From: Actinomycetospora termitidis | Lineage (GTDB): Bacteria; Actinomycetota; Actinomycetes; Mycobacteriales; Pseudonocardiaceae | Assembly: GCF_030286555.1 (NCBI RefSeq) | Contig: NZ_JASVWF010000009.1 | Coordinates: 124,001 to 188,000 of the forward strand | Reading direction: 5' to 3' | Length of the DNA stretch: 64,000 nt | In this document: in pieces, positions 1 through 64,000 of the stretch | How positions within the stretch are numbered: position 1 is the stretch's first letter | Layout of the letters: each line of letters starts with the position of its first letter | Program-made: the position numbers and the translations under genes | Notes under the pieces: generated by a model | Told to the model about the DNA's origin: nothing | Seen by the model: the letters and a program-made list of their open reading frames with translations, nothing else | The model's database searches: none

Positions 1-297
1 CTCATGCGGGCCGGGCTGCTCGACGAGGAGACGTTGAGCTGGAACGCGTGCTCGCGCGGCGACGACTACTCCGGCGTCGTGGAGCACTCGACCGGACTGA
101 TCCCGGTGCGCACCGCGGACCATCGCGTGCTCACCGGGTCCGGCTACGACGAGCCGGCCGACCGGCTCTTCGCCATCGGACCGCACACCACCGTGCGGCT
201 GCCGGGGGCGTTCTCGCGGCCGAACACCAACAACCTGAGCTTCCGCGCCAACGACGCGCTCGCTCAGGCGGTCCTGGCGACCGTCGCCGCGGGCTGA
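1..297 (+). CDS. C-terminal fragment of an FAD/NAD(P)-binding oxidoreductase-like protein
   Basis: The reading frame is open from the first base, so the 5' part lies outside the window; only about 98 residues are visible. The end has a GYDEPADRLFAIGP segment followed by PGAFSRPNTNNLSFRAND and an Ala-rich helix. This resembles the closing FAD-contact region of FAD/NAD(P)-binding proteins that end in a list of dinucleotide contacts plus a helix, but no nucleotide-binding motif is visible. Its last 34 bp overlap the 3' end of the convergent sigma factor gene. The family assignment is a guess from the C-terminal texture; the existence of the gene is better supported because the frame is uninterrupted and codon use is normal for this genome. 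Confidence 0.45.
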   Translation, partial: LMRAGLLDEETLSWNACSRGDDYSGVVEHSTGLIPVRTADHRVLTGSGYDEPADRLFAIGPHTTVRLPGAFSRPNTNNLSFRANDALAQAVLATVAAG

Positions 298-1073
298 GCG
301 GTCGCGGCGTCGCGGACCCGGGCGCGCTCGCGCAGGCGCTCCAGGGTCTGCGAGAGCAGCCGGGAGACGTGCATCTGCGAGATCCCGAGCTTCTCGGCGA
401 TCTCGGACTGCGTCTTCTCGTGGACGAAACGGAGCACGAGGATCGTCCGCTCCCGCTCGGGGAGCGTCCCGACGAGGTCGCGGACGAGGGCCCGGGACTC
501 GACGTGCGCGAGGTCCGGGTCGTCGTGGCCGAGCACGTCGGAGACGGTGGTGTCGGTGCCCTGGGTCAGCGTCGAGTCCAGGGAGTCCGGGCGGTAGGAG
601 TGGTGCGCGGAGATCGCTTCGATGACCTCCTCGCGGTCGATCCCGAGGTGCTCCGCGAGCTCGGTCGCCGTGGGGGCGCGACCGAGCTGCTGGCCGAGCG
701 TGGTCGACGCGGTGCCGACCTGGAGGTAGCGGTCCTTCACCCCGCGCGGGGTGCGGATCGCCCAGGCGGCGTCGCGGAAGTGCCGCCGGACCTCGCCCAT
801 CATGGTGGGGACGGCGTAGGACAGGAAGTCGCGACCCTGCTCCGGGTCGAACCGGCGCAGGGCGTGCAGCAGTCCGATGGCCGCGACCTGCTCGAGGTCG
901 TCCACGGACTCGCCGCGCCGGGAGAAGCGTCGCGCGATGTTCCGGGCGACCGGACGGAAGGCGTCGGTCAGCTCGGCGGTCAGGACGTCGCGACGGGGGT
1001 CGCCCTCGGCCAGGGAGGCGAGCTCGTCCAGCTGGGGGGCGTAGTGGTCATAGGCAGAAGTGCGTTCGGACAC
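264..1073 (-). CDS. SigB/SigF/SigG-family RNA polymerase sigma factor
   Basis: 269 residues, GTG start. Region 2 is visible as SVDDLEQVAAIGLLHALRRF, followed by a Gly-Glu-Val-Arg-Arg-His-Phe-Arg-Asp stretch typical of the stress/sporulation sigma branch (SigB/F/G). Region 3 is centred on the TELAEHLG helix, and region 4 ends with the helix-turn-helix SEIAEKLGISQMHVSRLL. Length and order match full-length alternative sigma factors of this group in actinobacteria, which direct general stress responses and are usually held by anti-sigma factors. No anti-sigma gene is adjacent here. It converges on and overlaps the preceding gene fragment. The C-terminal tail after region 4 is Ala/Thr-rich. Confident in the family; the regulon cannot be read from sequence. 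Confidence 0.93.
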   Translation of the reverse strand: MSERTSAYDHYAPQLDELASLAEGDPRRDVLTAELTDAFRPVARNIARRFSRRGESVDDLEQVAAIGLLHALRRFDPEQGRDFLSYAVPTMMGEVRRHFRDAAWAIRTPRGVKDRYLQVGTASTTLGQQLGRAPTATELAEHLGIDREEVIEAISAHHSYRPDSLDSTLTQGTDTTVSDVLGHDDPDLAHVESRALVRDLVGTLPERERTILVLRFVHEKTQSEIAEKLGISQMHVSRLLSQTLERLRERARVRDAATAQPAATVARTA

Positions 1074-1273
1074 GGGCAGACCTCGCAGACACGCGCGAGC
1101 GTTCCGTCTGGCTGCGATGTGAACTCAGACGGGGGAGCAGACGGGACGCATCGATCGCGCGTCCCGGACAGGGACTGTCGGCTCAACCCCTCGGCACCTG
1201 GGTGTCCCGGGTACGCAAACGTGAAACCTGGCCCGACGGCGGGACCGGGGGTGGACCCGCCGTCGGGAACGGG

Positions 1274-2239
1274 TCAGCGCGTGAAGACGATCTTCCCGGC
1301 GGTCTCGCCGTCGGACATCGCCCGGAACCCCTTGGCGGCCTCGGTCATCGGCAGCTCCTGCCCGATCTCGGGCGTGATGCCGGTGGTGGCGACGAAGTCG
1401 AGCAGGTCGCGCAGCTCGTCGAGCGTGCCCATCGTGGAGCCGACGAGGTTCTTCTGGAGGAAGAACATCTGGGCGAGCTCGGCGGGCGGCTGGTTGCCCG
1501 AGGTGGCGCCGGAGCAGACGATCGTGCCGCCCGGCACCAGGGAGCGCACCGAGTGCTTCCAGGTGGCCTCGCCGACGGTCTCGAAGACCGCCTGGACCTT
1601 GCCGGGCAGCTTCCCGTTCGACTCGAAGACCTGGTGGGCGCCCAGCCGCAGCGCCAGCTCGCGCTTCTCCTCGGAGCGGCCGGTGACCCACACCTGCATG
1701 CCCGCGGCGCGCCCGAGGGCGATGAGCGCGGTGGAGACGCCACCCGAGGCACCCTGCACCAGCATCGTCTGGCCGCCGCGCAGCCCGGACTTGGTGAACA
1801 GCATCCGGTAGGCGGTCAGCCACGCGGTGCCCATGACGGCGCCGGAGACCGCGGACATGGCCTCGGGCCGCGGGAGGGCGTTGCGCTTCGGGACGACGAC
1901 GTAGTCGGCGAAGCTGCCCTGCGCCCACTCGGTCAGCATCTTGCGCTGCGGGTCGAGGGTCTCGTCGCCCTTCCAGTCCGGGTCGCCCATCAGCGAGTGC
2001 AGGACGACGGGCGTGCCGTCGTCCAGCGTCCCGGCACCGTCACAGCCCAGGATCATCGGGAACTGCTCGGCCTTGATGCCGACGCCGCGCAGGGTCCACA
2101 GGTCGTGCATGTTGAGGCTCGCGGCCTCCACCTTCACCCGCACCCAGCCCTCGGGGACCTCGGGATCGGGGCGCTCACCGACCACGAGGGAGGCGAGCGG
2201 GTCGTCGGCGTTGGGCTCGGAGGCGTACACGGCGAACAT
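1274..2239 (-). CDS. Zinc-binding-dehydrogenase-type quinone oxidoreductase
   Basis: 321 residues, starting at the ATG that gives MFAVYASEPN; longer in-frame starts add an unrelated low-complexity stretch and run into the upstream divergent gene. The N-terminal GroES-like half shows SLNMHDLWTLRG and the MILGCDGAGTL motif. The C-terminal Rossmann half carries LVQGASGGVSTALIALGRAAG for NADPH. The catalytic-zinc ligands of true alcohol dehydrogenases are not evident, which fits the QOR/crotonyl-CoA-reductase-like MDR branch. Likely an NADPH-dependent reductase of quinones or enones in the cytosol. About 200 bp without a gene separate it from the sigma factor. Confidence 0.9.
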   Translation of the reverse strand: MFAVYASEPNADDPLASLVVGERPDPEVPEGWVRVKVEAASLNMHDLWTLRGVGIKAEQFPMILGCDGAGTLDDGTPVVLHSLMGDPDWKGDETLDPQRKMLTEWAQGSFADYVVVPKRNALPRPEAMSAVSGAVMGTAWLTAYRMLFTKSGLRGGQTMLVQGASGGVSTALIALGRAAGMQVWVTGRSEEKRELALRLGAHQVFESNGKLPGKVQAVFETVGEATWKHSVRSLVPGGTIVCSGATSGNQPPAELAQMFFLQKNLVGSTMGTLDELRDLLDFVATTGITPEIGQELPMTEAAKGFRAMSDGETAGKIVFTR

Positions 2240-2297
2240 GGCTCCGAACCTAACGGGGACCACGGGGCGCCGCGACGGGCCCGGTACCGTGATCCGC

Positions 2298-2501
2298 GTG
2301 CTGCACGCCGTCGCGACCTGGTGGGACGGGGTCGAGCTCTGGTTGACCCAGCTCGACTTCACGCTGCAGGTGATCATCGTGGTCGGCGTCGTCGGGCCGG
2401 CCTGCTGGGCGCTCGCCGCGCTGGTGGACACGCTGGTCGAGCGGACCGTGGCGTGGCGCCTCGCGGCGATCGAGCGGCGCGGCGACGGCCCCGGCCAGTA
2501 G
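2298..2501 (+). CDS. Small membrane protein, function unknown
   Basis: 67 residues from GTG (an in-frame GTG nine bases earlier is an alternative). One strongly hydrophobic segment, LQVIIVVGVVGPACWALAAL, lies at about residues 19-38, followed by a charged cytosolic-type tail rich in Arg. It lies head-to-head with the quinone oxidoreductase and touches the next mini-gene: its stop codon is directly followed by that ATG. The tight pairing with a second one-helix protein suggests a two-component small membrane unit. I do not recognise the family. Confidence 0.55.
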   Translation: MLHAVATWWDGVELWLTQLDFTLQVIIVVGVVGPACWALAALVDTLVERTVAWRLAAIERRGDGPGQ

Positions 2502-2585
2502 ATGGACCGCCGCTACGCCCGGCTCTGGGTCTCGGGCACCCTGATCGCGCTGATCGTGCTGGTCATCGTCCTGAATGTGCGCTAG
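2502..2585 (+). CDS. 27-residue single-helix membrane peptide
   Basis: Starts at the base after the stop of the preceding 67-residue membrane protein, so it is probably translationally coupled. The peptide begins MDRRYARLWVSG and continues as one hydrophobic helix (TLIALIVLVIVLNV) to a terminal Arg: the positive N-terminus and a lone helix are typical of bona fide mini membrane proteins. Immediately downstream is the palindromic repeat shared with position 29613. No function can be assigned. Confidence 0.5.
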   Translation: MDRRYARLWVSGTLIALIVLVIVLNVR

Positions 2586-2587
2586 CG

Positions 2588-2647
2588 CAGGTGAGCACCT
2601 CTTGTCGCCATAGCGACAACAAGTGCTCACCTGGGCGAAGCCCACCT
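2588..2647. repeat. 60-bp palindromic intergenic repeat, copy 1
   Basis: Outer perfect arms caggtgagcac / gtgctcacctg (2588-2598 and 2623-2633) enclose inner arms ttgtcgc / gcgacaa around cata. A second small hairpin, gggcgaagccc, follows. A closely similar copy lies at 29613-29672. On the minus strand the element supplies the last codons and TGA stop of the enoyl-CoA hydratase gene; copy 2 does the same for a binding-protein gene. It sits between converging genes and could act as a bidirectional terminator or a REP-like element. Confidence 0.85.
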
Positions 2648-3415
2648 GGCCGGACGCTTCTCCGCGAACGCCGCCATGCCCTCCTGGCCCTCCTCGGAGG
2701 CGAAGAACTCCGCGGACAGCGAGAGCATCGCGGCGAAGTCGGCGCCCATGTCGTCGGCCGGGGTGCGGCGCAGCATCGCCTTGGTGGCCGCGAGGGCGTT
2801 CGGTGCGCCGAGGGCGAGCATGTCGACGTAGCGGTCGACCGTGGCGTCGAGCTCCTCCGGGTCGACGGCGGCGTTGAGCAGCCCGATCGCGGCGGCCCGG
2901 TCGGCGTCGAACACCTCGCTGGTGAGCATCAGCTCGTGCGCGGCGCGGGGGAGCAGGCGCGGCACCACCGTCACCGAGATCACCGCGGGGACGACGCCGA
3001 TACGCACCTCGCTGAACGCGAAGGTCGCGCCCTTCACGTCACCGCCCGCCCGGACCGCCACGGCGATGTCGCACGCCGCCACGAGGCCCACGCCACCCGC
3101 ACGGGCAGGGCCGGCCAGCCGCGCCACCACGGGCTTCGACGACTGCCACAGCAGCTGCAGGATCGCCGGGAACTCCTGCACGCCCTGGTCGTCCGACCCG
3201 GCGCCCCGGGACTCCCGCAGGTCCATCCCGGAGCAGAACACGGGGCCGGTGTGGGTCAGGACGATCACCCGGACCGCGTCGTCGGCCAGGGCTGTCTCCA
3301 GGTGCTCACGCAGCTCGCGGCGCAGCTGGGCGGAGAGGGCGTTGCGGTTGGCTGGCGAGTCGAGGGTGACGGTCGCGCGGCCCGCGGCGACGTCGAGGTG
3401 CACGAGTTCGGTCAC
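2627..3415 (-). CDS. Enoyl-CoA hydratase/isomerase (crotonase) family protein
   Basis: 262 residues, GTG start, usual length for the crotonase fold. The CoA/oxyanion segment GPVFCSGMDLRE and the second oxyanion helix region RAGGVGLVAACDIAVA are present. The following FAFSEVRIGVVPAVIS stretch contains the conserved Glu of the hydratase/isomerase active site region. The C-terminus (EKRPARWASPR) is encoded inside the palindromic repeat, so the last residues are unusual for the family and may be a replaced tail. Substrate unknown. Seventeen bases separate it from the LuxR regulator upstream on the same strand, so the two may be co-transcribed. Confidence 0.9.
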   Translation of the reverse strand: MTELVHLDVAAGRATVTLDSPANRNALSAQLRRELREHLETALADDAVRVIVLTHTGPVFCSGMDLRESRGAGSDDQGVQEFPAILQLLWQSSKPVVARLAGPARAGGVGLVAACDIAVAVRAGGDVKGATFAFSEVRIGVVPAVISVTVVPRLLPRAAHELMLTSEVFDADRAAAIGLLNAAVDPEELDATVDRYVDMLALGAPNALAATKAMLRRTPADDMGADFAAMLSLSAEFFASEEGQEGMAAFAEKRPARWASPR

Positions 3416-3431
3416 GACCCCGCACGCTAGA

Positions 3432-4190
3432 TCAGCGCACGACCCCCGCGCGCATCGCCAGCGCCACCATCTGCGCCCGGTCGCCGGTCCCGAGCTTGCG
3501 GCCGATGCGGGACAGGTGCGACTTCACCGTCAGCGCGGACAGTCCGAGCTCCGAGCCGATCTCGGAGTTGGAGTGGCCGTCGGCGACCTGCTGGAGCACC
3601 TGCACCTCGCGCTGGGAGAGCTCGCGCGGGGCACCGTCCACCGCGGCGACGCGGGTGCCGGACCCGGTCAGCGGGGCGACCGTCGGGTCGGGCTCCACGA
3701 CCCGGCACATCCCCGACGACGACGTCAGGTACGCCAGCGCCCCGGCGGTGAAGGCGGCCTGGGCGGCGGTGTGGTCGTCCGGCCCGACGGCGACCGTGCG
3801 CCAGCCGTCGGTCCGCAGCTCGGCGAGCAGCGCGAACGCCCCGCCGTCGGGAAGACCGAGGTCCACGACGGCGAGCTCGCACGGCGGCCCGTCGAAGGCG
3901 CGGCGGCGGGCCTCGTCGGCCGAGGAGGCCTCGTGCACCGTGCCGGCGCCGGCCTCGGCGAGCGAGCGGGCGAGGACCTCGCGGCGCCGGTCGTCGCCGT
4001 CGACGACGAGCACGGACAGACGCGTGCCGCCCTCGGGGAAGGGCTGGGGAGCCGGGGCGAACAGCGAGCCCGGCACGGTGCGCTCCGAGAGGGGAGCCCG
4101 GGCGGCGGGGATCGTCGCTCGACGGGTGTCACCCGAGGGAGCGGCAGCCTCCGGACGGACGAAGGACTGGTGATCGATGAGCGGGAACAC
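3432..4190 (-). CDS. LuxR-type DNA-binding response regulator
   Basis: 252 residues, GTG start. After an extension of about 55 residues without clear structure comes a receiver-like domain: SVLVVDGDD at its first strand, LAVVDLGLPDGG at the phospho-acceptor strand (the Asp is present) and AVGPDD further on. The C-terminal LuxR helix-turn-helix is clear: ELSQREVQVLQQVADGHSNS, then EIGSELGLSALTVKSHLSRI. No histidine kinase is adjacent, so it is an orphan regulator or responds to a non-canonical signal. It probably shares a transcript with the enoyl-CoA hydratase 17 bp downstream. Confidence 0.88.
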   Translation of the reverse strand: MFPLIDHQSFVRPEAAAPSGDTRRATIPAARAPLSERTVPGSLFAPAPQPFPEGGTRLSVLVVDGDDRRREVLARSLAEAGAGTVHEASSADEARRRAFDGPPCELAVVDLGLPDGGAFALLAELRTDGWRTVAVGPDDHTAAQAAFTAGALAYLTSSSGMCRVVEPDPTVAPLTGSGTRVAAVDGAPRELSQREVQVLQQVADGHSNSEIGSELGLSALTVKSHLSRIGRKLGTGDRAQMVALAMRAGVVR

Positions 4191-4423
4191 ACCACCCCAT
4201 CGGTCGTCCCTCGATCAGGCTTGAGCGCCCCGGTCGAGTCCGGTCGTTCCCGACGACGGGTCCTCGCCACGGCCAGTCCCGGGTGCACTCGCCTGCACGG
4301 CCGAGCGCTCACCCGATCAGCCCTCCGGCGCGGGTCGAACCGTCTCGGAGGCCGGGCGAGAGACCGAAGGCGCTGCACCACATGGACCAGTTGAAGGCGT
4401 GACCCACATCACACTACAGCTCG

Positions 4424-4471
4424 ATGGGATGCAGCCGGCCCTGTGCGGCACGTCGGTGGCGGTGTCGCTGA
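4424..4471 (+). other. Decayed sulfur leader ORF (candidate)
   Basis: A 15-codon ORF, MGCSRPCAARRWRCR, lies 46 bp upstream of the NtaA-type monooxygenase and ends in a Cys-Arg-stop, like the intact leaders elsewhere in the window. The DNA cggcacgtcg inside it is exactly the Arg-His-Val-Asp coding core of the intact leaders, but in another frame. This suggests an intact RRHVD...CR leader that suffered an internal deletion with frameshift. It may still work as a three-Cys ORF. No good ribosome binding site is visible. Confidence 0.35.
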
Positions 4472-4517
4472 CCACCTGCGATTGCACGGCCCGCCCGCCG
4501 CTGTTCGACTCGACCGG

Positions 4518-5882
4518 GTGCCCCGCCGAATCCGCCTCAACGCCTTCGACATGAACTGCGTCGCCCACCAGTCGCCCGGCCTGTGGCGACACCCGCAGGA
4601 CCGCTCCGCGGACTACAAGGACATCCGCTACTGGACATCGCTCGCGCAGCTGCTCGAACGCGGGGTCTTCGACGGCATCTTCATCGCGGACGTGCTCGGG
4701 ACCTACGACGTCTACGGCGGCACCGACACCGCCGCCGTGCGCCAGGCGGCGCAGATCCCGGTCAACGACCCGATGATGCTGGTGTCGGCCATGGCCGCCG
4801 TCACCGAGCACCTGGGCTTCGGTGTCACCGCCGCGACCGGCTTCGAGCACCCGTACCCCTTCGCGCGGCGGGCCTCGACCCTCGACCACCTCACCGACGG
4901 CCGGTTCGGGTGGAACGTCGTCACCGGCTACCTGCCCGCGGCGGCCCGGGCGATGGGCGAGGCCGACCAGCTGCCCCACGACCAGCGCTACGACCACGCC
5001 GACGAGTACCTCGAGGTCCTCTACCGGCTGTGGGAGGGCTCGTGGGAGGACGGCGCCGTGGTCCGGGACGCCGAGCGCGGGGTGTTCACGGACCCGGAGA
5101 AGATCCACCACGTCCACCACCACGGGACCTACTTCGACGTCGACGGGGTGCACCTGTGCGAGCCGTCGCCCCAGCGGACCCCGGTGATCTACCAGGCCGG
5201 GGCGTCGCCGCGCGGGCAGCGGTTCGCGGCCGAGAACGCCGAAGCCATCTTCACCGGCGCGCCGACGAAGGAGGGTCTCGCCCGGACCGTCTCCGACATC
5301 CGCAAACAGCTCGCCGACGTCGGCCGGGACCCGTACAGCGCGAAGATCTACACGATGCTGACGGTGATCACCGACGAGACCTCCGAGGCCGCACGGGCCA
5401 AGCACGCCGAGCTCGCGTCGTACTCGAGCGACGAGGGCGCGCTGGTGTTCATGTCCGGCTGGATGGGCGTCGACCTGTCGCGCTACGACCTGGACGACCC
5501 GATCGGCGAGGTCGAGTCGAACGCGATCCAGTCCGCGGTCGCGTCGTTCCAGCAGGCCGACCCGTCGGGGAAGGAGTGGACCGTCCGCGACATCGCGCGC
5601 TGGGGTGGGATCGGCGGGATGGGGCCCCGCGTGGTCGGGTCGCCGACGGAGGTGGCCGACGAGCTGCAGTCGTGGGTCGAGGAGACCGACGTCGACGGGT
5701 TCAACCTGCCCTACGCCACCACGCCGGGGACGTTCGCCGACGTCGTGGAGCACCTGGTCCCGGAACTCCAGCGCCGCGGGGTGTACCCGACGTCGTACGA
5801 GCCCGGAACGCTGCGGCAGAAGCTGTTCGGGCGGGGCGACCGCCTGCCCGACGAGCACCGCGGGGCGTCGTACCGGGTCTGA
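4518..5882 (+). CDS. NtaA/SnaA/DszA-family FMN-dependent monooxygenase
   Basis: 454 residues from GTG, giving VPRRIRLNAFDMNC, which matches where this family starts; upstream in-frame GTG codons add a non-family stretch. Family landmarks are RIRLNAFDMNC, FIADVLGTYDVYGG, GRFGWNVVTGYLPAAARAMG, HDQRYDHADEYLEVLYRLWE and PVIYQAGASPRGQRFAAENAEA. Members use FMNH2 from a partner reductase to hydroxylate carbon next to S or N (dibenzothiophene sulfone, nitrilotriacetate, S-alkyl-cysteine derivatives). No reductase is adjacent. The decayed Cys-rich leader upstream suggests a sulfur substrate; that is inference. Confidence 0.92.
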   Translation: MPRRIRLNAFDMNCVAHQSPGLWRHPQDRSADYKDIRYWTSLAQLLERGVFDGIFIADVLGTYDVYGGTDTAAVRQAAQIPVNDPMMLVSAMAAVTEHLGFGVTAATGFEHPYPFARRASTLDHLTDGRFGWNVVTGYLPAAARAMGEADQLPHDQRYDHADEYLEVLYRLWEGSWEDGAVVRDAERGVFTDPEKIHHVHHHGTYFDVDGVHLCEPSPQRTPVIYQAGASPRGQRFAAENAEAIFTGAPTKEGLARTVSDIRKQLADVGRDPYSAKIYTMLTVITDETSEAARAKHAELASYSSDEGALVFMSGWMGVDLSRYDLDDPIGEVESNAIQSAVASFQQADPSGKEWTVRDIARWGGIGGMGPRVVGSPTEVADELQSWVEETDVDGFNLPYATTPGTFADVVEHLVPELQRRGVYPTSYEPGTLRQKLFGRGDRLPDEHRGASYRV

Positions 5883-5913
5883 GGAGCCCGGTGATCGTCG
5901 GACCGCGCGCCGG

Positions 5914-8079
5914 CTACGACCCGGCGACCGGCGTGCGGGCCGGGCGTCCCGACGACTCCAGCACCACGTCGTGCCGGGTGCCACCGACGCCGATCGTCAC
6001 CGTCTCCGCCCGCGGCGCATGGCCGGGCGCGGAGCAGATGAGCAGCGCCGTTCCCGGCCGGGCGCGCAGCGTGAACGAGCCCTCCGCGTCGGTGCGGGCG
6101 CGGCCGATCTGGGTGCCGCCGGAGTCCGTGGCGGTCAGCGTCGCGCCGACCGCACGCCCGTCGGGGGTGGTGACGCGGCCGGTGAGAACGGCGGCCGACC
6201 CGGTGTCGCGGCCGCGCGGAGCGCCCGCACCCGCCGTCGAGAATGCGCCGTTCGTGCCACTGGACGTCTGCATGGCCGCAGTGCTGACACCGGAGGGAGC
6301 CGCGTGCGCCACCGTCGGGGCCGGGAGCGCCGGGCCGGCCGGGTCGCCCTCGGCGGGCTCGACCCGGTCGGCCGCGCCGTCCTGCCCGTGCACGTACTTG
6401 CCGCCGCGGAACAGCGAGGCGACGGCACCGACCAGCGACACCGCGATCGCGACCGCGAACACGACCACCAGGCCGTCGTGGAACGCGCCGGTGACGAGGT
6501 TCGGGAAGAACTGCTTGCCGACCAACGTCGCCGCATTCTCCGGCGGGAGCGTCCCGAGCACCGTCGGGCCGAGGATCTCGGCCATCGGGTTGTAGCCGAG
6601 GAACGCCGCGAACAGCGTGCCGACCGGCGGGAGCGCCGCCACCTGCTGCGCCACCCCGGCCGGCACGTTCTGCGCGGTCAGTCCACCGAGCAGGGCCGCG
6701 GGCATCGAGGACGCGAGCCCGGCGATGAGCATCGAGAAGAAGATGCCGATGGACAGGGCCATGCCGGAGTTCTGCAGCGTGGACATCATCCCGCTGCCGG
6801 CGCCGCGCTGGTCGGCCGGCAGCGAGTTCATGATTCCGGTCATGTTCGGCGAGATGAACAGGCCGGAGCCGATGCCGTTGACCAGCAGGATCGCGGCGAA
6901 CCACCAGTAGTTGAAGTCCGTCGGCAGGATCAGCAGCCCGACGAAGGTCAGCGCGACGATGACGAGGCCCCCGGTGGCGAACAGCCGCGCGCCGAACCGG
7001 TCGGACAGCACGCCGGAGATCGGCGCGGACACGAGGAAGCCGATCGTGAGCGGCAGCATGTAGATCGCCGACCACAGCGGGGTCTGCTCGTACTCGTAGC
7101 CGTGCAGCGGCAGCCAGATCCCCTGCAGCCAGATGATCAGCATGAACTGCAGGCCACCGCGGGACAGCGCGCTCATCAGCGTCGCGACCAGCCCGAACGT
7201 GAACGCCCGGATGCGGAACAGTTCGAGGTGGAACATCGGCTGGGTCACCCTGGTCTCGACCACGCAGAAGATCGCGAGGACGACGACGCCGGCGATCAGG
7301 CAGCCGAGCACGAAGGGGTTCGTCCACCCCTCGGCGTGCCCGCCGTAGGGCTGGATCGCGTAGATGACGCCGACCAGCAGCAGGATCAGCCCGATGCCGA
7401 AGGTCAGGTTGCCCCACCAGTCGATCCGGTGTTCACGACGGCCGGCCGGGTCGCGCAGGGTCTTGTAGGCCCAGATCGTGCCGAGCACCCCGAACGGCAC
7501 GCTCACCCAGAAGACCAGCCGCCAGTCGACCTCGGAGAGCACGCCGCCGACCAGCAGACCGATGAACGAGCCACCGATCGCCGCGACGGAGTTCGTGCCG
7601 ATCGCGAATCCGCGCCGCTCGGCGGGGAACGCGTCGGTGAGGATCGCGGTCGCGTTCGCCATGAGCATCGCGCCGCCGATGCCCTGCACGACCCGGATGA
7701 GGATGAGCCACATGGCCCCGCCGCCCCCGGAGAAGGGGTCGAGGGCGAGGGCGATCGAGGCGACCGTGAACACGGCGAAGCCCGCGTTGTAGATCTTCGC
7801 GCGGCCGTACATGTCGCCGAACCGGCCCAGCGTGACCACCAGCACCGCGGTGACCAGCATGTAGCCCATGATCATCCACAGCAGGTAGCTGATGTTCCCG
7901 GGCTCGAGCGGGTTGATCCCGATGCCGCGGAAGATCGCGGGCAGCGAGATCAGGACGATCGACGAGTTCATCGTCGCCATGAGGACGCCGAGCGTCGTGT
8001 TCGACAGGGCGAGCCACTTGTAGCCGGGGTGGTCCGGGTGGGCGCGGGAGAGGGGCGCGGCCGGAGCGGCGGTCGTCAT
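5914..8079 (-). CDS. DHA2-type MFS transporter with a C-terminal carboxypeptidase-regulatory-like domain
   Basis: 721 residues from the ATG giving [10 protein letters not shown]. Residues up to about 590 are a 14-helix drug:H+ antiporter (DHA2): motif A is seen as [13 protein letters not shown] and motif C-like helix as [19 protein letters not shown]. After the last helix and a linker of about 70 residues comes a beta-rich domain, [20 protein letters not shown] to [12 protein letters not shown]. This is the pattern of carboxypeptidase regulatory (transthyretin-like) domains, an unusual addition to an MFS pump. It runs against the monooxygenase gene and starts 138 bp from the divergent DoxX gene. 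The substrate is unknown. Confidence 0.88.
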
Positions 8080-8217
8080 GGGCGGTCCCGTGGTCGTTAG
8101 GGCGAGCAATGGAACCGTTGCATTGTGCACCTATCCGCGCGGAGGGGCACCTGTGACGTGCGACCGACGTCGGGTCTAGGTTGAGGGAACAACTGTTCGC
8201 TTGTGAACGGAGTTCTC

Positions 8218-8706
8218 GTGAAGATCGGAATGGCCGTGCTGCGGCTCGTGGTGGGCCTGCTGTTCGTGGGTCACGGCATGCAGAAGCTCGCGGGGTGGTT
8301 CGGCGGCGGCGGCATCCAGGGCACGGCGCAGGGCTTCGAGGGCATGGGCCTGCGGCCGGGTCGCGACAACGCGGTCGCCGCCGGTGTCTCGGAGGCGGGC
8401 GGCGGTGCCCTCCTGGCCGCCGGTCTCGCGACGCCCCTCGCCACGACGATGATCTCCGGGGCGATGGGCTCGGCGATCTACCACGTGCACAAGCCCAACG
8501 GCCCCTGGGTGACGCAGGGCGGCTGGGAGTACAACGCCGTCCTGACGGCGGCCGTCTTCGCCGTCGCCGCGGCCGGCCCCGGGGAGCTGTCGCTGGACCA
8601 CGCCCTCGGCATCGAGCGCTCCGGCCCGGCGATCGCCCTGGCCGCCCTCGGCGCCGGGCTCCTCGGCTCGGCGGGCGTGGCGGCGCGCGCGAAGGCGCTG
8701 GCCTAG
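8218..8706 (+). CDS. DoxX family membrane protein
   Basis: 162 residues from the GTG giving VKIGMAVLRLVVGLLFVGHG; a GGAG lies at a good distance in front of it, and a GTG five codons earlier is the alternative. Four hydrophobic segments and the GLLFVGHGMQKLAGWFGGGG start are diagnostic of DoxX/SURF4-type proteins. In mycobacteria DoxX is reported to work with a thioredoxin-like protein and superoxide dismutase against oxidative stress; no such partners lie nearby. It precedes an SDR gene on the same strand, with a GC-rich inverted repeat between them. Confidence 0.88.
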   Translation: MKIGMAVLRLVVGLLFVGHGMQKLAGWFGGGGIQGTAQGFEGMGLRPGRDNAVAAGVSEAGGGALLAAGLATPLATTMISGAMGSAIYHVHKPNGPWVTQGGWEYNAVLTAAVFAVAAAGPGELSLDHALGIERSGPAIALAALGAGLLGSAGVAARAKALA

Positions 8707-8710
8707 ATTC

Positions 8711-8747
8711 CGGGGCCCGGGGACCGGCCGACGTCGGTCCCCGCCCC
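8711..8747 (+). terminator. Possible terminator hairpin
   Basis: Just after the DoxX stop, cggggc and ggggaccg can pair with cggtcccc and gccccg around a short loop. There is no U-run, as is common in actinobacteria. It may partly separate the DoxX and SDR transcripts. Confidence 0.35.
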
Positions 8748-8768
8748 GTGATCGATGGAGGAGAGCCC

Positions 8769-9536
8769 GTGGAGCTGTTCGACCTGACCGGCAGGGTCGC
8801 CGTGGTCACCGGGGGCACCCGGGGGATCGGGCTGATGATCGCGCGCGGACTGCTCGACGCCGGGGCGCGGGTCTACGTCAGCTCACGCAAGGCCGCGGCG
8901 GGCGACGACGCGGTGCGCGAGCTCGCGCCGCACGGCGACGTCGTCTCGATCCCGGCCGACGTCTCCACCGAGGACGAGTGCCTCCGGCTGGCGGCCTCCG
9001 TGCGCGAGCGCGAGCCCGCGGTGCACGTGCTGGTCAACAACGCCGGCGCCACCTGGGGCGCGCCGCTCGAGGAGTTCCCCGCCGCGGCGTGGGACAAGGT
9101 CCTCGACCTCAACCTCAAGGCCCCGTTCTTCCTGACGAGGGCCTTCCTCCCGCTGCTCGAGGCGTCCGGGGCCGCGGAGGAGACGGCGAGCGTGATCAAC
9201 GTCGGGAGCATCGACGGCCTGCGCGTGACCCCGCTGCCGACCTACCCGTACTCGGCGTCGAAGGCCGGCGTCCACCAGCTGACCCGCGTCCTCGCGGCCG
9301 AGCTGGGCCCGCGGAACGTCCGCGTCAACGCGATCGCCCCCGGACCGTTCGAGTCGAAGATGATGGCGCAGACGCTCGCCGAGCGCGGCGACGAGATCGC
9401 AGCCAATTCGGTGCTCGGCCGGATCGGACGGCCCGACGACATGGCGGGCGCCGCGGTGTTCCTCGCCTCGCGGGCGAGCGCCTACGTCACGGGCGCGGTC
9501 CTCCCGGTCGACGGCGGGATCTGGGCCGCGCACTGA
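8769..9536 (+). CDS. Short-chain dehydrogenase/reductase (FabG-like)
   Basis: 255 residues, GTG start behind a GGAGGAG ribosome binding site. A classical SDR: cofactor motif TGGTRGIG at about residues 14-21, NNAG in LVNNAGATWG, catalytic Ser region INVGSIDGLR, catalytic YPYSASKAG, and the closing PVDGGIW typical of FabG-type 3-oxoacyl reductases. An Arg/Ser-Arg pair after strand 2 (SSRKAA) favours NADP(H). The true substrate is not predictable. It is followed by an MFS gene about 50 bp downstream. Confidence 0.92.
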   Translation: MELFDLTGRVAVVTGGTRGIGLMIARGLLDAGARVYVSSRKAAAGDDAVRELAPHGDVVSIPADVSTEDECLRLAASVREREPAVHVLVNNAGATWGAPLEEFPAAAWDKVLDLNLKAPFFLTRAFLPLLEASGAAEETASVINVGSIDGLRVTPLPTYPYSASKAGVHQLTRVLAAELGPRNVRVNAIAPGPFESKMMAQTLAERGDEIAANSVLGRIGRPDDMAGAAVFLASRASAYVTGAVLPVDGGIWAAH

Positions 9537-9585
9537 ACCACGGAATGCCCGGGCGTTCCTGTTGCCGCGCGTCCACCATGGAGGT

Positions 9586-10770
9586 GTGAGAGCGCGCGAG
9601 GGGGCGCAGGCCTACCGGGAGGTGCTCGCCCAGCCGGGGCTCCGGGGGCTCTACGCGATCGGGTTCGCGGCACGGGTCCCGCTGAGCGCGACCGGGACGG
9701 TCCTCACCCTCCATGTCGCCGTCGGGCTCGATCGCGGGTTCGCGGCCGCGGGCCTGGTCGGCGGCGCGGTCACGCTGGGCACCGCGCTCGGCGCGCCGTG
9801 GCTGGGCCGGCTGATCGACCGGGTCGGTCTCCGGCCGGTCCTGCTGCTCTGCGGGCTCTCCGAGGTCGTGTTCTGGTCCCTGGCCCCGTTCCTCGGCGTC
9901 ACGGTGCTCGTGGTGACGGCGTTCGTGGCCGGAGCGCTCGCGCTGCCGGCCTTCTCGGTGGTCCGGCAGTCGCTCGGGGCCGTGGTGCCGGAGGTCCGGC
10001 GTCGGCCCGCGTTCGCGTTGGACGCGATGTCGTCCGAGGTGTCGTTCATCGCCGGCCCGGCCCTCGGGACGGGGGCGGTGCTCGCCCTGCCCTCGACGGT
10101 CGCCCTGTGGCTGGTCGGCGTGGGCTTCGTCCTCGCGACGGCAGGTCTGTGGTGGCTGAACCCGCCGACGCGCCACGACGGGCGGCCGCCCGGTCGGGAG
10201 GCGCCGTCGATGCGCCACTGGCTCGGCGCGCCGATGGTCGTCGCACTGCTCGGTGCGGTCGCGGCCGTCCTGCTCCTCTCGGCCACCGAACTCGCCGTCG
10301 TCGCCGCGCTGACCGCGCGCGGGGAGACCGGGTGGTTCGCACTGGCGAACACGGTCTGGTGCCTGACGTCCCTGGTCGGCGGCTTCCTCTACGGCATCGC
10401 CGCCCGCCCGCCCGCACTCCCGACGCTGCTCGCGGCCCTCGCCGTCGGGACGATCCCGGTCGCCTTCGGCGGGCCGTGGTGGCTCGTGACGGTGCTCGTC
10501 GTGCCCGCCGGGGCGTTCTGTGCGCCGGCGCTGTCGTCGGCGGCCGAGGCGGTCGGGCGGCTGGCGCCCGACGGTGCCCGTGGGGTCGCGACCGGGCTCC
10601 ACGGCTCGGCGATCATGCTCGGCGCCGCGCTGGCCCAGCCCCTGACCGGCCTCCTCATCGACCGGGTGTCCCCGACAGCGGCCCTGCTCGCCGCGGTCGG
10701 CATCTGCCTGCTCGTCGCGGCGGGGGCTGCGGTCGGACTCCGTTCCGACCGTCAGATCGCGTCGCCGTAG
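9586..10770 (+). CDS. MFS transporter (12-helix)
   Basis: 394 residues from GTG; a TTG eight codons upstream is an alternative and the ribosome binding site does not decide. The hydrophobic profile shows about twelve helices. Motif-A-like loops occur at GRLIDRVGLRPVLLL and GLLIDRVSPTAALL. The protein looks like the sugar-efflux/multidrug-type single MFS proteins common in actinobacteria. Its 3' end overlaps the convergent PPOX gene by 19 bp. The substrate is unknown. Confidence 0.85.
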   Translation: MRAREGAQAYREVLAQPGLRGLYAIGFAARVPLSATGTVLTLHVAVGLDRGFAAAGLVGGAVTLGTALGAPWLGRLIDRVGLRPVLLLCGLSEVVFWSLAPFLGVTVLVVTAFVAGALALPAFSVVRQSLGAVVPEVRRRPAFALDAMSSEVSFIAGPALGTGAVLALPSTVALWLVGVGFVLATAGLWWLNPPTRHDGRPPGREAPSMRHWLGAPMVVALLGAVAAVLLLSATELAVVAALTARGETGWFALANTVWCLTSLVGGFLYGIAARPPALPTLLAALAVGTIPVAFGGPWWLVTVLVVPAGAFCAPALSSAAEAVGRLAPDGARGVATGLHGSAIMLGAALAQPLTGLLIDRVSPTAALLAAVGICLLVAAGAAVGLRSDRQIASP

Positions 10771-11168
10771 ATCCGCTCGACGGTCATCGTCATGAGCACG
10801 CGGCGGTCCGCGACCATCGTGGCGCGGTAGTCGTCCCAGTCGGGGTGCTCGCCGGCCGCGGCGCGGTAGTAGGCCACGAGGGCCTCGACCTCCGGGCCGT
10901 GCGGATCGGAGCCGGGTCCCGTGAGCGTCACCGGGCCCTCCGCGGTGGCCCACGACCGGCCGTCGGGCGCCGTCACCTCGACCGCCGCCCGTGGGTCGCG
11001 CCGCAGGTTGGCGGTCTTGGCCCGGCCCTCCGTCATCGAGACCTGCAGGGTGCCGGCCTCCGGGTCGTAGAACGGCTGGACGGGGGAGAGCTGGGGGAGC
11101 CCGTCGCGCTTGATCGTGGCGAGGACGCCGAGGCGGCTGGACGCGAGGAGGGCGCGGTGGTCGGCCAT
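10752..11168 (-). CDS. PPOX-class, probably F420-dependent, oxidoreductase
   Basis: 138 residues from the ATG giving MADHRALLASSRLGVLATI; the upstream extension has a non-coding texture. The split-barrel flavin/deazaflavin fold is shown by LGVLATIKRDGLPQLSPVQ, FYDPEAGTLQVSMTEGRAKT, NLRRDPRAAVEVT and the C-terminal HPDWDDYRATMVADRRVLMT. This pattern matches PPOX-class F420-dependent enzymes (Rv1155-like) of actinobacteria rather than FMN pyridoxamine-phosphate oxidases. It is convergent with the MFS gene and divergent from the PadR-like gene. Confidence 0.9.
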   Translation of the reverse strand: MADHRALLASSRLGVLATIKRDGLPQLSPVQPFYDPEAGTLQVSMTEGRAKTANLRRDPRAAVEVTAPDGRSWATAEGPVTLTGPGSDPHGPEVEALVAYYRAAAGEHPDWDDYRATMVADRRVLMTMTVERIYGDAI

Positions 11169-11221
11169 GGCGGCGATCCTGCCGGTTCGGGGCGCCGCAG
11201 GAACGGGAAATCCTCCCGGCC

Positions 11222-11521
11222 ATGCCCCTCCTCGACCGCGAACGCTGCGACACGCTGGTCCTGGCCGCCCTCGAAGCGGCCGACCGGAACGGCGACGAGA
11301 TCCTCCGGCACCTGGAGCGCACGACCGGACGGCTGCCACGGCCCTCCGTCCGACAGGTGTACACGACGCTGCACCGGTTGGAACGCAATCGTCTCGTCGC
11401 CCGCTCACGCGGCGACGGACGACGCCGGCGCCTCACCGACACCGGGCTCCGCGTGCTCCGCGCCCGGGTCGCGGCGGCCCAGGCCTACGGCTCGGCGCTG
11501 AAGGTCGTCACCGCCTCCTGA
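11222..11521 (+). CDS. PadR-like winged-helix regulator (short)
   Basis: 99 residues. A single winged-helix domain: LVLAALEAADRNGDEILRHL, VYTTLHRLERNRLVARSRGD and an RRRRLTDTGLRVL wing-plus-helix segment, which is the PadR arrangement of recognition helix, short wing and C-terminal helix. It lacks the long C-terminal dimerisation domain. It diverges from the PPOX gene, with 53 bp between the starts, so that gene is the likeliest target. The downstream region is a long gene-free stretch. Confidence 0.75.
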   Translation: MPLLDRERCDTLVLAALEAADRNGDEILRHLERTTGRLPRPSVRQVYTTLHRLERNRLVARSRGDGRRRRLTDTGLRVLRARVAAAQAYGSALKVVTAS

Positions 11522-12047
11522 CCCCCTTCCCGACGGCGGGTCGGTGCGGGTCGCGCGTCGAGTGCGACGTGGGGCAGGTCCGCGGGCGCCGATTCCTGCC
11601 TGATGTCACTCTCGCCCGGGGCGCCGGGAGCGGGCCGCCCGCGAGCGCGACATGACGCATGGTGGCGGGCCGGCGTTCCTGCGTGGTGTCACTCTCGGCG
11701 CGCGTGCTCCCGTCGACCGGGTCCGGCCCCGCACTCGCGCGGCGGGCCGGCTCGCGGTGGACCGTGTGCATGGAGCAACGGGCTGTGCGATGACGCAACA
11801 GCGTCAACCGACCGAGTCGTGGGGACGCGGACCGCCAGCTCGTGATCAGCGCGAATCGTGTGCGGGACGCAACGCCGACCGCGGGCCAGTCGGCCGGCTC
11901 CGGCCGTGTGCGGGGCGCAACGCCGACCGCGGGCCAGTCGGCCGGCTCCGGCCGTGTGCGCAGCGCAACGCCTGCCGCGGGCCAGTCGGCCGGCTCCGGC
12001 CGTGTGCGGGACGCAACGCCGATCGCGGGCCAGTCGACCGGAGCCGC
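11522..12047. other. Gene-free repeat-rich region
   Basis: No convincing gene. Just after the PadR-like stop is a ttcccgacggcgggtc hairpin motif. At about 11591-11700 two diverged copies of a phrase ending tgtcactctcg(c/g)c are seen (ttcctgcctgatgtcactctc and ttcctgcgtggtgtcactctc). From 11857 onward four 48-bp tandem units occupy the region up to the VOC gene stop. All six frames stay open over the repeat because the unit length is a multiple of three and stop-free, so open frames here are weak evidence of coding. Confidence 0.7.
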
Positions 12048-12048
12048 T
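11857..12048. repeat. Four 48-bp tandem repeats (minisatellite)
   Basis: Units begin at 11857, 11905, 11953 and 12001 with cgtgtgcg(g/c) and continue with gcaacgcc and gggccagtc. Units 1 and 2 are nearly identical; unit 3 has a few substitutions and unit 4 diverges at its end, where it meets the VOC gene stop codon. There are no unique spacers between units, so it is a tandem repeat and not a CRISPR array. Copy number is likely to vary between strains. Confidence 0.9.
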
Positions 12049-12578
12049 CAGGACGAGGCGCCGGACATTCCCCCGCTCAGGGCCTCGTCGAGGGTGCGGA
12101 AGACGTAGCTCGGAGAGGCGGTCGGGTCGGGCGTCCATGCCGGCGGCCCCGGAACGCGCTCGCTCGGCGCCACGCTCTCCGGCCCGTACTCGAAGAGCCA
12201 CCAGAGGGTGTCCCACGGGTCGCGGAGCCGGGCGAGGCGTTGCCCGCCGTGGAAGGGCGTCGGCTCGGTGATCACCTCGGCGCCACGGGACCGGGCCAGC
12301 GCCACGGGACCGTCCAGGCCCGCCACGTACACCTGCAGCAACGCCGGGGCCGGGCGCCAGTGCGGCTTCGTGTCGGCCAGCATGACCGTCGAGTCGCCCA
12401 CCCGGACCTCGGCGTGGATGAGGAGGCCGTCCGCGTCCGGGGTCCGGGCGGCCGCGGTCTCGGCCCCGCCGAACACCTCGCACAGGAACCGGATGTATTC
12501 GTCCGCTCCCCGGACCAGGACGAAAGGGTTCACCGTGCCGTAGCCGGGTGGGAGCGCGGTGCCGGTGAGGAGGCTCAT
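12048..12578 (-). CDS. VOC (glyoxalase/PhnB-like) superfamily protein
   Basis: 176 residues. NPFVLVRGADEYIRFLCEVFG opens the first beta-alpha-beta module, HAEVRVGDSTVMLADTK closes it, and the second module is LLQVYVAGLDGPVALARSRG then RLARLRDPWDTLWWLFEY. This is the PhnB-like branch of the vicinal oxygen chelate superfamily. The C-terminal 30 residues are an extension ending beside the tandem repeats. It is 42 bp downstream of the ABC ATPase gene on the same strand and might be read from it, though a functional link is not obvious. Confidence 0.85.
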   Translation of the reverse strand: MSLLTGTALPPGYGTVNPFVLVRGADEYIRFLCEVFGGAETAAARTPDADGLLIHAEVRVGDSTVMLADTKPHWRPAPALLQVYVAGLDGPVALARSRGAEVITEPTPFHGGQRLARLRDPWDTLWWLFEYGPESVAPSERVPGPPAWTPDPTASPSYVFRTLDEALSGGMSGASS

Positions 12579-12619
12579 GGCCCCAGCCTCCCGCTCGACC
12601 CGGCCACCTTTGGTCCTGT

Positions 12620-13348
12620 TCAGGCCACGGGAGCGTCGTCCAGCACCTCGGCCGGCGGACCCACCCGCTCGACCCGCCCGTCGCGCAGCACCACCACGGT
12701 GTCGGCCACCTCGCGGGCGAACGCGATCTCGTGGGTGACCACGACCATCGTCGTGCCCCGCTCCGCCAGATCCCGCAGCACGGCGAGGACCTCCCCGACG
12801 AGCGCCGGGTCGAGGGCGGACGTCGGCTCGTCGAACAGCATCAGGGTCGGGTCCATCGCCAGCGCCCGGGCGATCGCGACCCGCTGCTGCTGCCCGCCGG
12901 AGAGCTGGCGCGGGTAGGCGTCCTCGCGGCCGTCCAGCCCGACGCGGGCCAGCAGCGCCCGCCCCCGCTCCTCGGCGTCGCGACGGGACCGGCCGAGCAC
13001 CCCGATCGGCGCCTCGACGACGTTCGCGAGCGCCGTCATGTGTCCGAACAGCTGGAACTGCTGGAACACCATCCCGATCCGCCGCCGCTGGGCCGCGATC
13101 GTGCGCTCCGGCAGCTCGCGCAGCACCTCCCCGTCCCGGCGGTAGGCGATCAACGAGCCGTCCACGGAGATCGTCCCGGCGTCCGGGGTCTCGAGGTGGT
13201 TGATGCAGCGCAGCAGCGTCGACTTCCCCGAGCCGCTGGGCCCGACGATCACGGTCACCGACCCGGCGTCGACGGACAGGTCCACCCCGTCGAGCACGGT
13301 CGTCGTCCCGAAGGCCTTCGTCAGGCCGCGGATCTCGAGCAGGCTCAT
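12620..13348 (-). CDS. Polar amino acid (cystine-type) ABC transporter ATP-binding protein
   Basis: 242 residues from the ATG that overlaps the permease stop by four bases (ATGA), showing translational coupling. Walker A is GPSGSGKST, the Q-loop FQQFQLFGHMT, the signature LSGGQQQRV, Walker B LMLFDEPTSALDP and the H-loop VVVTHE. The sequence is of the polar amino acid importer class (GlnQ/HisP/TcyN). The divergent binding protein at 14593 and its sulfur leader argue that the substrate is cystine or a related S-amino acid; that is inference. Confidence 0.92.
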   Translation of the reverse strand: MSLLEIRGLTKAFGTTTVLDGVDLSVDAGSVTVIVGPSGSGKSTLLRCINHLETPDAGTISVDGSLIAYRRDGEVLRELPERTIAAQRRRIGMVFQQFQLFGHMTALANVVEAPIGVLGRSRRDAEERGRALLARVGLDGREDAYPRQLSGGQQQRVAIARALAMDPTLMLFDEPTSALDPALVGEVLAVLRDLAERGTTMVVVTHEIAFAREVADTVVVLRDGRVERVGPPAEVLDDAPVA

Positions 13349-14262
13349 CGGACGACCTTCCGCAGCCGCTGCAGGGGAGTGGGCGGCAGCGTCCGCTCCG
13401 CCCCGCGCGCGTAGTACCGCTCCACGTAGTACTGCCCGACCGAGAGCACCGACGTCAGGATCACGTACCAGACCGTCGCCACCAGCAGCAGCGGGATGAT
13501 CTCGTAGGTGCGGTTGTAGATCGTCTGCACCGAGTACAGCAGGTCGGTCACCGCGATCACGGAGACGATCGAGGTGCCCTTCAGCGTCCCGATCACCATG
13601 TTGCCGGTCGCCGGGATGATCGAGCGCATCGCCTGGGGCAGCACGATCCGGCGCAGCACCCGGGCGCGGGTCATGCCCAGCGCGACCGCGGCCTCGGACT
13701 GTCCCGCGTCCACCGACAGGATGCCGCCGCGCACGATCTCGGCCGCGTAGGCCGCCTCGTGCAGGATCAGCCCGAGCAGAGCGGCCACGAGGACGCTGAT
13801 CAGGTTCACCGACTCGACCGAGAAGAACGTCGGCCCGAACGGGATCCCGAGCGAGAGCTGCGGGTAGAGGGCGCCGACGTTGTACCAGAACAGCAGCTGC
13901 ACCAGCAGCGGCGTCGAGCGGAACAACCACACGTAGCCCCAGCTCACCGACGACAGCACCGGGTTGCCGGACAGGCGCATCGCCGCGAGCCCGATCCCGA
14001 GGACGAAGCCGACGACGGTCGTCGCGAACGTCAGCAGCAGGGTCGTGCCCAGGCCGCGCAGGACCGCCGTCGTGAACAGGTACTGCCCGACGGTCGACCA
14101 GCCGAAGGCCGGGTTGAGTGCCACGGAGCGCAGGGCCCAGACGACGAGCACGACGACGACGGCGGCCCACACCCAGCGCCCGACGTGCCGGGAACCGACG
14201 GTGCGTGGTGGTGGCGATCCCGACGACGGGTCGGTCGTGATCTCGGGCGCGAGGGAGGTCAT
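13345..14262 (-). CDS. Polar amino acid (cystine-type) ABC transporter permease
   Basis: 305 residues. A hydrophilic N-terminus of about 25 residues precedes the HisM/GlnP-type domain. The first helices lead into GLGTTLLLTFATTVVGFVLG, then the family signature FRSTPLLVQLLFWYN, and the EAA loop is EAAVALGMTRARVLRRIVLPQ. It is coupled to the ATPase by a 4-bp overlap. The divergent promoter region toward the binding protein holds the leader ORFs. A single permease implies a homodimeric channel. Confidence 0.92.
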   Translation of the reverse strand: MTSLAPEITTDPSSGSPPPRTVGSRHVGRWVWAAVVVVLVVWALRSVALNPAFGWSTVGQYLFTTAVLRGLGTTLLLTFATTVVGFVLGIGLAAMRLSGNPVLSSVSWGYVWLFRSTPLLVQLLFWYNVGALYPQLSLGIPFGPTFFSVESVNLISVLVAALLGLILHEAAYAAEIVRGGILSVDAGQSEAAVALGMTRARVLRRIVLPQAMRSIIPATGNMVIGTLKGTSIVSVIAVTDLLYSVQTIYNRTYEIIPLLLVATVWYVILTSVLSVGQYYVERYYARGAERTLPPTPLQRLRKVVR

Positions 14263-14290
14263 GGGTGTGCTCCGGTGGCAGACGTCTCGG

Positions 14291-14446
14291 ATGCACCCGC
14301 GTCCCTCAACGCCGGCGTCCGCACGGTACGACGGCCGTACGCGCTGCGTCGAGACGGACGCGCCGCGTCACATCGACCTTGACCGTGTCCGCCCCGGGTG
14401 GTTCTGTCCTGTCCATGGCACCCGGCGGCACGCTCGTCACGCGTGA
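14291..14446 (+). CDS. Second leader-like ORF overlapping the main leader (candidate)
   Basis: A 51-codon ORF in another frame contains DAPRHIDLDRVRPGWFC, a recognisable variant of the RRHVDLxRV...C signature, about 75 bp before the canonical leader copy. It overlaps the canonical leader's first codons. It may be a duplicated, partly decayed leader, or part of a tandem leader arrangement. The only nearby start is an ATG 27 codons before the motif, longer than in the other leaders, which lowers confidence that it is translated. Confidence 0.35.
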   Translation: MHPRPSTPASARYDGRTRCVETDAPRHIDLDRVRPGWFCPVHGTRRHARHA

Positions 14447-14489
14447 GCACGTCGACCTGTGCCGTGTGTGGTCCTCCGCCTGTCGCTGA
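14415..14489 (+). CDS. Sulfur leader peptide 1 (24 residues)
   Basis: Peptide ends REHVDLCRVWSSACR-stop: the signature (R/E)HVDLxRV with Cys codons at residues 16 and 23. It lies about 100 bp before the binding-protein gene at 14593. Downstream, aggaccc (14516) and gggtcct (14548) can form a stem in front of the gene. Short actinobacterial ORFs with this signature are known as putative leader peptides; ribosome stalling at the Cys codons when charged tRNA-Cys is scarce is the presumed mode of control. Here the genomic placement supports that model; no expression data are available. Confidence 0.85.
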   Translation: MAPGGTLVTREHVDLCRVWSSACR

Positions 14490-14592
14490 GCGTCTCCGCA
14501 GCTCACCGCCGCAGCAGGACCCACCCCTCGGCGCGTCCCACCGCGTCGGGTCCTCCGCTCGGCTCCACCTCCCTGAGTGACAGGACCTCGTC

Positions 14593-15495
14593 ATGTCCCG
14601 TGCCGTGCTGCCGGCGCTGGTCGCCCTCGTGGGCGTGCTGCTGGCCGGGTGTGCGTCCCCGCTCGACGACGCCGACGCCGGCGTCCCGCGCGAGGACGTC
14701 ACGGCGGCCGTGGCCGCGGACCCCGCGGCGGTCGCCCTGCTGCCGGACGACGTCCGGACGGCGGGCGTGCTGTCGGTCGGCGCGAGCGTGTCCGCCCCGC
14801 CGAGCGCGTTCCACCTCGCCGACGGGGTCACGACGACGGGTCAGGACATCGACATGACCGAGGCGGTGGCTCGGACCCTGGGCCTGCGGGTGCAGCGCAC
14901 CGAGTCGACGTTCGACGGGATCGTGCCCGGCCTGACCAGCGGCAAGTTCGACGTCGGCACCGGCAACTTCGCGGTGACCGAGGCGCGCAAGAAGCAGGTC
15001 AGCTTCGTGACCTACATCAACGACGGGCAGGGCTTCGCCGTGCGCGCCGACGACCCGCAGCCGCCCATCCGCGACCTGGTCGAACTCTGCGGCCGCACGG
15101 TGTCCGTCCTGACCGGCTCCACCTTCGAGTCCACCCTGGCCAAGGCCCAGCCGCGATGTAGCCAGGCGGGCCGACCGGCCATCGAGGTCCGCAGCTACCC
15201 CGACGGTGCGACGACGGGTCTCGCACTCGCCCAGCGCCGCGCCGACGTCACGATGAGCACGATCAACGGCCTGCGCTACCTCGTGTCCCAGCAGCCCCGG
15301 CTGCGGTTCGTGGGGGAGTACCGCCGGCTCGACGTCGGGTTCGCCCTCGCGAAGGACTCGCCGCTGATCCCGGCCGTGCAGGCGGCCGTCACGAGGCTCA
15401 TGGCCGACGGCACCTACGCCCGGATCCTCGCCAAGTGGGGCACCTCGCCCTCCGCGCTGCGCACCTCCCAGGTCGACCCGCCCGAACCGGTTTGA
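14593..15495 (+). CDS. Family-3 ABC transporter substrate-binding lipoprotein (cystine-type)
   Basis: 300 residues. A lipoprotein signal VALVGVLLAGC places the mature N-terminal Cys at about residue 20. The SBP_bac_3 fold is shown by GVLSVGASVSAPPSAFH, GQDIDMTEAVARTLGL, STFDGIVPGLTSGKFDVGTG and a hinge region CGRTVSVLTGSTFE. It is divergent from the matching permease and ATPase genes (13345-14262, 12620-13348), giving one importer split across two transcripts. Leader peptide 1 controls this side. It is followed by two mini-genes and a YeiH-type transporter on the same strand. Confidence 0.9.
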   Translation: MSRAVLPALVALVGVLLAGCASPLDDADAGVPREDVTAAVAADPAAVALLPDDVRTAGVLSVGASVSAPPSAFHLADGVTTTGQDIDMTEAVARTLGLRVQRTESTFDGIVPGLTSGKFDVGTGNFAVTEARKKQVSFVTYINDGQGFAVRADDPQPPIRDLVELCGRTVSVLTGSTFESTLAKAQPRCSQAGRPAIEVRSYPDGATTGLALAQRRADVTMSTINGLRYLVSQQPRLRFVGEYRRLDVGFALAKDSPLIPAVQAAVTRLMADGTYARILAKWGTSPSALRTSQVDPPEPV

Positions 15496-15528
15496 CCCCA
15501 CCCCTCCTCCGCTTCCCGGGAGACACCT

Positions 15529-15729
15529 GTGTCCTTCACCCCCCGTGGCGCCGCGGTCGCCACGTTCCTGACCCATCTCGACGCCGTCGTCCAGCGCGAG
15601 GTGTCGGCGGTCGATGCCGGCGCCGGGCGCTGGGAGATCGAGGCCGAGCGCATCGCGGCCGAGGTCGCCGGCTCGCTCGCCCTGCTGCGTACCGAGCTCC
15701 AGCGCCACCGCACCGCCTTCGCCGAGTAA
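15529..15729 (+). CDS. 66-residue protein of unknown function in the YeiH operon
   Basis: GTG start 33 bp after the binding-protein stop. No hydrophobic segment; the composition suggests two amphipathic helices (VATFLTHLDAVVQREVSAVD and AERIAAEVAGSLALLRTELQ), so a small helical-hairpin protein, possibly a coiled coil. It sits between the S-amino-acid binding protein and the YeiH unit, which suggests an accessory or regulatory role in sulfur transport. Family not recognised. Confidence 0.5.
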   Translation: MSFTPRGAAVATFLTHLDAVVQREVSAVDAGAGRWEIEAERIAAEVAGSLALLRTELQRHRTAFAE

Positions 15730-15761
15730 CCACCACCACCCGACGTCAGGAAGGCATCACC

Positions 15762-15917
15762 ATGACCGAGCCCGCCCCGCCCGCCCCGGCCCCGGAGCCG
15801 CGTCCCACCGGTCTCGCCCGCCTCGGCGCGGACTGGATCGCGGTGATCGTCGCCGGGGCCCTCGTCCTGCTCGCGGGCCTGGGCCTGCTCCCGACGATCC
15901 CGTTCCTCATCAAGTGA
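15762..15917 (+). CDS. 51-residue single-helix membrane protein coupled to the YeiH transporter
   Basis: After a Pro-rich N-terminus comes one transmembrane helix, WIAVIVAGALVLLAGLGLLP. Its last codons overlap the GTG start of the YeiH gene in a GTGA arrangement, so the two are translationally coupled. This placement suggests a small partner subunit of the exporter, comparable to the mini-proteins that accompany many secondary transporters. No recognised family. Confidence 0.6.
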   Translation: MTEPAPPAPAPEPRPTGLARLGADWIAVIVAGALVLLAGLGLLPTIPFLIK

Positions 15918-17005
15918 CCACCGAGACCGCCGAGACCTCCCCGACGGCGCCGTCGGGGCTGGTCCGGGCGATTCCCGGCATCCTGCTGCTGGTGGTGATC
16001 GGGGTCGTCGGCGTGGCGCTGCAGGCCGGCGTCCGCGAGCTCGGCGCGGCCACCGGCACGCGGCTGCCCGACGTCGAGTACGTCCTGTGGGCGATCCTGC
16101 TCGGGCTGCTCGTGCGGAACACGATCGGCGTCGCGCCGGTGTTCCGACCTGGCGTCGCCAGCTACGAGTTCTGGCTCAAGATCGGGATCGTGCTGCTGGG
16201 CGCGCGCTACCTGCTGGGCGACCTGGTGAAGCTGGGCGGGCTGTCGTTCGTCCTGATCCTGATCGACATGGCCGTCGCGACGACGGTGATCCTGCTGATC
16301 GGCCGGTGGCTCGGCCTGGGCGGGAAGCTCTCGTCGCTCCTCGCGATCGGCACCTCCATCTGCGGCGTGTCCGCGATCATCGCCGGCCGCGGCGCGATCG
16401 GGGCCGACGACGAGGACTCCGGCTACTCGATCGCCGCGATCCTCGCGCTCGGCGCGGTGGCGCTGTTCAGCTTCCCCGCGATCGGGCACCTGCTCCAGCT
16501 CTCCGACCTCCAGTTCGGGCTCTGGGCGGGACTCGCGGTGGACAACACCGCGGAGACCACGGCCACCGGCGCCGCGTACTCGCCCGCGGCGCAGGACGTG
16601 GCCGTCGCGGTGAAGAACACGCGCAACGCGCTGATCGGCGTCGTCGTGCTCGGGTACGCCGCCTATTGGGCCACCCGGGGCGGCCGGGCGATCGCGAGCA
16701 CCGGCCGCGAGCGGGCCGTCTTCGTCTGGGCGACCTTCCCGAAGTTCGTCCTGGGTTTCCTCGCGGTCGCGGCGCTCGGGACGATCGGGTTCTTCTCCGG
16801 CGCCGACAAGACGAGCCTCGGCAACCTGTCGAAGTGGGCGTTCCTGCTCTGCTTCGCCGGAGTGGGGCTGAACTTCGACCTGCGGGCACTGTCCCGCAGC
16901 GGCTGGCGCCCGCTGATCGTGGCGGCCGCGGGCCTCGTCGTGGTCGCCGCCTGCTCGCTGGGGCTCGTCCTGATCGCCTCGCCCGCGCTGGGCGCCGCTC
17001 CGTGA
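15914..17005 (+). CDS. YeiH/UPF0324 family putative sulfate (sulfo-anion) exporter
   Basis: 363 residues from a GTG overlapping the previous stop. About ten hydrophobic helices. Family landmarks are LWAILLGLLVRNTIG, FWLKIGIVLLGARYLLGDLV, GTSICGVSAIIAGRGAI, GLAVDNTAETTATGAAYSP, TRNALIGVVVLGYAAYW and a helix with WATFPKFVLGFL. Members are annotated as putative sulfate exporters; relatives in taurine and sulfoacetaldehyde degradation operons are thought to export sulfate or related anions. In this sulfur island a role in disposing of excess sulfite or sulfate is plausible. The preceding mini membrane protein is probably its partner. Confidence 0.9.
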   Translation: MTTETAETSPTAPSGLVRAIPGILLLVVIGVVGVALQAGVRELGAATGTRLPDVEYVLWAILLGLLVRNTIGVAPVFRPGVASYEFWLKIGIVLLGARYLLGDLVKLGGLSFVLILIDMAVATTVILLIGRWLGLGGKLSSLLAIGTSICGVSAIIAGRGAIGADDEDSGYSIAAILALGAVALFSFPAIGHLLQLSDLQFGLWAGLAVDNTAETTATGAAYSPAAQDVAVAVKNTRNALIGVVVLGYAAYWATRGGRAIASTGRERAVFVWATFPKFVLGFLAVAALGTIGFFSGADKTSLGNLSKWAFLLCFAGVGLNFDLRALSRSGWRPLIVAAAGLVVVAACSLGLVLIASPALGAAP

Positions 17006-17058
17006 CCCTCCGTCCGGACAGTCACCGACATCACGTCGGTGGCCCCCACGACCGGGGC

Positions 17059-17163
17059 ATGGCAGGCTCAGTACCCGTGACCTCCGCCGCCGACGTGCGC
17101 CTCGTGGCCCGCCGCCACGTGGACTTCGGCCGCGTGTACAGCTGCGCCTGTCTCTCCTCCTGA
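17059..17163 (+). CDS. Sulfur leader peptide 2 (34 residues)
   Basis: The peptide contains VARRHVDFGRVYSCACLSS-stop, with two Cys codons flanking one Ala. An internal GTG at 17077 is an alternative start. The stop codon is followed at once by the strongest hairpin in the window (17166-17215), and ssuA-1 begins 123 bp after the stop. This is the clearest leader/attenuator arrangement here: stalling at the Cys codons would place the ribosome at the foot of the hairpin. Confidence 0.88.
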   Translation: MAGSVPVTSAADVRLVARRHVDFGRVYSCACLSS

Positions 17164-17165
17164 CA

Positions 17166-17215
17166 CACCCGCGCGACCCGCCGTCGGATTCCCGACGGCG
17201 GGTCGAACGCGGGTG
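17166..17215 (+). terminator. Attenuator-like hairpin after leader peptide 2
   Basis: Left arm 17166-17187 (cacccgcgcgacccgccgtcgg) pairs with 17192-17215 over a four-base loop, the pairing being ccgacggcgggtcg then cgcgggtg with a two-base bulge. It starts two bases after the leader stop codon. No U-run follows, as is usual for actinobacterial terminators. It is the candidate switch between read-through into ssuA-1 and termination. Confidence 0.75.
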
Positions 17216-17286
17216 GGACGCGCCGGATCACCCCGTCAGCCGACCCCGCCGCCGAGCGCGGGGCCTCCTCAGGAGAACCACCACCC

Positions 17287-18366
17287 GTGTCCCCTCACCG
17301 TCGGCGCACCCTGCCTGCCGTCGTCATCACCCTCCTCGCCGCCGCCCTGGCCCTCGCCGGCTGCTCCCGCGCGCAGGAGTCCACCAGCACCCCCGCCGCC
17401 GACGCGGGGCCCGCGCCGGAGCTGCGTCTCGGGTACTTTCCGAACATCACCCACGCCGGTGCCCTGATCGGCGTGCAGAACGGGCTCTTCGCCCAGCAGC
17501 TCGGTCAGACGAAGCTCTCCACGCAGACCTTCAACGCCGGGCCGGAGGAGACCAGCGCGCTCTTCGGCAACTCGATCGACCTCGGCTTCATCGGCTCGGG
17601 TCCCGCGATCAACGCCTACAAGCAGAACCCCGAGGGCGTGCGCGTCATCGCCGGCGCGACGTCGGGTGGGGCCCAGCTGGTCGTCCGACCGGGCATCACG
17701 AACCCGCAGCAGCTCCTGGGCAAGAAGATCGCGACGCCGCAGCTGGCGAACACGCAGGACATCGCGCTGAAGAAGTGGCTCAAGGACAACAACCTTCCGG
17801 CCGGCACCGGGCCGGGCGCCGTCGAGGTCGTCAACATCGACAACGCCCGCGCGCTGGACGCCTACAAGACCGGCCAGCTCGACGGCGGGTGGCTGCCGGA
17901 GCCCTTCGCGTCCCGCTTCGTGCTCGAGGGCGGCGCCACGGCGCTGCTCGACGAGAAGACCCTGTGGCCGAACGGGCAGTTCCCGACGACGGTCGTCATC
18001 GCACGCACCGACTACGTCGCGCAGCACCCGAGCACCGTCGCCGCGTTCCTCAAGGGCCTCGTCGCCGCCGAGGACCTCGCGCGGACCGACCCGAACGCCG
18101 CCAAGACCGCCGCGAACGCCGGACTCGGCGCCTCGGGCAGCAAGCCGCTCGCGCAGAACGTGCTCGACCGCGCGTGGGACGACGTGCAGCTCAACCCCGA
18201 CCCCCTGGCGGGCACCTTCCCGACCCTGGCGCAGAACGCCGTCGCAGCAGGGACGGCGCAGTCGGCCACCGACGTCAAGGGCCTCTTCGCCCTCGGCCCG
18301 CTCAACGAAGCGCTGCAGGCCGCCGGACGACCGACCGTCGACCCGGCCGGTCTCGACACCAAGTAG
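17287..18366 (+). CDS. ssuA: Sulfonate-type ABC transporter substrate-binding lipoprotein (SsuA-like)
   Basis: 359 residues, GTG start. Lipoprotein signal LLAAALALAGC, then an NMT1/SsuA-like domain: LRLGYFPNITHAGALIGVQN, FNAGPEETSALFGNSIDLGF, IGSGPAINAYKQ and DGGWLPEPFASRF. The family delivers aliphatic sulfonates, sulfate esters or taurine to an SsuBC transporter. It is first in a three-gene operon with ssuB and ssuC and behind leader peptide 2. No sulfonate monooxygenase is in this transcript, so the substrate could differ from that of the second ssu operon at 28-32 kb. Confidence 0.88.
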   Translation: MSPHRRRTLPAVVITLLAAALALAGCSRAQESTSTPAADAGPAPELRLGYFPNITHAGALIGVQNGLFAQQLGQTKLSTQTFNAGPEETSALFGNSIDLGFIGSGPAINAYKQNPEGVRVIAGATSGGAQLVVRPGITNPQQLLGKKIATPQLANTQDIALKKWLKDNNLPAGTGPGAVEVVNIDNARALDAYKTGQLDGGWLPEPFASRFVLEGGATALLDEKTLWPNGQFPTTVVIARTDYVAQHPSTVAAFLKGLVAAEDLARTDPNAAKTAANAGLGASGSKPLAQNVLDRAWDDVQLNPDPLAGTFPTLAQNAVAAGTAQSATDVKGLFALGPLNEALQAAGRPTVDPAGLDTK

Positions 18367-18388
18367 TCCTTCCTCGAGGAGCATCACC

Positions 18389-19192
18389 ATGACCGCCACG
18401 CTCGAGCGCTCCACCCCGGACCCGCGGACCGGACCTCCCGCGCTGGACGTCCGCGGCGTCTCGAAGGTCTTCGGCAGCGGGACCGACGCCGTCGTCGCCC
18501 TCGACGGGGTCGACCTGTCGGTCGCGCCGGGGGAGTTCGTCTGCCTCCTCGGTGCCTCGGGCTGTGGCAAGTCGACGCTGCTCAACCTGGTCGCCGGCCT
18601 CGACCGGCCCACGAGCGGCACCGTCGAGACCTCCGCGGCGCGGCCGGCCGTGATGTTCCAGGAGGCGGCCCTGCTGCCGTGGCTGGACGCCGGGCGCAAC
18701 GTCGAGCTGCCGCTGCGCCTGGCCGGGATCGGCCGGTCGGCGCGGCGGGAGCGCGCCCACGAGCTGCTCGCCCTCGTGCGGCTGGAGGGTCAGGCGGACA
18801 AGCGTCCGCACGAGCTCTCCGGCGGCATGCGGCAGCGCGTCGCCCTCGCTCGGGCGCTGGCCGCGGCAACGGGGCTCGGTGAGGGCGGGACGACCCGGCA
18901 CGAGCCGGGCGTGCTGCTCATGGACGAGCCGTTCGGGGCGCTCGACGCCATCACGCGCGACGTCCTGCAGGCCGAGCTGCTGCGGGTGTGGGAGGCGACC
19001 GGCACGACCGTGCTGTTCGTGACCCACGACGTGCGCGAGTCGGTCCGCCTCGCCGAGCGGGTCGTCCTGCTCTCGTCGCGGCCCGGCCGGGTCGTCCGGG
19101 AGTGGGCCACCGCCTCGGACAGCGACCCCGAGGAGCTGCACGGGGACATCACCGGTGAGCTCCGAGAGGTGATCTCGGCCCATGCCCGCTGA
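18389..19192 (+). CDS. ssuB: Sulfonate-type ABC transporter ATP-binding protein (SsuB-like)
   Basis: 267 residues. Walker A GASGCGKST, Q-loop VMFQEAALLPWLDAGRN, signature LSGGMRQRV, Walker B LLMDEPFGALDA, H-loop FVTHDVRESVRLA. The MFQEaaLLPW and FGALDA forms mark the nitrate/sulfonate/taurine importer class. An insertion of about 20 residues (GEGGTTRHEPGV) lies between the signature and Walker B. It overlaps ssuC by 11 bp, so the two are co-translated. Confidence 0.92.
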   Translation: MTATLERSTPDPRTGPPALDVRGVSKVFGSGTDAVVALDGVDLSVAPGEFVCLLGASGCGKSTLLNLVAGLDRPTSGTVETSAARPAVMFQEAALLPWLDAGRNVELPLRLAGIGRSARRERAHELLALVRLEGQADKRPHELSGGMRQRVALARALAAATGLGEGGTTRHEPGVLLMDEPFGALDAITRDVLQAELLRVWEATGTTVLFVTHDVRESVRLAERVVLLSSRPGRVVREWATASDSDPEELHGDITGELREVISAHAR

Positions 19193-20081
19193 CACGACCA
19201 CCGACGAACAGCGGCCGGGCACACCCGACGACGCCGCCGACGTCGGGCGGGGTCTCGACGCCCTCGACACGCCCACCGAGCAGCGCACCCCGCTGTGGAA
19301 GCGGTTCCTCACCGGCGTGGTGCCGCCGATCGTCGCGGTCGTGCTGTTCGTCGTCGTCTGGCAGATCCTGTGGGCCTCGGCGATCTGGCCGGAGTTCAAG
19401 CTGCCCTCACCGCAGGCGGTGTTCGGGCAGATCGGCACACAGCTCGCCGACGGGCAGGCGCTGTCGATCATCTGGACCTCGATCAGCCGCGCGGTGCTCG
19501 GCTTCCTGCTGGCCGTGGTGATCGCGACCCCGATCGGCCTGCTGGTCGCGACGGTGCCGCTGGTCCGGTCCGCGATCGGCCCGATCCTCACCGGGCTGCA
19601 GAGCCTGCCGTCGGTGGCGTGGGTGCCGGCCGCGGTGCTGTGGTTCGGGCTGAACGACCAGACGATCTATTTCGTCGTCCTCATGGGCGCGGTGCCCTCG
19701 ATCGCGAACGGGCTCGTCTCCGGCATCGACCAGGTCCCGCCGCTGCTGCCGCGGGTCGGGTTCGCGATGGGCGCCAGCCGGTCCCAGTCCGCGCGGTTGA
19801 TCATGCTGCCCGCCGCCCTGCCCGGGTTCCTCGGCGGGCTCAAGCAGGGCTGGGCGTTCGCGTGGCGTTCGCTGATGGCCGCCGAGATCATCGCGACCTC
19901 GCCCAGCCTCGGGTTCGGCCTGGGCGCCTACCTCAACCAGGGGCAGTCGCTCTCGGACATGTCCTCGGTGATGGCGGCGATCCTGCTCATCCTCGTCGTC
20001 GGCATCGGCGTCGAGCTGATCTTCTTCCGACCGGCCGAGCTGCGCGTCCTGCGGGCGCGGGGCCTCGCGACGGGGCCGTGA
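19182..20081 (+). CDS. ssuC: Sulfonate-type ABC transporter permease (SsuC-like)
   Basis: 299 residues. About 45 cytosolic residues precede six helices. Family landmarks are WQILWASAIWPEFKLPSP, QSLPSVAWVPAAVLWFGLND, the EAA-type loop GFAMGASRSQSARLIMLPAALP and GLKQGWAFAWRSLMAAEII, typical of SsuC/TauC permeases. The start overlaps ssuB by 11 bp, and the stop codon overlaps the start of leader peptide 3 by four bases. Confidence 0.92.
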   Translation: MPADTTTDEQRPGTPDDAADVGRGLDALDTPTEQRTPLWKRFLTGVVPPIVAVVLFVVVWQILWASAIWPEFKLPSPQAVFGQIGTQLADGQALSIIWTSISRAVLGFLLAVVIATPIGLLVATVPLVRSAIGPILTGLQSLPSVAWVPAAVLWFGLNDQTIYFVVLMGAVPSIANGLVSGIDQVPPLLPRVGFAMGASRSQSARLIMLPAALPGFLGGLKQGWAFAWRSLMAAEIIATSPSLGFGLGAYLNQGQSLSDMSSVMAAILLILVVGIGVELIFFRPAELRVLRARGLATGP

Positions 20082-20152
20082 GCGAGGTGGCGGGTCTGAC
20101 CCGGCGACGGCACGTGGACCACGGGTGGGTGGGCAGCGCGCTCTGTCGCTGA
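20078..20152 (+). CDS. Sulfur leader peptide 3 (24 residues), coupled to ssuC
   Basis: A GTG overlapping the ssuC stop (GTGA) starts a peptide ending TRRRHVDHGWVGSALCR-stop. It has the RRHVD core and a single Cys next to last. Thirty-eight bases later cysC begins. This leader lies inside what would otherwise be one transcript, so it may be an internal attenuator adjusting cysC and sulfotransferase expression relative to ssuABC. Translational coupling to ssuC is unusual for a leader ORF. Confidence 0.82.
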   Translation: MSEVAGLTRRRHVDHGWVGSALCR

Positions 20153-20190
20153 CGGCACCGGAGAGTCCGTCCCCCTGACGAGGAGCCGTC

Positions 20191-20808
20191 GTGTCCACCA
20201 TCGTCCACCCGTCCTCCGTGCCCTGCACCGGTGGCGCCACCGTCTGGTTGACCGGCCTGCCCAGCGCCGGGAAGTCCACCGTCGCGATCGGCGTCGCAGA
20301 GCAGTTGCGGGTCGAGCGCTGCGGCGTCGAGGTCCTCGACGGGGACGTCATCCGCACCAACCTCTCCAAGGGCCTCGGCTACAGCCGCGAGGACCGGGCG
20401 GTGAACATCCGCCGTATCGGCTTCGTGTCCGGTCTGCTGGCTCGCAACGGGGTGGTGGTGCTGGTCGCCTCCATCGCGCCGCACGCCGACGTCCGCGACC
20501 AGGTCCGCGCCGACCACGACGACCTCGGCGTCCCCTACGTCGAGGTGCACCTCTCGACCCCGGTGGAGGTCACCGCGCAGCGGGACGTCAAGGGCCTTTA
20601 CGCCAAGCACCGGGCGGGCGAGATCACCGGGCTGACCGGCGTCGACGACGCCTACGAGGTCCCCGAGCACCCGGATCTGGTCCTGCCCACCCACGAGCAG
20701 TCGGTCGACGAGTCCGTGGCCGCCCTCGTCGACCACCTGGTCGCCCGGGGGATCCTGGAGCGTCCGCATCCGGGCCTGCGCGACGCCGACCGTCGCCAGG
20801 CCGTCTGA
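20191..20808 (+). CDS. cysC: Adenylylsulfate (APS) kinase
   Basis: 205 residues, GTG start. P-loop GLPSAGKST at about residues 28-36. VLDGDVIRTNLSKGLGYS is the diagnostic APS kinase motif, followed by REDRAVNIRRIGFVSGLLA, VASIAPHADVRDQVR and DVKGLYAKHRAGEITGLTGV. It makes PAPS from APS and ATP. The sulfurylase genes (cysD/cysN) are not in the window, and the next genes are a propeller-like protein and a sulfotransferase, so here PAPS may feed sulfation rather than assimilation. Preceded by leader peptide 3. Confidence 0.95.
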   Translation: MSTIVHPSSVPCTGGATVWLTGLPSAGKSTVAIGVAEQLRVERCGVEVLDGDVIRTNLSKGLGYSREDRAVNIRRIGFVSGLLARNGVVVLVASIAPHADVRDQVRADHDDLGVPYVEVHLSTPVEVTAQRDVKGLYAKHRAGEITGLTGVDDAYEVPEHPDLVLPTHEQSVDESVAALVDHLVARGILERPHPGLRDADRRQAV

Positions 20809-20825
20809 GAAGGAGGAGCTCCCCC

Positions 20826-21755
20826 GTGAGCCACATCGACCGCACCGGCGCCCCGCTGCCCGACGGGACGTCCGCCGTCGTCGTCGTCCCGCCGCCGGAC
20901 GGCCGGCCCGGCACCTGGGCCGGCGCGCCGAGCGCGGTGCGGCACGACGGGTCGGTGTACCTGGCCTACCGGCTGCGCCGGCCGGAGGGGGAGGGGCGCG
21001 GGTACGCGAACGTCGTCGCCCGGTCCGAGGACGGGGTCTCCTTCGAGGTGCTCGCCGTCGTCGAGAAGGAGCGCTTCGGCGCCGAGTCGCTGGAACGGCC
21101 CGCGCTCGTCGTGACGCCGGCCGGGCGCTGGCGGCTCTACGTCAGCTGTGCGACGCCCGGCACGAAGCACTGGTGGGTCGAGCTGCTCGAGGCCGACACT
21201 CCCGAGGCGCTCGCCACCGCACCGTCGGTGACGGTGCTGCCCGGCTCGGACTCCCTCGCCGTCAAGGACCCCGTGGTGCAGTCCCACGGCGGGCTCTGGC
21301 ACCTGTGGGCGTCGGTGCACCCGCTCGACGACCCGGACGCCACGGACCGCATGACCACCGAGCACGCCACCAGCCCCGACGGCGTCGCGTGGACCTGGCA
21401 GGGCACGGCGCTCGCGCCGCGGCCGGGGGAGTGGGATGCGCGTGGGGTGCGGATCAGCAGCGTGGTCGACCTCGGTGACCGCCTCGTCGCGCTCTACGAC
21501 GGCCGCGCGACCGCGGGGGAGAACTGGGAGGAGCGGACCGGAGTCGCCGTTCAGGTTCCGGACGGCGGGTTCGGGCGGTTCCGGGGCGAGGGTTCCGACC
21601 CGGCGGCCGAGGCGCCCGGTGTAGGAGGCCTGCGCTACGTCCACGTGCTGCCCCTGCCCGGCGGCGAGTACCGCCTGTACTACGAGGTCACACGGGCCGA
21701 CGGGGCGCACGAGCTGCGGACGGAACTGGCCCACGCCTTGGTGGGAGCGACCTAG
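20826..21755 (+). CDS. Five-bladed-propeller glycosidase-like protein
   Basis: 309 residues, GTG start behind GGAGG. Repeating blade-like motifs resemble GH43/GH32-type propellers: GSVYLAYRLRRPEG, RWRLYVSCATPGTKHWWVEL, GLWHLWASVHPLDDPDA and EYRLYYEVTRADGAHELR. There is no signal peptide, so it would act in the cytosol. Catalytic carboxylates cannot be assigned with confidence. It lies 17 bp after cysC and its stop overlaps the sulfotransferase start by one base, so it probably handles the same, perhaps sugar-containing, sulfate acceptor or product. Confidence 0.65.
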   Translation: MSHIDRTGAPLPDGTSAVVVVPPPDGRPGTWAGAPSAVRHDGSVYLAYRLRRPEGEGRGYANVVARSEDGVSFEVLAVVEKERFGAESLERPALVVTPAGRWRLYVSCATPGTKHWWVELLEADTPEALATAPSVTVLPGSDSLAVKDPVVQSHGGLWHLWASVHPLDDPDATDRMTTEHATSPDGVAWTWQGTALAPRPGEWDARGVRISSVVDLGDRLVALYDGRATAGENWEERTGVAVQVPDGGFGRFRGEGSDPAAEAPGVGGLRYVHVLPLPGGEYRLYYEVTRADGAHELRTELAHALVGAT

Positions 21756-22540
21756 TGGCGCTCCCGGACTTCCTGCTCCTCGGCGCCCCCAAGTGCGGCA
21801 CGTCCGCGCTGCACCGGGCGCTGCAGGGGCACCCACGGCTGTTCCTGCCTGAGGTGAAGGAGCCGAAGTTCTTCCTCACCGACGGTCCGCCGCCCACCAG
21901 CGGCGGAGGGCCCGGGGACGTGGCCACCTGGGGCGAGCACGTGTGGCGCCGGGAAGACTACGAGGCGCTGTTCGACCCCGCGCCGCCCGGCGCGCTGCGC
22001 GGTGAGGGCACCGTCTTCTACCTCTACGACACCGACGCCCAGCAGCGGATCCGGGACCTGGTCCCGCGGGCGAGGCTGGTCGCGGTACTCCGCGACCCCG
22101 TCGAGCGCGCACACTCGAACTGGTCGCACCTGCGCGACGCCGGCCTCGAGCCGGAGACCGACTTCCTCACGGCGTGCCGGCTCGAACCCGAGCGCCGGGC
22201 GGCGGGCTGGGCCCACTTCTGGCACTTCGTCTCGGCGGGCCGCTACGGCGAGCAGGTCGAGGCGCTCTACTCGCGGTTCGACCCGGAGCAGGTGCTGTTG
22301 CTGCGCTACCGCTCGCTGCGCGACTCCCCGGCGTGCACGGCCGACCGGGTCTGCGCGTTCCTCGGCGTGGAGACCGGGGTCGTCCGCGGGGTACCGCGCC
22401 ACCACGTGCGCCCCGACGTGCACGGACGCTCGTCCGGGCTCTCCGCGGAGGAGCGGGCGGTGGCGCTGGAGTGGTTCGCCGACGACGTGGCCCACCTCGA
22501 GAAGCTGACGGGCTGGAACCTCACCGACTGGCGGCGCTGA
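21755..22540 (+). CDS. PAPS-dependent sulfotransferase
   Basis: 261 residues, GTG start overlapping the previous stop by one base. The 5'-phosphosulfate loop is LLLGAPKCGTSALHRALQ at about residues 6-23. The 3'-phosphate-binding strand and helix are ARLVAVLRDPVERAHSNWSH, and a C-terminal RSSGLSAEERAVALEWFADD helix closes the fold as in the NodH/heparan-sulfate-type Sulfotransfer_1/3 families. With cysC two genes upstream, cofactor synthesis and use are encoded together. The acceptor is unknown; a glycan or glycolipid is suggested by the propeller-like neighbour. Confidence 0.9.
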   Translation: MALPDFLLLGAPKCGTSALHRALQGHPRLFLPEVKEPKFFLTDGPPPTSGGGPGDVATWGEHVWRREDYEALFDPAPPGALRGEGTVFYLYDTDAQQRIRDLVPRARLVAVLRDPVERAHSNWSHLRDAGLEPETDFLTACRLEPERRAAGWAHFWHFVSAGRYGEQVEALYSRFDPEQVLLLRYRSLRDSPACTADRVCAFLGVETGVVRGVPRHHVRPDVHGRSSGLSAEERAVALEWFADDVAHLEKLTGWNLTDWRR

Positions 22541-22737
22541 TGGCGGACCCGCGGTGGTTCCTCGCCCGGGAGCGCACGGTGCTGTCGCGGCTGCGATTCT
22601 CGCTGGCGTTCTCGCTGGCCGCGATCGCGATCGCCGTGCTGGTCCCGCCGCAGGTGCCGACGCCGGTCGTCGTCGTATCGGGCGGGCTCTGCGCGCTGGC
22701 CGGGTTGGGCTCCGCCCTGGCGATCTTCCGTTCCTGA
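22540..22737 (+). CDS. DUF202-like small membrane protein
   Basis: 65 residues. ATG overlaps the sulfotransferase stop (TGATG). The N-terminal WFLARERTVLSRLRFSLAFS matches the ERT-x-L-x-x-x-R motif of DUF202/YidH proteins, followed by two hydrophobic helices. The coupling to the sulfotransferase suggests it belongs to the sulfation module, possibly as a membrane anchor. The function of DUF202 proteins is not established. Confidence 0.65.
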   Translation: MADPRWFLARERTVLSRLRFSLAFSLAAIAIAVLVPPQVPTPVVVVSGGLCALAGLGSALAIFRS

Positions 22738-22791
22738 CGACGGGTGCGGCACGATCACGGTGATCGAACCGTCCGACACCAGGAGTGAGCC

Positions 22792-23229
22792 GTGCCGCGT
22801 CCGTACGCCAGTGGAGTCGTCGCCGCGCCCGTCGACCAGGTCTGGGCCCAGCTGCGCGCCTTCAACGACCTGCCGTCGTGGCACCCGGCCCTGAGCCACA
22901 GCGAGCTCGTCGAGGGCGTCGACGGGCAGGTCGGGGCGGTGCGCCGGCTGACCATGGCGGCCGGCGGGGACCCCTTCGACGAGCGGCTGATCACCCTCGA
23001 CGACACGAACCGCACCCTGACCTACACCTTCGCCGGCGCGAACCCGTTCGGGGTCCGCCGGTACCTGTCGACGGTGCGGGTCTGCCCGGTCACCGACACG
23101 GGCGAGTCCTTCGTCGAGTGGTGGGCGGAGTACGACGCCGACGCGAGCCAGGAGGAGGAGCTGAACCGCACCTTCGCGGACGGTGTCTTCGGCACCGGCA
23201 TCCGCGAGCTGCGCGACGCACTCGCCTGA
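22792..23229 (+). CDS. SRPBCC (START/Bet v1-like) family protein
   Basis: 145 residues, GTG start. Opens with YASGVVAAPVDQVWAQLRAF and a WHPAL segment, with GAVRRLTMAAGG, RTLTYTFAGANPFGVRRYL and a closing amphipathic helix FGTGIRELRDALA. This is the polyketide-cyclase/dehydrase-like SRPBCC fold that binds hydrophobic ligands. It follows the sulfation module by about 50 bp. The ligand is unknown. Converges on the MFS gene. Confidence 0.85.
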   Translation: MPRPYASGVVAAPVDQVWAQLRAFNDLPSWHPALSHSELVEGVDGQVGAVRRLTMAAGGDPFDERLITLDDTNRTLTYTFAGANPFGVRRYLSTVRVCPVTDTGESFVEWWAEYDADASQEEELNRTFADGVFGTGIRELRDALA

Positions 23230-23234
23230 CGGGG

Positions 23235-24608
23235 CTACGAGTCGGCGGCGGTGCGGCTCGGCTCCCGGCCCATGTCCGACTCGCCGATGCCGTCGACCTC
23301 GGCGAGCGGGCGGCCGGCCATGTCGCGCATGAACCACAGGACCGGGATGCCGGCGACAATCACGACGACGGTCGCGTAGATCGCCGGGGAGAGCGCGATC
23401 CCGGTGCCGGCGATGAGGCCGGTGGCGATCAGCGGTGAGAGGCCGCCGAAGAGCACCGTCGCCACGTTGTAGCCGACGGCCATCCCGGAGAAGCGCCCGA
23501 TCGCCGTGAACTGCTCCGGGACCGTCGCCGCCGCGACCGCGCTCCACCCGGCGGCCGGGATCGCCAGGAACGCCGCCCCGAACACCGCGAGGCCGGGCTC
23601 GCCCGTGGACATCAGCAGGTAGGCCGGGATCGTCGTCAGCACGATCACCCCGGTGAGCAGGGCCAGGGACGCCCGCCGGCCCCACCGGTCCGAGGCGAGC
23701 CCGATGAACGGGGTGACCACGATGGCGACCACGGCGGCCACCGTGCCCAGGGCCAGCGACCCGGCGTTCTCCAGGTTCGCGACGTCCTCGAGGTAGGTCG
23801 GGACGTAGGTGATGTTGAGGAAGTAGCTCACCGAGCCGATCGTCGAGATCGCGAAGGCGATCAGGACGGCCCGCGGCTGGCCGAGCAGCACCGCCACCAG
23901 CGGCGAGCGCCGGGCCACCGACGGGTCGACGTCGAGGGTCTCCTCCTGCGCCCGCTCGACGGTCTCGGTCTCCACCATCATGCGGCGCAGCGGGATCATG
24001 ACCAGAGCGAGGAGCCCGCCGACGACGAAGAGGACCCGCCAGCCCCACTGCTGCATCGCGTCGGGCGACAGGTTGCCCGCCAGGAGCGCGGCGATCCCGA
24101 CGGCGAGCAGGGCCCCGATCTCCGAGTTCGCGGCGGCCCAGGAGGCGGCGAAACCACGTCGGCGCGGCCCGGCCGACTCCATCAGGAACACCATGATCCC
24201 GGTGTACTCGGCGCCCACCGAGAAGCCCGCGAGGCAGCGCAGGAGCACCATCCCGACGCCGCCCCAGATCCCCACGGTCGCGTACCCGGGCAGGGCCGCG
24301 GTGCCGAGCATCGCGATCGCCATGAGGACCGCGGAGATCACCAGTGCGGCCTTGCGCCCGGTCCGGTCACCGATGTGCCCGAACACGATCGCGCCCAGCG
24401 GCCGGAACAGGAAGCCCGCGGCGCCGACCCCGAGGGTGAGGATGAGCGAACCGCTCTGGTCGCCGAAGAACTCCCGGGTCAGGATCGTCGCGACGTAGAA
24501 GTAGATCGAGAAGTCGTACCACTCGATGATCGAGCCGAAGGCGGCGACGAACATCGAACGTCGACGTCCGGCCTGGTCCGGCACGGCGTCCGCGGGTGTG
24601 GTGGACAT
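23235..24608 (-). CDS. MHS-family MFS transporter
   Basis: 457 residues. An N-terminal FGSIIEWYDFSIYFYVATIL helix with the EWYDF motif is diagnostic of the metabolite:H+ symporter (ShiA/ProP/KgtP-type) family. Motif A is FGHIGDRTGRKAALV, repeated as GLASDRWGRRASLALL in the second half; FLMESAGPRRRGFAASWAA follows the fourth helix. It lies 63 bp downstream of the OsmC gene, behind leader peptide 4, so it is probably a sulfur-regulated importer of an organic acid or zwitterion; the substrate is inference. Confidence 0.9.
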   Translation of the reverse strand: MSTTPADAVPDQAGRRRSMFVAAFGSIIEWYDFSIYFYVATILTREFFGDQSGSLILTLGVGAAGFLFRPLGAIVFGHIGDRTGRKAALVISAVLMAIAMLGTAALPGYATVGIWGGVGMVLLRCLAGFSVGAEYTGIMVFLMESAGPRRRGFAASWAAANSEIGALLAVGIAALLAGNLSPDAMQQWGWRVLFVVGGLLALVMIPLRRMMVETETVERAQEETLDVDPSVARRSPLVAVLLGQPRAVLIAFAISTIGSVSYFLNITYVPTYLEDVANLENAGSLALGTVAAVVAIVVTPFIGLASDRWGRRASLALLTGVIVLTTIPAYLLMSTGEPGLAVFGAAFLAIPAAGWSAVAAATVPEQFTAIGRFSGMAVGYNVATVLFGGLSPLIATGLIAGTGIALSPAIYATVVVIVAGIPVLWFMRDMAGRPLAEVDGIGESDMGREPSRTAADS

Positions 24609-24671
24609 GGAAGAGGGCTCCCCCCGAGGGCGTCGCCGACCGCGTCGTGGCGCGGCCGGCGACGGCGGACG

Positions 24672-25145
24672 TCAGACCGTGGCGGGCGATTCGACGCGGG
24701 TCCAGACGTTGTCGAACTCCAGCCCGCTGCGCTTGAACAGCTGCGTCACGGGGCACCGGCGCTCGGTCTCCGACACGAGCTGCGCGAACTGCTCCTCGCT
24801 GGCGTCGGTCTCGATCGTGGCGCGGACCTCGACGCGGTCGAAGTTGGCGTTGCCCTCCGCGCCGCCCACGAGCACGGCGGTGTCGAGGTCGCCGACGATG
24901 TCGAAGTTCCAGCTCGTGACGGTGATACCCAGGTCCTTCGCGACGAGGCTGCCGGTCACCTGGTTGCACGAGGTCAGGGCGCCGAGCGCGTAGAACAGCG
25001 GGCTCGGCGCGGAGTCCTGGCCGCCGAAGGCGGGGTAGGCGTCGGTCGCGAAGGCGTGCCCGCCCGCGGTCAGGTTCTGGTAGACGCCGGTGCCCTCGCC
25101 GTGGACGGCGAAGGGGACGACGGTCTCCTTGGGCTTGATGGCCAT
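24672..25145 (-). CDS. OsmC/YhfA-like family protein
   Basis: 157 residues. The OsmC fold is shown by FFALGALTSCNQVTG-like residues (actual FYALGALTSCNQVTGSLVAK), with a reactive Cys at the start of the central helix, and the second Cys in SETERRCPVTQLFKRSG. These two cysteines are the peroxide/thiol active pair of the OsmC/Ohr superfamily. A reactive-thiol role fits its control by leader peptide 4, 115 bp upstream. It is followed on the same strand by the MHS transporter. Whether it acts on organic hydroperoxides or on a sulfur species is open. Confidence 0.88.
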   Translation of the reverse strand: MAIKPKETVVPFAVHGEGTGVYQNLTAGGHAFATDAYPAFGGQDSAPSPLFYALGALTSCNQVTGSLVAKDLGITVTSWNFDIVGDLDTAVLVGGAEGNANFDRVEVRATIETDASEEQFAQLVSETERRCPVTQLFKRSGLEFDNVWTRVESPATV

Positions 25146-25259
25146 GCTGGGACTCTCCTGGGAGGTGAGGACCCGGTGCGCGGGGTCGCGGACCGGGAGA
25201 CGACGCGCCCGACGTCCGCACCGGGACGCCGGGCGGGTGCGCGGATGTGACGGGGTCGC

Positions 25260-25346
25260 TCAGGCGGTGCGGGCGGGGCGACAGCCCATCGCCGGCACGC
25301 GGCACAGGTCGAGGTGCAGGCGTCGCACCAGGCCCGGTCCGGTCAC
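25260..25346 (-). CDS. Sulfur leader peptide 4 (28 residues)
   Basis: GTG start; the peptide contains VRRLHLDLCRVPAMGCRPAR, a variant of the signature with RRLHLD in place of RRHVD, and Cys codons at residues 15 and 22. It precedes the OsmC gene. Between them, cccggtgcg (from about 25171) can pair with cgcaccggg (to about 25224), enclosing further inverted segments, so an attenuator stem is possible. Confidence 0.82.
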   Translation of the reverse strand: MTGPGLVRRLHLDLCRVPAMGCRPARTA

Positions 25347-25389
25347 GGGTTCCAGTGTGATCGTCCGCGCGCCGAGCGCAACCCCACCG

Positions 25390-26067
25390 TCAGGACAGGA
25401 GTCCGACGAGTCCCTTCGCGGCGAGGTAGAGCCCGAGGACGCCGAGCACACCGGGGACGAGGATGCGGCGGTGTCGCACCGCCCAGTCGCGGACGGCGTC
25501 GGTGGCCGACCGGGCCTGCCGAGGGCGGGTCACGCAGAGGACCAGGACCGCCGCCGGACCGCCCAGGCGCAGGACGGTGTAGACGACGACCTGCACCATC
25601 GCGCCCACCGGCCCGGCGCCGGTCTCGAGGATCGCGACGAGCCCGGCGACGTAGAACAGGCCCGGCAGATTCGTCAGGGCCCCGGCCGCGGCCGCGATCG
25701 GGATCGACGGCTCCCGCAACCGCGCGAGCAGCGCGTCGACGCGCCCGGGTCGCCGGTCGCCCCCACGGCCCGCGAGGCGGCCCGAGGCGTAGCCGGCTGC
25801 GTACCCCACCGCACCGACGCCGAGCACGAGGTCGACGATCTGCCGTCCGGCCGAGGCCTCGGCGTCCCCCGGGTCCCCGGCACCGACGGCGGGTCCGAGC
25901 CAGAGCACGACGACGGCCCCCACGGCGAGACTCACCGCGATCCCCGTGACCACGTAGGCCGCGATCGGCCGCCGCGGGTCCCGGCTGAGCAGGAACCCGG
26001 AGACGATCGCGAGCGGCGTGGCCCGGACGGCGCTGAGGAGCCCCAGGATCAGCGCCTCGATGCTCAC
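25390..26067 (-). CDS. GAP/Sap (sulfolipid-1-addressing-protein-like) membrane protein
   Basis: 225 residues, GTG start. Six hydrophobic segments with the family arrangement: ALILGLLSAVRATPLAIVSG at the N-terminus, a central loop rich in charged residues, FYVAGLVAILETGAGPVGAM and a C-terminal VPGVLGVLGLYLAAKG helix. This resembles the mycobacterial Sap/GAP proteins, small integral membrane proteins linked to lipid (sulfolipid or glycopeptidolipid) export. It is divergent from the AI-2E-type transporter. The assignment rests on topology and loose motif similarity. Confidence 0.65.
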   Translation of the reverse strand: MSIEALILGLLSAVRATPLAIVSGFLLSRDPRRPIAAYVVTGIAVSLAVGAVVVLWLGPAVGAGDPGDAEASAGRQIVDLVLGVGAVGYAAGYASGRLAGRGGDRRPGRVDALLARLREPSIPIAAAAGALTNLPGLFYVAGLVAILETGAGPVGAMVQVVVYTVLRLGGPAAVLVLCVTRPRQARSATDAVRDWAVRHRRILVPGVLGVLGLYLAAKGLVGLLS

Positions 26068-26169
26068 GGTCGGCAACCCTACGAGGCCGTCGCCCGCCGT
26101 GGCCGCCCGGTCGGTCCAACCGTGATTACGCTGTGCGCCTGCTTTCGCGCGCCGCGCCCGCCCGGCACG

Positions 26170-27252
26170 ATGATCTCCGTGACGAGCGAGCGGGGCGGGG
26201 CGGGTCCCGTCCGTCTCCCTCCGGCCCTCCTCCTGCTGCTGGGGGCCGCCGCGGCGGTCGTCGTGGCGCTGGGGGTGCGGGAGCTCGCGTGGTTGATCGG
26301 GCCGGTGCTGCTCGCGCTCGTCGTCGTGATCACGGTCCGGCCGGTGGAGGGCCTGCTCCTGCGCCGCGGCGTCCCCCGGTGGCTGGCCGTGATCGTCCTG
26401 GTCCTGCTCGTCTACGCCGTCGTCGTCGTGCTGGCGGGGGTGATCGTCGGCTCGGTCGCGCGGCTGGTGACGATCCTGCCGACCTACCGCGACGAGCTGG
26501 ACGCGGTGCTCGGCGGGGTGTTCGCGCTGCTGCGCGAGCAGGGCGTCGGGGTCGTGCCGCTCTCCGAGATCGCGTCCTCGCTCGACCTCGGTCGCCTCGC
26601 CGTCGTGCTGGGGGCGCTGCTGTCCGGGGTCACGGGCCTGGCAGGCAACGTCGTCTTCCTGCTGTCCGTCCTGCTCTTCCTCGCCATCGAGTCCGGGGGC
26701 TTCGAGGCGAAGCTCGCGGCGATCGCGTCCGCACGGCCCGACGCGGCCCGGGCCCTGCGCGACTTCGCCCGGGGCACGCGCCGGTTCCTGGTCGTGACGA
26801 CGGTGTTCGGCCTGCTGACCGCCGTCGTGGACACGGTCGTGCTCCTCGCGCTCGGGGTGCCGTTGGCGGTGCTGTGGGGGCTGCTCGCGTTCATCACCAA
26901 CTACATCCCCTACGTCGGCTTCTTCATCGGCGTCGTCCCGCCCGCCGTGCTCGCCCTGCTCGAGGGGGGCTGGTCGCGGATGGTCGTCGTCGTCCTGATC
27001 TACGTGGTGGTCAACTTCGTGCTCTGCTCGCTGGTCCAACCGCGCTTCATCGGTGACGCCGTCGGGCTCTCCCTCGTCGTCGTCTTCCTGTCGCTGGGCT
27101 TCTGGGCCTGGATGCTCGGACCGCTCGGGGCCGTGCTCGCCGTGCCGCTGACCCTGCTCACCAAGGCCGTGCTGGTGGACGCCGACCCGCGGGCGGCGTG
27201 GGTGTCGGCTCTGCTCGCCGCGCGGCCCGAACCCTCCCGGGAGCCCTCGTGA
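26170..27252 (+). CDS. AI-2E family transporter (TqsA/PerM-like)
   Basis: 360 residues from ATG (a GTG three codons later is possible). The membrane architecture is characteristic: two or three N-terminal helices, a soluble segment TILPTYRDELDAVLGGVFAL, then a cluster of helices containing VLWGLLAFITNYIPYVGFFI, a signature region of this family, and the C-terminal SLVQPRFIGDAVGLSLVVVF. Members export autoinducer-2 or act as Na+/H+ antiporters; the substrate here is unknown. The last codons overlap the patatin gene start (GTGA). Confidence 0.9.
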   Translation: MISVTSERGGAGPVRLPPALLLLLGAAAAVVVALGVRELAWLIGPVLLALVVVITVRPVEGLLLRRGVPRWLAVIVLVLLVYAVVVVLAGVIVGSVARLVTILPTYRDELDAVLGGVFALLREQGVGVVPLSEIASSLDLGRLAVVLGALLSGVTGLAGNVVFLLSVLLFLAIESGGFEAKLAAIASARPDAARALRDFARGTRRFLVVTTVFGLLTAVVDTVVLLALGVPLAVLWGLLAFITNYIPYVGFFIGVVPPAVLALLEGGWSRMVVVVLIYVVVNFVLCSLVQPRFIGDAVGLSLVVVFLSLGFWAWMLGPLGAVLAVPLTLLTKAVLVDADPRAAWVSALLAARPEPSREPS

Positions 27253-28520
27253 CCATCTCCGTGCCGCGGCGGCTCGCCCTCGCGTGCCAGGGCGGCGGCA
27301 GCCACACCGCCTTCTCCGCGGGCGCGCTGGCCCGCTTCTTCGACGTCGGCGCGGTGACCGCCGGGGAGGTCGTCGGGATCAGCGGCACGTCGGGCGGGGC
27401 GATCAACGCGCTGATCACGTGGTCGTGCCTGGTCCGCGGTCGTCCTGACGAGGTGGGGGACGCGCTCGCCGGCTTTTGGGCCGACAACGCGGCGTCCGGC
27501 CCGCTCGAGCGGTGGCTCAACGTCGTCATGGTGGGCGCCGGGGTCGGCCAGAACCTCGGTCTGGTCCCGCCGCTGAACCCGCACCTCCTCCCGCCCGCGC
27601 TGGACGGCCGTGAGGAGTTCCGGCGCCTGCTGCGCCGCCACGTCGACTTCGACGCGCTCCCGGTCGACAGCGAGGGACGGCACCCGCGCCTGGTGCTCGG
27701 CGCCGTGGAGATCCTGAGCGGCCGCTTCCGGGCCTTCGACAGCCGCCGCGACCGCATCACGCCCGACACGGTGCTCGCCTCCGCCGCGATCCCGACCCTG
27801 TTCCGGGGCATCCGGGTCGGCGACGGGGTGCACTGGGACGGGCTGTTCTCGCAGAACCCGCCGGTCTCCCAGCTCGTCGACGACCGTCCCGACGAGCTGT
27901 GGGTGCTCCAGATCAACCCGAGCCGGATCGACCGCGAGCCCCGCACCACCCTGGACATCGCGGAGCGGCGCAACGAGCTCGCCGGCAACCTCTCGCTGAA
28001 CCAGGAGCTGCACGGCATCGAGCGCACGGACCGTCTGCTCGAGTCCGGCGCCCTCCGGCCGGACAGCGGCTACCGCCCGATCATGGTCCGGGTCCTGGAG
28101 ATGCCCCGCGTCCCCGACCTGCTCGGCGCGGCCTCGAAGCTGAACCGCGACCCGGCGTTCCTGGCCCGGCTCCGCCGGGACGGTGCGACGCAGGCCGACC
28201 GCTTCCTCGTCGGGATCGGGTTCGAGAAGGCGTGGCTCGACGGGGACGTGTCCGGCCTGGAGAAGCTGCTCCTCGGCGCGTCGATCACGGTGTCCGCGCC
28301 CTTCGAGCCTCTCGCCGGCGATCCCGTGCACGCCGCCGCCGAGCTCCTGGCTCGCGACGTCACGGTCGACGTCACGCGCAAGCAGCTCGCCGGCGCCGAG
28401 CTGACGTGGTCGGTGCGGGTGACCCGCCCGGACGGCACGCGGGTGGAGGGCGCGGCGACCGCGACCGTGGCCGACGACGGCATCGCCACCTTCCGACTGG
28501 GGCCCGCCGACGAGGCCTGA
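27249..28520 (+). CDS. Patatin-like phospholipase/acyl hydrolase
   Basis: 423 residues from the GTG overlapping the previous stop by four bases. The patatin fold is complete: oxyanion-hole loop LACQGGGSHTAFSAGAL, nucleophile elbow GISGTSGGAINALI (Ser in GTSGG), and catalytic Asp in GVHWDGLFSQNPPV. The C-terminal 100 residues form a separate domain with beta character (ELTWSVRVTRPDGTRV). It probably hydrolyses phospholipids or acyl esters in the cytosol or at the membrane. Coupling to the AI-2E-type transporter suggests a joint role, not identified. Confidence 0.9.
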   Translation: MTISVPRRLALACQGGGSHTAFSAGALARFFDVGAVTAGEVVGISGTSGGAINALITWSCLVRGRPDEVGDALAGFWADNAASGPLERWLNVVMVGAGVGQNLGLVPPLNPHLLPPALDGREEFRRLLRRHVDFDALPVDSEGRHPRLVLGAVEILSGRFRAFDSRRDRITPDTVLASAAIPTLFRGIRVGDGVHWDGLFSQNPPVSQLVDDRPDELWVLQINPSRIDREPRTTLDIAERRNELAGNLSLNQELHGIERTDRLLESGALRPDSGYRPIMVRVLEMPRVPDLLGAASKLNRDPAFLARLRRDGATQADRFLVGIGFEKAWLDGDVSGLEKLLLGASITVSAPFEPLAGDPVHAAAELLARDVTVDVTRKQLAGAELTWSVRVTRPDGTRVEGAATATVADDGIATFRLGPADEA

Positions 28521-28523
28521 CCC

Positions 28524-29597
28524 TCAGCGCAGCAGCGGCAGCACGCCCTCGCCGAACTGGTAGGCCTCCTCCAGGTGCGGGTAGCCGGACATCACGAACT
28601 CGTCGATCCCGAGATCGTGGTACTCGGCGATCCGCTCGGCGACCTGCTCGTGGCTCCCGACGAGGGCCGTCCCCGCGCCCCCGCGGACCAGGCCGATCCC
28701 GGCCCACAGGTTGGGACTGATCTCGAGCGAGTCGGTGGACCCGCCGTGCAGCGCGAGCATCCGCTGCTGGCCGACCGACTGGCTCGTGCGCAGGGTGGCC
28801 TGCGCCCGCTCGATCGCCGCGGGGTCGAGGGCGTCGAGCATGCGCTGCGCCTCGGCCCAGGCCTGCTCGGCGGTGTCGCGGGTGATGACGTGCAGCCGGA
28901 TGCCGAAGCGGATCGGCCGTTCGAGTTCGTCGGCGAGCTTGCGGACCCGGCCGATCTTCTCCGCGACCCCGGCGGGCGGCTCGCCCCAGGTCAGGTAGAC
29001 GTCGGCGTGCCGGGCGGCGACGGGCAGGGCCGCGTCCGAGGAGCCGCCGAAGTAGATCGGCGGCGTCGGCTCCGGCGGGGCGTAGGTGGAGGCGCCGACG
29101 ACGCGGTAGTGCTCGCCCTCGACGTCGAACGGCTCCGTGCCCCAGGCGCCCCGCAGCACCGTCAGGAACTCGTCGGTGCGGGCGTAGCGGGCGTCGTGGT
29201 CGGCCCAGTCGCCGAAGCGCTGCTGCTCGACCGCGTCGCCGCCGGTGACGATGTTCAGCATCAGCCGGCCGTCGGAGATGCGCTGATAGGTCGACGCCTG
29301 CTGGGCGGCGAGGGTGGGGGAGATGACGCCGGGGCGGAACGCCACGAGGTAGCGCAGCCGGCGGGTCTCGCGCAGCAGGGCCGCCGTCGTGATCCAGGCG
29401 TCCTCGCAGAACGAGCCCGTCGGCGTCAGGACCCCCTCGTACCCGAGGTGCTCGGCCGCGCGCGCGACCTGGGCCAGGTAGTCGATGTCGGCGCCGCGGG
29501 AGGCGTCGCCGATGTCGCCGCGGTCGGCGTGGCGGCGGGCCACGATGCCGCGGGCATCGCCCGAGGTGGGCAGGAACCAGTGCGGGACGATGGTCAT
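28524..29597 (-). CDS. ssuD: FMNH2-dependent alkanesulfonate monooxygenase (SsuD-like)
   Basis: 357 residues. SsuD landmarks: HWFLPTSGD near the N-terminus, HLGYEGVLTPTGSFCEDAWI with the conserved Cys, FRPGVISPTLAAQQASTYQR, SDGRLMLNIVTGGDAVEQ and PPIYFGGSSDAALPVAARHA. The enzyme desulfonates alkanesulfonates to aldehyde and sulfite with reduced FMN. It closes the operon ssuC-ssuB-ssuA-ssuD, but is separated from ssuA by 54 bp filled with palindromic repeat copy 2, which may reduce its expression relative to the transporter. No SsuE reductase is nearby. Confidence 0.93.
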   Translation of the reverse strand: MTIVPHWFLPTSGDARGIVARRHADRGDIGDASRGADIDYLAQVARAAEHLGYEGVLTPTGSFCEDAWITTAALLRETRRLRYLVAFRPGVISPTLAAQQASTYQRISDGRLMLNIVTGGDAVEQQRFGDWADHDARYARTDEFLTVLRGAWGTEPFDVEGEHYRVVGASTYAPPEPTPPIYFGGSSDAALPVAARHADVYLTWGEPPAGVAEKIGRVRKLADELERPIRFGIRLHVITRDTAEQAWAEAQRMLDALDPAAIERAQATLRTSQSVGQQRMLALHGGSTDSLEISPNLWAGIGLVRGGAGTALVGSHEQVAERIAEYHDLGIDEFVMSGYPHLEEAYQFGEGVLPLLR

Positions 29598-29612
29598 GGT
29601 GTGCGCTCCGTG

Positions 29613-29672
29613 CAGGTGAGCACTCGTTGTCGCTATAGCGACGATGAGTGCTCACGTGGGCGGAGCCCACCT
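29613..29672. repeat. 60-bp palindromic intergenic repeat, copy 2
   Basis: Same plan as copy 1 at 2588: caggtgagcac (29613) pairs with gtgctcac (29648), inner tcgttgtcgc/gcgacga around tata, then the hairpin gtgggcggagcccac. It lies inside an operon, between ssuA and ssuD, and supplies the last codons (RRWAPPT) and stop of ssuA on the minus strand, as copy 1 does for the crotonase gene. Confidence 0.85.
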
Positions 29673-30647
29673 CCTTCCCGAGTCGAATCGGCGGTCGATC
29701 ACGTCGGCGAAGCGGACCCGGCCGGGGATCACCCCGGCGTCGGAGAACGCGTCCGCGAGGTCCTGTTGCGAGGCGACGAGCGTCTCGTCCATGGGCACCG
29801 GGAGGTCCGGGCCGCGGTCGGTGGCGATCGTCGTGACGGCGATCGGCAGCTTCGTCTCCGCGCTCCACGACCGCGCGCGTTCCGGACGGTGGGTGTCGGA
29901 GAAGCGCATGGCGGCGTCGACGCGGCGGAGGTAGTCGTCGAGGGCGGCCTGGGTCCGCGGGTCGGCGAGGGTCTGGTTGCTCGCCACCTGGAACGAGTAG
30001 CCGTTGGCGGTCCCGGTGCCGTCGGCCAGGATCCGCGCGCCGGTCTCGAGCTGGGCCTGCGCGGTGTAGGGGTCCCACACGGCCCACGCGTCGATCTGGC
30101 CCTGCTTGAACGCGCCGTAGGCGTCGGCGGGGGAGAGGTAGGTCGGATCGACGTCGTCGATGGTCAACCCGGCCGCGCGCAGGGTCAGCAGCAGCTGCCC
30201 GTGCGCGGACGTGCCCTTCCCGACGGCGATGCGCTGGTCCCGGAGGTCGTTCACCGCGCGGATCGGCGAGTCCCGCGGCACGAGGATCGCATCGCTGACC
30301 ACGTTGCCGCGCGCCGCGGCCACGAGCTGCACGCGCGCCTTCGCGGCCGCCGCGAAGATCACCGGTGTGTTCCCGACGTACCCGACGTCGATCGCCCCGG
30401 CTCGCGCCGCCTCGATCAGCGGCGGGCCGGCGCTGAAGGTCGTCCACTCCACGCGGTAGGGCGCTCCCGCCAGCCCTTTCGCGGCCTTCAGCAGGGACTG
30501 GATGCCGCCCTTCTGGTCACCGACGCGCAGCACGACCCCGGTCGGGTCGGCCGGCGGCTGGACCGGAGGGCGCGAGATCGGCACCGCCGAGCAGCCGGCC
30601 AGGACCGCCGTCGTCCCGAGCCCGAGCAGGAACGCCCTACGCCGCAC
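29652..30647 (-). CDS. ssuA: Sulfonate-type substrate-binding lipoprotein (SsuA-like, second system)
   Basis: 331 residues from the GTG overlapping ssuB by 11 bp. A Tat-like or Sec lipoprotein signal, VRRRAFLLGLGTTAVLAGC, is followed by an SsuA-type domain: LRVGDQKGGIQSLLKAAKGL, AIDVGYVGNTPVIFAAA, RIAVGKGTSAHGQLL and KQGQIDAWAVWDPYTAQAQ. The twin-Arg signal suggests export of a folded lipoprotein. The C-terminus is set by repeat copy 2. Paired with its own SsuB, SsuC and SsuD. Confidence 0.9.
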   Translation of the reverse strand: MRRRAFLLGLGTTAVLAGCSAVPISRPPVQPPADPTGVVLRVGDQKGGIQSLLKAAKGLAGAPYRVEWTTFSAGPPLIEAARAGAIDVGYVGNTPVIFAAAAKARVQLVAAARGNVVSDAILVPRDSPIRAVNDLRDQRIAVGKGTSAHGQLLLTLRAAGLTIDDVDPTYLSPADAYGAFKQGQIDAWAVWDPYTAQAQLETGARILADGTGTANGYSFQVASNQTLADPRTQAALDDYLRRVDAAMRFSDTHRPERARSWSAETKLPIAVTTIATDRGPDLPVPMDETLVASQQDLADAFSDAGVIPGRVRFADVIDRRFDSGRRWAPPT

Positions 30648-31344
30648 CGTCGACCACCCCGAGCTCGGAGAGGACGGTCGCGCGCAGGGCGGCAACGTCG
30701 GTCCGCGGCCGTGGCCCCGGCGCGTGGTCGGCGACGATCCGGCCCTCGTCGAGCACCAGCACCCGGTCGGCGAGCACGATCGCCTCGTCGACGTCGTGGG
30801 TGACCAGCAGGATCCCGGGGCGGTGGCGTTCCCACAGGTCCAGCACCAGGTCGTGCATCGCGATCCGCGTCAACGCGTCGAGGGCACCGAACGGCTCGTC
30901 GAGCAGCAGCAGGCCCGGTTCCCGGACGAGGGCCCGGGCCAGCGACGCGCGCTGCGCCTCACCGCCGGAGAGCGTCAGCGGCCAGGCGTCGGCGCGCTCG
31001 GCGAGCCCGACCTCGCCCAGCACGCGGTCGACGTCCGTGTCCGTCCGCAGGCCCAGCGCCACGTTGTCCCGCACGCTGCGCCACGGCAGCAGCCGGGGCT
31101 CCTGGAACGCGACCGCCACCGACGACGGCACCGACACCGACCCGGCGTCGGGAACGTCCAGGCCGGCCAGGACCCGCAGCAACGTCGACTTCCCGGACCC
31201 GCTGCGCCCGAGCAGGGCGACGAACTCGCCCGCGTCGACGGTGAGGTCGAGGCCGTCGAGGACCCGCCGTCCGGAGAACTCCCGGACCAGCCCGCTCACC
31301 TGCGCGGCACTGCTCCCCGTCGCTGCGCTCGCCCGGGCGCTCAC
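30637..31344 (-). CDS. ssuB: Sulfonate-type ABC transporter ATP-binding protein (SsuB-like, second system)
   Basis: 235 residues, GTG start in a 4-bp overlap with ssuC. Walker A GRSGSGKST, Q-loop VAFQEPRLLPWRSVRDN, signature LSGGEAQRA, Walker B LLLDEPFGALDA, H-loop LLVTHDVDEAIVLADRV. The QEPRLLPW and FGALDA forms place it in the SsuB/TauB class. It overlaps ssuA by 11 bp; the three genes are translationally linked. Confidence 0.93.
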   Translation of the reverse strand: MSARASAATGSSAAQVSGLVREFSGRRVLDGLDLTVDAGEFVALLGRSGSGKSTLLRVLAGLDVPDAGSVSVPSSVAVAFQEPRLLPWRSVRDNVALGLRTDTDVDRVLGEVGLAERADAWPLTLSGGEAQRASLARALVREPGLLLLDEPFGALDALTRIAMHDLVLDLWERHRPGILLVTHDVDEAIVLADRVLVLDEGRIVADHAPGPRPRTDVAALRATVLSELGVVDGAA

Positions 31345-32150
31345 GACCGCCACCGCAGCGCGCGCTTCTCGATGCGCCGCACGAGCGCGTCCGTCCCGAG
31401 GCCGAGCAGGGCGTAGACGACGAGCCCGACCACGATCACGTCCGTGCGCAGGAACTCCCGCGCGTCCATGATCAGGTAGCCGAGCCCGGAGTCGGCCGAC
31501 ACGGTCTCCGCGACCACCAGCGAGAGCCACGCGATCCCGAGCGAGAGCCGCAGCCCGGTCAGCGCCGAGGGCAGGGCGCCGGGGATCACGACGTGGCGCA
31601 GCACCTCGCGCCGGTCGAACCCGGACACCTGCGCCATCTCGAGCAGCTTCGGGTCGACGCCACGGACGCCGGCGTGGACGTTGAGGTAGATCGGGAACAG
31701 CACCCCGAGCGCGACGAGCAGGATCTTCGGCGTCTCCTGCACCCCGAACCACAGGATGAACAGCGGGACCAGGGCCAGGTGCGGCAGCGTGCGCAGCATC
31801 TGCACCGGCGGGTCGATGATCAGGCCGCCCCAGCGCGAGAGCCCGGACCAGACGCCCAGCACCACGCCGAGGACGGCGCCGAGCGCGAACCCGACGACCA
31901 CGCGGACCAGCGAGACGAGCAGTCCCTCGGGGAGCTCGCCGGAGAGCGTGACGTCCCACGCGGCCTGCACGACCCGGATCGGTGAGGCGAGCTCGTCCTC
32001 GGCGAGCAGTCCGGTGCTCGACGCGAGCTGCCAGATCACGAGGATCGCGACCGGGGAGATCCAGCGTTGCCAGGCTCTGCCGGGTTCCTGACGACGGGGC
32101 GGTGCGGTCTCGACGGCGCGCGCGGGCGCGCCCGGGAGGGTGGTGGACAC
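31341..32150 (-). CDS. ssuC: Sulfonate-type ABC transporter permease (SsuC-like, second system)
   Basis: 269 residues from the GTG preceded at good distance by GGAG. Six helices, with FILWFGVQETPKILLVALGV, the EAA loop MAQVSGFDRREVLRHVVIPGALP and LRLSLGIAWLSLVVAETVSA typical of SsuC. First structural gene of the ssuCBAD operon; leader peptide 5 ends 41 bp upstream. Confidence 0.93.
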   Translation of the reverse strand: MSTTLPGAPARAVETAPPRRQEPGRAWQRWISPVAILVIWQLASSTGLLAEDELASPIRVVQAAWDVTLSGELPEGLLVSLVRVVVGFALGAVLGVVLGVWSGLSRWGGLIIDPPVQMLRTLPHLALVPLFILWFGVQETPKILLVALGVLFPIYLNVHAGVRGVDPKLLEMAQVSGFDRREVLRHVVIPGALPSALTGLRLSLGIAWLSLVVAETVSADSGLGYLIMDAREFLRTDVIVVGLVVYALLGLGTDALVRRIEKRALRWRS

Positions 32151-32190
32151 ACGGGCTCCGGGGGGTTCGGGCGGCGAGGGTCGGCGTGTC

Positions 32191-32265
32191 CTACCGACAG
32201 GTCGCGGCGTCGAGGCGCATGAGGTCGACGTGGCGACGCCACGCGAACCGCCAGCCCCGGAGCAT
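32191..32265 (-). CDS. Sulfur leader peptide 5 (24 residues)
   Basis: ATG start; the peptide ends FAWRRHVDLMRLDAATCR-stop, with the full RRHVDL signature and one Cys codon next to last. It heads the ssuCBAD operon. No strong hairpin was found between the leader stop and ssuC, so control here may act through translation coupling or a weaker structure. Confidence 0.87.
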   Translation of the reverse strand: MLRGWRFAWRRHVDLMRLDAATCR

Positions 32266-32405
32266 GCCCCGATCGTGCGGAACCGGGCGCCGGGTCGCAA
32301 GTGGAGCGTGACGTGGCCCGCCGTCGGGCCCGGTGATCATCGAGCACCTGGGGTCGTCGGCCCGCCCGTCCCGCCGCCGAGAGTGCTCGCTCGTCCGGCG
32401 CGCGA

Positions 32406-32439
32406 ACGCCCGGCCCCACCGTGGGGTGGGGCCGGGCGT
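32406..32439 (-). terminator. Terminator hairpin after the first DUF6777-like gene
   Basis: acgcccggccccacc (32406-32420), loop gtgg, ggtggggccgggcgt (32425-32439): perfect 15-bp arms, 15 bases after the stop of the gene at 32455-34263. It also shields the leader of the ssu operon from read-through. Confidence 0.8.
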
Positions 32440-32454
32440 CGGCGTGGTGGGCGA

Positions 32455-34263
32455 TCAGTTCTCGCTGCCCTCCGAGGTGGTCTGGGCACCGGACTCCTCG
32501 GCGCCACCCGCCGAGGTCTCGGTGCCCTCCGACCCCGACCCCGATGCCGAGCCGGTGCCCGTCTCGGTCTCCGAGGTGCCCGCCGTGGCCTCGCCGCCGG
32601 TCTCCGCGACCGGGACCTCGGGGACGGCCGCCGCGCACGGAGCGGTGGTGTCACCGGTGTCCGTGGTCCCGGCGGGGCAGACCGTGGCGTCCGTGCCACC
32701 GGTGCCGGCCTCGGCCGGGATGACCGGAGCCTGCTCCCCCGCGGCGGGGTCGATCGGCGCCTGCTCGCCGGCTGCGGGGTCGATCGGGGTCTGCTCGCCC
32801 TGGTCACCGGTCAGCGTCTGGTCCTTCGGCTCCTCGGCCGGCTTCGTCGCCGGCTTGTTCGCCGATGCCTCGGCGTCCTCCTGCGCCTTCTTCGCCGCGT
32901 CCTCGCCGGCCTTGGCCACGTTCTCGTCGTTGCGGGCCTTGGCCTCGGCGTTCGTGAGCTGGCTCTCGGCGGTGTCGGCCTCCCGGTCGGCCTTCAACGC
33001 GGCGTCCCGCGCCTGGATGCGAGCGTCCTCCGCCTGGGCCTTCGCCTTGCCCGCTTCGTTCCTCGCCGCCTCGGCGGCCGCGATCCGGGCGGGGTTCGGG
33101 GGGACCTCGGCCTTGGCGGCCTGCAACTCGGTCACGGCGGACGTGAAGGCCTGGTTCGCGTCGGCCTGGGCCTTGAGCGCCTTCTTGTGCTCCTCCAGGA
33201 GCCGGTCGGCCTCACCGCGGAACACCTTGGCGTTGATCGCGAGGCTGTCGGCCTTCTCGCGGGATGCGGTGGCCTCCTTGCGGGCGTCCTCGGCGAGCTT
33301 CTTGGCCTCCTCGGCCTTGGCCACCAGGGCGGGGTCGGGCTTGCCGGTCGTCCCGGTCCCGGTCCCGGTGCCGGTCCCGGTGCCGGTCCCGGTGCCGGGG
33401 GTGGTCGGCTTCGGGTTGGGGCCGGGGTTCGGCTTGGGGTCGGGCTTGCCGGGGATGACGACGATCCGGGAGTTGTCGATGCTCGTGAACCGGTAGCTCG
33501 TGATGACGGTGCGGGTCGGGCGGACTGTGATCGCCTCGTCGGTCGCGGCACCGGCGGTCAGCGGGTTGCCGTTGTAGCACTTGACGGTGGGCTCGCCGTA
33601 GGAGTTCACCAGCACCGCGGTGCCGGCGGCCAGCACGACCGGCTCCTCGACGAAGGCGCCGTCGGTGTACGGGTGGTCGGTGACGCTGGTCGCGGCCCGG
33701 AGGACCACCGGGGACAGGGACCCGACGAACGCCGGGACGTCCGCGGCGTCGAGACCGAACACCGCGCCCCAGGCGGCGAGCTTGGCCGGGTCGGCCTGGA
33801 GCTCGCCGAGGAAGGCGTCGCCGTCGCAGGACGGCGGGGTGGTCGCGGCGTAGAGCCCGGCGGTGTCGCCCGACTGCTCGCCGGTGGCGGCGACCGCGGC
33901 GACCTCCGGGGCGTCGGTGCCGAACGGGGCGGTGGTGGGGTTCGCACCGGCGAAGCTGGTGGCCTGGACCGCGGGGGAGGAAGCCCCGGAGAGCGAGTAC
34001 CACGTGCCGGCGCCACCGACGACCAGGCCGGCGGCGACCAGCCCGGCGATGATCTTGCCGGCGATCGGGCGCTTCTTCGGCAGCGGTGCGGTGGGCGGCG
34101 GGGGGACCGGACCGCGGAACTGCTGGCCGGGGAACCCCTGGGCGCCGAACGAGGGCTGCTGGGGGAAGGGCTGCTGCGGGCCGGCCTGCGGGCCGCGGAA
34201 CTGCTGCGGGGCGCGGAACTGCTGCTGGTGGTGGACGGTGCGGGGGTCGAAGTGCATGTTCAT
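32455..34263 (-). CDS. Membrane-anchored DUF6777-like protein with coiled coil (paralog A)
   Basis: 602 residues. Pro/Gln/Gly-rich cytosolic N-terminus (about 65), one helix in KKRPIAGKIIAGLVAAGLVV, then an ectodomain of about 180 residues with GLYAATTPPSCDGDAF, SLSPVVLRAATSVTDHPYTD, LAAGTAVLVNSYGEPTVKCY and NGNPL, which resembles DUF6777 as I recall it. A Gly-Thr dipeptide linker follows (a microsatellite near 33349-33398), then about 180 residues of Ala/Glu/Lys-rich coiled coil, tandem GEQ(A/T)PIDPAA repeats and a Ser/Thr/Glu tail. Type II topology, exposed outside the cell. First of four related genes; function unknown. Confidence 0.8.
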   Translation of the reverse strand: MNMHFDPRTVHHQQQFRAPQQFRGPQAGPQQPFPQQPSFGAQGFPGQQFRGPVPPPPTAPLPKKRPIAGKIIAGLVAAGLVVGGAGTWYSLSGASSPAVQATSFAGANPTTAPFGTDAPEVAAVAATGEQSGDTAGLYAATTPPSCDGDAFLGELQADPAKLAAWGAVFGLDAADVPAFVGSLSPVVLRAATSVTDHPYTDGAFVEEPVVLAAGTAVLVNSYGEPTVKCYNGNPLTAGAATDEAITVRPTRTVITSYRFTSIDNSRIVVIPGKPDPKPNPGPNPKPTTPGTGTGTGTGTGTGTGTTGKPDPALVAKAEEAKKLAEDARKEATASREKADSLAINAKVFRGEADRLLEEHKKALKAQADANQAFTSAVTELQAAKAEVPPNPARIAAAEAARNEAGKAKAQAEDARIQARDAALKADREADTAESQLTNAEAKARNDENVAKAGEDAAKKAQEDAEASANKPATKPAEEPKDQTLTGDQGEQTPIDPAAGEQAPIDPAAGEQAPVIPAEAGTGGTDATVCPAGTTDTGDTTAPCAAAVPEVPVAETGGEATAGTSETETGTGSASGSGSEGTETSAGGAEESGAQTTSEGSEN

Positions 34264-34411
34264 CGTGGGGCTCCTCGGTGGTGAGGGGGCCTCGGTGACC
34301 CCGTCTCGGTGATGGGAGAAGCCTGTCGCGATCGGACATTCGGAACGATCGTGCGGACCCCCGTGGTCGCAGGGGACGCCCCCCGGATCCGGAGGGGGAC
34401 AGCCCTACCCC
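34264..34411 (-). promoter_or_regulatory. Conserved upstream region of paralog A with GTAGGG-N4-CCC box
   Basis: Two blocks are identical to the region before paralog B: 27 bp at 34308-34334 (ggtgatgggagaagcctgtc and the next seven bases) and 18 bp at 34394-34411, with the same 59-bp gap between them. The second block holds GTAGGGCTGTCCC on the minus strand (34396-34408), 145 bp from the ATG. The same box pattern precedes all four paralogs, so it is probably a promoter element or operator. Confidence 0.65.
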
Positions 34412-34418
34412 GCGCACA

Positions 34419-34458
34419 CGGACGCCCGGTCCCACCGAGCGGTGGGACCGGGCGTCCG
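34419..34458 (-). terminator. Terminator hairpin after the second DUF6777-like gene
   Basis: cggacgcccggtcccacc (34419-34436), loop gagc, ggtgggaccgggcgtccg (34441-34458): perfect 18-bp arms, 12 bases past the stop of the gene at 34471-36207. The arm sequence resembles the terminators of the two neighbouring paralogs. Confidence 0.82.
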
Positions 34459-34470
34459 GGTCGTGCGGGA

Positions 34471-36207
34471 TCAGTTGTCGGTGCCCTCCGAGGTGCCCTG
34501 CGAGCCGGACTGCGAGCCGGACTGCGAGCCCGTCTCCGTGGAGCCGGTGCTCTCCGAGCCCGACGTCGTGGCGGTGCCGGTTTCGCCGCCACCGGTCACG
34601 CCGGTGTCGACGGTGGCCGGAGCCTGGTCGGCGGAGCCGGTGGCGGGGCAGATCGGGGCGGCCTCGGCGGTCACGACGTCCTGGCAGGCCCGCTGGACGG
34701 CCGGCTCCTGACCGGTGCCGGTGGTGCCCGCGAGGTCCGGGGTCTGGCCGGCCTCCTGCCCGGTGCCCTCGGTCGCCGGCACCTGGGCCTGCTCGCCCGT
34801 GGCCGGGTCGGTCTTCTCGTCGGCCTTCTCCTGCTCCGTGCCCTTCGCCGAGGCGTCCGCGTCGTCCTTCGCCTTCTTGGCGGCCTCTTCGGCGGCCTTG
34901 GCCACGCCCTCGGCACTCCGGGCCGCCGAGCTGGCGTTGCGCAGCTGGGCGTCCGCCTCCTCGGCGTCGTCCCGGGCCTTCTTCGCGGCCTCGCCTGCGA
35001 CCTTCGCCTCGTCCTGGGCCTTCGACTGTGCGATGCGGGCCTCGAGGTAGGCCTGGTCGGCGGCGGCCCGGCGGCCTGCGTCGACCGGGACCGCGGCCAT
35101 GGCCTTGACGCGCTCGCCGTCGGCGATCTGCAGCGCCGTGTTCGCGTCCCCGAGGCGACCCTGGGCGGACTTCTCGAGAGCGGTGAGCTTCTGCTCCTCG
35201 GTCCGCGCGGCGACCGACTTCGCATAGGCCTCGTCGGCCTTGGCGGTGGCGGCGTCGGCGTCCTTGCGGGCCTGGTCGGCGAGCTTCTGGGCGTCCGCGG
35301 CCTTCTGGCTCAGGACCGGGTCGGGGGCACCGGGGTTCGGGCCCTTGTTCGGCTTGGGGTCGGGCTTGCCGGGGGTGACGACGACGCGGCTGTTGTCGAC
35401 CGTCGTGAAGCTGAAGTTCGTGACGACCCGGGTGGTCGGGGTGACCGTGACGGCGCCGGCGGTGGCGGGCCCGGCGGTCAGCGGGTTGCCGTTGTAGCAC
35501 TTGACGGTGGGCTCGCCGTACGAGTTGACGAGCACCGCGGTGCCGGGGGCGAGCACCGCGGGCTGCTCGACGAAGGCGCCGTCACGGAAGGGGTGGTCGG
35601 TGACGCTGGTGGCGGCGCGCAGCACGACCGGGGAGAGCGACTCGACGAAGGCCGGGACGTCCTTCGCCGCCAGGCCGTAGACCCCACCCCAGGCGGCGAG
35701 CTTGGCCGGGTCGGCCTGCAGCTGCTGCAGGAACGCGGCGTCATCGCAGCTGGCGGGGGTGGTGGTGGCGTAGAGGCCCTTGGTGTCGCCGGACTGCGGG
35801 CCCTCGGCGGACACCGTGGCGACCTCGGCGTGGTCGGTGCCGAAGGGGCTCGTCGTCGGGTCGGCGCCGGCGAAGCTCGTGGCCTGGACGGCGGAGGCGG
35901 AGGAGTCGGAGAGGGCGTACCAGGCGCCGGCTCCTCCGACGACGAGGCCGGCGGCGACGAGGCCGGCGATGATCTTCCCGGCGATCGGGCGCTTCTTCGG
36001 CAGGGGCGCCGCGGGCGGCGGAGGGACCGGGCCCTGGAACTGCTGACCGGGGAAGCCCTGCGGGCGGAAGGCGGGGTGCCCACCGAACGGGGGCTGCTGC
36101 GGGAACGGCTGCTGGGGGCCGAACTGCTGGGGGGCGAACTGCTGGGGCCGGCCGGTGAACTGCGGGTGGCTCGGGCGGACGGTGCGGGGGTCGGTGTGCA
36201 TGGTCAT
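34471..36207 (-). CDS. Membrane-anchored DUF6777-like protein with coiled coil (paralog B)
   Basis: 578 residues from ATG (MTMHTDPRTV). Same plan as paralog A: Pro/Gln/Phe-rich N-terminus, helix KKRPIAGKIIAGLVAAGLVV (identical in both), ectodomain with GLYATTTPASCDDAAF, SLSPVVLRAATSVTDHPFRD and LVNSYGEPTVKCYNGNPLTA, then linker, coiled coil (LADQARKDADAATAKADEAY) and an acidic Ser/Gly/Thr tail with repeats of GSQS. A and B are a recent tandem duplication: coding and upstream regions align almost without gaps. The Gly-Thr microsatellite of A is missing here. Confidence 0.8.
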   Translation of the reverse strand: MTMHTDPRTVRPSHPQFTGRPQQFAPQQFGPQQPFPQQPPFGGHPAFRPQGFPGQQFQGPVPPPPAAPLPKKRPIAGKIIAGLVAAGLVVGGAGAWYALSDSSASAVQATSFAGADPTTSPFGTDHAEVATVSAEGPQSGDTKGLYATTTPASCDDAAFLQQLQADPAKLAAWGGVYGLAAKDVPAFVESLSPVVLRAATSVTDHPFRDGAFVEQPAVLAPGTAVLVNSYGEPTVKCYNGNPLTAGPATAGAVTVTPTTRVVTNFSFTTVDNSRVVVTPGKPDPKPNKGPNPGAPDPVLSQKAADAQKLADQARKDADAATAKADEAYAKSVAARTEEQKLTALEKSAQGRLGDANTALQIADGERVKAMAAVPVDAGRRAAADQAYLEARIAQSKAQDEAKVAGEAAKKARDDAEEADAQLRNASSAARSAEGVAKAAEEAAKKAKDDADASAKGTEQEKADEKTDPATGEQAQVPATEGTGQEAGQTPDLAGTTGTGQEPAVQRACQDVVTAEAAPICPATGSADQAPATVDTGVTGGGETGTATTSGSESTGSTETGSQSGSQSGSQGTSEGTDN

Positions 36208-36354
36208 CGGGGGCTCCTCGTGTCCTCCGGGGCCTCGGCGACCCCGTTTCGGTGATGGGAGAAGCCTGTCGCGATCGCGCCCGCGCAACGATCGTGCGAA
36301 CCCCCGAGCCGGGCGGGGAGGACCCCCGGGCGTGCGGGGGGACAGCCCTACCCC
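36208..36354 (-). promoter_or_regulatory. Conserved upstream region of paralog B with GTAGGG-N4-CCC box
   Basis: The 27-bp block (36251-36277) and the 18-bp block (36337-36354) match the region before paralog A, with equal spacing. GTAGGGCTGTCCC on the minus strand covers 36339-36351, 144 bp before the ATG. The DNA between the blocks has diverged, so the two blocks appear to be kept by selection. Confidence 0.65.
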
Positions 36355-36382
36355 GGTGCGTCACGACCCCGGTCGGAGCACG

Positions 36383-37384
36383 ATGGTGAGCATGCGCAAG
36401 CTTGTGACTCTCGAGGAGCACCTGGCCGTCCCGGAGGTCGCGGAGGCCTGGAAGGACGCGCCCACGTCGCCGCGCGACCGCGACGACGTGGCGATGATGA
36501 TGGAGTCCCGCGGTGACGCCCTGCTCGAGTGGGGCGAGCGCCGGCTGGCGGCCATGGACGACCAGGGCGTCGACGTCCAGGTCCTCTCGCTCACTGCGCC
36601 CGGTGTCCAGAACCTCGACGTCGAGCGCGCCGTGCCGCTCGCGGCCCGGGCCAACGACACGATCGCCGCCGCGGTCGCCGCCCACCCCGACCGCTTCGAC
36701 GGGTTCGCGACGCTGCCCACCCCGGACCCGCAGGCGGCCGCCGCCGAGCTCGGTCGTGCCGTGCAGGACCTGGGCCTGGCCGGCGCGATGATCCACGGCC
36801 GGACCGGCCCCGTGCGCCTCGACGATCCGCGCAACGAGCCGATCTGGACGGCGGCCGCCGAGCTCGGGGCCCCGATCTACGTCCACCCGCAACAGCCGGT
36901 CGACGAGGTCCGGGACGTCTACTACTCCGGCTTCGACCCGGCCACCGACGCCGCCCTGGCGAGCGCGGGCATCGGCTGGCACTACGAGACCGGGATGCAG
37001 GTCCTGCGCCTCGTCCTGTCCGGGGCCTTCGACCGCCACCCGGACCTGCAGCTCGTCGTCGGCCACTGGGGCGAGGTCGTCCTGTTCTACCTCGACCGGA
37101 TCGCCGACGTGTCTCCCCGCTTCGGGGTCGGTCTCCGGCGGCCGATCGCCGACTACTTCCGCGAGAACATCTCCTACACCGGCAGCGGGATGGTCGTCCC
37201 ACGGTTGCTGCGATGGACGATCGAGATGGTCGGCGTCGAGCGCGTCCTCTCGGCCACCGACTACCCGTTCATCGACAATTCCGGCGGGGCCGCACGGCGC
37301 TTCCTCGACGACACCGACCTCTCCGACACCGAGAAGGACGCGATCGGGCACGGGAACTGGGAGGCCCTCCGCCCGAAGCGCTGA
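36383..37384 (+). CDS. Amidohydrolase-2 family protein (resorcylate/ACMS decarboxylase-like)
   Basis: 333 residues from the ATG giving MVSMRKLVTLEEH; the internal ATG three codons on is an alternative. The family's metal-binding strand is shortened to LEEHLAVPE. GDALLEWGERRLAAMDDQGV, VQVLSLTAPGVQNL, DRFDGFATLPTPDPQAAAAE, GAMIHGRTG, YVHPQQPVDEV and VLSATDYPFIDN with the closing Asp follow the TIM-barrel order of gamma-resorcylate decarboxylase/ACMSD-type amidohydrolases. It is on the opposite strand to the DUF6777-like genes and interrupts their array; a functional link is not evident. Confidence 0.9.
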   Translation: MVSMRKLVTLEEHLAVPEVAEAWKDAPTSPRDRDDVAMMMESRGDALLEWGERRLAAMDDQGVDVQVLSLTAPGVQNLDVERAVPLAARANDTIAAAVAAHPDRFDGFATLPTPDPQAAAAELGRAVQDLGLAGAMIHGRTGPVRLDDPRNEPIWTAAAELGAPIYVHPQQPVDEVRDVYYSGFDPATDAALASAGIGWHYETGMQVLRLVLSGAFDRHPDLQLVVGHWGEVVLFYLDRIADVSPRFGVGLRRPIADYFRENISYTGSGMVVPRLLRWTIEMVGVERVLSATDYPFIDNSGGAARRFLDDTDLSDTEKDAIGHGNWEALRPKR

Positions 37385-37396
37385 CAGGCGGGAAGA

Positions 37397-37420
37397 CCCC
37401 CGGTGCCGTGGCACCGGGGG
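37397..37420. terminator. Bidirectional terminator between convergent genes
   Basis: cccccggtgc (37397-37406), loop cgtg, gcaccggggg (37411-37420): perfect 10-bp arms between the amidohydrolase stop and the stop of paralog C, serving both strands. Confidence 0.8.
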
Positions 37421-37440
37421 CCTCCTCGCTTCCGGACGGG

Positions 37441-39423
37441 TCAGCCGGTGGTCTGCTCACCACCGTCCGTCGACGCGCTGCCCGACGACGAGCTCCCGGT
37501 CGAGGAACCCTCGGAGGACGAGCCGCCGGTCGTCGAGCCGCCGCCCTGGGCCGTCCCCGTGTCGGCCGGCACCGGGTCGATCTGGGGCTGGGCCGGCGTG
37601 ACATCGGTGTCCGTCGGGCACTGCTCGGCGATCACGCCGGTCCCGCAGACCCGGGTGTCGACGCCGCCCTGCGGGGCGAGCGGCTGCTGGACCGTGCCAC
37701 CGGTGCCACCCGTCGCCGGGGTCGTGCCGGGGGTCTGCACCTTCCCGTCCTTGTCGATCACGGTGCCGTCGGAGAGTGTGACGTTCCCCTGGGCGTCGAC
37801 GACCGCGTCCTTCGGGAGCTGGTCGGTGTCGACGGTGCCGTCCGCCTTGAAGTTCACGCCCTTGGCGGCGAGAGCCTGCGCGTCGACGCCTCCATTCTGC
37901 GCGCCGTCCTCGTTCTCGGTGAGCGCGTTGACGTTGCCCTTCGCCGCGGCCTGGGGGGCCGGGGTGAAGCCGCCGTCCTTCGTGACGGTCCCGATCCCGT
38001 CGATCGTCGTGTCGAGGCGCTCGGAGCCGTCCGGGTTGAGGATCTTCCCGGTGGCGGGGTCGGTGATCGACCCGTCCTGCAGGACCTGGCCCCCGGGGGG
38101 CGGCGTGACGGTCTTGGCGACCTTGCCGTCGCGTCCGATCGTGTTGACCGGGAAGTTGGTGCCCGGGAACCAGAGGGACACCGTGCCGTCGTAGTTCCAC
38201 TGCGACTTGATGAACCCGACCGGATCCACGTTCCCGTTCGCGTCGACCGTCACCTTCCCGAGGCCCGGGATGTCCGCGGTGATCGGCAGCCGCTCGGTCC
38301 CGTTGATGTTGAAGCGCTTGCCGTCCGGGTGCTGGATCGACCCGTCGTCGAAGGTCTTGCTGTTCGGCGGGTGGTCGACCTTGACCTCGGGGTCGATCAC
38401 CTTGCCGTTCTTGTCCATGATGCGGCCGTCCGACAGGCGCATGTTGCCGTCGTAGGTCCGGGTCATCGTGAGCGCCAGCTGGCCCTGCGGGTTCGTCGCC
38501 GGCGCCGGGTTCGGGGTGTTCGGGCCCGGCTGGGTCTTGATCGGGGTCGGGGTCGGGGTGTTGTTGCCCGGCTTGACGACGGTCAGCGTCTTCTGCGGCG
38601 CCGGGGCGGGCGTGACCCGGATCGTGCGGTCCGCGGTGAAGCCGTTCCACGCGGTCCCGACGACGGTGCCGGTGTCGTTCGACGAGGTGGCAGCGCCGAG
38701 CGGGTTGCCGTTCTGGCACTTCACGGTGGGCTCGCCAAAGCTGTTCACCATCACCGCGGTGCCGGCCTGGAGCACGGCCGGGTACGGCTGGAACGCGCCC
38801 TGGGAGAAGCCGTACTCGGTCACCGCGGTGTCGGCGCGGAGGGTCACCGTCGTCAGGCTCGTGACGTAGGCGCCGATGCCGTTCGGCTCGACGTTCAGCG
38901 GGCGACCCCAGGCCGCGGCCTTCGCCGGGTCGGCGGTGAGCTGGGCGATCAGGGCCTGGGTGTCACAGGCGGGGGCGGCCGGGTCCTGGGCGTAGAGCCC
39001 GCCGGTGTTGCCGGCCTGCGGCCCGGCCGCGTTCTCGGGGCTGGCGACGTTCTGGACGTCGTCACCGACCGGAGCGGTGAACGGCATCGCGCCGGGGGAG
39101 GAGACGCTCTCGAGCTGGACCTGCGCGGCCTCCGCCGACGCGGGACCGGCGAGGCCCACCCACGCGACGGCGCCGATCGCGACGACCGCGGTCACGGCGC
39201 CGACCTTCAGCCGCCACTTGGGCTTCGGCCGCTCGGGGGCGCGAGGGCCGCGCAGGGCCTCCGGGATCTCCTGGTTCATCTGCGGCTGCCCGGCGGGGTG
39301 GCCGTACTGCTGGTGCGGGGGCATCTGCGGGCCCGGCATACCCGGGCCGTACGGCGGGCGGCCACCCTGGAAGGTGGAGCGCGGGCCGGGGACCTGCTGG
39401 CGGGGGAAGTGGTCGGTGTACAT
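37441..39423 (-). CDS. Membrane-anchored DUF6777-like protein with DG-repeat C-terminus (paralog C)
   Basis: 660 residues from ATG (MYTDHFPRQQ). Pro/Gln/Gly-rich N-terminus, transmembrane helix at about residues 71-90 (VGAVTAVVAIGAVAWVGLAG), then the ectodomain shared with A and B: GLYAQDPAAPACDTQALIAQ, YVTSLTTVTLRADTAVTEYG and GTAVMVNSFGEPTVKCQNGN. The C-terminal half differs: instead of a coiled coil it has at least four units of the type (L/F)xDGxIxDxxGKxxxxxG, as in LSDGRIMDKNGKVIDPE and LQDGSITDPATGKILNPDGS, which look like short beta-repeat modules. A Ser/Gly tail closes it. Function unknown; an outward-facing surface protein. Confidence 0.78.
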   Translation of the reverse strand: MYTDHFPRQQVPGPRSTFQGGRPPYGPGMPGPQMPPHQQYGHPAGQPQMNQEIPEALRGPRAPERPKPKWRLKVGAVTAVVAIGAVAWVGLAGPASAEAAQVQLESVSSPGAMPFTAPVGDDVQNVASPENAAGPQAGNTGGLYAQDPAAPACDTQALIAQLTADPAKAAAWGRPLNVEPNGIGAYVTSLTTVTLRADTAVTEYGFSQGAFQPYPAVLQAGTAVMVNSFGEPTVKCQNGNPLGAATSSNDTGTVVGTAWNGFTADRTIRVTPAPAPQKTLTVVKPGNNTPTPTPIKTQPGPNTPNPAPATNPQGQLALTMTRTYDGNMRLSDGRIMDKNGKVIDPEVKVDHPPNSKTFDDGSIQHPDGKRFNINGTERLPITADIPGLGKVTVDANGNVDPVGFIKSQWNYDGTVSLWFPGTNFPVNTIGRDGKVAKTVTPPPGGQVLQDGSITDPATGKILNPDGSERLDTTIDGIGTVTKDGGFTPAPQAAAKGNVNALTENEDGAQNGGVDAQALAAKGVNFKADGTVDTDQLPKDAVVDAQGNVTLSDGTVIDKDGKVQTPGTTPATGGTGGTVQQPLAPQGGVDTRVCGTGVIAEQCPTDTDVTPAQPQIDPVPADTGTAQGGGSTTGGSSSEGSSTGSSSSGSASTDGGEQTTG

Positions 39424-39560
39424 CGGTTTCTCCTGGGGCTCGGTGCCGGTCCCCGGTGGGACCGGGTGCTTCGGACTGGAGAAACCATCGCCGGATGCGG
39501 CGTGCCTTCCGATGGTGTTGTCCCTGCACACGAGGGGGAGACGTCCCGCTTCCCGAGGTG

Positions 39561-39573
39561 GGGCGGGCCCTAC
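39561..39573 (-). promoter_or_regulatory. GTAGGG-N4-CCC box upstream of paralog C
   Basis: Minus strand GTAGGGCCCGCCC, 150 bp before the ATG of paralog C. It overlaps the stop codon of the trans-sulfuration enzyme gene: the TAG is part of the box, so regulatory and coding constraints coincide. Confidence 0.5.
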
Positions 39574-40766
39574 CTCGCGAGCGCACCAGCCAGGTCGGCC
39601 ACGAGATCGTCCGGGTCCTCGAGCCCGACCGAGAGCCGGAGGTGGCCGTACCGGCGGAACTCGTCGGGCCAGTGCGCCGCGCGCGGACCGTCCGGCCCGA
39701 CGTGCACGATCAGCGACTCGTCGTGCCCCACCGACACCGCTGACGTGATCACCCGGAGATCCGCGACGAACCGGTTCTGCGTGTCCGCATCGCCGTCGAG
39801 GGCGAAAGCCATCACCGCGCCGGGCGGCTCGCCGTCGAACAGGCGAAGCGCGAGGTCGTGCTGCGGGTGCGACGGCAGGCCGGGGTACGCGACGTAGGCG
39901 ACCTCGGGCCTCGTCGTCAGGAACTCCGCCACCCGCTGCGCCGACGCCAGGTGCTGCCGCAGCCGGAGCGGGAGGGTGATCGCCCCGCGGGAGATCAGCC
40001 AGGCGTTGAACGGCGAGATCACGCCGCCGACGTCGATCATGACGTCGGCGCGGATCGGGTCGAGCAGCTCCGTCGCCCCCAGGACCGCTCCGCCCATCGC
40101 GTCCCCGTGCCCGTTGACGAACTTCGTCAGCGAGTGCACGACGAGGTCCGCGCCGTGCTCCAGCGGGCGGTACAGCGGGGGCGGGGTGAACGTGGAGTCC
40201 ACGGAGAGCAGCGCGCCGGCCTCGTGCGCGATCGCCGCGACCGCCGGGATGTCGCACACCCGCGTCGTCGGGTTCGCGACCACCTCCGTGTGCACCAGCC
40301 TCGTCTCCGGCCGGATCGCGGCGCGCACCGCGTCGAGGTCGGAGGTGTCCACGAACGTCGCCCGCACGCCGTACCGCGCGGGGAGGATGTCCCGGAACAG
40401 CCGGAATGTCGCCTCGTAGGTCACGTCGGAGATCACCGCGTGGTCCCCGGTGCGCAGCAGGCTGAAGAAGACCCCGTGCAGCGCGGCGACCCCGGACGCC
40501 AGCACGACGGCGTCCTCGGCGTGCTCCAGTGCGGCGAGCTTGCGCTGCAGGGCGATCTGGTTGACCCCGGAGTTGCGTGTGTAGAGCGGCGTGTCGAAGC
40601 CCGACCACGACAGCGACGACGGGTCCTCCGGCAACGCGTACGAGTTCGCCATCACCAGCGGCGTGCGGATCGCCCGCGTGCCGGGGTCGACGGCGTTCCC
40701 GCCGTGCACCGCCTGCGTCTCCAGCCGGCACGACGACGGGTCGTGCTTGTCCGGTCGCTCCGTCAC
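39570..40766 (-). CDS. Cys/Met-metabolism PLP enzyme (gamma-lyase/trans-sulfuration family)
   Basis: 398 residues, GTG start. Fold type I: LYTRNSGVNQIALQRKLAAL near the N-terminus, ASGVAALHGVFFSLLRTGDH for the phosphate cup, HTEVVANPTTRVCDI, then SLTKFVNGHGDAMGGAVLG with the PLP Lys, and SVGHDESLIVH near the C-terminus. Members include cystathionine gamma-synthase/lyase and methionine gamma-lyase; the exact reaction cannot be told. It lies between DUF6777-like genes but fits the sulfur theme. The upstream 330 bp hold no leader ORF. Confidence 0.9.
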   Translation of the reverse strand: MTERPDKHDPSSCRLETQAVHGGNAVDPGTRAIRTPLVMANSYALPEDPSSLSWSGFDTPLYTRNSGVNQIALQRKLAALEHAEDAVVLASGVAALHGVFFSLLRTGDHAVISDVTYEATFRLFRDILPARYGVRATFVDTSDLDAVRAAIRPETRLVHTEVVANPTTRVCDIPAVAAIAHEAGALLSVDSTFTPPPLYRPLEHGADLVVHSLTKFVNGHGDAMGGAVLGATELLDPIRADVMIDVGGVISPFNAWLISRGAITLPLRLRQHLASAQRVAEFLTTRPEVAYVAYPGLPSHPQHDLALRLFDGEPPGAVMAFALDGDADTQNRFVADLRVITSAVSVGHDESLIVHVGPDGPRAAHWPDEFRRYGHLRLSVGLEDPDDLVADLAGALAR

Positions 40767-41036
40767 GGGCTGGAACGTACGGCCCGTCGACCAAGATCAC
40801 CGGAACGACGAGGATCCGGACGCTCAGGCCTCGAATCCTCGTCGTTGTGGTGATCTTGCTGGGGAGCCGGACCACAGATGTCGCGGATTCGGACACTCCG
40901 CCCTCGGATCCGCTACCTCGGCGCGACGGCGGCATGCACCAGACACGCCGCACGTGGCCCTGGTGTCCCGACGACGGGTCGACCCGGAGTCCCCAGGCCC
41001 GCCGGCCGGCGTACGCGAGGTCCGTCGGCCGCACGT
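40767..41036. other. Gene-free region with dispersed inverted repeats
   Basis: No gene found. Contains the long hairpin at 40792-40858, a second related inverted pair (gatgtcgcggattcggacac at about 40878 and cggatccgctac at about 40905), and a tcccgacgacgggtc motif at about 40969. Related sequences recur around 54876-54910 and 55307-55374. Confidence 0.6.
40792..40858. repeat. Dispersed intergenic hairpin, copy 1
   Basis: caagatcaccggaacgacga and three more bases (40792-40814) pair with 40836-40858 with two mismatches; the loop holds ccggacgctcaggcc. A diverged relative occurs at 55307-55374, sharing ccaagatc, cggaacg and ggatccggacgc. It could be a terminator or a mobile mini-repeat. Confidence 0.7.
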
Positions 41037-41070
41037 CGACGCCCGACCCCGTGACCGGGGCCGGGCGTCG
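41037..41070 (-). terminator. Terminator hairpin after paralog D
   Basis: cgacgcccgacccc (41037-41050), loop gtgacc, ggggccgggcgtcg (41057-41070), one mismatch; 27 bases beyond the stop of the gene at 41098-41925. Confidence 0.75.
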
Positions 41071-41097
41071 GCGGCGGGCGCAGGTCCTCGACCGTTC

Positions 41098-41925
41098 CTA
41101 GCGTGCGGCCTCCAGGACGTCGGCCTTCTGGTCCGCCCGGAGAGCCACGGCCTCGCTGCCCTTGTAGGTGGCGTAGGCGTCGGAGTACCGGCCGATGCTG
41201 TCCTTCCACGCCTTGTGGGCCGCGCCGATCCGGTTCGCGTGGGCCTGGGAGGGGTTCGGGTCGGCCTTGAGGCGGTCGAACTCGGCCTTCAGCGCCTGCA
41301 TCTCCGCGTTGGCGCCCCGGAGCTTGTCCCGCGACTCCGCCAGCCTGCCCTGCGCCCGGTCGGACTCGGCGCGGGCCTCCTCGGCCTTGGTCGTCCGTGC
41401 GTCGCTCCCAGCCTCGGGCTCGGTGACCTCGGGAGTTCCGGCCTCGGGCTCGGTGACCTCGGGAGCTCCGGCCTCGGGCTCGGTGACCTCGGGCTCGGAG
41501 ACCTCGGGCGTTCCGGCCTCGGGCTCGGTGACCTCGGGCTCGGTGGGTTCGGTGGCCTCGGGTTCGGTGACCTCGGTGGTCTCGGCCTCGGTGCCGGCGG
41601 TCTCGGCGATCTCGGTCCCGGTCTCGGCGGTCTCGGATTCGGTGGCCTGGGTCTCGCCGGTCTCGGTCTCGGCGCTCGCGCTCTCGTCGGTCGGGCCGGT
41701 CTCGTCGGTCGCGACGGCCGCCGCGGCCTGCACGTGCGACGCGATCGGACCTCCGACGGCGACACCGATGCCGCCGAGCAGCACGGTGGCGGCCAGCACC
41801 CCGGTCACGACCTTGGCTGCCATCGGACGCCTGCGCTTCCGCCCGCTCGGCGGCGGAACGGGCCCCGGGAACTCCGGGGCGAACGGTGCGGCCGGGCGGT
41901 GGAGGTGGTGTCGGTCGGCGTTCAT
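41098..41925 (-). CDS. Membrane-anchored Glu/Thr/Pro-repeat coiled-coil protein (paralog D, no DUF6777)
   Basis: 275 residues from ATG ([10 protein letters not shown]). The N-terminus and helix follow the same plan as paralogs A-C (Pro-rich, [20 protein letters not shown]). The DUF6777-like domain is absent. After the helix come about 110 residues of Glu/Thr/Pro repeats (units close to [10 protein letters not shown]), then a C-terminal coiled coil [20 protein letters not shown]. The charged repeat would form an extended stalk outside the membrane. Its upstream box and terminator match the other three, so it is probably part of the same regulon. Confidence 0.7.
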
Positions 41926-42034
41926 CAGGATCTCCTCGGGTGATCCGGGAGCCTTTGTCCGGTTCCCGGGTGGTGATGAGGAGCCTCGTGCGAACGACTG
42001 CTCGCGGAGATCGGGTGGACCCTCGTACTGTCGC

Positions 42035-42047
42035 GGGCTGTCCCTAC
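42035..42047 (-). promoter_or_regulatory. GTAGGG-N4-CCC box upstream of paralog D
   Basis: Minus strand GTAGGGACAGCCC, 122 bp before the ATG of paralog D. The four central bases are the reverse complement of those in the boxes of A and B, which suits a palindromic recognition core. Confidence 0.5.
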
Positions 42048-42086
42048 GCCCCGAGAGGGCCTGCACCACACACGCCTCTCGCAGCC

Positions 42087-43370
42087 CTAGCGTCCCGACG
42101 ACAGGTCCGCCCGGGTCACCAGCCCCGCCAGTCGGCCGTCGCGCACGAGGTGCGCCACTTCGCCGTCGGGAAAACGATCCAGCGCGTCCGCCACCGACTC
42201 GCCGACGCCGAGTCCCACCGGGGGAACCGCGGCCGGCCCGACAGTGCCGGCGGTCAGATCCGCGAAAGTCACGAGCGCCAGCACCTCACCGGCCGCCGGC
42301 GGGAAGCGGTCCGAGCGCCCGGCCAGCACCACCGGCAGCGCCGGCTGCCCGGACTCCTCCAGGACACGCCGCGCCTCCGCGACCGGCGTCCCCACCGGCA
42401 CGGACACCACGGGCGACGCGAGTCCGGCGAGCTCCCCGTCCACGAAGCCCTGCCGCCGCACCCAAGTGTCCGAGTGGTACTTCGTCAGGTAGGCCCGCCC
42501 GGAGTCCGGGAGCAGCACGACGACGCAGTCACCGGTCACCGAGGACGCCACCGCGTACGCCGTCCCCGAGGAACCGCCGACCAGCAGGCCCTCGTCCCGC
42601 GCCAGCGATCGGCACGCGGTGATCGACGCGCGGTCCGGGACGCTGACGACGGCGTCCACGACATCACGGTGGTACGAGTCCGGCCACGGGTCGTCGACCG
42701 TCTTCGGGTGCACGTAGTGCCCGGCCGCCTCGATCGCGAAGGGCGAGCCGTCGCCGCCGCCGTACGACGAGGTCGCCGGGTCCGCGCCGATCACCTGGAC
42801 CCGCCCGTCCGAGGCCTCCTTGAGGAACCGTCCGGTGCCGGAGATCGTGCCGCCGGTGCCGATCGTCGCGACGAGGTGCGTGATCCGGCCGGAGGTCGCC
42901 TCCCAGATCTCCGGACCCGTCGTCCGGAAGTGAACCGCGGGGTTCGCCGGATTGCCGTACTGGTCGGCCCACCACCCGCCGTCGGTCTCGCGGGCGATCC
43001 GCGCGGCCCACGCGACGACGTGGTTCGGGTGCTCCTTCGGCAGCGCCGACGGCGTCAGCACCACCTCCGCGCCGTAGGCCCGCAGGGCGTCGAGCTTCTC
43101 GACGGCGGTCTTGTCCGGCAGCACGCACACCATCCGGTAGCCGCGCGCCGCCGCGACCTGCGCGAGCCCGAGCCCGGTGTTGCCCGACGTCCCCTCGACG
43201 ATCGTCCCGCCCGGGCACAGCGCCCCGGAGGACTCGGCGTCGAGCACCATCGCCAGGGCGGCCCGGTCCTTCACCGAGCCCCCCGGGTTCAGGTACTCGA
43301 GCTTGGCGTGCACCCCGGAGCGCAGCGTCACCAGCGGGGTGCCACCGACGAGGTCGAGGAGACCACTCAC
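42087..43370 (-). CDS. Cystathionine beta-synthase/cysteine synthase with CBS pair
   Basis: 427 residues from the GTG overlapping the monooxygenase stop by four bases. PLP fold type [22 protein letters not shown], the PLP-Lys motif [27 protein letters not shown] for substrate and cofactor, [16 protein letters not shown] for the PLP phosphate and [13 protein letters not shown] near the end. The C-terminal 120 residues hold two CBS-like modules ([20 protein letters not shown] and [20 protein letters not shown]), which often bind adenosyl ligands. At the end of an operon with GNAT and two LLM monooxygenases it would use released thiol or sulfide, or make a thioether; the exact reaction is open. 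Confidence 0.9.
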
Positions 43371-44680
43371 GACTGCGAGAGCGCTCGCACCGGCGAGAGC
43401 CCCAGGTTCTCCCGCAGCGTCGTGCCCTCGTAGGAGCTGCGGAACGATCCCTTCTCCTGCAGCAGCGGCACGACCTGGTCGACGAACGGGTCCATCCCGC
43501 CCGGCGTGATGTGCGGGACGAGGACGAAGCCGTCGGAGGCGTTCGACTGCACGAAGTCGTCGATCGTGTCCGCGACCCGCTGCGGCGTCCCGACGAACGT
43601 GTGCCGCCCGTTCTTCGCGATCACGACCTCGCGCAGCGACCACCCGTTCGCCTCGCCCAGCTCGCGCCACTCGTTCGCCGTCGCGACCGGGTCCCGGTAC
43701 ATCCGCACGCTCGCGCGGCCCTTGGAGAAGTGCTGGCCGGAGTCGACGTCGTTCTCGGTCACCGGGTCGAAGCTCGGCACCGGACCGTCCGGATCGATGT
43801 CGGACAGGTCGCGGTTCCACACCTGCTCGGCGAACGCGATCGCCGTCGCGGGGGAGACCTGCTGGTACTGGACCTCGCGGGCGTTCTCCGCGGCCTCCTC
43901 CTCGGTGTCGCCCAGCACGAACGTCGCCGCCGGGAGGATCTTCAGGTCCTCCTCGCGGCGGCCGAACTTCGCGAGGCGGCCCTTCACGTCGCGGTAGAAC
44001 TCCTGGCCGGCCTCCTTCTCGCCGTGCCGGGTGAAGATCGCGTCCGCCGAGCTCGCGGCGAATTCGCGGCCCTCCTCGGAGTCCCCCGCCTGGATGATCA
44101 CCGGGTGGCCCTGCGGGCTGCGCGGCAGCGGGAAGCGGCCGGTGATGTCGAACTGGTCGGTGTGGATGTCGAACTCGCCGCCGTCGGTGTCCCAGAGGCG
44201 CTTGGCGACGTCGAGCATCTCCTTCGCCCGCAGGTAGCGCTTCTCCTTGGGCAGGTAGCCCCCGCGGCGGAAGTTCTCGCCGGTGAACTCGTCCCAGCTC
44301 GTCACGACGTTCCACGCCGCGCGCCCGTTCGACAGGAAGTCCAGCGAGGCGAGCTTGCGGGCGACGTCCAGCGGTTCGTTGAACGTCGAGTTGACCGTGC
44401 CCGCCAGCCCGATGTGCTGCGTCACCGCGGCCATGGCCTGCAGGATCGACACGTTGTCCGGGCGCCCCATGACGTCCAGGTCGTAGATCTTCCCGCCCTG
44501 CTCGCGGAGGCGCAGGCCCTCGGCGAGGAACAGGAAGTCGAAGAGCCCGCGCTCGGCCGACCGGGCGAAGTGCTCGAAGGACGAGAAGTCGATGTGGCTT
44601 CCCGACGCCGGGTCGCTCCAGACGGTCGTGTTGTTGACGCCCGGGAAGTGCGCGGCGAGGTGGATCTGCTTCTTGGTCAT
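43367..44680 (-). CDS. NtaA-family FMN-dependent monooxygenase (CmoJ-like)
   Basis: 437 residues. IHLAAHFPGVNNTTVWSDPA, HFARSAERGLFDFLFLAEGL, GLAGTVNSTFNEPLDVARKL, GRAAWNVVTSWDEFTGENFR and GHPVIIQAGDSEEGREFAAS follow the NtaA/YtnJ layout. In Bacillus the YtnJ-type enzyme (CmoJ) acts with a second monooxygenase and an N-acetyltransferase in S-alkyl-cysteine salvage. The same trio is present here. ATGA overlap with the upstream LLM gene and GTGA overlap with the CBS gene show tight coupling. A paralog (60467-61840) shares long stretches. Confidence 0.92.
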   Translation of the reverse strand: MTKKQIHLAAHFPGVNNTTVWSDPASGSHIDFSSFEHFARSAERGLFDFLFLAEGLRLREQGGKIYDLDVMGRPDNVSILQAMAAVTQHIGLAGTVNSTFNEPLDVARKLASLDFLSNGRAAWNVVTSWDEFTGENFRRGGYLPKEKRYLRAKEMLDVAKRLWDTDGGEFDIHTDQFDITGRFPLPRSPQGHPVIIQAGDSEEGREFAASSADAIFTRHGEKEAGQEFYRDVKGRLAKFGRREEDLKILPAATFVLGDTEEEAAENAREVQYQQVSPATAIAFAEQVWNRDLSDIDPDGPVPSFDPVTENDVDSGQHFSKGRASVRMYRDPVATANEWRELGEANGWSLREVVIAKNGRHTFVGTPQRVADTIDDFVQSNASDGFVLVPHITPGGMDPFVDQVVPLLQEKGSFRSSYEGTTLRENLGLSPVRALSQS

Positions 44681-45783
44681 GACGAGGCTCCGGCGTAGCG
44701 GTCGGCGGGCTTCTCCAGGCCGAGCAGGCCCCGCAGGGTGTCCGCCTCGTAGGCGGTGCGGGTCAGGCCGCGACGGGCCAGCTCGGGGGCGAGGTCGCGG
44801 GTGATGCGGGGGAGGTCGTGGTCGGCGACGGCGGGTCGCAGGCGCGCCCCGGCGAGCCCGGCCGCGGCCCAGCCCTCCAGCCGGTTCGCGAGCTCGTCGG
44901 CGGTCCCGGCGAACACGGCCGCGTCCGAGCGCAGCGTCCGCTCGCCGTCGAGCCGGGTCCAGCGCGTGCTCGCGGCGGTCGCGTCGTCGTCGAGGAAGAC
45001 GATCAGGTCACCGAGCACCTGAGTGGGTTCCTCCGAGCGACCGATCTCCGCCTCCGCCGACCGCACCCCACGCAGCGTCGTGGCCGCGTCGCCGGTAGGC
45101 CCGTCGCGCCCGACGCCGTCCGGCGTGGTGAACACGAGGTCCGCGCACCGCGCCGCGAGCCGGTAGGCCGTGTCGACGTGCGCGAGTGCGGTCACGATCG
45201 GCTGGCCCTGCGGCGGTCGGGGCGTGATCGACGGGCCGCGCACCGCGAAGTGCGAGCCCACGAAGTCGACGTAGTGCAGCTTGTCGCGGTCGACGAAGCG
45301 GTTCGTCGACGCGTCGCGGATCTCGGCGTCGTCCTCCCACGAGTCCCAGAGGCGGCGCTGCACCTCGACGTGGTCGGTCGCCTCCTCGAACAGCGCCTCC
45401 CGGCTCTCCGCGGCCGGGTCGCGGCGGCCGAACAGCTCCGCCTCGCCCGGGTCCGTCGACACCTTGATCCGCTCGCCGGCCCGCCCGCGCGTGACCCAGT
45501 CCAGCGTCGCGATCTGCGTCGACACGTGGAACGGCTCGGTGTGGGTGGCGACGACCGTCGGCACGAGACCGACGTGCGAGGTCTGCGGGCCGGCCCGCAG
45601 CGCGATCAGCACGGAGTCCAGGCCCCGGCGGGCGAACCCGTCCTCCAGGGTGACCAGCGTGGCCAGGCCCCGCTCGGCCTCCTGGACCTGGGCGACCCAG
45701 AAGTCCGGGTCGAGCGTGTCGCCGGGTGGGGCCGCCGGGTGCCAGCCCGTGTCGTTCAGGGCGACGGCGAGGTGGAAGGTCAT
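44677..45783 (-). CDS. LLM-class flavin monooxygenase (CmoO-like)
   Basis: 368 residues. LLM fold: FHLAVALNDTGWHPAA, VQEAERGLATLVTLEDGFAR, GLVPTVVATHTEPFHVSTQI, WDSWEDDAEIRDASTNRFVD and RGPSITPRPPQGQPIVTALA. The last two segments are very close to those in the paralog at 61837-63048, so the pair is a family of its own next to NtaA-type partners. It overlaps GNAT and NtaA-type genes by four bases on each side. By analogy with YtmO (CmoO) it would oxidise the sulfur of an N-acetyl-S-alkyl-cysteine; inference. Confidence 0.88.
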   Translation of the reverse strand: MTFHLAVALNDTGWHPAAPPGDTLDPDFWVAQVQEAERGLATLVTLEDGFARRGLDSVLIALRAGPQTSHVGLVPTVVATHTEPFHVSTQIATLDWVTRGRAGERIKVSTDPGEAELFGRRDPAAESREALFEEATDHVEVQRRLWDSWEDDAEIRDASTNRFVDRDKLHYVDFVGSHFAVRGPSITPRPPQGQPIVTALAHVDTAYRLAARCADLVFTTPDGVGRDGPTGDAATTLRGVRSAEAEIGRSEEPTQVLGDLIVFLDDDATAASTRWTRLDGERTLRSDAAVFAGTADELANRLEGWAAAGLAGARLRPAVADHDLPRITRDLAPELARRGLTRTAYEADTLRGLLGLEKPADRYAGASS

Positions 45784-46493
45784 GAGTCCTCCGGACGAGA
45801 CGGAGCGCGGACGGCGACGAACGACGGCTCGGCCCGCAGCACGAAACCGAGTTCGGCGTAGAGCCGGATGGCGGTGGTGTTGTCGGCGGCGGCGTGCAGG
45901 AAGGGGGTCTCCCCGCGCGCCCGGATGCCGGCGGCGACGGCGAGCACGAGCCGGGTCGCGAGACCGTGCCCGCGCATCGCGGGATCGGTGCACACGGCGC
46001 TGATCTCGCACGCGCCGGGCACGTGCATGCGCTCCCCGGCCATGGCCGCGAGCCCGACCAGCGGGTCGCGGATGCCCAGGTACGTGCCCAGCTCATGCGT
46101 CCGGCGCGCGAACGGGCCCGGCTTCGTGCGCCCGACCAGCGCCAGCATCTCGTCGACGTCCGGTGTGCCGAGCCGCACGACGTCGGCGTCGGCCGCGACC
46201 GGCACCGGCCGATCGCCGGGAAGGACCATCTGGACGCCGGGGAGGTCGCGCTCGAGGGTCCAGTCCGACGGCAGGTCGACCGGCCCGGGCGCCCGGATGA
46301 TGACGACGCCGCCGGGCCCGGCCAGGTGCGCCGCGTCGGCCCACTCGGCCGCGTCGCACGGCGGGGCGAGGAACGGCGCGACGTCGGGGTGATAGCGCAC
46401 GGCGGCGCCGTGGCGCACCGCGAGACCGGCCTGCGGCCCGTCGAGGGCAGCGCGCAGCGGGTCGTCGAGCGCGGTCGTGGTGGGGGCGTCCAC
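45780..46493 (-). CDS. GNAT-family N-acetyltransferase (SnaA-like candidate)
   Basis: 237 residues from the GTG behind a strong GGGAGGA; an earlier GTG at 46526 lacks such a site. The acetyl-CoA-binding motif is CTDPAMRGHGLATRLVLAVA, with ISAVCTDPAM as strand 4 and TPFLHAAADNTTAIRLYAEL as motif B. The N-terminal half is a divergent, probably degenerate GNAT-like lobe. It is first in the operon with two LLM monooxygenases, which matches the order acetylation, then oxidation, in S-alkyl-cysteine salvage. The decayed leader (46535-46594) precedes it. Confidence 0.85.
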   Translation of the reverse strand: MDAPTTTALDDPLRAALDGPQAGLAVRHGAAVRYHPDVAPFLAPPCDAAEWADAAHLAGPGGVVIIRAPGPVDLPSDWTLERDLPGVQMVLPGDRPVPVAADADVVRLGTPDVDEMLALVGRTKPGPFARRTHELGTYLGIRDPLVGLAAMAGERMHVPGACEISAVCTDPAMRGHGLATRLVLAVAAGIRARGETPFLHAAADNTTAIRLYAELGFVLRAEPSFVAVRAPSRPEDS

Positions 46494-46534
46494 CGGGGTC
46501 CTCCCTGTCGGTCCGGGTGCGGGCACCGGCGGAC

Positions 46535-46594
46535 CTACAGCCCGGCCGGAGACCCCCGACCGTCGAGCCAGCGGCGCGACACGAGCACGATCAC
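46535..46594 (-). other. Decayed sulfur leader ORF (candidate)
   Basis: GTG-started 19-codon ORF: VIVLVSRRWLDGRGSPAGL. It keeps SRR, a Leu-Asp and an Arg at the leader spacing, but the Cys codon is lost: the DNA gggctgtag corresponds to the Gly-Cys-Arg end (gggctgtcg) of leader 6 in a shifted frame. It lies 41 bp before the GNAT gene. This looks like an intact leader inactivated by a frameshift. Confidence 0.3.
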
Positions 46595-46661
46595 GTGCCC
46601 ACCGTAACCACGTCCGGGGCGTTCGGGCAGGTGAGCAACATCCGGGCGCCGACCGGGAATA

Positions 46662-47087
46662 TCAGTCGTCCCCGCCCTTCCCCTTGCCCTTCTCCCCGCC
46701 CTCGTTCCCGCCGGGCCCCTTGTCCTTGCCCTTCCCCTTGCCGCCGACCTCCCCGCGCGCAGCGTCGTCCCCCTTCGTCCCGACGGCGGGTCGGGGCACG
46801 TCGCGCGTGCCGGCGGCGGCCCGGGCGGCAGGCGCCTCGGCGCGGGTGCCGGCGACCGGGGACGGGACGTCGACCGACGGACCGCCGGCGGAGGTCGGGG
46901 CGGGCGCGGGCGGTGCGATCAGGGCCGGAGCCGCGCCGGCGGGCACGATCGGCGCTGCCGCCACGGGGAGGGCAGGAGCCGCGTCCGGACCCGTCGTCGG
47001 GAGCCCGACGAGCGCGACCGTCGCCGCCCCCGCGATCGCGAACAGGCCACCGGCGGACGCCGCGAGTCGTGACCAGGTCCAGTCCAT
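46662..47087 (-). CDS. Small membrane-anchored Ala/Pro-rich protein with GK-rich tail
   Basis: 141 residues from ATG (MDWTWSRLAASAGG). One N-terminal helix (AASAGGLFAIAGAATVALVG) serves as a signal anchor. Then comes about 80 residues of Ala/Pro/Gly sequence without hydrophobic clusters, and a tail of Gly-Lys-Gly-Lys and Glu-Gly units (KGKGKDKG). It is probably secreted or anchored with a flexible polybasic tail. No family recognised. It lies between the sulfur operon and the divergent APC permease. Confidence 0.6.
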   Translation of the reverse strand: MDWTWSRLAASAGGLFAIAGAATVALVGLPTTGPDAAPALPVAAAPIVPAGAAPALIAPPAPAPTSAGGPSVDVPSPVAGTRAEAPAARAAAGTRDVPRPAVGTKGDDAARGEVGGKGKGKDKGPGGNEGGEKGKGKGGDD

Positions 47088-47191
47088 GAGGTCAGGTAAC
47101 CACAGGCGTTCCGTGCGACACCCCCGTCGTGCCGGTCCTGACCTCGTCGCGGGCGCGCGGCCCGGGCTCACGCGGCGCACACTTCGCGGCC

Positions 47192-48757
47192 ATGACGGAC
47201 ACCGCTCCCACGTCCGACGTCGAGGCCGAGGAGGGCCGCCTGCGCCGGCACCTCGGCGTGGGCGGGCTGTCCGCCATCGGGTTCTCGAACATCGTCGGGT
47301 CGGGCTGGCTGTTCGCCGCGCTCTACGCCGCCCAGATCGCCGGGCCCGCCGCGCTGGTCGCTTGGCTGGTGGCGGGCGTGCTGGTGACGCTCGTCGCGCT
47401 GGTGATGGTCGAGCTGGGCGCGACCCGGCCGGAGGGCGGCGGGACCGTGCGCTGGCCGCTCTACGCGAGCGGGCGCCTCACCGGCACCGTCATCGGGTTC
47501 TCGGTGCTGCTCTCGGTCGGTGCCACCTCCGCCGAGCTGACCGCGATCGTCCAGTACGCGGGCTACTACCTGCCCTGGCTCTACGTCGACGACGCCCTGA
47601 CCGGCGCCGGCGTGGTGTTCGCGATCGTGCTGTCGGTCGTCCTCACCGCCCTGAACTGGTTCGGCGTGAAGCTGTTCGGGCGGGTCAACACGGCGGTGAC
47701 GGTCGTCAAGGTCGCGGTCCCGCTGCTGACGGTCGTCCTGCTCCTCGCCTCGGGTTTCGACTCCGCGCGGCTCACCGACCACGGCGGCTTCGCGCCCTAC
47801 GGCTGGTCCGCGGTGCTCTCGGCCCTGGCCGGCGGCGGGATCGTCTACTCGCTGAACGGGTTCCAGGCGCCGGTCGACTTCTCCGGCGAGGCCCGCAACC
47901 CGCAGCGCACCGTGCCGCTCGCGGTCCTCGGCTCGATCGGCCTCGCGCTGCTGCTCTACCTCGGGCTGCAGCTCGCGTTCCTCGGAGCCGTTCCCGACGA
48001 TGCCCTCGGCGCCGGCTGGCAGGGCGTCCACTTCGAGTCGCCGTTCGGGCAGCTCGCGGTCGCGCTGAACCTCGGGTTCCTGGCCGCGGTGCTCTACGGC
48101 GACGCGGTCGTCTCACCGGGCGGGTCCGCCTTCGTCGGGGTGGCCGTCGACGCGCGGCACACCTACGCGCTCGCCAAGAACCGGCTGCTGCCGCGCGCTC
48201 TGATGGCGGTGCACCCGTCGTCGGGCATCCCGCGGCGGGCCCTGCTGCTCAACCTCGCCGTCATCGTCGTCTACCTGCTGCCCTTCTCCGGCTGGCAGTC
48301 GATCGTGTCCGTGATGGGCACGCTGTACCTGCTGCTCTACCTCGCGGCGGCCGTCGCCGCGGAGGTGTTCCGGCGACGGGAGCCCGAGCGGCTCTCGGGC
48401 TGGGTGCCGGGGCTGCGGATCATCACGCCGGTGTCGTTCGTGCTGGCCACGCTGTTCGTCTACTGGTCCGGGTTCTCCGACCTGCGCCTGGCGCTGCCGC
48501 TGACCCTGATCGGCGTGCCGCTGTTCGTGATCCTGTGGCGCCGGGACCGCGAGGGGTCGCTGGTCGAGGAGCTCCGTCGCGGGGCCTGGCTCGTCGTGCA
48601 CCTGCTGGTCCTGACGCTGCTCTCGGGTCTCGGCTCGTTCGACGGGGCCGGGGTGCTCCCGGCGCCGTGGGACACCGTGGTCGTGGCGGTGTGGGCGGCG
48701 GTGGTGTTCCCCGTCGCGGTCCGTTCCGGGGTGCGGGAGCCCGTGTTAGCGTCCTGA
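47192..48757 (+). CDS. APC-superfamily amino acid permease
   Basis: 521 residues from ATG (MTDTAPTSDV). About twelve or more helices. The first helix motif IGFSNIVGSGWLFAALYAAQ fits the APC GSG(W/I) substrate-backbone site, with FQAPVDFSGEARNPQRTVPL (the conserved E-A-x-N-P-x-R loop) and GDAVVSPGGSAFVGVAVDAR further on. Resembles YjeM/aspartate-type and other unassigned APC permeases. It ends at the SAM-IV riboswitch, which starts four bases after its stop; a terminator between them was not found, so read-through is possible. Confidence 0.88.
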   Translation: MTDTAPTSDVEAEEGRLRRHLGVGGLSAIGFSNIVGSGWLFAALYAAQIAGPAALVAWLVAGVLVTLVALVMVELGATRPEGGGTVRWPLYASGRLTGTVIGFSVLLSVGATSAELTAIVQYAGYYLPWLYVDDALTGAGVVFAIVLSVVLTALNWFGVKLFGRVNTAVTVVKVAVPLLTVVLLLASGFDSARLTDHGGFAPYGWSAVLSALAGGGIVYSLNGFQAPVDFSGEARNPQRTVPLAVLGSIGLALLLYLGLQLAFLGAVPDDALGAGWQGVHFESPFGQLAVALNLGFLAAVLYGDAVVSPGGSAFVGVAVDARHTYALAKNRLLPRALMAVHPSSGIPRRALLLNLAVIVVYLLPFSGWQSIVSVMGTLYLLLYLAAAVAAEVFRRREPERLSGWVPGLRIITPVSFVLATLFVYWSGFSDLRLALPLTLIGVPLFVILWRRDREGSLVEELRRGAWLVVHLLVLTLLSGLGSFDGAGVLPAPWDTVVVAVWAAVVFPVAVRSGVREPVLAS

Positions 48758-48761
48758 CCCA

Positions 48762-48877
48762 GGTCACGAGTGCCAGCGCCAAGCCCCGGCTCGCTGGTCG
48801 GCAACCCTCCTCCGCGGTGGGGTGCTCCGGGTGATGACCAGGCCGACGCGACACCCGCCGTCGGCAAGCGCGGATCC
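48762..48877 (+). promoter_or_regulatory. SAM-IV riboswitch
   Basis: ggtcacgagtgccagcgcca, then agccccggct, gctggtcggcaaccctcc, cgcggtggggtgctccgggt and gatgacc follow, block by block, the SAM-IV consensus as I remember it from mycobacteria, including the distal gcggcaagcgcgg element (here cgtcggcaagcgcggatc). P1 is formed by ggtca and tgacc. SAM binding would switch off the downstream cysteine-desulfurase-like gene, whose ATG is about 35 bp after the aptamer. Covariance-model search would confirm it. Confidence 0.93.
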
Positions 48878-48911
48878 GGCCCCGGATCCCCGAGGGTCGG
48901 GAGACCCCGTC

Positions 48912-50243
48912 ATGACCGCTGTGCTGAGCCCTGCCCTGCCGCCGACCGTCGGCGCGGACCTCGAGGTCCCGCTCGTCGACGGGCGCCGCGTCCGCTACGC
49001 CGACCTCGACGCGGCCGCCAGCGCGCCGCCGCTGCGGGCGGTGGCCGACCACGTCGCCGAGGTGCTGCCCTACTACGCGAGCGTGCACCGCGGGGCCGGC
49101 TACACCTCGCGGGTGTGCACGTCGCTGCTCGAGTCGGCCCGGGACACCGTCGGCCACTTCGTCGGTTCGAGGGTCGACGACGTCGTCGTGTTCACCCGCA
49201 ACACCACGGACGCCCTGGCCCTGCTCGCCCGGGCCGTGCCGGGTCCCGTGCTCACCCTCGACCTCGAGCACCACGCGACCCTGCTCGCCTGGCGTCACAC
49301 CGAGCACCACGTCGTCGCCGCCCGGCGTACCGTCGCGGCGACGCTCGACGCCCTGCGCGAGGGCGTCCGGACCCACCGGCCGGCCCTCGTCGCCGTGACC
49401 GGTGCCTCCAACGTCACGGGCGAGACTCTGCCGCTGACCGCGATCGTCGAGCTGGCGCACGCCGCGGGTGCCCGGGTCGCGATCGACGCTGCGCAGCTCG
49501 CCCCGCACCGCCGGGTCGACCTCGCCGCGCTCGGCGCCGACTACCTCGCGCTGTCCGGGCACAAGCTCTACGCGCCCTACGGTGCCGGGGTGCTCGTCGG
49601 GCGCCGGGACTGGCTGGACGCCGCGCCCGCGCACCTCGCGGGCGGGGGAGCGGTGCGCTCGGTCGCGGTGGCCGACGGCGCGACGGACACGGCCTGGCTG
49701 CCGGCCCCGCAGCGCCACGAGGGCGGCACCCCGAACCTGCTCGGCGCCGTCGCGCTGGCCGCCGCGTGTCGCGCGCTGGAGCCCGTCGTCGACACCGTCG
49801 TCCCGGCCCACGAGCGCGCGCTCGCCGCCCGGCTGCGCGACAGCCTGTCCGACCTCCCCGGGGTGCGGCTGCTGGAGTGCTTCGACGACGCGCCGGACCA
49901 GGTCGCGGTCGTCTCGTTCGACGTCGAGGCCCTGCCCGCCGGGCTGGTCGCGGCCGCCCTGTCCGCGGAGTTCGGCATCGGCGTCCGCGACGGCCGGTTC
50001 TGCGCGCACCCGCTGCTCGACCGCCTCACCGGCGGCGGGGACGCCGTCCGCGCGAGCCTGGGGCTGGCGACGGTCCCGGAGGACGTCGAGCGCCTGATCG
50101 CGGCGGTCGCGCGGCTCGTCGAGCGGGGCCCGGGCTGGACCTACGCGCAGCGCGACGGCCGGTGGGTGCCGACCCCGGACCCCCGCGACCTCGACCCGCT
50201 CCGCGTCGGTGCCCGGGACGGGCTGCCGGGCTGCGACCGGTGA
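48912..50243 (+). CDS. Class-V aminotransferase: cysteine-desulfurase-like protein
   Basis: 443 residues from ATG (MTAVLSPALP). Shows the CsdA/SufS-like layout: YADLDAAASAPPLRAVADHV, YASVHRGAGYTSRVCTSLLE, VVVFTRNTTDALALLARAVP, AVTGASNVTGETLPL, VAIDAAQLAPHRRVDLAALG and the PLP-Lys segment ALSGHKLYAPYGAGVLVG. The active-site Cys loop of SufS cannot be identified clearly (RFCAHPLL near the end is a candidate). Control by SAM-IV ties it to methionine/SAM supply. It is 40 bp before leader peptide 6. It may release sulfur from cysteine or a cysteine derivative. Confidence 0.88.
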   Translation: MTAVLSPALPPTVGADLEVPLVDGRRVRYADLDAAASAPPLRAVADHVAEVLPYYASVHRGAGYTSRVCTSLLESARDTVGHFVGSRVDDVVVFTRNTTDALALLARAVPGPVLTLDLEHHATLLAWRHTEHHVVAARRTVAATLDALREGVRTHRPALVAVTGASNVTGETLPLTAIVELAHAAGARVAIDAAQLAPHRRVDLAALGADYLALSGHKLYAPYGAGVLVGRRDWLDAAPAHLAGGGAVRSVAVADGATDTAWLPAPQRHEGGTPNLLGAVALAAACRALEPVVDTVVPAHERALAARLRDSLSDLPGVRLLECFDDAPDQVAVVSFDVEALPAGLVAAALSAEFGIGVRDGRFCAHPLLDRLTGGGDAVRASLGLATVPEDVERLIAAVARLVERGPGWTYAQRDGRWVPTPDPRDLDPLRVGARDGLPGCDR

Positions 50244-50283
50244 GCGGTTGACACCCGCCCGCACGACCGTTGACGCTCGAAGC

Positions 50284-50355
50284 GTGCTGCGCCCCGAGCT
50301 GACGCGCCGCCGTCACGTGGACCTGCTCCGCGTGACGGCGCAGGGCTGTCGCTGA
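50284..50355 (+). CDS. Sulfur leader peptide 6 (23 residues)
   Basis: GTG start; ends TRRRHVDLLRVTAQGCR-stop, with the textbook signature and one Cys codon next to last. It begins 40 bp after the desulfurase stop and ends 45 bp before the LLM gene at 50401. The LLM gene thus has its own leader although it could be reached by read-through from the SAM-IV transcript. Confidence 0.88.
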   Translation: MLRPELTRRRHVDLLRVTAQGCR

Positions 50356-50400
50356 GGAGACCCGCCTCGGCCCCAGCCCCGTCGTCGTGAAGGCACACCC

Positions 50401-51495
50401 ATGCGATTCCAGGTCCTCGACATCGTCCCGCACGCCCCGCACCCGGTGACGGGGGAGATCATCTCGGTCCACGAGCGCCTCACGCGCGTCGTCGAGACCG
50501 CCGTCCGCGCCGAGGCGCTCGGCGTCGACTCCTACGCCGTGGGGGAGCGGCACGCGGGCGAGTTCGTGTCCTCGGCGCCGACGGTGCTGCTCGGCGCCCT
50601 CGCGCAGGCCACCTCGCGCATCCTGCTCTCCACCGGCGTCACGGTGCTCTCGCTGCTCGACCCGGTGCGCGTGGCCGAGGACTACGCGACCGTCGACCAG
50701 CTCTCCGGCGGCCGCCTGGAGATCGTCATCGGCAAGGGCAACGAGGACCGCCACTTCGGCATGTTCGGCCTCGAGCTCGGCCGGCAGTACGAGTACCTCA
50801 CCGAGAACTACGAGCTGCTCTGCCGACTGCTGCGTTCCGAGCACGTGGACTGGGCGGGAACACACCACGCCGACCTGCACGACGTCACGACCTTCCCGCG
50901 TCCGTTCGACGGCCCGTTCCGCATCTGGCACGGGTCCGCGACGTCCACGCAGGCCGTCGACCTGGCCGCGCAGTGGGGCGACCCGTTGTTCTCCGCCAAC
51001 GCCCTGCAGCCCCGCGAGGCGTACCTCGTCCTGATCGACCGGTACCGGGAGAAGCTCGCCGAGTACGGGCACGATCCGTCGGTCGGCTACGTCGGCTCCG
51101 GCTCCGGCGGGCTGTTCCTGGCCGAGACCGACGAGGAGGCGGTGCGGCAGTACCGCCCGATCTACGAGGCCATGGCGGCCAAGCTCGCCGCCGCGCACGC
51201 GGGCGACGCCCGCAAGGGCAAGACGATGTCGTTCACGACGATCGAGGACGCGGTCGCGCACGGCCCGGCGCTCGTCGGGACCCCGGAGCGCGTCGCGGAG
51301 AAGATCCTCGACTACCACAAGGCCTACCGCCACGACGTCCAGTCGGTGTCGATCAACCCCGTCCTGCCCTACGGGCAGCAGCAGGACGTCCTGGCGAGCT
51401 TCGCCGAGGAGGTGATCCCGCTGGTGCGCCGGGAGGTGTCGACGACGCTCTGGGGTCCCGACGACGCTGCGCGAGCGGCCGGTCTCCGAGCGTGA
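50401..51495 (+). CDS. LLM-class flavin-dependent monooxygenase
   Basis: 364 residues. LLM fold: ALGVDSYAVGERHAGEFVSS, SRILLSTGVTVLSLLDPVRV, DQLSGGRLEIVIGKGNEDRH and RIWHGSATSTQAVDLAAQWG. This is the shorter, F420/FMN luciferase-like branch (bacterial luciferase type), not the NtaA branch. The leader upstream implies a sulfur substrate; no reductase lies adjacent, so FMNH2 must come from elsewhere. Convergent with the SsuD-like gene at 51620. Confidence 0.88.
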   Translation: MRFQVLDIVPHAPHPVTGEIISVHERLTRVVETAVRAEALGVDSYAVGERHAGEFVSSAPTVLLGALAQATSRILLSTGVTVLSLLDPVRVAEDYATVDQLSGGRLEIVIGKGNEDRHFGMFGLELGRQYEYLTENYELLCRLLRSEHVDWAGTHHADLHDVTTFPRPFDGPFRIWHGSATSTQAVDLAAQWGDPLFSANALQPREAYLVLIDRYREKLAEYGHDPSVGYVGSGSGGLFLAETDEEAVRQYRPIYEAMAAKLAAAHAGDARKGKTMSFTTIEDAVAHGPALVGTPERVAEKILDYHKAYRHDVQSVSINPVLPYGQQQDVLASFAEEVIPLVRREVSTTLWGPDDAARAAGLRA

Positions 51496-51511
51496 CGTCG
51501 GGTCCCCGGAG

Positions 51512-51552
51512 GTGCCGCAGATCCGATTCCACCGGAATCGGATCTGCGGCAC
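51512..51552. terminator. Bidirectional terminator between convergent LLM genes
   Basis: gtgccgcagatccgattcc (51512-51530), loop acc, ggaatcggatctgcggcac (51534-51552): perfect 19-bp arms, the longest perfect hairpin in the window, 16 bases from one stop and 68 from the other. Confidence 0.85.
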
Positions 51553-51619
51553 AGTCGGAGGTCGATCGAGGTCGCGGCAGTGACCGGACGCGCACACCGC
51601 TCGCGACGGACCGCAGCGC

Positions 51620-52750
51620 CTACGCGGCCGTCAGCGTGTCCACCCCGCGCGGACGTCCCTCGGCCTCGCGGCGGGCCACCTCCGCGCGCACCAGCGGGAT
51701 GACCTCGCGGCCGAACTCCTCGGCGTCCGCGAGCAGGTCGTAGCCGCGGGCCGACAGGATGTCGACGCCGAGGTCCCAGTAGTCGACCAGCGCTGCGGCG
51801 ACCGTCTCCGGCGTCCCGACCAGCGCGTTCGAGTTCCCGCCGCCTCCGGTCGCCTTCGCGGTGACCGTCCACAGCGCCCGGTCGAACCGCTCGCCCCGCT
51901 CGGCGACGGCGAGCAGGCGCTGCGACCCGGCGTTCTCGGGATTCTGCAGCCGGTGGCGGTTCGTCAGGGGCACCGTGCCGCCCTGGGTGCGCTCCTCGAT
52001 CCGCGCGACCGTCGCGTACGCCTTCTCCCAGGCCGCCTCCTCGGTCACCCCGAGGATCGGGCGGAACGCGACCTGGATGCGTGGCATCGTCGTGCGCCCC
52101 GCCGCCCGGGCCGCCGCGTGGACGGTGCGGATCTGCTCCGCGGTGTCGGCCAGCGGCTCGCCCCACAGTGCGTAGATGTCCGCCTCGGCCCCACCGGTGG
52201 CGTAGGCCGCGGCCGACGACCCGCCGAAGCTCAGGTTCGGCCGCGGCGACTGCAGCGGTCGGACGTCCGCGACGAAGTCCTCGAAGGCGTAGTGCTCGCC
52301 CGCGTAGTCCCAGGCCTCGGTACGGGTCCAGGCCTGCTTGAGGATCTGCATGTACTCGCGGGTGCGGCCGTAGCGGTCGTCCTTGGGGAGCCGGTCGCCC
52401 TCGCGGGCCTGCTCGTGGTCGCTGCCGCCGGTGATGACGTGGACCGTCACGCGCCCGCCGCCGATCACGTCCATCGTCGCGAACGTCTTCGCCGCGAAGG
52501 TGGGGATCGACAGGTTCGGCCGGTGCGCCACCAGCAGCTGCAGGCCCTCGACGTGGTCGAGGATGTAGGTGGCGGCCTGCGCGGGGTCGGGGCTGCCCGA
52601 CGAGTAGGCCGTGAGCACGCGGTCCCACCCGTGGTCGCGGTGGGCGCGGGCGAGGCGCAGGGTGTAGTCGGGGTCGAAGGCGGGGCCACTGCGGGCGCCG
52701 ACCTCCGACCCGTCGTTGGTGGCGGCGATACCGAGGAACTCGACGGGCAC
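51620..52750 (-). CDS. SsuD-type FMN-dependent monooxygenase
   Basis: 376 residues, GTG start. VEFLGIAATNDGSE opens, followed by HRDHGWDRVLTAYSSGSPD, HRPNLSIPTFAAKTFATMDV, GGGRVTVHVITGGSDHEQAR, YTRTREYMQILKQAWTRTEA-like residues (actual YGRTREYMQILKQAWTRTEA) and RPNLSFGGSSAAAYATGGAE. These are SsuD/MsuD-type features, though the enzyme is more distant from SsuD than the one at 28524. Leader peptide 7 is 53 bp upstream, so it is sulfur-regulated. Substrate probably a sulfonate or sulfone. Confidence 0.9.
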   Translation of the reverse strand: MPVEFLGIAATNDGSEVGARSGPAFDPDYTLRLARAHRDHGWDRVLTAYSSGSPDPAQAATYILDHVEGLQLLVAHRPNLSIPTFAAKTFATMDVIGGGRVTVHVITGGSDHEQAREGDRLPKDDRYGRTREYMQILKQAWTRTEAWDYAGEHYAFEDFVADVRPLQSPRPNLSFGGSSAAAYATGGAEADIYALWGEPLADTAEQIRTVHAAARAAGRTTMPRIQVAFRPILGVTEEAAWEKAYATVARIEERTQGGTVPLTNRHRLQNPENAGSQRLLAVAERGERFDRALWTVTAKATGGGGNSNALVGTPETVAAALVDYWDLGVDILSARGYDLLADAEEFGREVIPLVRAEVARREAEGRPRGVDTLTAA

Positions 52751-52803
52751 GGCTCTGCTCCAGGAGGTTCACGACGACGGGTGGGGCGGGTAGGGGGCCC
52801 ACC

Positions 52804-52863
52804 TCAGGTCGCGGAGCAGACCCGCTCGAGGTCGACGTGACGCCGACGCGTCAGGAGCGGCAC
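52804..52863 (-). CDS. Sulfur leader peptide 7 (19 residues)
   Basis: GTG start; the peptide VPLLTRRRHVDLERVCSAT carries the full signature, with the Cys codon four residues before the stop rather than next to last. Just after the stop, ggtgggcc can pair with ccccacc (minus strand), a short possible attenuator stem. The SsuD-type gene begins 53 bp after the leader stop. Confidence 0.87.
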   Translation of the reverse strand: MPLLTRRRHVDLERVCSAT

Positions 52864-52921
52864 GCCCTCCACCGTCCTCCGCGGGCGGCGGCAGGTCAAT
52901 GGAGGCACGAGCCGCCCGCGG

Positions 52922-53137
52922 TCACTTCGTGTCGGTGAGGGCGAACCCGACCTTCAGGGTGACCTGCACGTGGCCGACCTCGCCGTCCTCGACGTGCCCG
53001 CGGATCTCGGTGACCTCGAACCAGTCGATCTCGCTCAGCGTCTGCGAGGCACGGGAGATCGCGCCACGGATCGCGTCGTCGACGCCTTTATCCGACGTGC
53101 CGACGATCTCGGTCTTGCTGTACGTGGTGTCCGCCAT
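52922..53137 (-). CDS. Dodecin (flavin-storage protein)
   Basis: 71 residues from ATG (MADTTYSKTEIVGTSDKGVD). The dodecin fold is shown by KTEIVGTSDKGVDDAIRGAI, ASQTLSEIDWFEVTEIRGHV (the conserved Trp for isoalloxazine stacking) and VGHVQVTLKVGFAL. Dodecins form dodecamers that bind FMN, FAD or CoA. Placement among FMN-dependent monooxygenases suggests FMN buffering. An independent gene, with its own start after leader 7's region. Confidence 0.93.
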   Translation of the reverse strand: MADTTYSKTEIVGTSDKGVDDAIRGAISRASQTLSEIDWFEVTEIRGHVEDGEVGHVQVTLKVGFALTDTK

Positions 53138-53315
53138 GGGAGCTCCCGGTGTCGAGGGATGATCAGTACTCCGGGAGTGGCCACCTCGACCCGGGAGCAA
53201 CGCCTGATGTGACGGCGGCCTCGAAATGGACCGCGTCGTCGGCCGCGCCCGTTGACACCGTCGGTCGTGCCGCGGTTCGGTGGTCGGCGTGACACGCGGA
53301 GACGAGGTGCCGGTC
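53138..53315. other. Divergent intergenic region
   Basis: Between the divergent dodecin gene and leader peptide 8. A gatcagtactccgggagtgg stretch lies about 20 bp from the dodecin start. No gene and no clear promoter hexamer were identified. Confidence 0.4.
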
Positions 53316-53384
53316 ATGGCACTGCTGACCTCCCGTCGTCACGTCGATCTCCTGCTGGTCTGCTCCAGCGCCTGTCGCGGCTGA
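53316..53384 (+). CDS. Sulfur leader peptide 8 (22 residues)
   Basis: ATG start; MALLTSRRHVDLLLVCSSAC and then Arg-Gly-stop. Two Cys codons near the end. The 173 bp to the DszC-like gene are very GC-rich with several possible stems (for example ccccggccgggg), so a structured leader is likely, but one stem cannot be singled out. Confidence 0.88.
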   Translation: MALLTSRRHVDLLLVCSSACRG

Positions 53385-53557
53385 CCTCGACGGTCCCCGG
53401 CGCCCGCTGCGGCGCCCCTCCCCGCGCCTTTGTCCGCGCGGGTCTCCCGGCGTCCCCGCACGCCGTTCCCCGGCCGGGGATCCGCACCGCCGTGCGGTCC
53501 TCGCGGCCCGTTCCCGCGCGCCGCCGGCGTGCGCAGATCCCCGGTGGAAGGACAGCC

Positions 53558-54802
53558 ATGACCGAGGTAGCCCGGACCGTGACCGCCGCCCGCGACGGCG
53601 GGGCGGACTTCACCGCCCTGCCCACACCACGCACGCGCGAGGAGTGGCTGGAGCGTGCCCGCCTCGTCCGGCGCGTGCTCGAGGTCGACGCCGCGGAGCG
53701 TGACGCCGCGGGCGCGACGCCGTACGACGAGGTGGCCCTGCTCAAGCGGGCCGGCCTGGTCACGCTCCTGGGCCCGACGGCGCAGGGCGGCGGGGGCCAG
53801 GACTGGACGCTCGCCTACCAGGTGATCCGCGAGGTCGCCGCGGGGGACGGCTCGATCGGCCAGCTGCTGGGCTACCACTACCTGTGGTTCTGGGCGGCGC
53901 GCCTCGTGGGCACGCCCGAACAGATCGACGCCGTCGAGTCCCAGGCCACCACCGAGCAGTGGTTCTTCGGCGGCGCGGTCAACCCGCGCGACGACGACGT
54001 CGTCATCCACGACGAGGGCGACGAGCTGGTCTACCACGGCAAGAAGTCGTTCTCGACCGGCAGCAGGGTCTCCGACGTGACCGTGCTGGAGGGTGTCGTC
54101 TCGGGCACGGAGACCCACGTCTTCGCGATCGTACCGTCGCAGCAGGACGGCATCGTGTTCCACGACGACTGGGACAACATCGGCCAGCGCCTCACCGAGT
54201 CCGGCAGCGTCACCATTGACGCGGTCCGGGTGCCGTGGGCCGCGGCGGCCGGCTTCCGCGACAAGGTGTTCCAGCCGCGGGTCTACAACACCCTCAACGT
54301 CCCGGTCATCCAGCTGGTCTTCGTCAACTTCTACCTGGGGATCGCACGGGGCGCGCTGGACACCGCGGCCGAGTACACCCGGACCACCACCCGCCCCTGG
54401 CTGCACGGGGGCCATGAGCGTGCCACCGACGAGCCCTACATCATCGACGGCTACGGCGACCTCACCGCGAAGCTGTGGGCCGCGGAGGCCCTCGCGGACG
54501 CCGTCGCCGCCGAGCAGCAGGAGATCCACCGCGACCCCGACGCCCTCACCGAGCAGGCGCGCGGCGAGCACGAGGTCCGCGTGGCCGCGGCCAAGGCGGT
54601 GGCCACCGACGTCGCCCTCGCGGCGTCCAACGCCGTCTTCGAGCTCACCGGGGCGCGTGCGACGAAGGCGTCGCTGGGCTTCGACCGCTTCTACCGCAAC
54701 GTCCGCACGCACTCCCTGCACGACCCGGTGGCCTACAAGCGCCGCGAGGTCGGCCGCTTCGTGCTGACCGGCGAGCTGCCCCAGCCGACCTGGTACAGCT
54801 GA
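53558..54802 (+). CDS. Acyl-CoA-dehydrogenase-fold monooxygenase (DszC/SfnB-like)
   Basis: 414 residues from ATG (MTEVARTVTA). The fold follows DszC/SfnB: DEVALLKRAGLVTLLGPTAQ, GGGQDWTLAYQVIREVAAGD, SIGQLLGYHYLWFW, EQWFFGGAVNPRDDD and HGKKSFSTGSRVSDVTV, with the C-terminal FELTGARATKASLGFDRFYR and RTHSLHDPVAYKRREVGRFV. These flavin monooxygenases oxidise sulfur compounds such as dibenzothiophene or dimethyl sulfone using FMNH2. Leader peptide 8 supports a sulfur role. Substrate unknown. Confidence 0.9.
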   Translation: MTEVARTVTAARDGGADFTALPTPRTREEWLERARLVRRVLEVDAAERDAAGATPYDEVALLKRAGLVTLLGPTAQGGGGQDWTLAYQVIREVAAGDGSIGQLLGYHYLWFWAARLVGTPEQIDAVESQATTEQWFFGGAVNPRDDDVVIHDEGDELVYHGKKSFSTGSRVSDVTVLEGVVSGTETHVFAIVPSQQDGIVFHDDWDNIGQRLTESGSVTIDAVRVPWAAAAGFRDKVFQPRVYNTLNVPVIQLVFVNFYLGIARGALDTAAEYTRTTTRPWLHGGHERATDEPYIIDGYGDLTAKLWAAEALADAVAAEQQEIHRDPDALTEQARGEHEVRVAAAKAVATDVALAASNAVFELTGARATKASLGFDRFYRNVRTHSLHDPVAYKRREVGRFVLTGELPQPTWYS

Positions 54803-54810
54803 CACCTGGA

Positions 54811-54851
54811 CACACCACGCCCGGTCCCCTCTCGGGGCCGGGCGCGGTGTG
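54811..54851 (+). terminator. Terminator hairpin
   Basis: cacaccacgcccggtcccc (54811-54829), loop tctc, ggggccgggcgcggtgtg (54834-54851), with one bulge and one mismatch; eight bases after the DszC-like gene stop. Confidence 0.8.
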
Positions 54852-54900
54852 CCGGCAGGGCCTGGCGGCCGCGGGCCCGAGGCCTGGGCGTCCGGATCCG

Positions 54901-55256
54901 CTACATCTGTGTCGGGACCGGCGTGCCCTGGTGGAACAGCACGCGCCAGGGCCCGCCGGGATCCCGTCGCCAGATCGAGCTGCGCAGCGTGGTCCGTTCC
55001 CGACGACGGGTCCGGTAGGTCACGAGCACGATGTCCTCCGCGAGCCGGACCGCCGCCTCGTCGGAGACGTCCAGCGGCTCGTGGTCGGCGGCGAACACGA
55101 CCGTGAGGACCGACTCGCGGTCCCACTCCCGCCCGGAGGCCCCGTACTCGCGGAACTCCGGGTCGATCAGCGGCCCGCCAGCTCTCGGGCCCGCCGGACC
55201 TCGAGGTCGAGCAGACGGAGCTCGAGGTCGATCACCGCACGCAGCTCGTCGTCCAT
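54901..55256 (-). pseudogene. Frameshifted DUF4440/SnoaL-type gene
   Basis: Two pieces in different frames join into one DUF4440-like protein of about 118 residues. The first, from ATG at 55256, reads MDDELRAVIDLELRLLDLEV and ends at a TGA at 55167 (after RARELAGR). The second, in a shifted frame, continues IDPEFREYGASGREWDRESV to FHQGTPVPTQM. The GASGREWDRESV part is the DUF4440 hallmark. The total span of 356 bp is not a multiple of three. It is either a real inactivating shift, a programmed slip near ggcgggccgctga, or a sequencing error. Confidence 0.75.
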
Positions 55257-55306
55257 CGGATCACCCTGGGCGCCCGGACCCGCGTGGGGCAACGCGGTTC
55301 GCCGAC

Positions 55307-55374
55307 CAAGATCGTCGGAACGTGGCGGATCCGGACGCCACGGCCACGGATCGGCCACGTCCCAGTGATCAAGG
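55307..55374. repeat. Dispersed intergenic hairpin, copy 2
   Basis: ccaagatcgtcggaacgtgg pairs imperfectly with the stretch ending cagtgatcaagg, and the loop carries ggatccggacgccacggcc. It is related to the element at 40792-40858. Another fragment with ggatccgctacatctgtg lies near 54890. The element is 15 bp from the stop of the ABC ATPase gene, so it may end that operon. Confidence 0.6.
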
Positions 55375-55388
55375 ACCGGGTCGGGTCC

Positions 55389-57038
55389 TCACGCCCGCGC
55401 CTGCTGGCCGGCGATCGCGCCCAGCAAAGTCCGGGTGTACTCGTGGTGCGGGTCGTCGAACAACTCGCCCGTGGGCCGCAGTTCCAGCAACCGCCCGCCC
55501 TGCATCACACCGACCCGGTGGGCGACCCGGCGGACCACCGCGAGGTCGTGCGAGATGAACAGGTAGGACAGCCCGTCGCGTTCCTGCAGTTCGTGCAGCA
55601 GCTCGAGCACCTGCGCCTGCACGGACACGTCGAGCGCGGAGACCGGCTCGTCGCACACCACGAGGTCCGGGGACAGGGCGAGCGCCCGGGCGATCGCCAC
55701 CCGCTGGCGCTGCCCGCCCGAGAGCTCCACCGGCCGCCGGTCGAGCATCGACGCCGGCAGCGCCACCCGGTCGACCAGCTCGGCCGCCCGCGCAGCCTGG
55801 TCGTCGCGCGACCCGACGCCGAACGCGCGCAGCGGCTCGGTGATCACCTCGCGCACGGGGAAGCGGGGGTCGAGCGAGGCGAAGGGGTTCTGGTAGACGA
55901 GCTGGGCGCGGCGCCGCAGGTCCCGCCAGGCCGACCCGCGCACCGTCGTGATGTCCGCGCCGTCGAGGAACACCTGTCCCGACGTCGGGTCGGCCAGGCG
56001 CAGCAGCAGTCGCGCGGTGGTCGACTTGCCCGACCCGGACTCCCCGACGAGCGCGAGCGTCTCGCCGCGGGAGATCGTGAACGACACGTCGTCCACGGCC
56101 CGCAGGTGCTCGCGCCGGAACGACCCGCGCGTCCGGGGCAGCGGGAAGTCCTTGACCAGCCCGCGGACCTCCGCGATCGGCGTCCCGGTCGCGGAGACCG
56201 GCGGAAGGGCGTCCACGACGGCGAGCCCGGGCGCGGCCGCGAGCAGCTCCCGCGTGTAGGGGTGCGTCGGCCGGTCGAGGATCTCTGCGGTCGGTCCCTG
56301 TTCGACGATCCGGCCCTGCGACATCACGACGATGCGGTCGGCCCGGTCGGCGGCCACACCGAGGTCGTGGGTGACCAGCAGTAGGGCGCTGCCGGTCTCC
56401 GCGCGCAGCGTGTCGAGGTGGTCGAGGATCTGGCGCGCCACGGTCGCGTCGAGCGCACTCGTCGGCTCGTCGGCGATGAGCAGAGCGGGGGAGGCGGCGA
56501 TCGCGACCGCGATCAGCGCCCGCTGCCGCAGGCCGCCCGAGAGTTCGTGCGGGTACTGGCCCGCGCGCACCGCCGCGTCCGGGATGCCGGCGCGTTCCAG
56601 CAGCTCTACGGCCCGCGCCGGGGCGGACCGCCGGTCGGCCAGGGCGTGCACCCGCAGCACCTCGGCGACCTGGGTACCGACCTTCTGCACCGGGTTCAGA
56701 GAGACGCCCGGGTCCTGCGGGACCAGGCCGATCCGGGCACCGCGCACCGAGCGCAGCGCCTTCTCCGAACGGCCCAGCAGCTCCTCGCCGTCGAGCGCGA
56801 CGCTGCCGGCCCGGACGGCTCCGTTGGCGGGCAGCAGCCCGATCACGGCCTGCGCCAACGTCGACTTCCCGGACCCGGACTCCCCGACGACGGCCACGAC
56901 CTCGCCGGCCGCGACCTCGAGGTCGACCCCGCGCAGGGCGTCGACGGTGCCGCCGGCGACGCGGTAGTCGACCTGCAGGTCCTGCACGCGTAACAGCGTC
57001 GATGGTCGAGCTCCGCTGCGCTTCGTCTCCGAGCTCAC
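55389..57038 (-). CDS. Fused Opp/Dpp-type ABC transporter with two ATPase domains
   Basis: 549 residues from the GTG overlapping the permease stop by four bases. NBD1 (about 15-265): Walker A GESGSGKSTLAQAV, signature LSGGLRQRA, Walker B LLIADEPTSALDA. NBD2 (about 275-540): GESGSGKSTTARLL, LSGGQRQRV, LVVCDEPVSALDV. This merges OppD- and OppF-like subunits in one chain. Last gene of an operon of six, starting at 63048 behind leader peptide 9. Confidence 0.93.
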   Translation of the reverse strand: MSSETKRSGARPSTLLRVQDLQVDYRVAGGTVDALRGVDLEVAAGEVVAVVGESGSGKSTLAQAVIGLLPANGAVRAGSVALDGEELLGRSEKALRSVRGARIGLVPQDPGVSLNPVQKVGTQVAEVLRVHALADRRSAPARAVELLERAGIPDAAVRAGQYPHELSGGLRQRALIAVAIAASPALLIADEPTSALDATVARQILDHLDTLRAETGSALLLVTHDLGVAADRADRIVVMSQGRIVEQGPTAEILDRPTHPYTRELLAAAPGLAVVDALPPVSATGTPIAEVRGLVKDFPLPRTRGSFRREHLRAVDDVSFTISRGETLALVGESGSGKSTTARLLLRLADPTSGQVFLDGADITTVRGSAWRDLRRRAQLVYQNPFASLDPRFPVREVITEPLRAFGVGSRDDQAARAAELVDRVALPASMLDRRPVELSGGQRQRVAIARALALSPDLVVCDEPVSALDVSVQAQVLELLHELQERDGLSYLFISHDLAVVRRVAHRVGVMQGGRLLELRPTGELFDDPHHEYTRTLLGAIAGQQARA

Positions 57039-57940
57039 CGGTCCCGCCCCCACTCGCCGTCGAGCGCCTTCGAGACGCGGTTCACCGAGAGCACGGTCGC
57101 GGCGATCGTCAGGCCGGGCATGGCGCACATCCACCAGGCGGTCGCCAGGTAGTTGCGGCCCTCGGCCACCAGCGACCCCCACTCCGGGGCGGGGGGCGGC
57201 GCGCCGTAGCCGAGGAACGACAGCGACGACACCGCGAGGATCGCGAGCCCGAACTCCAGCACCGCGAGCACGAGCACCGGACCAGCCGCGTTCGGCAGCA
57301 CGTGCCGGCCCAGCGTCACCCACCACCGCGTCCCGACCGCCCGTGCCGCTTCGACGTACACGGTGCCGCGCACCCGCAGGGTCTCTGCGCGCATCACGCG
57401 GGCGAACTGCGCCACGCTCGCGACGCCGACCGCGATCGCCACGTTCGTCGTGCCGAAGCCGAGCGCGGCGATCAGGGCGAGCGCCAGCAGGATCGGCGGG
57501 ATCGCGAGGAGGACGTCGACGACGCGCATGAGCACCTCGTCCACCCAGCCCCCGACGAAGCCGGCGAGCAGCCCGATCAGGCCGCCGACGACGAGCGCGA
57601 CCGCCACCGCGATCAGGGTGGCCTGCAGCGACAGCGAGGTGCCGTGCACGACGCGGGTCCACACGTCGCGCCCCAGGTAGTCGGTGCCGAACCAGTGCCC
57701 CGGCCCGGGCGGCAGCGAGCGCTGTCGCGGGACGGCGAGGGTCGGGTCGCCCGGGGCGAACAGCGCCGGGAACACGGCCGAGACCAGCACGAACACGATC
57801 ACCAGGATCGAGACGACGAGCCCCGGACGGCGCCGCAGGAAGCGGCCGAGGCGCGCACGGCCCTGCGCCGAGGGCGTTCCCGACGACGGGGCCGGGGCCG
57901 CCTCCCCGCGGTCGGTCCTCGGATCGAGCAGTTCGGTCAT
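57035..57940 (-). CDS. Opp/Dpp-type ABC transporter permease (DppC-like)
   Basis: 301 residues. GHWFGTDYLGRDVWTRVVHG is the DppC signature with the G-T-D-x-x-G-R-D motif; EAARAVGTRWWVTLGRHVLP is the EAA loop, and APEWGSLVAEGRNYLATAWW the conserved periplasmic-loop segment. Six helices. Overlaps both neighbours by four bases. Confidence 0.93.
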   Translation of the reverse strand: MTELLDPRTDRGEAAPAPSSGTPSAQGRARLGRFLRRRPGLVVSILVIVFVLVSAVFPALFAPGDPTLAVPRQRSLPPGPGHWFGTDYLGRDVWTRVVHGTSLSLQATLIAVAVALVVGGLIGLLAGFVGGWVDEVLMRVVDVLLAIPPILLALALIAALGFGTTNVAIAVGVASVAQFARVMRAETLRVRGTVYVEAARAVGTRWWVTLGRHVLPNAAGPVLVLAVLEFGLAILAVSSLSFLGYGAPPPAPEWGSLVAEGRNYLATAWWMCAMPGLTIAATVLSVNRVSKALDGEWGRDR

Positions 57941-58875
57941 GCGGGCACCGCCTGGGTGACGCGGGGGTCGAGCAGGGGATAGATCAGGTCGACGGAGAGG
58001 TTCACCAGCACGAACACGAGCGCCGCGAACAGCACGACGCCCTGGACGAGCGGGACGTCCTGGTCGGCGACCGCCTCGACGGTGGTCCGCCCGAGGCCGG
58101 GGCGGGTGAACACCGTCTCGACGACGACCGTCCCGGCCAGCAGGTTGCCCGTTACGTACCCGAGCACGGTCAGCGCCGGGATCGCGGCGTTGCCCAGCGC
58201 GTGCCGGAGGTGGACCGCGAGCGGCCCGACCCCCTTGGCCCGCGCTGTCGTCACGTACGGCTCGGTCAGGGCGGTCGACATGCTCTTGACGAGCACCTGG
58301 GCGATCAGCGCGCCCGTCGGCAGCGCCAGGGTGACCGCCGGGAGGATCAGCGCAGCCGGCCCGCGCGCCCCGACGGCGGGCAGCCACCCGAGCTGGAACG
58401 AGAACAGCTGGACCAGCATCAGCCCGACCCAGAACACCGGCAGCGACACCGCGAGCGACGGCAGGCCCATCAGGACCTGTGCGAGCCAGCGGCTCCGCGT
58501 GTAGGTGGCGGTCAGCGCGACCCCGGCGCCGAACACGACGGCGAGGACCAGCCCCGCCGTCGCGATCTGCAGGGTCGGGGGCAGCGCCTCGGCGATCGTG
58601 CGGCCGACGGGCTGACCGTTGACGAAGGACGTCCCGAGGTCACCCCGAAGTGCCGCGCCGAGCCGCTCCAGGTACTGCACCGGCACCGGCTGGTCGAGCC
58701 CGTAGCGGGCCCGCAACGCGTCCAGCTCGGCCGTCGTGATCGCCGTCCCGTCCGACGCCCGGGCGACGAGCGTCGCCACCGGGTCGGCCAGGAGGTAGAG
58801 CACGGCGAACGACACGGTGTACGACGCCCACAGGACGAGGGCCGCGAACCCGAGCCGGCGCAGGAGATAGATCAC
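57937..58875 (-). CDS. Opp/Dpp-type ABC transporter permease (DppB-like)
   Basis: 312 residues, GTG start overlapping the binding-protein stop. LRARYGLDQPVPVQYLERLG, GDLGTSFVNGQPVGRTIAEA and TARAKGVGPLAVHLRHALGN (EAA loop) are DppB-type, as is the FTRPGLGRTTVEAVADQDVP C-terminal segment. Pairs with the DppC-like subunit. Confidence 0.93.
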   Translation of the reverse strand: MIYLLRRLGFAALVLWASYTVSFAVLYLLADPVATLVARASDGTAITTAELDALRARYGLDQPVPVQYLERLGAALRGDLGTSFVNGQPVGRTIAEALPPTLQIATAGLVLAVVFGAGVALTATYTRSRWLAQVLMGLPSLAVSLPVFWVGLMLVQLFSFQLGWLPAVGARGPAALILPAVTLALPTGALIAQVLVKSMSTALTEPYVTTARAKGVGPLAVHLRHALGNAAIPALTVLGYVTGNLLAGTVVVETVFTRPGLGRTTVEAVADQDVPLVQGVVLFAALVFVLVNLSVDLIYPLLDPRVTQAVPA

Positions 58876-60470
58876 GGTGCCGACTTCCACGTGTCGTGCA
58901 GCTGGATACGCGACGAGGCGTCGAAGGCGACGGAGTGCGCGGCCGGACCGACCGCGAGCGTCGTGGTGAGCTCCGCGACCGGCACGACCAGGTGCTGCGC
59001 GACCAGCTGCTGCTGGGCCTGGGCCACGATCTGCGTGCGCTGCGCGGGGTCGAGCGTCCCGGCCTGCGCGACGAGCAGCCCGTCGAGGGGGGTGCCGGCC
59101 GGGAAGCGGAAGACGTTCGAGCCGGCGCTTCCGTACTGCGCACGCAGGATGTCCGGGTCGGCCCGGCTGACGTTGAGCCAGGCCGCGGTGAACTGCCCGC
59201 TCTGCTGGATGGTCGCGGTGTCGGACACCGGCCGTTCCTGCAGCTGGAGGTCGATCCCGACGGCGCGCAGCTGCTGCTGGAGCAGTTCGAGCGCCGGTCG
59301 GTTGGTCGCGATGACCGGCGCGTAGAGCAGCGGCAGCGTCAGCCGCGCTCCGGCCTTCGCCCGGATGCCGTCCGGCCCCCGGACCCAGCCGGCGGCGTCG
59401 AGCGCCTGGTTCGCCCGGTTCGGGTCGAACGGGAGCACCGCGGACTGGTCGGCGTAGTCCGGCGTCGTGGATGCCAGCGCAGAGGTCGCCGGCTTCGTCT
59501 GCGAGGTGTAGACCGCCGACACGACCTCCTGCCGGTTGATCGCGGTCGAGACGGCCTCGCGCACGGCCGGGTCGGCGCCGAGCGGCGTCGCCTGGTTGAA
59601 CACGATCCCGAACGGTGTCCCCGGATTGGCGCGCGACGGCAGGTCGATCCCGGCGCCGGCGAGCGGCGCCTCGTCCTGCGGGCCGATGCTCGCGATCGCG
59701 TCGACCTCGCCGGACTGCAGGCTGCCGGTCCGCACGCCGGACTCCGGGACGACCCGGAACTCGGCGCGGTCGAGGTAGGCCTCGCCGGGGTGGGTGAACA
59801 GCGACGAGCCCCAGGAGTAGCCGGGCCGCTTCGTCAGAACCGTGGCCTGGTTCTTCGTGTACGAGGCCAGCACGAACGGCCCGGACCCGATCACGCCCGC
59901 GCAGCGCTGGTCGTCGGTCTGCGCCGCGCTCGCGGGGGACACCAGGCCGAGGCTGTGGGTCGAGGTGCCCTGCAGGAACTGCACGTTGGGCTGGGCGAAC
60001 CGCACCGTGAACGACGTCGGGCTCGTCACGGTCGTGCCCTGGTAGCCCGCGAGGTAGCCCTTCGGCAGCGTGCCGCGGGCGCCGAGGGACGGCACGCGGT
60101 CGAAGTTCGCCTTGACCGCGTTCGCATCGACCGGGGCGCCGTCGGAGAACGTCGCACCCGGGCGCAACTGGAAGGTCCACTCGGTGGCCTGCGGGTTCGA
60201 CGACCACGAGGTCGCGAGCCACGGCTTGATGTCGCCGGTGGCCGGGTCCTGGTCGGTGAGCGAGTCGACGATCTGGCGCATCGAGTAGATCGAGTCGTTG
60301 CTGCCGACCTGCGCGGGGTCGGCGCACCCGGCGTCGCTGGACACCGCGAACACGAGCGTGCCGCCGGGCCGGGGCGGGCCGGCGTCCTCGCCGGACCCGC
60401 CCGCGCCGCTGCTGCAGGCGGCCAGGGCGAGCAGACCCGCCGTCAGGAACGCGGGGACGGTGAGTCTCAC
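58872..60470 (-). CDS. Opp/Dpp-type (family 5) substrate-binding lipoprotein
   Basis: 532 residues, GTG start overlapping the monooxygenase stop. Lipoprotein signal AFLTAGLLALAAC, then SBP_bac_5: RPGGTLVFAVSSDAGCADPA, IVDSLTDQDPATGDIKPWLA, WTFQLRPGATFSDGAPVDAN, GSGPFVLASYTKNQATVLTK and FGIVFNQATPLGADPAVREA. Family members bind peptides, nickel, glutathione or other small compounds. The presence of two organosulfur-type monooxygenases and a Cys leader suggest a sulfur-containing ligand. Confidence 0.92.
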   Translation of the reverse strand: MRLTVPAFLTAGLLALAACSSGAGGSGEDAGPPRPGGTLVFAVSSDAGCADPAQVGSNDSIYSMRQIVDSLTDQDPATGDIKPWLATSWSSNPQATEWTFQLRPGATFSDGAPVDANAVKANFDRVPSLGARGTLPKGYLAGYQGTTVTSPTSFTVRFAQPNVQFLQGTSTHSLGLVSPASAAQTDDQRCAGVIGSGPFVLASYTKNQATVLTKRPGYSWGSSLFTHPGEAYLDRAEFRVVPESGVRTGSLQSGEVDAIASIGPQDEAPLAGAGIDLPSRANPGTPFGIVFNQATPLGADPAVREAVSTAINRQEVVSAVYTSQTKPATSALASTTPDYADQSAVLPFDPNRANQALDAAGWVRGPDGIRAKAGARLTLPLLYAPVIATNRPALELLQQQLRAVGIDLQLQERPVSDTATIQQSGQFTAAWLNVSRADPDILRAQYGSAGSNVFRFPAGTPLDGLLVAQAGTLDPAQRTQIVAQAQQQLVAQHLVVPVAELTTTLAVGPAAHSVAFDASSRIQLHDTWKSAP

Positions 60471-61840
60471 GAGGCCACCACCGACGGACGACGCTCACCG
60501 AAGCGGGCCGGGGAAGCCAGCCCGAGGTTCTCGCGCAACGTGCCTCTTTCGTAGTCGGTACGGAACACCCCGCGGTCGGCGAGGATCGGGACGACCTTCT
60601 CGACGATCTCGTCGAGGCCGGTCGGGCTCACGTGGGAGCCGAGGATGAAGCCGTCGCAGGCGTCGGCCTGGACGTAGCGGTCGATCTCGTCGGCGACGTG
60701 CTCCGGGGTGCCGACGAACACCGCCCGGTCGAACACGTGCTTGACCGTCTCGCGCAGCGACAGCCCGCGGGCGTCGGCGATCTCCCGCCACGCCTTCGCG
60801 GTGGCGTGCGCGTCCTGGGTCAGCGGGGCGCGCCCGCGGATCCAGGTCGGGGCCTCGGGCGTGGGGTCGACGTCGGGGAGCGGGCCGTCCGGGTCGTAGG
60901 CCGAGAGGTCGCGGTTCCACACCATCTCGGCGAGCACGATCGCGGTCCACGGGTCGACCTGGCGGTCGTGGATCTCGGCGTGCCGCTCGCGGGCCTGGGC
61001 CTCGGTGTCGCCGAGCACGACCCCGGCCGACGGCAGGATCCGCACCTCGTCGGGGTTCCGGCCGGCCTTCGCGACCCGGGCCTTGACGTCGTCGAAGAAC
61101 GCCCGCGCCTCCTCGAACTTCTGGTAGCGCGAGAAGATCGCGTCGGCGTTCGCGGCCGCGAAGTCGCGGCCGGCGGGGGACTCCCCGGCCTGCAGGATCA
61201 CCGGGTGGCCCTGCGGGCTGCGGGGCACGGTGAAGCGGCCGGCGATGTCGAACTGGTTCCCGTGCAATGCGAAGTCGCCGACGTGGCCGTCGCGCAGGAA
61301 CGTCCCCGACGCCGGGTCGGCGACGACCGCGTCCGACCCCCACGAGTCCCAGAGCGTGCGGACCGCGGCCAGCGTCTCGCCCGCCCGCTCGTAGCGCTGG
61401 TGGTGCCCGAGGTAGCCGCCGTGGCGGAAGTTCTCGCCCGTCGGTGCGTCGGAGCTGGTGACGACGTTCCACGCGGCACGGCCACCGGAGAGCACGTCGA
61501 GCGTGGCGAACTTCCGGGCCAGCTCGTAGGGCTCGTTGAACGTCGAGTTGATCGTCCCGGCGAGACCGATGTGCTCCGTGACCGCGGCGAGCGAGGCGAG
61601 CACCGTGAAGGTGTCCGGCCGCCCGACGACGTCCTGGTCGAAGAAGTCCTCGCCGCGGGTCCGGATGCGTAGACCCTCGGCGAGGAAGAGCAGGTCCAGC
61701 TTGCCGCGCTCGGCGGTGCGGGCCCAGTGCTCGAACGAGGCGAAGTCGATGTGGCTCCCCGACGCCGGGTCGCTCCAGACGGTGTCGTGGTTGACGCCGG
61801 GGAAGTAGGCACCCAGCACGATCTGCTTGCGGTCGCTCAT
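60467..61840 (-). CDS. NtaA-family FMN-dependent monooxygenase (CmoJ-like, paralog of 43367)
   Basis: 457 residues. IVLGAYFPGVNHDTVWSDPA, HWARTAERGKLDLLFLAEGL, GLAGTINSTFNEPYELARKF, GRAAWNVVTSSDAPTGENFR and GHPVILQAGESPAGRDFAAA parallel the gene at 43367 almost motif by motif. Coupled to the LLM gene upstream and the binding-protein gene downstream by 4-bp overlaps. A second copy of the same enzyme pair attached to a different transporter suggests a related but distinct organosulfur substrate. Confidence 0.92.
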   Translation of the reverse strand: MSDRKQIVLGAYFPGVNHDTVWSDPASGSHIDFASFEHWARTAERGKLDLLFLAEGLRIRTRGEDFFDQDVVGRPDTFTVLASLAAVTEHIGLAGTINSTFNEPYELARKFATLDVLSGGRAAWNVVTSSDAPTGENFRHGGYLGHHQRYERAGETLAAVRTLWDSWGSDAVVADPASGTFLRDGHVGDFALHGNQFDIAGRFTVPRSPQGHPVILQAGESPAGRDFAAANADAIFSRYQKFEEARAFFDDVKARVAKAGRNPDEVRILPSAGVVLGDTEAQARERHAEIHDRQVDPWTAIVLAEMVWNRDLSAYDPDGPLPDVDPTPEAPTWIRGRAPLTQDAHATAKAWREIADARGLSLRETVKHVFDRAVFVGTPEHVADEIDRYVQADACDGFILGSHVSPTGLDEIVEKVVPILADRGVFRTDYERGTLRENLGLASPARFGERRPSVVAS

Positions 61841-63048
61841 GCGGGGCTCCCTGCGGTGGCGTAGCGGCTGACGGGACGGGGCAGGCCGAAGCGCTCGCGC
61901 AGGGTCGGCTCGGCGTACACGGTGCGGAACGCACCGCGGCGCTGGAGCTCGGGGACGAGGCCGTCGACGATGCGGTCGAGGTCGGTCGGCAGGACAGCGG
62001 GGCGCAGCCGGTAGCCGTCCAGGCCGGCCTCCTGCCAGGAGACGAGCAGGTCCGCGAGGGCGGAGGGCGTGGTCGCGAGGACGGCGGCGTCGCTCGACAC
62101 CGGGTCGATCGCGTCGAGGCGCTCGAGCCGCTCGCGGGCCTCGTCGTCGGTGTCCGCGAGCAGGACGACCAGGTCGGCGAGGATCCGGAGCGGCTCCTCG
62201 CGAGCGGTCTCGCCCTCGATCTCCCGGACCCGCCCGACGATCCCGCGGGCCTCGTGCGCGTCGTGCGGGGTGACGAACAGGACGTCCCCGCCCCGGGCGG
62301 CGAGGCGGTACGGCTCGTCGCCGTGGCCGAGGGAGACGACGAGGGGTTGTCCCTGCGGCGGTCGCGGCACGATCGACGGCCCGCGGACCGAGAACTGCTC
62401 GCCGACGAAGTCGACGTGGTGCAGCTTGGCGCGGTCGAGGAACCTCCCGGAGGTCACGTCGCGGATCTCGGCGTCGTCCTCCCAGGAGTCCCAGAGCCGC
62501 CGGACCACCTCGATCGCGTCGGTGGCCTCGCCGAACAGCTCGGCGACCAGGGCCTTCGCCGCCGGCGTGTCCAGCTCGTCGCGGCGTAGCCCGGCGATCG
62601 TCCGGCGCCCGAAGTGTGCGGCCTCGTCGGGACGGACGGAGGTCTGGACCCGCCAGCCGGCGCGGCCGCGGGAGTCGTGGTCGAGGGTGGCCAGCGCCGA
62701 GGCGACGTGGAACGGCTCGGTGTGCGTGGTCGTGACGGTCGGGACGAGCCCGATCCGGCTGGTCAGCGGCGCGACGAACGCGGCGATCAGCTCGGCGTCG
62801 AGGCGGCCCTGCAGGCGGTCGGTGCGGCGCTCCGGCTCGGCGAGGTGGTCGCCGGACTGCAGGCCGAGGGCGTCCTCGATCGTGACGAGGTCGAGCAGGC
62901 CGCGCTCGGCGGTGCGCACGAGGTCGGTCCAGTACCGGGCCGAGAACAGCTGGTCAGGGCGGGCGCCGGGTTCGCGCCAGGCGGCGGGGTGCCAGCCCGC
63001 ACCGTCGAGGGCGACGGCGACGTGCAGCGGCAGGGGTGATCCAGACAT
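61837..63048 (-). CDS. LLM-class flavin monooxygenase (CmoO-like, paralog of 44677)
   Basis: 403 residues. LHVAVALDGAGWHPAAWREP, VRTAERGLLDLVTIEDALGL, GLVPTVTTTHTEPFHVASAL, WDSWEDDAEIRDVTSGRFLD and VRGPSIVPRPPQGQPLVVSL match the gene at 44677. The insertion DHLAEPERRTDRLQGRLDA makes it longer. First structural gene of the operon, about 48 bp after the stop of leader peptide 9. Confidence 0.9.
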   Translation of the reverse strand: MSGSPLPLHVAVALDGAGWHPAAWREPGARPDQLFSARYWTDLVRTAERGLLDLVTIEDALGLQSGDHLAEPERRTDRLQGRLDAELIAAFVAPLTSRIGLVPTVTTTHTEPFHVASALATLDHDSRGRAGWRVQTSVRPDEAAHFGRRTIAGLRRDELDTPAAKALVAELFGEATDAIEVVRRLWDSWEDDAEIRDVTSGRFLDRAKLHHVDFVGEQFSVRGPSIVPRPPQGQPLVVSLGHGDEPYRLAARGGDVLFVTPHDAHEARGIVGRVREIEGETAREEPLRILADLVVLLADTDDEARERLERLDAIDPVSSDAAVLATTPSALADLLVSWQEAGLDGYRLRPAVLPTDLDRIVDGLVPELQRRGAFRTVYAEPTLRERFGLPRPVSRYATAGSPA

Positions 63049-63096
63049 GGGGTACCGCGCTCCTGGGATGGAGGGGGAGATGGTCCGTCGGGCTGG

Positions 63097-63198
63097 TCAG
63101 GCCGGACAGACCGCGCTGGCGACCCGCTGCAGGTCGACGTGGCGGCGGTAGCTCCCACGGTGCTGACAGCCCAGGACGGCGTCCCGCTCCGTGCGCAT
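63097..63198 (-). CDS. Sulfur leader peptide 9 (33 residues)
   Basis: ATG with GGAGG five bases before it; earlier in-frame ATGs at 63210 and 63222 lack as good a site. The peptide contains GCQHRGSYRRHVDLQRVASA and ends Val-Cys-Pro-Ala-stop: signature intact, with Cys codons at residues 11 and 31. It heads the seven-kilobase operon down to 55389. No single dominant hairpin was found between its stop and the LLM start. Confidence 0.87.
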   Translation of the reverse strand: MRTERDAVLGCQHRGSYRRHVDLQRVASAVCPA

Positions 63199-63442
63199 CG
63201 CGTCCTCCATCGGTCCTGGCATGAGCACCCACGCCCGTGGTCGGGGGGTTGCTGCGGCGTCAGGGAGCCAGGTCTCTCGGCCGCTCGGGATGGCTGAGGA
63301 GGACTCTAGGAAGCCGGACCCGTGACCTGTCAACCGTGCTCAGATCACACCGGAGCGGATCGTGCACGCACGGTGGTCGTCCTCGCCGGAGATCTCACGG
63401 ACCGTGCCGGCGGGCCCTCGTCGCGGTCCGGCGAGATCGTCG
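63199..63442. other. Gene-free region upstream of leader 9
   Basis: No gene found between leader 9 and the truncated XRE/MmyB-type gene. Since both lie on the minus strand, the promoter of the 63-55 kb operon should be here, but I see no hexamers I can name. Confidence 0.4.
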
Positions 63443-64000
63443 CTAGGGCGATGACGGTCCTCGCTCGTCGGCGGGCAGGAGCACCAGGACGGAGGCCTCC
63501 GCCGCGTCGGCCGACCCCGCCTCGCCGAGCAGGAACGCCTCGCGATCGGCCCCGTCGACCCGCACCCGAGGGCGGCCGAAGGCGCCCACCGCCCGACACT
63601 CCCACAGCGGGGCGAGCCCCGGGGCCGCGGCGCGGGCGCCGGCGCGGACCTGCCCGACCCGTGCGTCGTCCCCCAGCAGGTTCCCCACCATGCGCAGCCG
63701 ACGCGCGACGGCGGTGACGAGCTCCGCCACGTCGTCCTCACGGTCGAGCAGCATCCCGAGCAGCGCCCGGTCGGTCGACGGACCGAACACGTCGTCCCAG
63801 ACCCTATTCGTCGCCCGGACGTCCAGCCGCTCGTCGAGGAGGGCGGCGGGGTGGGACGACCAGCTCGCGAGCAGCGGCCGCAGCGCCTCCGGACCCGACA
63901 CGGGGATCGCCGGAGGGCGGGACAGCGCCCGCAGGTGCCCGCGCCCGACGTCGTCGAGACCCAGTACCCGCCCGACCGCGTCGACGACCTGCTCGGACGC
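63443..64000 (-). CDS. XRE-type regulator with MmyB-like C-terminal domain (5' truncated)
   Basis: The frame is open to the window edge, so the N-terminal helix-turn-helix lies outside; about 185 residues are visible. ASEQVVDAVGRVLGLDDVGR is the typical link between the XRE helix-turn-helix and the MmyB ligand-binding domain, which continues LLASWSSHPAALLDERLDVR, ATNRVWDDVFG, LVTAVARRLRMVGNLLGDDA and ECRAVGAFGRPRVRVDGADR. Such proteins regulate neighbouring genes in response to a small, often fatty-acid-like ligand. It could control the large sulfur operon downstream; inference only. Confidence 0.8.
   Translation of the reverse strand, partial: ASEQVVDAVGRVLGLDDVGRGHLRALSRPPAIPVSGPEALRPLLASWSSHPAALLDERLDVRATNRVWDDVFGPSTDRALLGMLLDREDDVAELVTAVARRLRMVGNLLGDDARVGQVRAGARAAAPGLAPLWECRAVGAFGRPRVRVDGADREAFLLGEAGSADAAEASVLVLLPADERGPSSP

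Follow-up and report, generated by a model that had tools for sequence, protein, structure and literature searches.

The window analyzed here, the whole 64,000-nucleotide stretch of the Actinomycetospora termitidis genome, carries nine short open reading frames, each followed by the gene or operon taken as its target, together with two SAM riboswitches. In the list below, peptide sequences run up to the stop codon, and many of the downstream gene names denote a best profile match that scores below that profile's curated cut-off.

14415..14489 (+): leader ORF 1, ending LVTREHVDLCRVWSSACR; target, cystine-type SBP/YeiH-type gene
14605..17005 (+): cystine-type SBP and YeiH-type gene, after leader ORF 1
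17059..17163 (+): leader ORF 2, ending LVARRHVDFGRVYSCACLSS; target, ssuA-type ABC operon; NF042936, 35.1 bits (cut-off 45)
17287..20081 (+): SsuA-type SBP, ATPase, permease, after leader ORF 2
20078..20152 (+): leader ORF 3, ending LTRRRHVDHGWVGSALCR; target, cysC
20191..22540 (+): CysC (adenylyl-sulfate kinase) and the next two genes, after leader ORF 3
23235..25145 (-): OsmC-like gene and MFS symporter, after leader ORF 4
25260..25346 (-): leader ORF 4, diverged, ending LVRRLHLDLCRVPAMGCRPARTA; target, OsmC/MFS
28524..32039 (-): SsuC, SsuB, SsuA, SsuD set, after leader ORF 5
32191..32265 (-): leader ORF 5, ending FAWRRHVDLMRLDAATCR; target, ssuC-B-A-D; 12.0 bits, lowest of the nine
48762..48876 (+): SAM-IV riboswitch, directly 5' of a SufS-type gene (48921-50243)
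50284..50355 (+): leader ORF 6, ending LTRRRHVDLLRVTAQGCR; target, LLM gene; NF042934, 27.6 bits (cut-off 27)
50401..51495 (+): LLM monooxygenase, after leader ORF 6
51620..52750 (-): SsuD-type LLM monooxygenase, after leader ORF 7
52804..52863 (-): leader ORF 7, ending LTRRRHVDLERVCSAT; stop at position 17, sole Cys at 13; target, SsuD-type gene
53289..53384 (+): leader ORF 8, ending LTSRRHVDLLLVCSSACRG; target, DszC/SfnB-type gene
53558..54802 (+): DszC/SfnB-type monooxygenase, after leader ORF 8
55389..63048 (-): NtaA/DmoA-type LLM pair, Opp-type SBP, two permeases, double ATPase, after leader ORF 9
63097..63198 (-): leader ORF 9, MRTERDAVLGCQHRGSYRRHVDLQRVASAVCPA; predicted to be SAM-gated; NF042934, 33.3 bits
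63204..63211 (-): 3' arm of the P1 closing helix (GATGGAGG), holding the SD GGAGG of leader ORF 9
63204..63296 (-): SAM-I riboswitch aptamer, directly 5' of leader ORF 9; RF00162, 55.3 bits (gathering 44.4)

All nine short ORFs claimed in the preliminary description are present in the sequence, with start codons read at 14415, 17059, 20078, 25346(-), 32265(-), 50284, 52863(-), 53289 (or 53316), and 63198(-); the minus-strand coordinates given there (25260, 32191, 52804, and 63097) are stop ends, not starts. The RRHVD signature ascribed to every peptide is found in seven of the nine, the ORF at 14415 reading REHVD and that at 25260(-) being diverged (VRRLHLDLCRVPAMGCRPARTA). Similarly, the expected Cys near the stop stands at motif position 17 in eight of the nine, the exception being the ORF at 52804(-). 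Each window leader contains one to three non-adjacent Cys residues, and a contiguous Cys run is absent. When scored with a profile built from 52 leaders outside the genus, which had been gathered using a profile containing the window leaders so that their retrieval is not fully independent, the nine are the top nine segments of the window (31.4 to 12.0 bits, the next scoring 7.2). Thirty first-order shuffles scored 11.4 bits at most, just under the weakest leader at 32191(-). The nine ORFs are not chance occurrences.

Such peptides are annotated as putative leader peptides, as the preliminary description states, the family being already catalogued as NCBIfam NF042934/NF042936. Three of the eight window leaders submitted to NF042934 pass its cut-off (27.6, 28.9, and 33.3 bits) and the other five score 16.1 to 25.2, while a genome search with the same model exceeded the cut-off at eight places and gave 21.6 bits at 25260(-), which lay outside the eight submitted leaders. 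Eighteen leaders were found in the genome, 15 of them within a single 80-kb stretch where sulfur genes abound (C30:138.4-217.9 kb), and this cluster extends 30 kb past the window to reach sulfate-reduction genes. The proposal that an organosulfur regulon is gathered at one locus is supported by this distribution. That leaders precede sulfur genes is borne out, although not for every one: the genome-wide check of the 18 leaders gave ten sulfur-type targets and four LLM monooxygenases, but also three targets whose tie to sulfur is doubtful (OsmC/MFS, MFS, and an acyl-CoA-dehydrogenase type) and one RTX gene. The latter does not specify a sulfur-free protein, a notion rejected on the basis of the 6 Cys and 2 Met encoded.

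Work by Canestrari in 2020, cited in PMC9094748, is reported to have described mycobacterial polycysteine leaderless sORFs as attenuators, and we take the NCBIfam names Ms5788A/Ms4527A to denote such sORFs. The leaders described here resemble them in being short ORFs with Cys near the stop that precede sulfur operons, occur as a set in one genome, and may often be leaderless; NF042936 also matches them, below its cut-off. Unlike the mycobacterial sORFs, however, most have a single Cys (UGU) whose position downstream of RRHVDL is fixed, rather than a Cys run, 15 of 18 share one region, and one is placed behind a SAM-I aptamer. NF042934 describes the same motif, although the part of the entry consulted only names the peptide and is silent on mechanism, register, codon bias, and any riboswitch link. 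We consider it likely that these ORFs encode leader peptides that act in cis and belong to this known actinobacterial family, related to the mycobacterial cysteine-responsive attenuators.

Arg4 and Asp8 are invariant in all 111 leaders of the genus, which align in an ungapped register, and Arg4 is encoded by CGC (41), CGT (29), CGA (22), or CGG (19). The pN/pS ratio is 0.12 in columns 4-8 and 1.08 in the 45 nt upstream, as obtained from 802 pairs picked by peptide identity, a choice that lowers pN. The suggestion that the conserved part ahead of the Cys codons matters as a peptide is thus borne out, in that the segment is selected as such, and an RNA-level cause of RRHVD conservation was rejected because synonymous sites are free. 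These observations bear on the possibility that the leaders are pure codon-supply attenuators, in which nothing counts except the Cys codon and the folding of the RNA, RRHVD being a relic of common descent. The leaders are indeed homologous, and the available parts of two reports describe mycobacterial Cys-rich regulatory sORFs as acting by cysteine availability (PMC9094748, PMC9031893); nevertheless, invariant R4 and D8 amid free synonymous sites, the low pN/pS in columns 4-8, and the persistence of the motif in Cys-free leaders (L128, L132, L192, L199, L301, and L302) make this explanation rather unlikely. Selection at the peptide level would also suit small proteins acting in trans, but the 18 copies are divergent and each lies just 5' of a gene or operon, which renders such a role highly improbable.

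Position 17 is Cys in 105 of the 111 genus leaders and a stop in the other six. Although UGC is the usual codon, Cys17 is encoded by UGU in 83 of these 105 leaders, compared with 3 of 63 other Cys positions in the same leaders and 8 of 79 in window genes. Outside the genus, UGU is used at Cys17 in 37 of 38 leaders and in 19 of 19 metN leaders; for SAM-I-gated leaders the count is 40/40 (36/36 with a strictly matched aptamer). Ten leaders stop at position 17, six of them without any Cys, and the SsuD-type leader, which has a stop in place of Cys17, is Cys-free altogether in two related species.

Leader ORF 1 has TTGAC 36 nt 5' of its ATG, the pattern of a leaderless mRNA, and TTGAC was found 36-37 nt 5' of an in-frame start in 17 instances. 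More generally, a -35-like TTG word lies 33-38 nt 5' of the start in 29 of 111 leaders, strict TTGAC peaking at 36-37 nt, and the leader at 63198(-) is SD-led. The start of leader ORF 3 overlaps the stop of the preceding permease gene via GTGA. Ribosomes may differ in how they enter: some would load at the very 5' end of a leaderless mRNA, others would be coupled through GTGA to the upstream gene, and others would use an SD within the closing helix of the SAM-I riboswitch. As to the downstream end, codons UCUGCUCC of leader ORF 7, spanning Cys13, are a perfect complement of GGAGCAGA, which lies at the SsuD-type gene's SD. Pairing between leader and SD region is stronger than in permuted controls for the 18 leaders in their own genome (p=0.0005), and weak when tested over 106 leaders (mean rank 0.40). 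A general hairpin at Cys17 was dropped as a defining feature because folding there has a modest mean z of -0.76 within the genus, is nearly matched by columns 1-12 (-0.61), and is not found outside the genus (mean z +0.19). Transcription attenuation by Rho, with the transcript shielded by pausing ribosomes, has been suggested for mycobacterial cys leaders in the portion of PMC1262725 consulted; the SD-proximal complementarity of several leaders argues against it here, and we regard it as unlikely.

Judging from sequence, pausing at codon 17 in cysteine shortage probably opens the next gene, sometimes under SAM gating. When cysteinyl-tRNA is short, codon 17 would sit unread in the A site of a waiting ribosome whose exit tunnel still encloses the entire chain (~21 residues in short leaders). 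This ribosome would prevent the RNA from folding into a structure that masks the downstream gene's start site.

The SAM-I riboswitch ahead of the 63198(-) leader is new, being absent from the preliminary description, and is predicted to gate that leader. SAM should block leader translation, so that expression of the gene would be predicted only under a joint shortage of SAM and cysteine; with one leader behind a SAM switch, two sulfur signals may therefore be read together. Among 38 short-class SAM-I loci sampled in the family and chosen by Rfam place alone, on which a non-circular statement about P1 rests, the same 36, from 30 genera, have the CCATCC/GATGG P1, the leader, and a MetN-like gene. 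A separate 36/36 count for P1 is partly by construction because the search pattern demanded the P1 sequence, and P1 is invariant, so that no covariation is visible. The leader starts 4-8 nt past the P1 arm in 33 of the 36 loci and only 1 nt past it in the remaining three. The arrangement is not a class-wide feature of SAM-I, since 29 out-of-family loci, drawn from 81 such matches, gave no leader by motif inspection or whole-locus profile search (best 7.7 bits). SAM-IV and a leader occur together in Streptomyces, but this is no rule either: none of the 30 top-scoring SAM-IV loci has an adjacent leader by the profile, which would miss polycysteine leaders, and L275 has one ~1.4 kb off. No leader was seen between the window's own SAM-IV riboswitch and the SufS-type gene.

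A precedent for a riboswitch that masks the SD of a uORF needed by the main gene is B12 riboswitch-uPPE2-ppe2 (PMC11260477), which raises the alternative of a translational relay, in which ribosomes that translate the leader simply pass on to the next gene, by coupling or re-initiation, without cysteine sensing. The leaders that stop at position 17 without Cys would be compatible with such a relay. In the available text of PMC11260477, however, uPPE2 overlaps the gene start, acts mainly by termination-reinitiation, and is not described as an amino-acid sensor, whereas here the median distance from leader stop to gene start is 97 nt (109 leaders with an SD), far for re-initiation. Together with the strict Cys17 and its UGU codon, this makes a relay quite improbable. 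The Xanthomonas SAM-I riboswitch also senses uncharged tRNA-fMet and is likewise a SAM-I device with two inputs, but there the second input acts by direct binding to the expression platform, and no leader peptide is described in the part of PMC7270179 consulted. In the uORFC-8-2 system, according to the available portion of its account, a cysteine gene is likewise preceded by a uORF that contains Cys codons; the system differs in having Cys codon runs or pairs, mostly UGC in uORFC-8-2, with no riboswitch gate described.

Going beyond codon-17 pausing, we tentatively suggest that RRHVDL leaders are programmed arrest peptides, in which R4, H6, D8, and R11 in the tunnel might stall the ribosome once codon 17 occupies its A site, the trigger being late arrival there, whether the codon is UGU (cysteine) or, in Cys-free leaders, a stop. 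SAM-I and SAM-IV riboswitches would have been placed in front independently, perhaps yielding a two-input device in which SAM is read by the aptamer and cysteine by the ribosome on one RNA. In this soil-type actinobacterium, most leaders front sulfur-scavenging genes and are, on sequence grounds, probably sensors of cysteine shortage. If true, the arrangement would amount to a naturally occurring logic gate for sulfur, combining a metabolite riboswitch and a ribosome-based amino-acid sensor in one mRNA leader, and it is found before metN-like genes in the 30 genera sampled. Moreover, the more than 100 leaders, with Cys or a stop and with or without a riboswitch, would form a natural series for testing whether nascent peptides help ribosomes to sense amino-acid shortage.

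All nine leader ORFs named in the preliminary description, short RRHVD-type frames with Cys codons near the stop (NCBIfam NF042934/NF042936, putative leader peptide), are present in the window DNA (9/9). When the window (G+C 73%) was searched with a profile of 52 leaders from outside the genus, the top nine segments were these leaders, at 31.4 to 12.0 bits; the next segment scored 7.2 bits and the best of 30 shuffles 11.4 bits with the same profile. The expectation that each precedes a sulfur gene held for six, the other targets being two luciferase-like monooxygenase (LLM) genes and one doubtful case (OsmC/MFS). An NF042934 search of the 6.56-Mb genome, with reading of the matches, gives 18 leaders: the nine in the window, six at C30:189-218 kb on the same contig, and three elsewhere, one on contig C25 and two on contig C1. 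Gathering of the regulon at one locus is therefore seen for 15 of the 18 leaders, which lie within about 80 kb, but the cluster exceeds the window and three leaders stand apart. A genome-wide profile check had been suggested to see whether all targets are sulfur genes; by our own sorting, 10 of the 18 are sulfur-type, with four LLM, three doubtful (OsmC/MFS, MFS and acyl-CoA-dehydrogenase type) and one RTX target. The leaders outside the window precede the following:

MsnO8-type LLM region, first ORF uncertain
MFS gene
RTX-repeat gene
SsuC-type set
TauE/SafE
sulfite-reductase/CysH/CysD-like genes
acyl-CoA-dehydrogenase-type gene
rhodanese
LLM

At L038:6902-6958 (+), a sulfur-family leader precedes the RTX calcium-binding repeat gene (7104-7898), a pairing that recurs in another species (L136). 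Matches above cut-off occur in 18/18 genomes of the genus; at E 0.01 each has 3 to 16 matches, many on a single contig. A dodecin gene in the window (52922-53137, (-)) is flanked by two leaders pointing away from each other.

Profile searches of the fetched loci yielded 120 distinct leaders, 111 of RRHVD type and 9 of metN type, with the ungapped register L-T-R-R4-R-H6-V-D8-L-x-R11-V-x-S-A-x-C17-R. R4 and D8 are kept in 111/111 RRHVD-type leaders and H6 in 103/111, while all four CGN codons are used at R4. Over 802 pairs, columns 4-8 have a pN/pS of 0.12 and columns 1-17 one of 0.36, against 1.08 in the 45 upstream nt, values biased downward by the selection of pairs at 12/17 identity or more. 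The suggestion that the conserved part acts as a peptide is borne out at the level of amino-acid selection, both by the value for columns 4-8 and by the free choice of R4 codon, and we conclude from these comparisons that the leader is selected as a peptide. In 17 instances, TTGAC is positioned 36 or 37 nt upstream of an in-frame start (the next largest group, of 8, is at 27-28 nt), a pattern that would be expected of leaderless mRNAs. Two leaders, at 20078 and L039:7928(-), start at a GTGA overlap with the stop of the upstream gene.

Column 17 holds Cys in 105/111 leaders and a stop (TGA) in 6/111, with no third option among the collected leaders, which fits a fixed A-site position. The Cys17 codon is UGU in 83/105 genus leaders, compared with 3/63 at other Cys positions of the same leaders (Fisher 5e-23) and 8/79 Cys codons of window genes; leaders from outside the genus, some from close species, use UGU in 37/38 cases, and metN leaders in 19/19. 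Because a single tRNA should read both Cys codons, we infer slower wobble reading at UGU, which would mark the control codon. In the genus, every one of the six leaders that stop at 17 lies upstream of an SsuD-type gene (VPVEFLGIA...; the window case known from its DNA, five others checked separately), and those in L128 and L132 retain zero Cys. Streptomyces-type leaders in L192, L199, L301 and L302 (ending in LTRRLHIDLLRVSSAY and stop) likewise have TGA or TAG at 17, each with a SAM-IV riboswitch upstream.

The leader at 63198(-), before the LLM pair and Opp operon, has its own Shine-Dalgarno sequence (SD), located within a SAM-I riboswitch, the first of two:

63296-63204, (-), SAM-I riboswitch, Rfam match, 55.3 bits
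L037:12321-12436 = C30:116321-116436, (-), second SAM-I, of the long class and followed by a PALP-type gene, 8 kb upstream of the window

The 3' arm of the closing helix P1, GATGGAGG, is separated from the leader ATG by 5 nt. Riboswitch, leader and LLM gene also occur together in genus relatives L101 and L102 (Rfam 52.0 and 51.7 bits) and in Pseudonocardia sp. KRD291 (L197), which, among 80 loci returned for one gene, holds its nearest named relative (71% identity). The relative G010 (L140) has the leader and LLM operon, and an Rfam search of this locus gave no SAM-I aptamer; the gate may have been lost here by natural deletion.

RF00162 matches occur in 100/100 sampled family genomes, mostly twice among the matches listed, and the long class lies directly upstream of a gene. 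Among 38 short-class loci, picked from listed matches for genus spread, 36 (30 genera) combine a CCATCC/GATGG P1, a leader of type LTRRRVVDQCRRTVSACRR and a MetN-like gene (best NCBIfam match, below cut-off, for three tested proteins; tblastn to those three for the others). The leaderless loci L108 and L173, of one genus, have P1 TCATCC/GATGAGG and no MetN-like gene. With strictly matched aptamers (36 loci: 32 short-class, the window, L101, L102 and L197), the leader start codon follows the P1 arm at a distance of 4-8 nt in 33/36 and of 1 nt in 3/36, and Cys17 is UGU in 36/36, as in L172, L176, L187 and L188, which the strict pattern missed. All P1 pairs are invariant across an alignment of 18 sequences, which leaves no ground for claiming covariation. 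The short-class model matches 82/246 genomes of the taxonomic class, and inspection of 29 out-of-family SAM-I loci found a leader in none.

SAM-IV is present in 114/197 genomes of the class. A leader-profile search of 50 SAM-IV loci (30 top-scoring, 20 chosen among lower-scoring or second copies, hence not a frequency) found family leaders adjoining it in L301-L306. SAM-IV, a Cys17 leader and an LLM gene stand in line in Streptomyces sp. NBC_00620 (L199). An Rfam scan of 20 of the 80 LLM loci showed the LLM leader preceded by a SAM riboswitch in L197 and L199 only, SAM-I in the former and SAM-IV in the latter; one target type therefore has two gate classes by lineage. On the reverse strand of L310, from a same-order genome, SAM-IV is followed by a polycysteine ORF (MCCCCLSLAHR-stop) and a metY-like ORF, an arrangement spotted by sight. 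A tiny doubtful ORF behind SAM-IV on the reverse strand of L311 (MCRSPR-stop) is perhaps a minimal Cys leader. In the window, SAM-IV at 48762-48876 (+) lies directly upstream of a SufS-type cysteine desulfurase gene, with no leader seen between.

Regulation by Cys-rich sORFs in mycobacteria was reportedly described by Canestrari in 2020. This work is cited for such regulation in passages of PMC9094748 and PMC9031893, and a 2005 paper predicted Cys leader peptides upstream of actinobacterial cys operons and also describes riboswitch base stems overlapping the initiation site in Actinobacteria (PMC1262725). For B12, a riboswitch-uORF relay is already known (PMC11260477), resembling the SAM-gated leader in having a riboswitch upstream of a short ORF; a two-input SAM-I device is also known, its other input being tRNA (PMC7270179). 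The S. lividans re-annotation assigns its SAM element and its metNIQ leader to separate genes (PMC8079986). No report of a Cys leader gated by a SAM riboswitch was found in the open literature, with subscription papers mostly outside the search.

The mechanism would be best illustrated by leader 7 (52804..52863(-), before the SsuD-type gene), in which the codons UCUGCUCC, spanning Cys13, form the complement of GGAGCAGA at the SD of the downstream gene. In the genome's own 18 leaders, pairing between leader and SD region is stronger for cognate than for permuted partners (-24.8 vs -21.7 kcal/mol, p=0.0005); a larger set of 106 leaders gives a mean rank of only 0.40, and folding around Cys17 does not generally exceed that of shuffles. 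As the pairing and folding tests are mixed, we put the mechanism forward as what we infer. A ribosome waiting at codon 17 would keep an RNA structure open, allowing the downstream gene to be read; with SAM bound, the leader would not be started, so that the default closed state would persist. By this gate logic, the gene would be on only when both SAM and cysteine are low.
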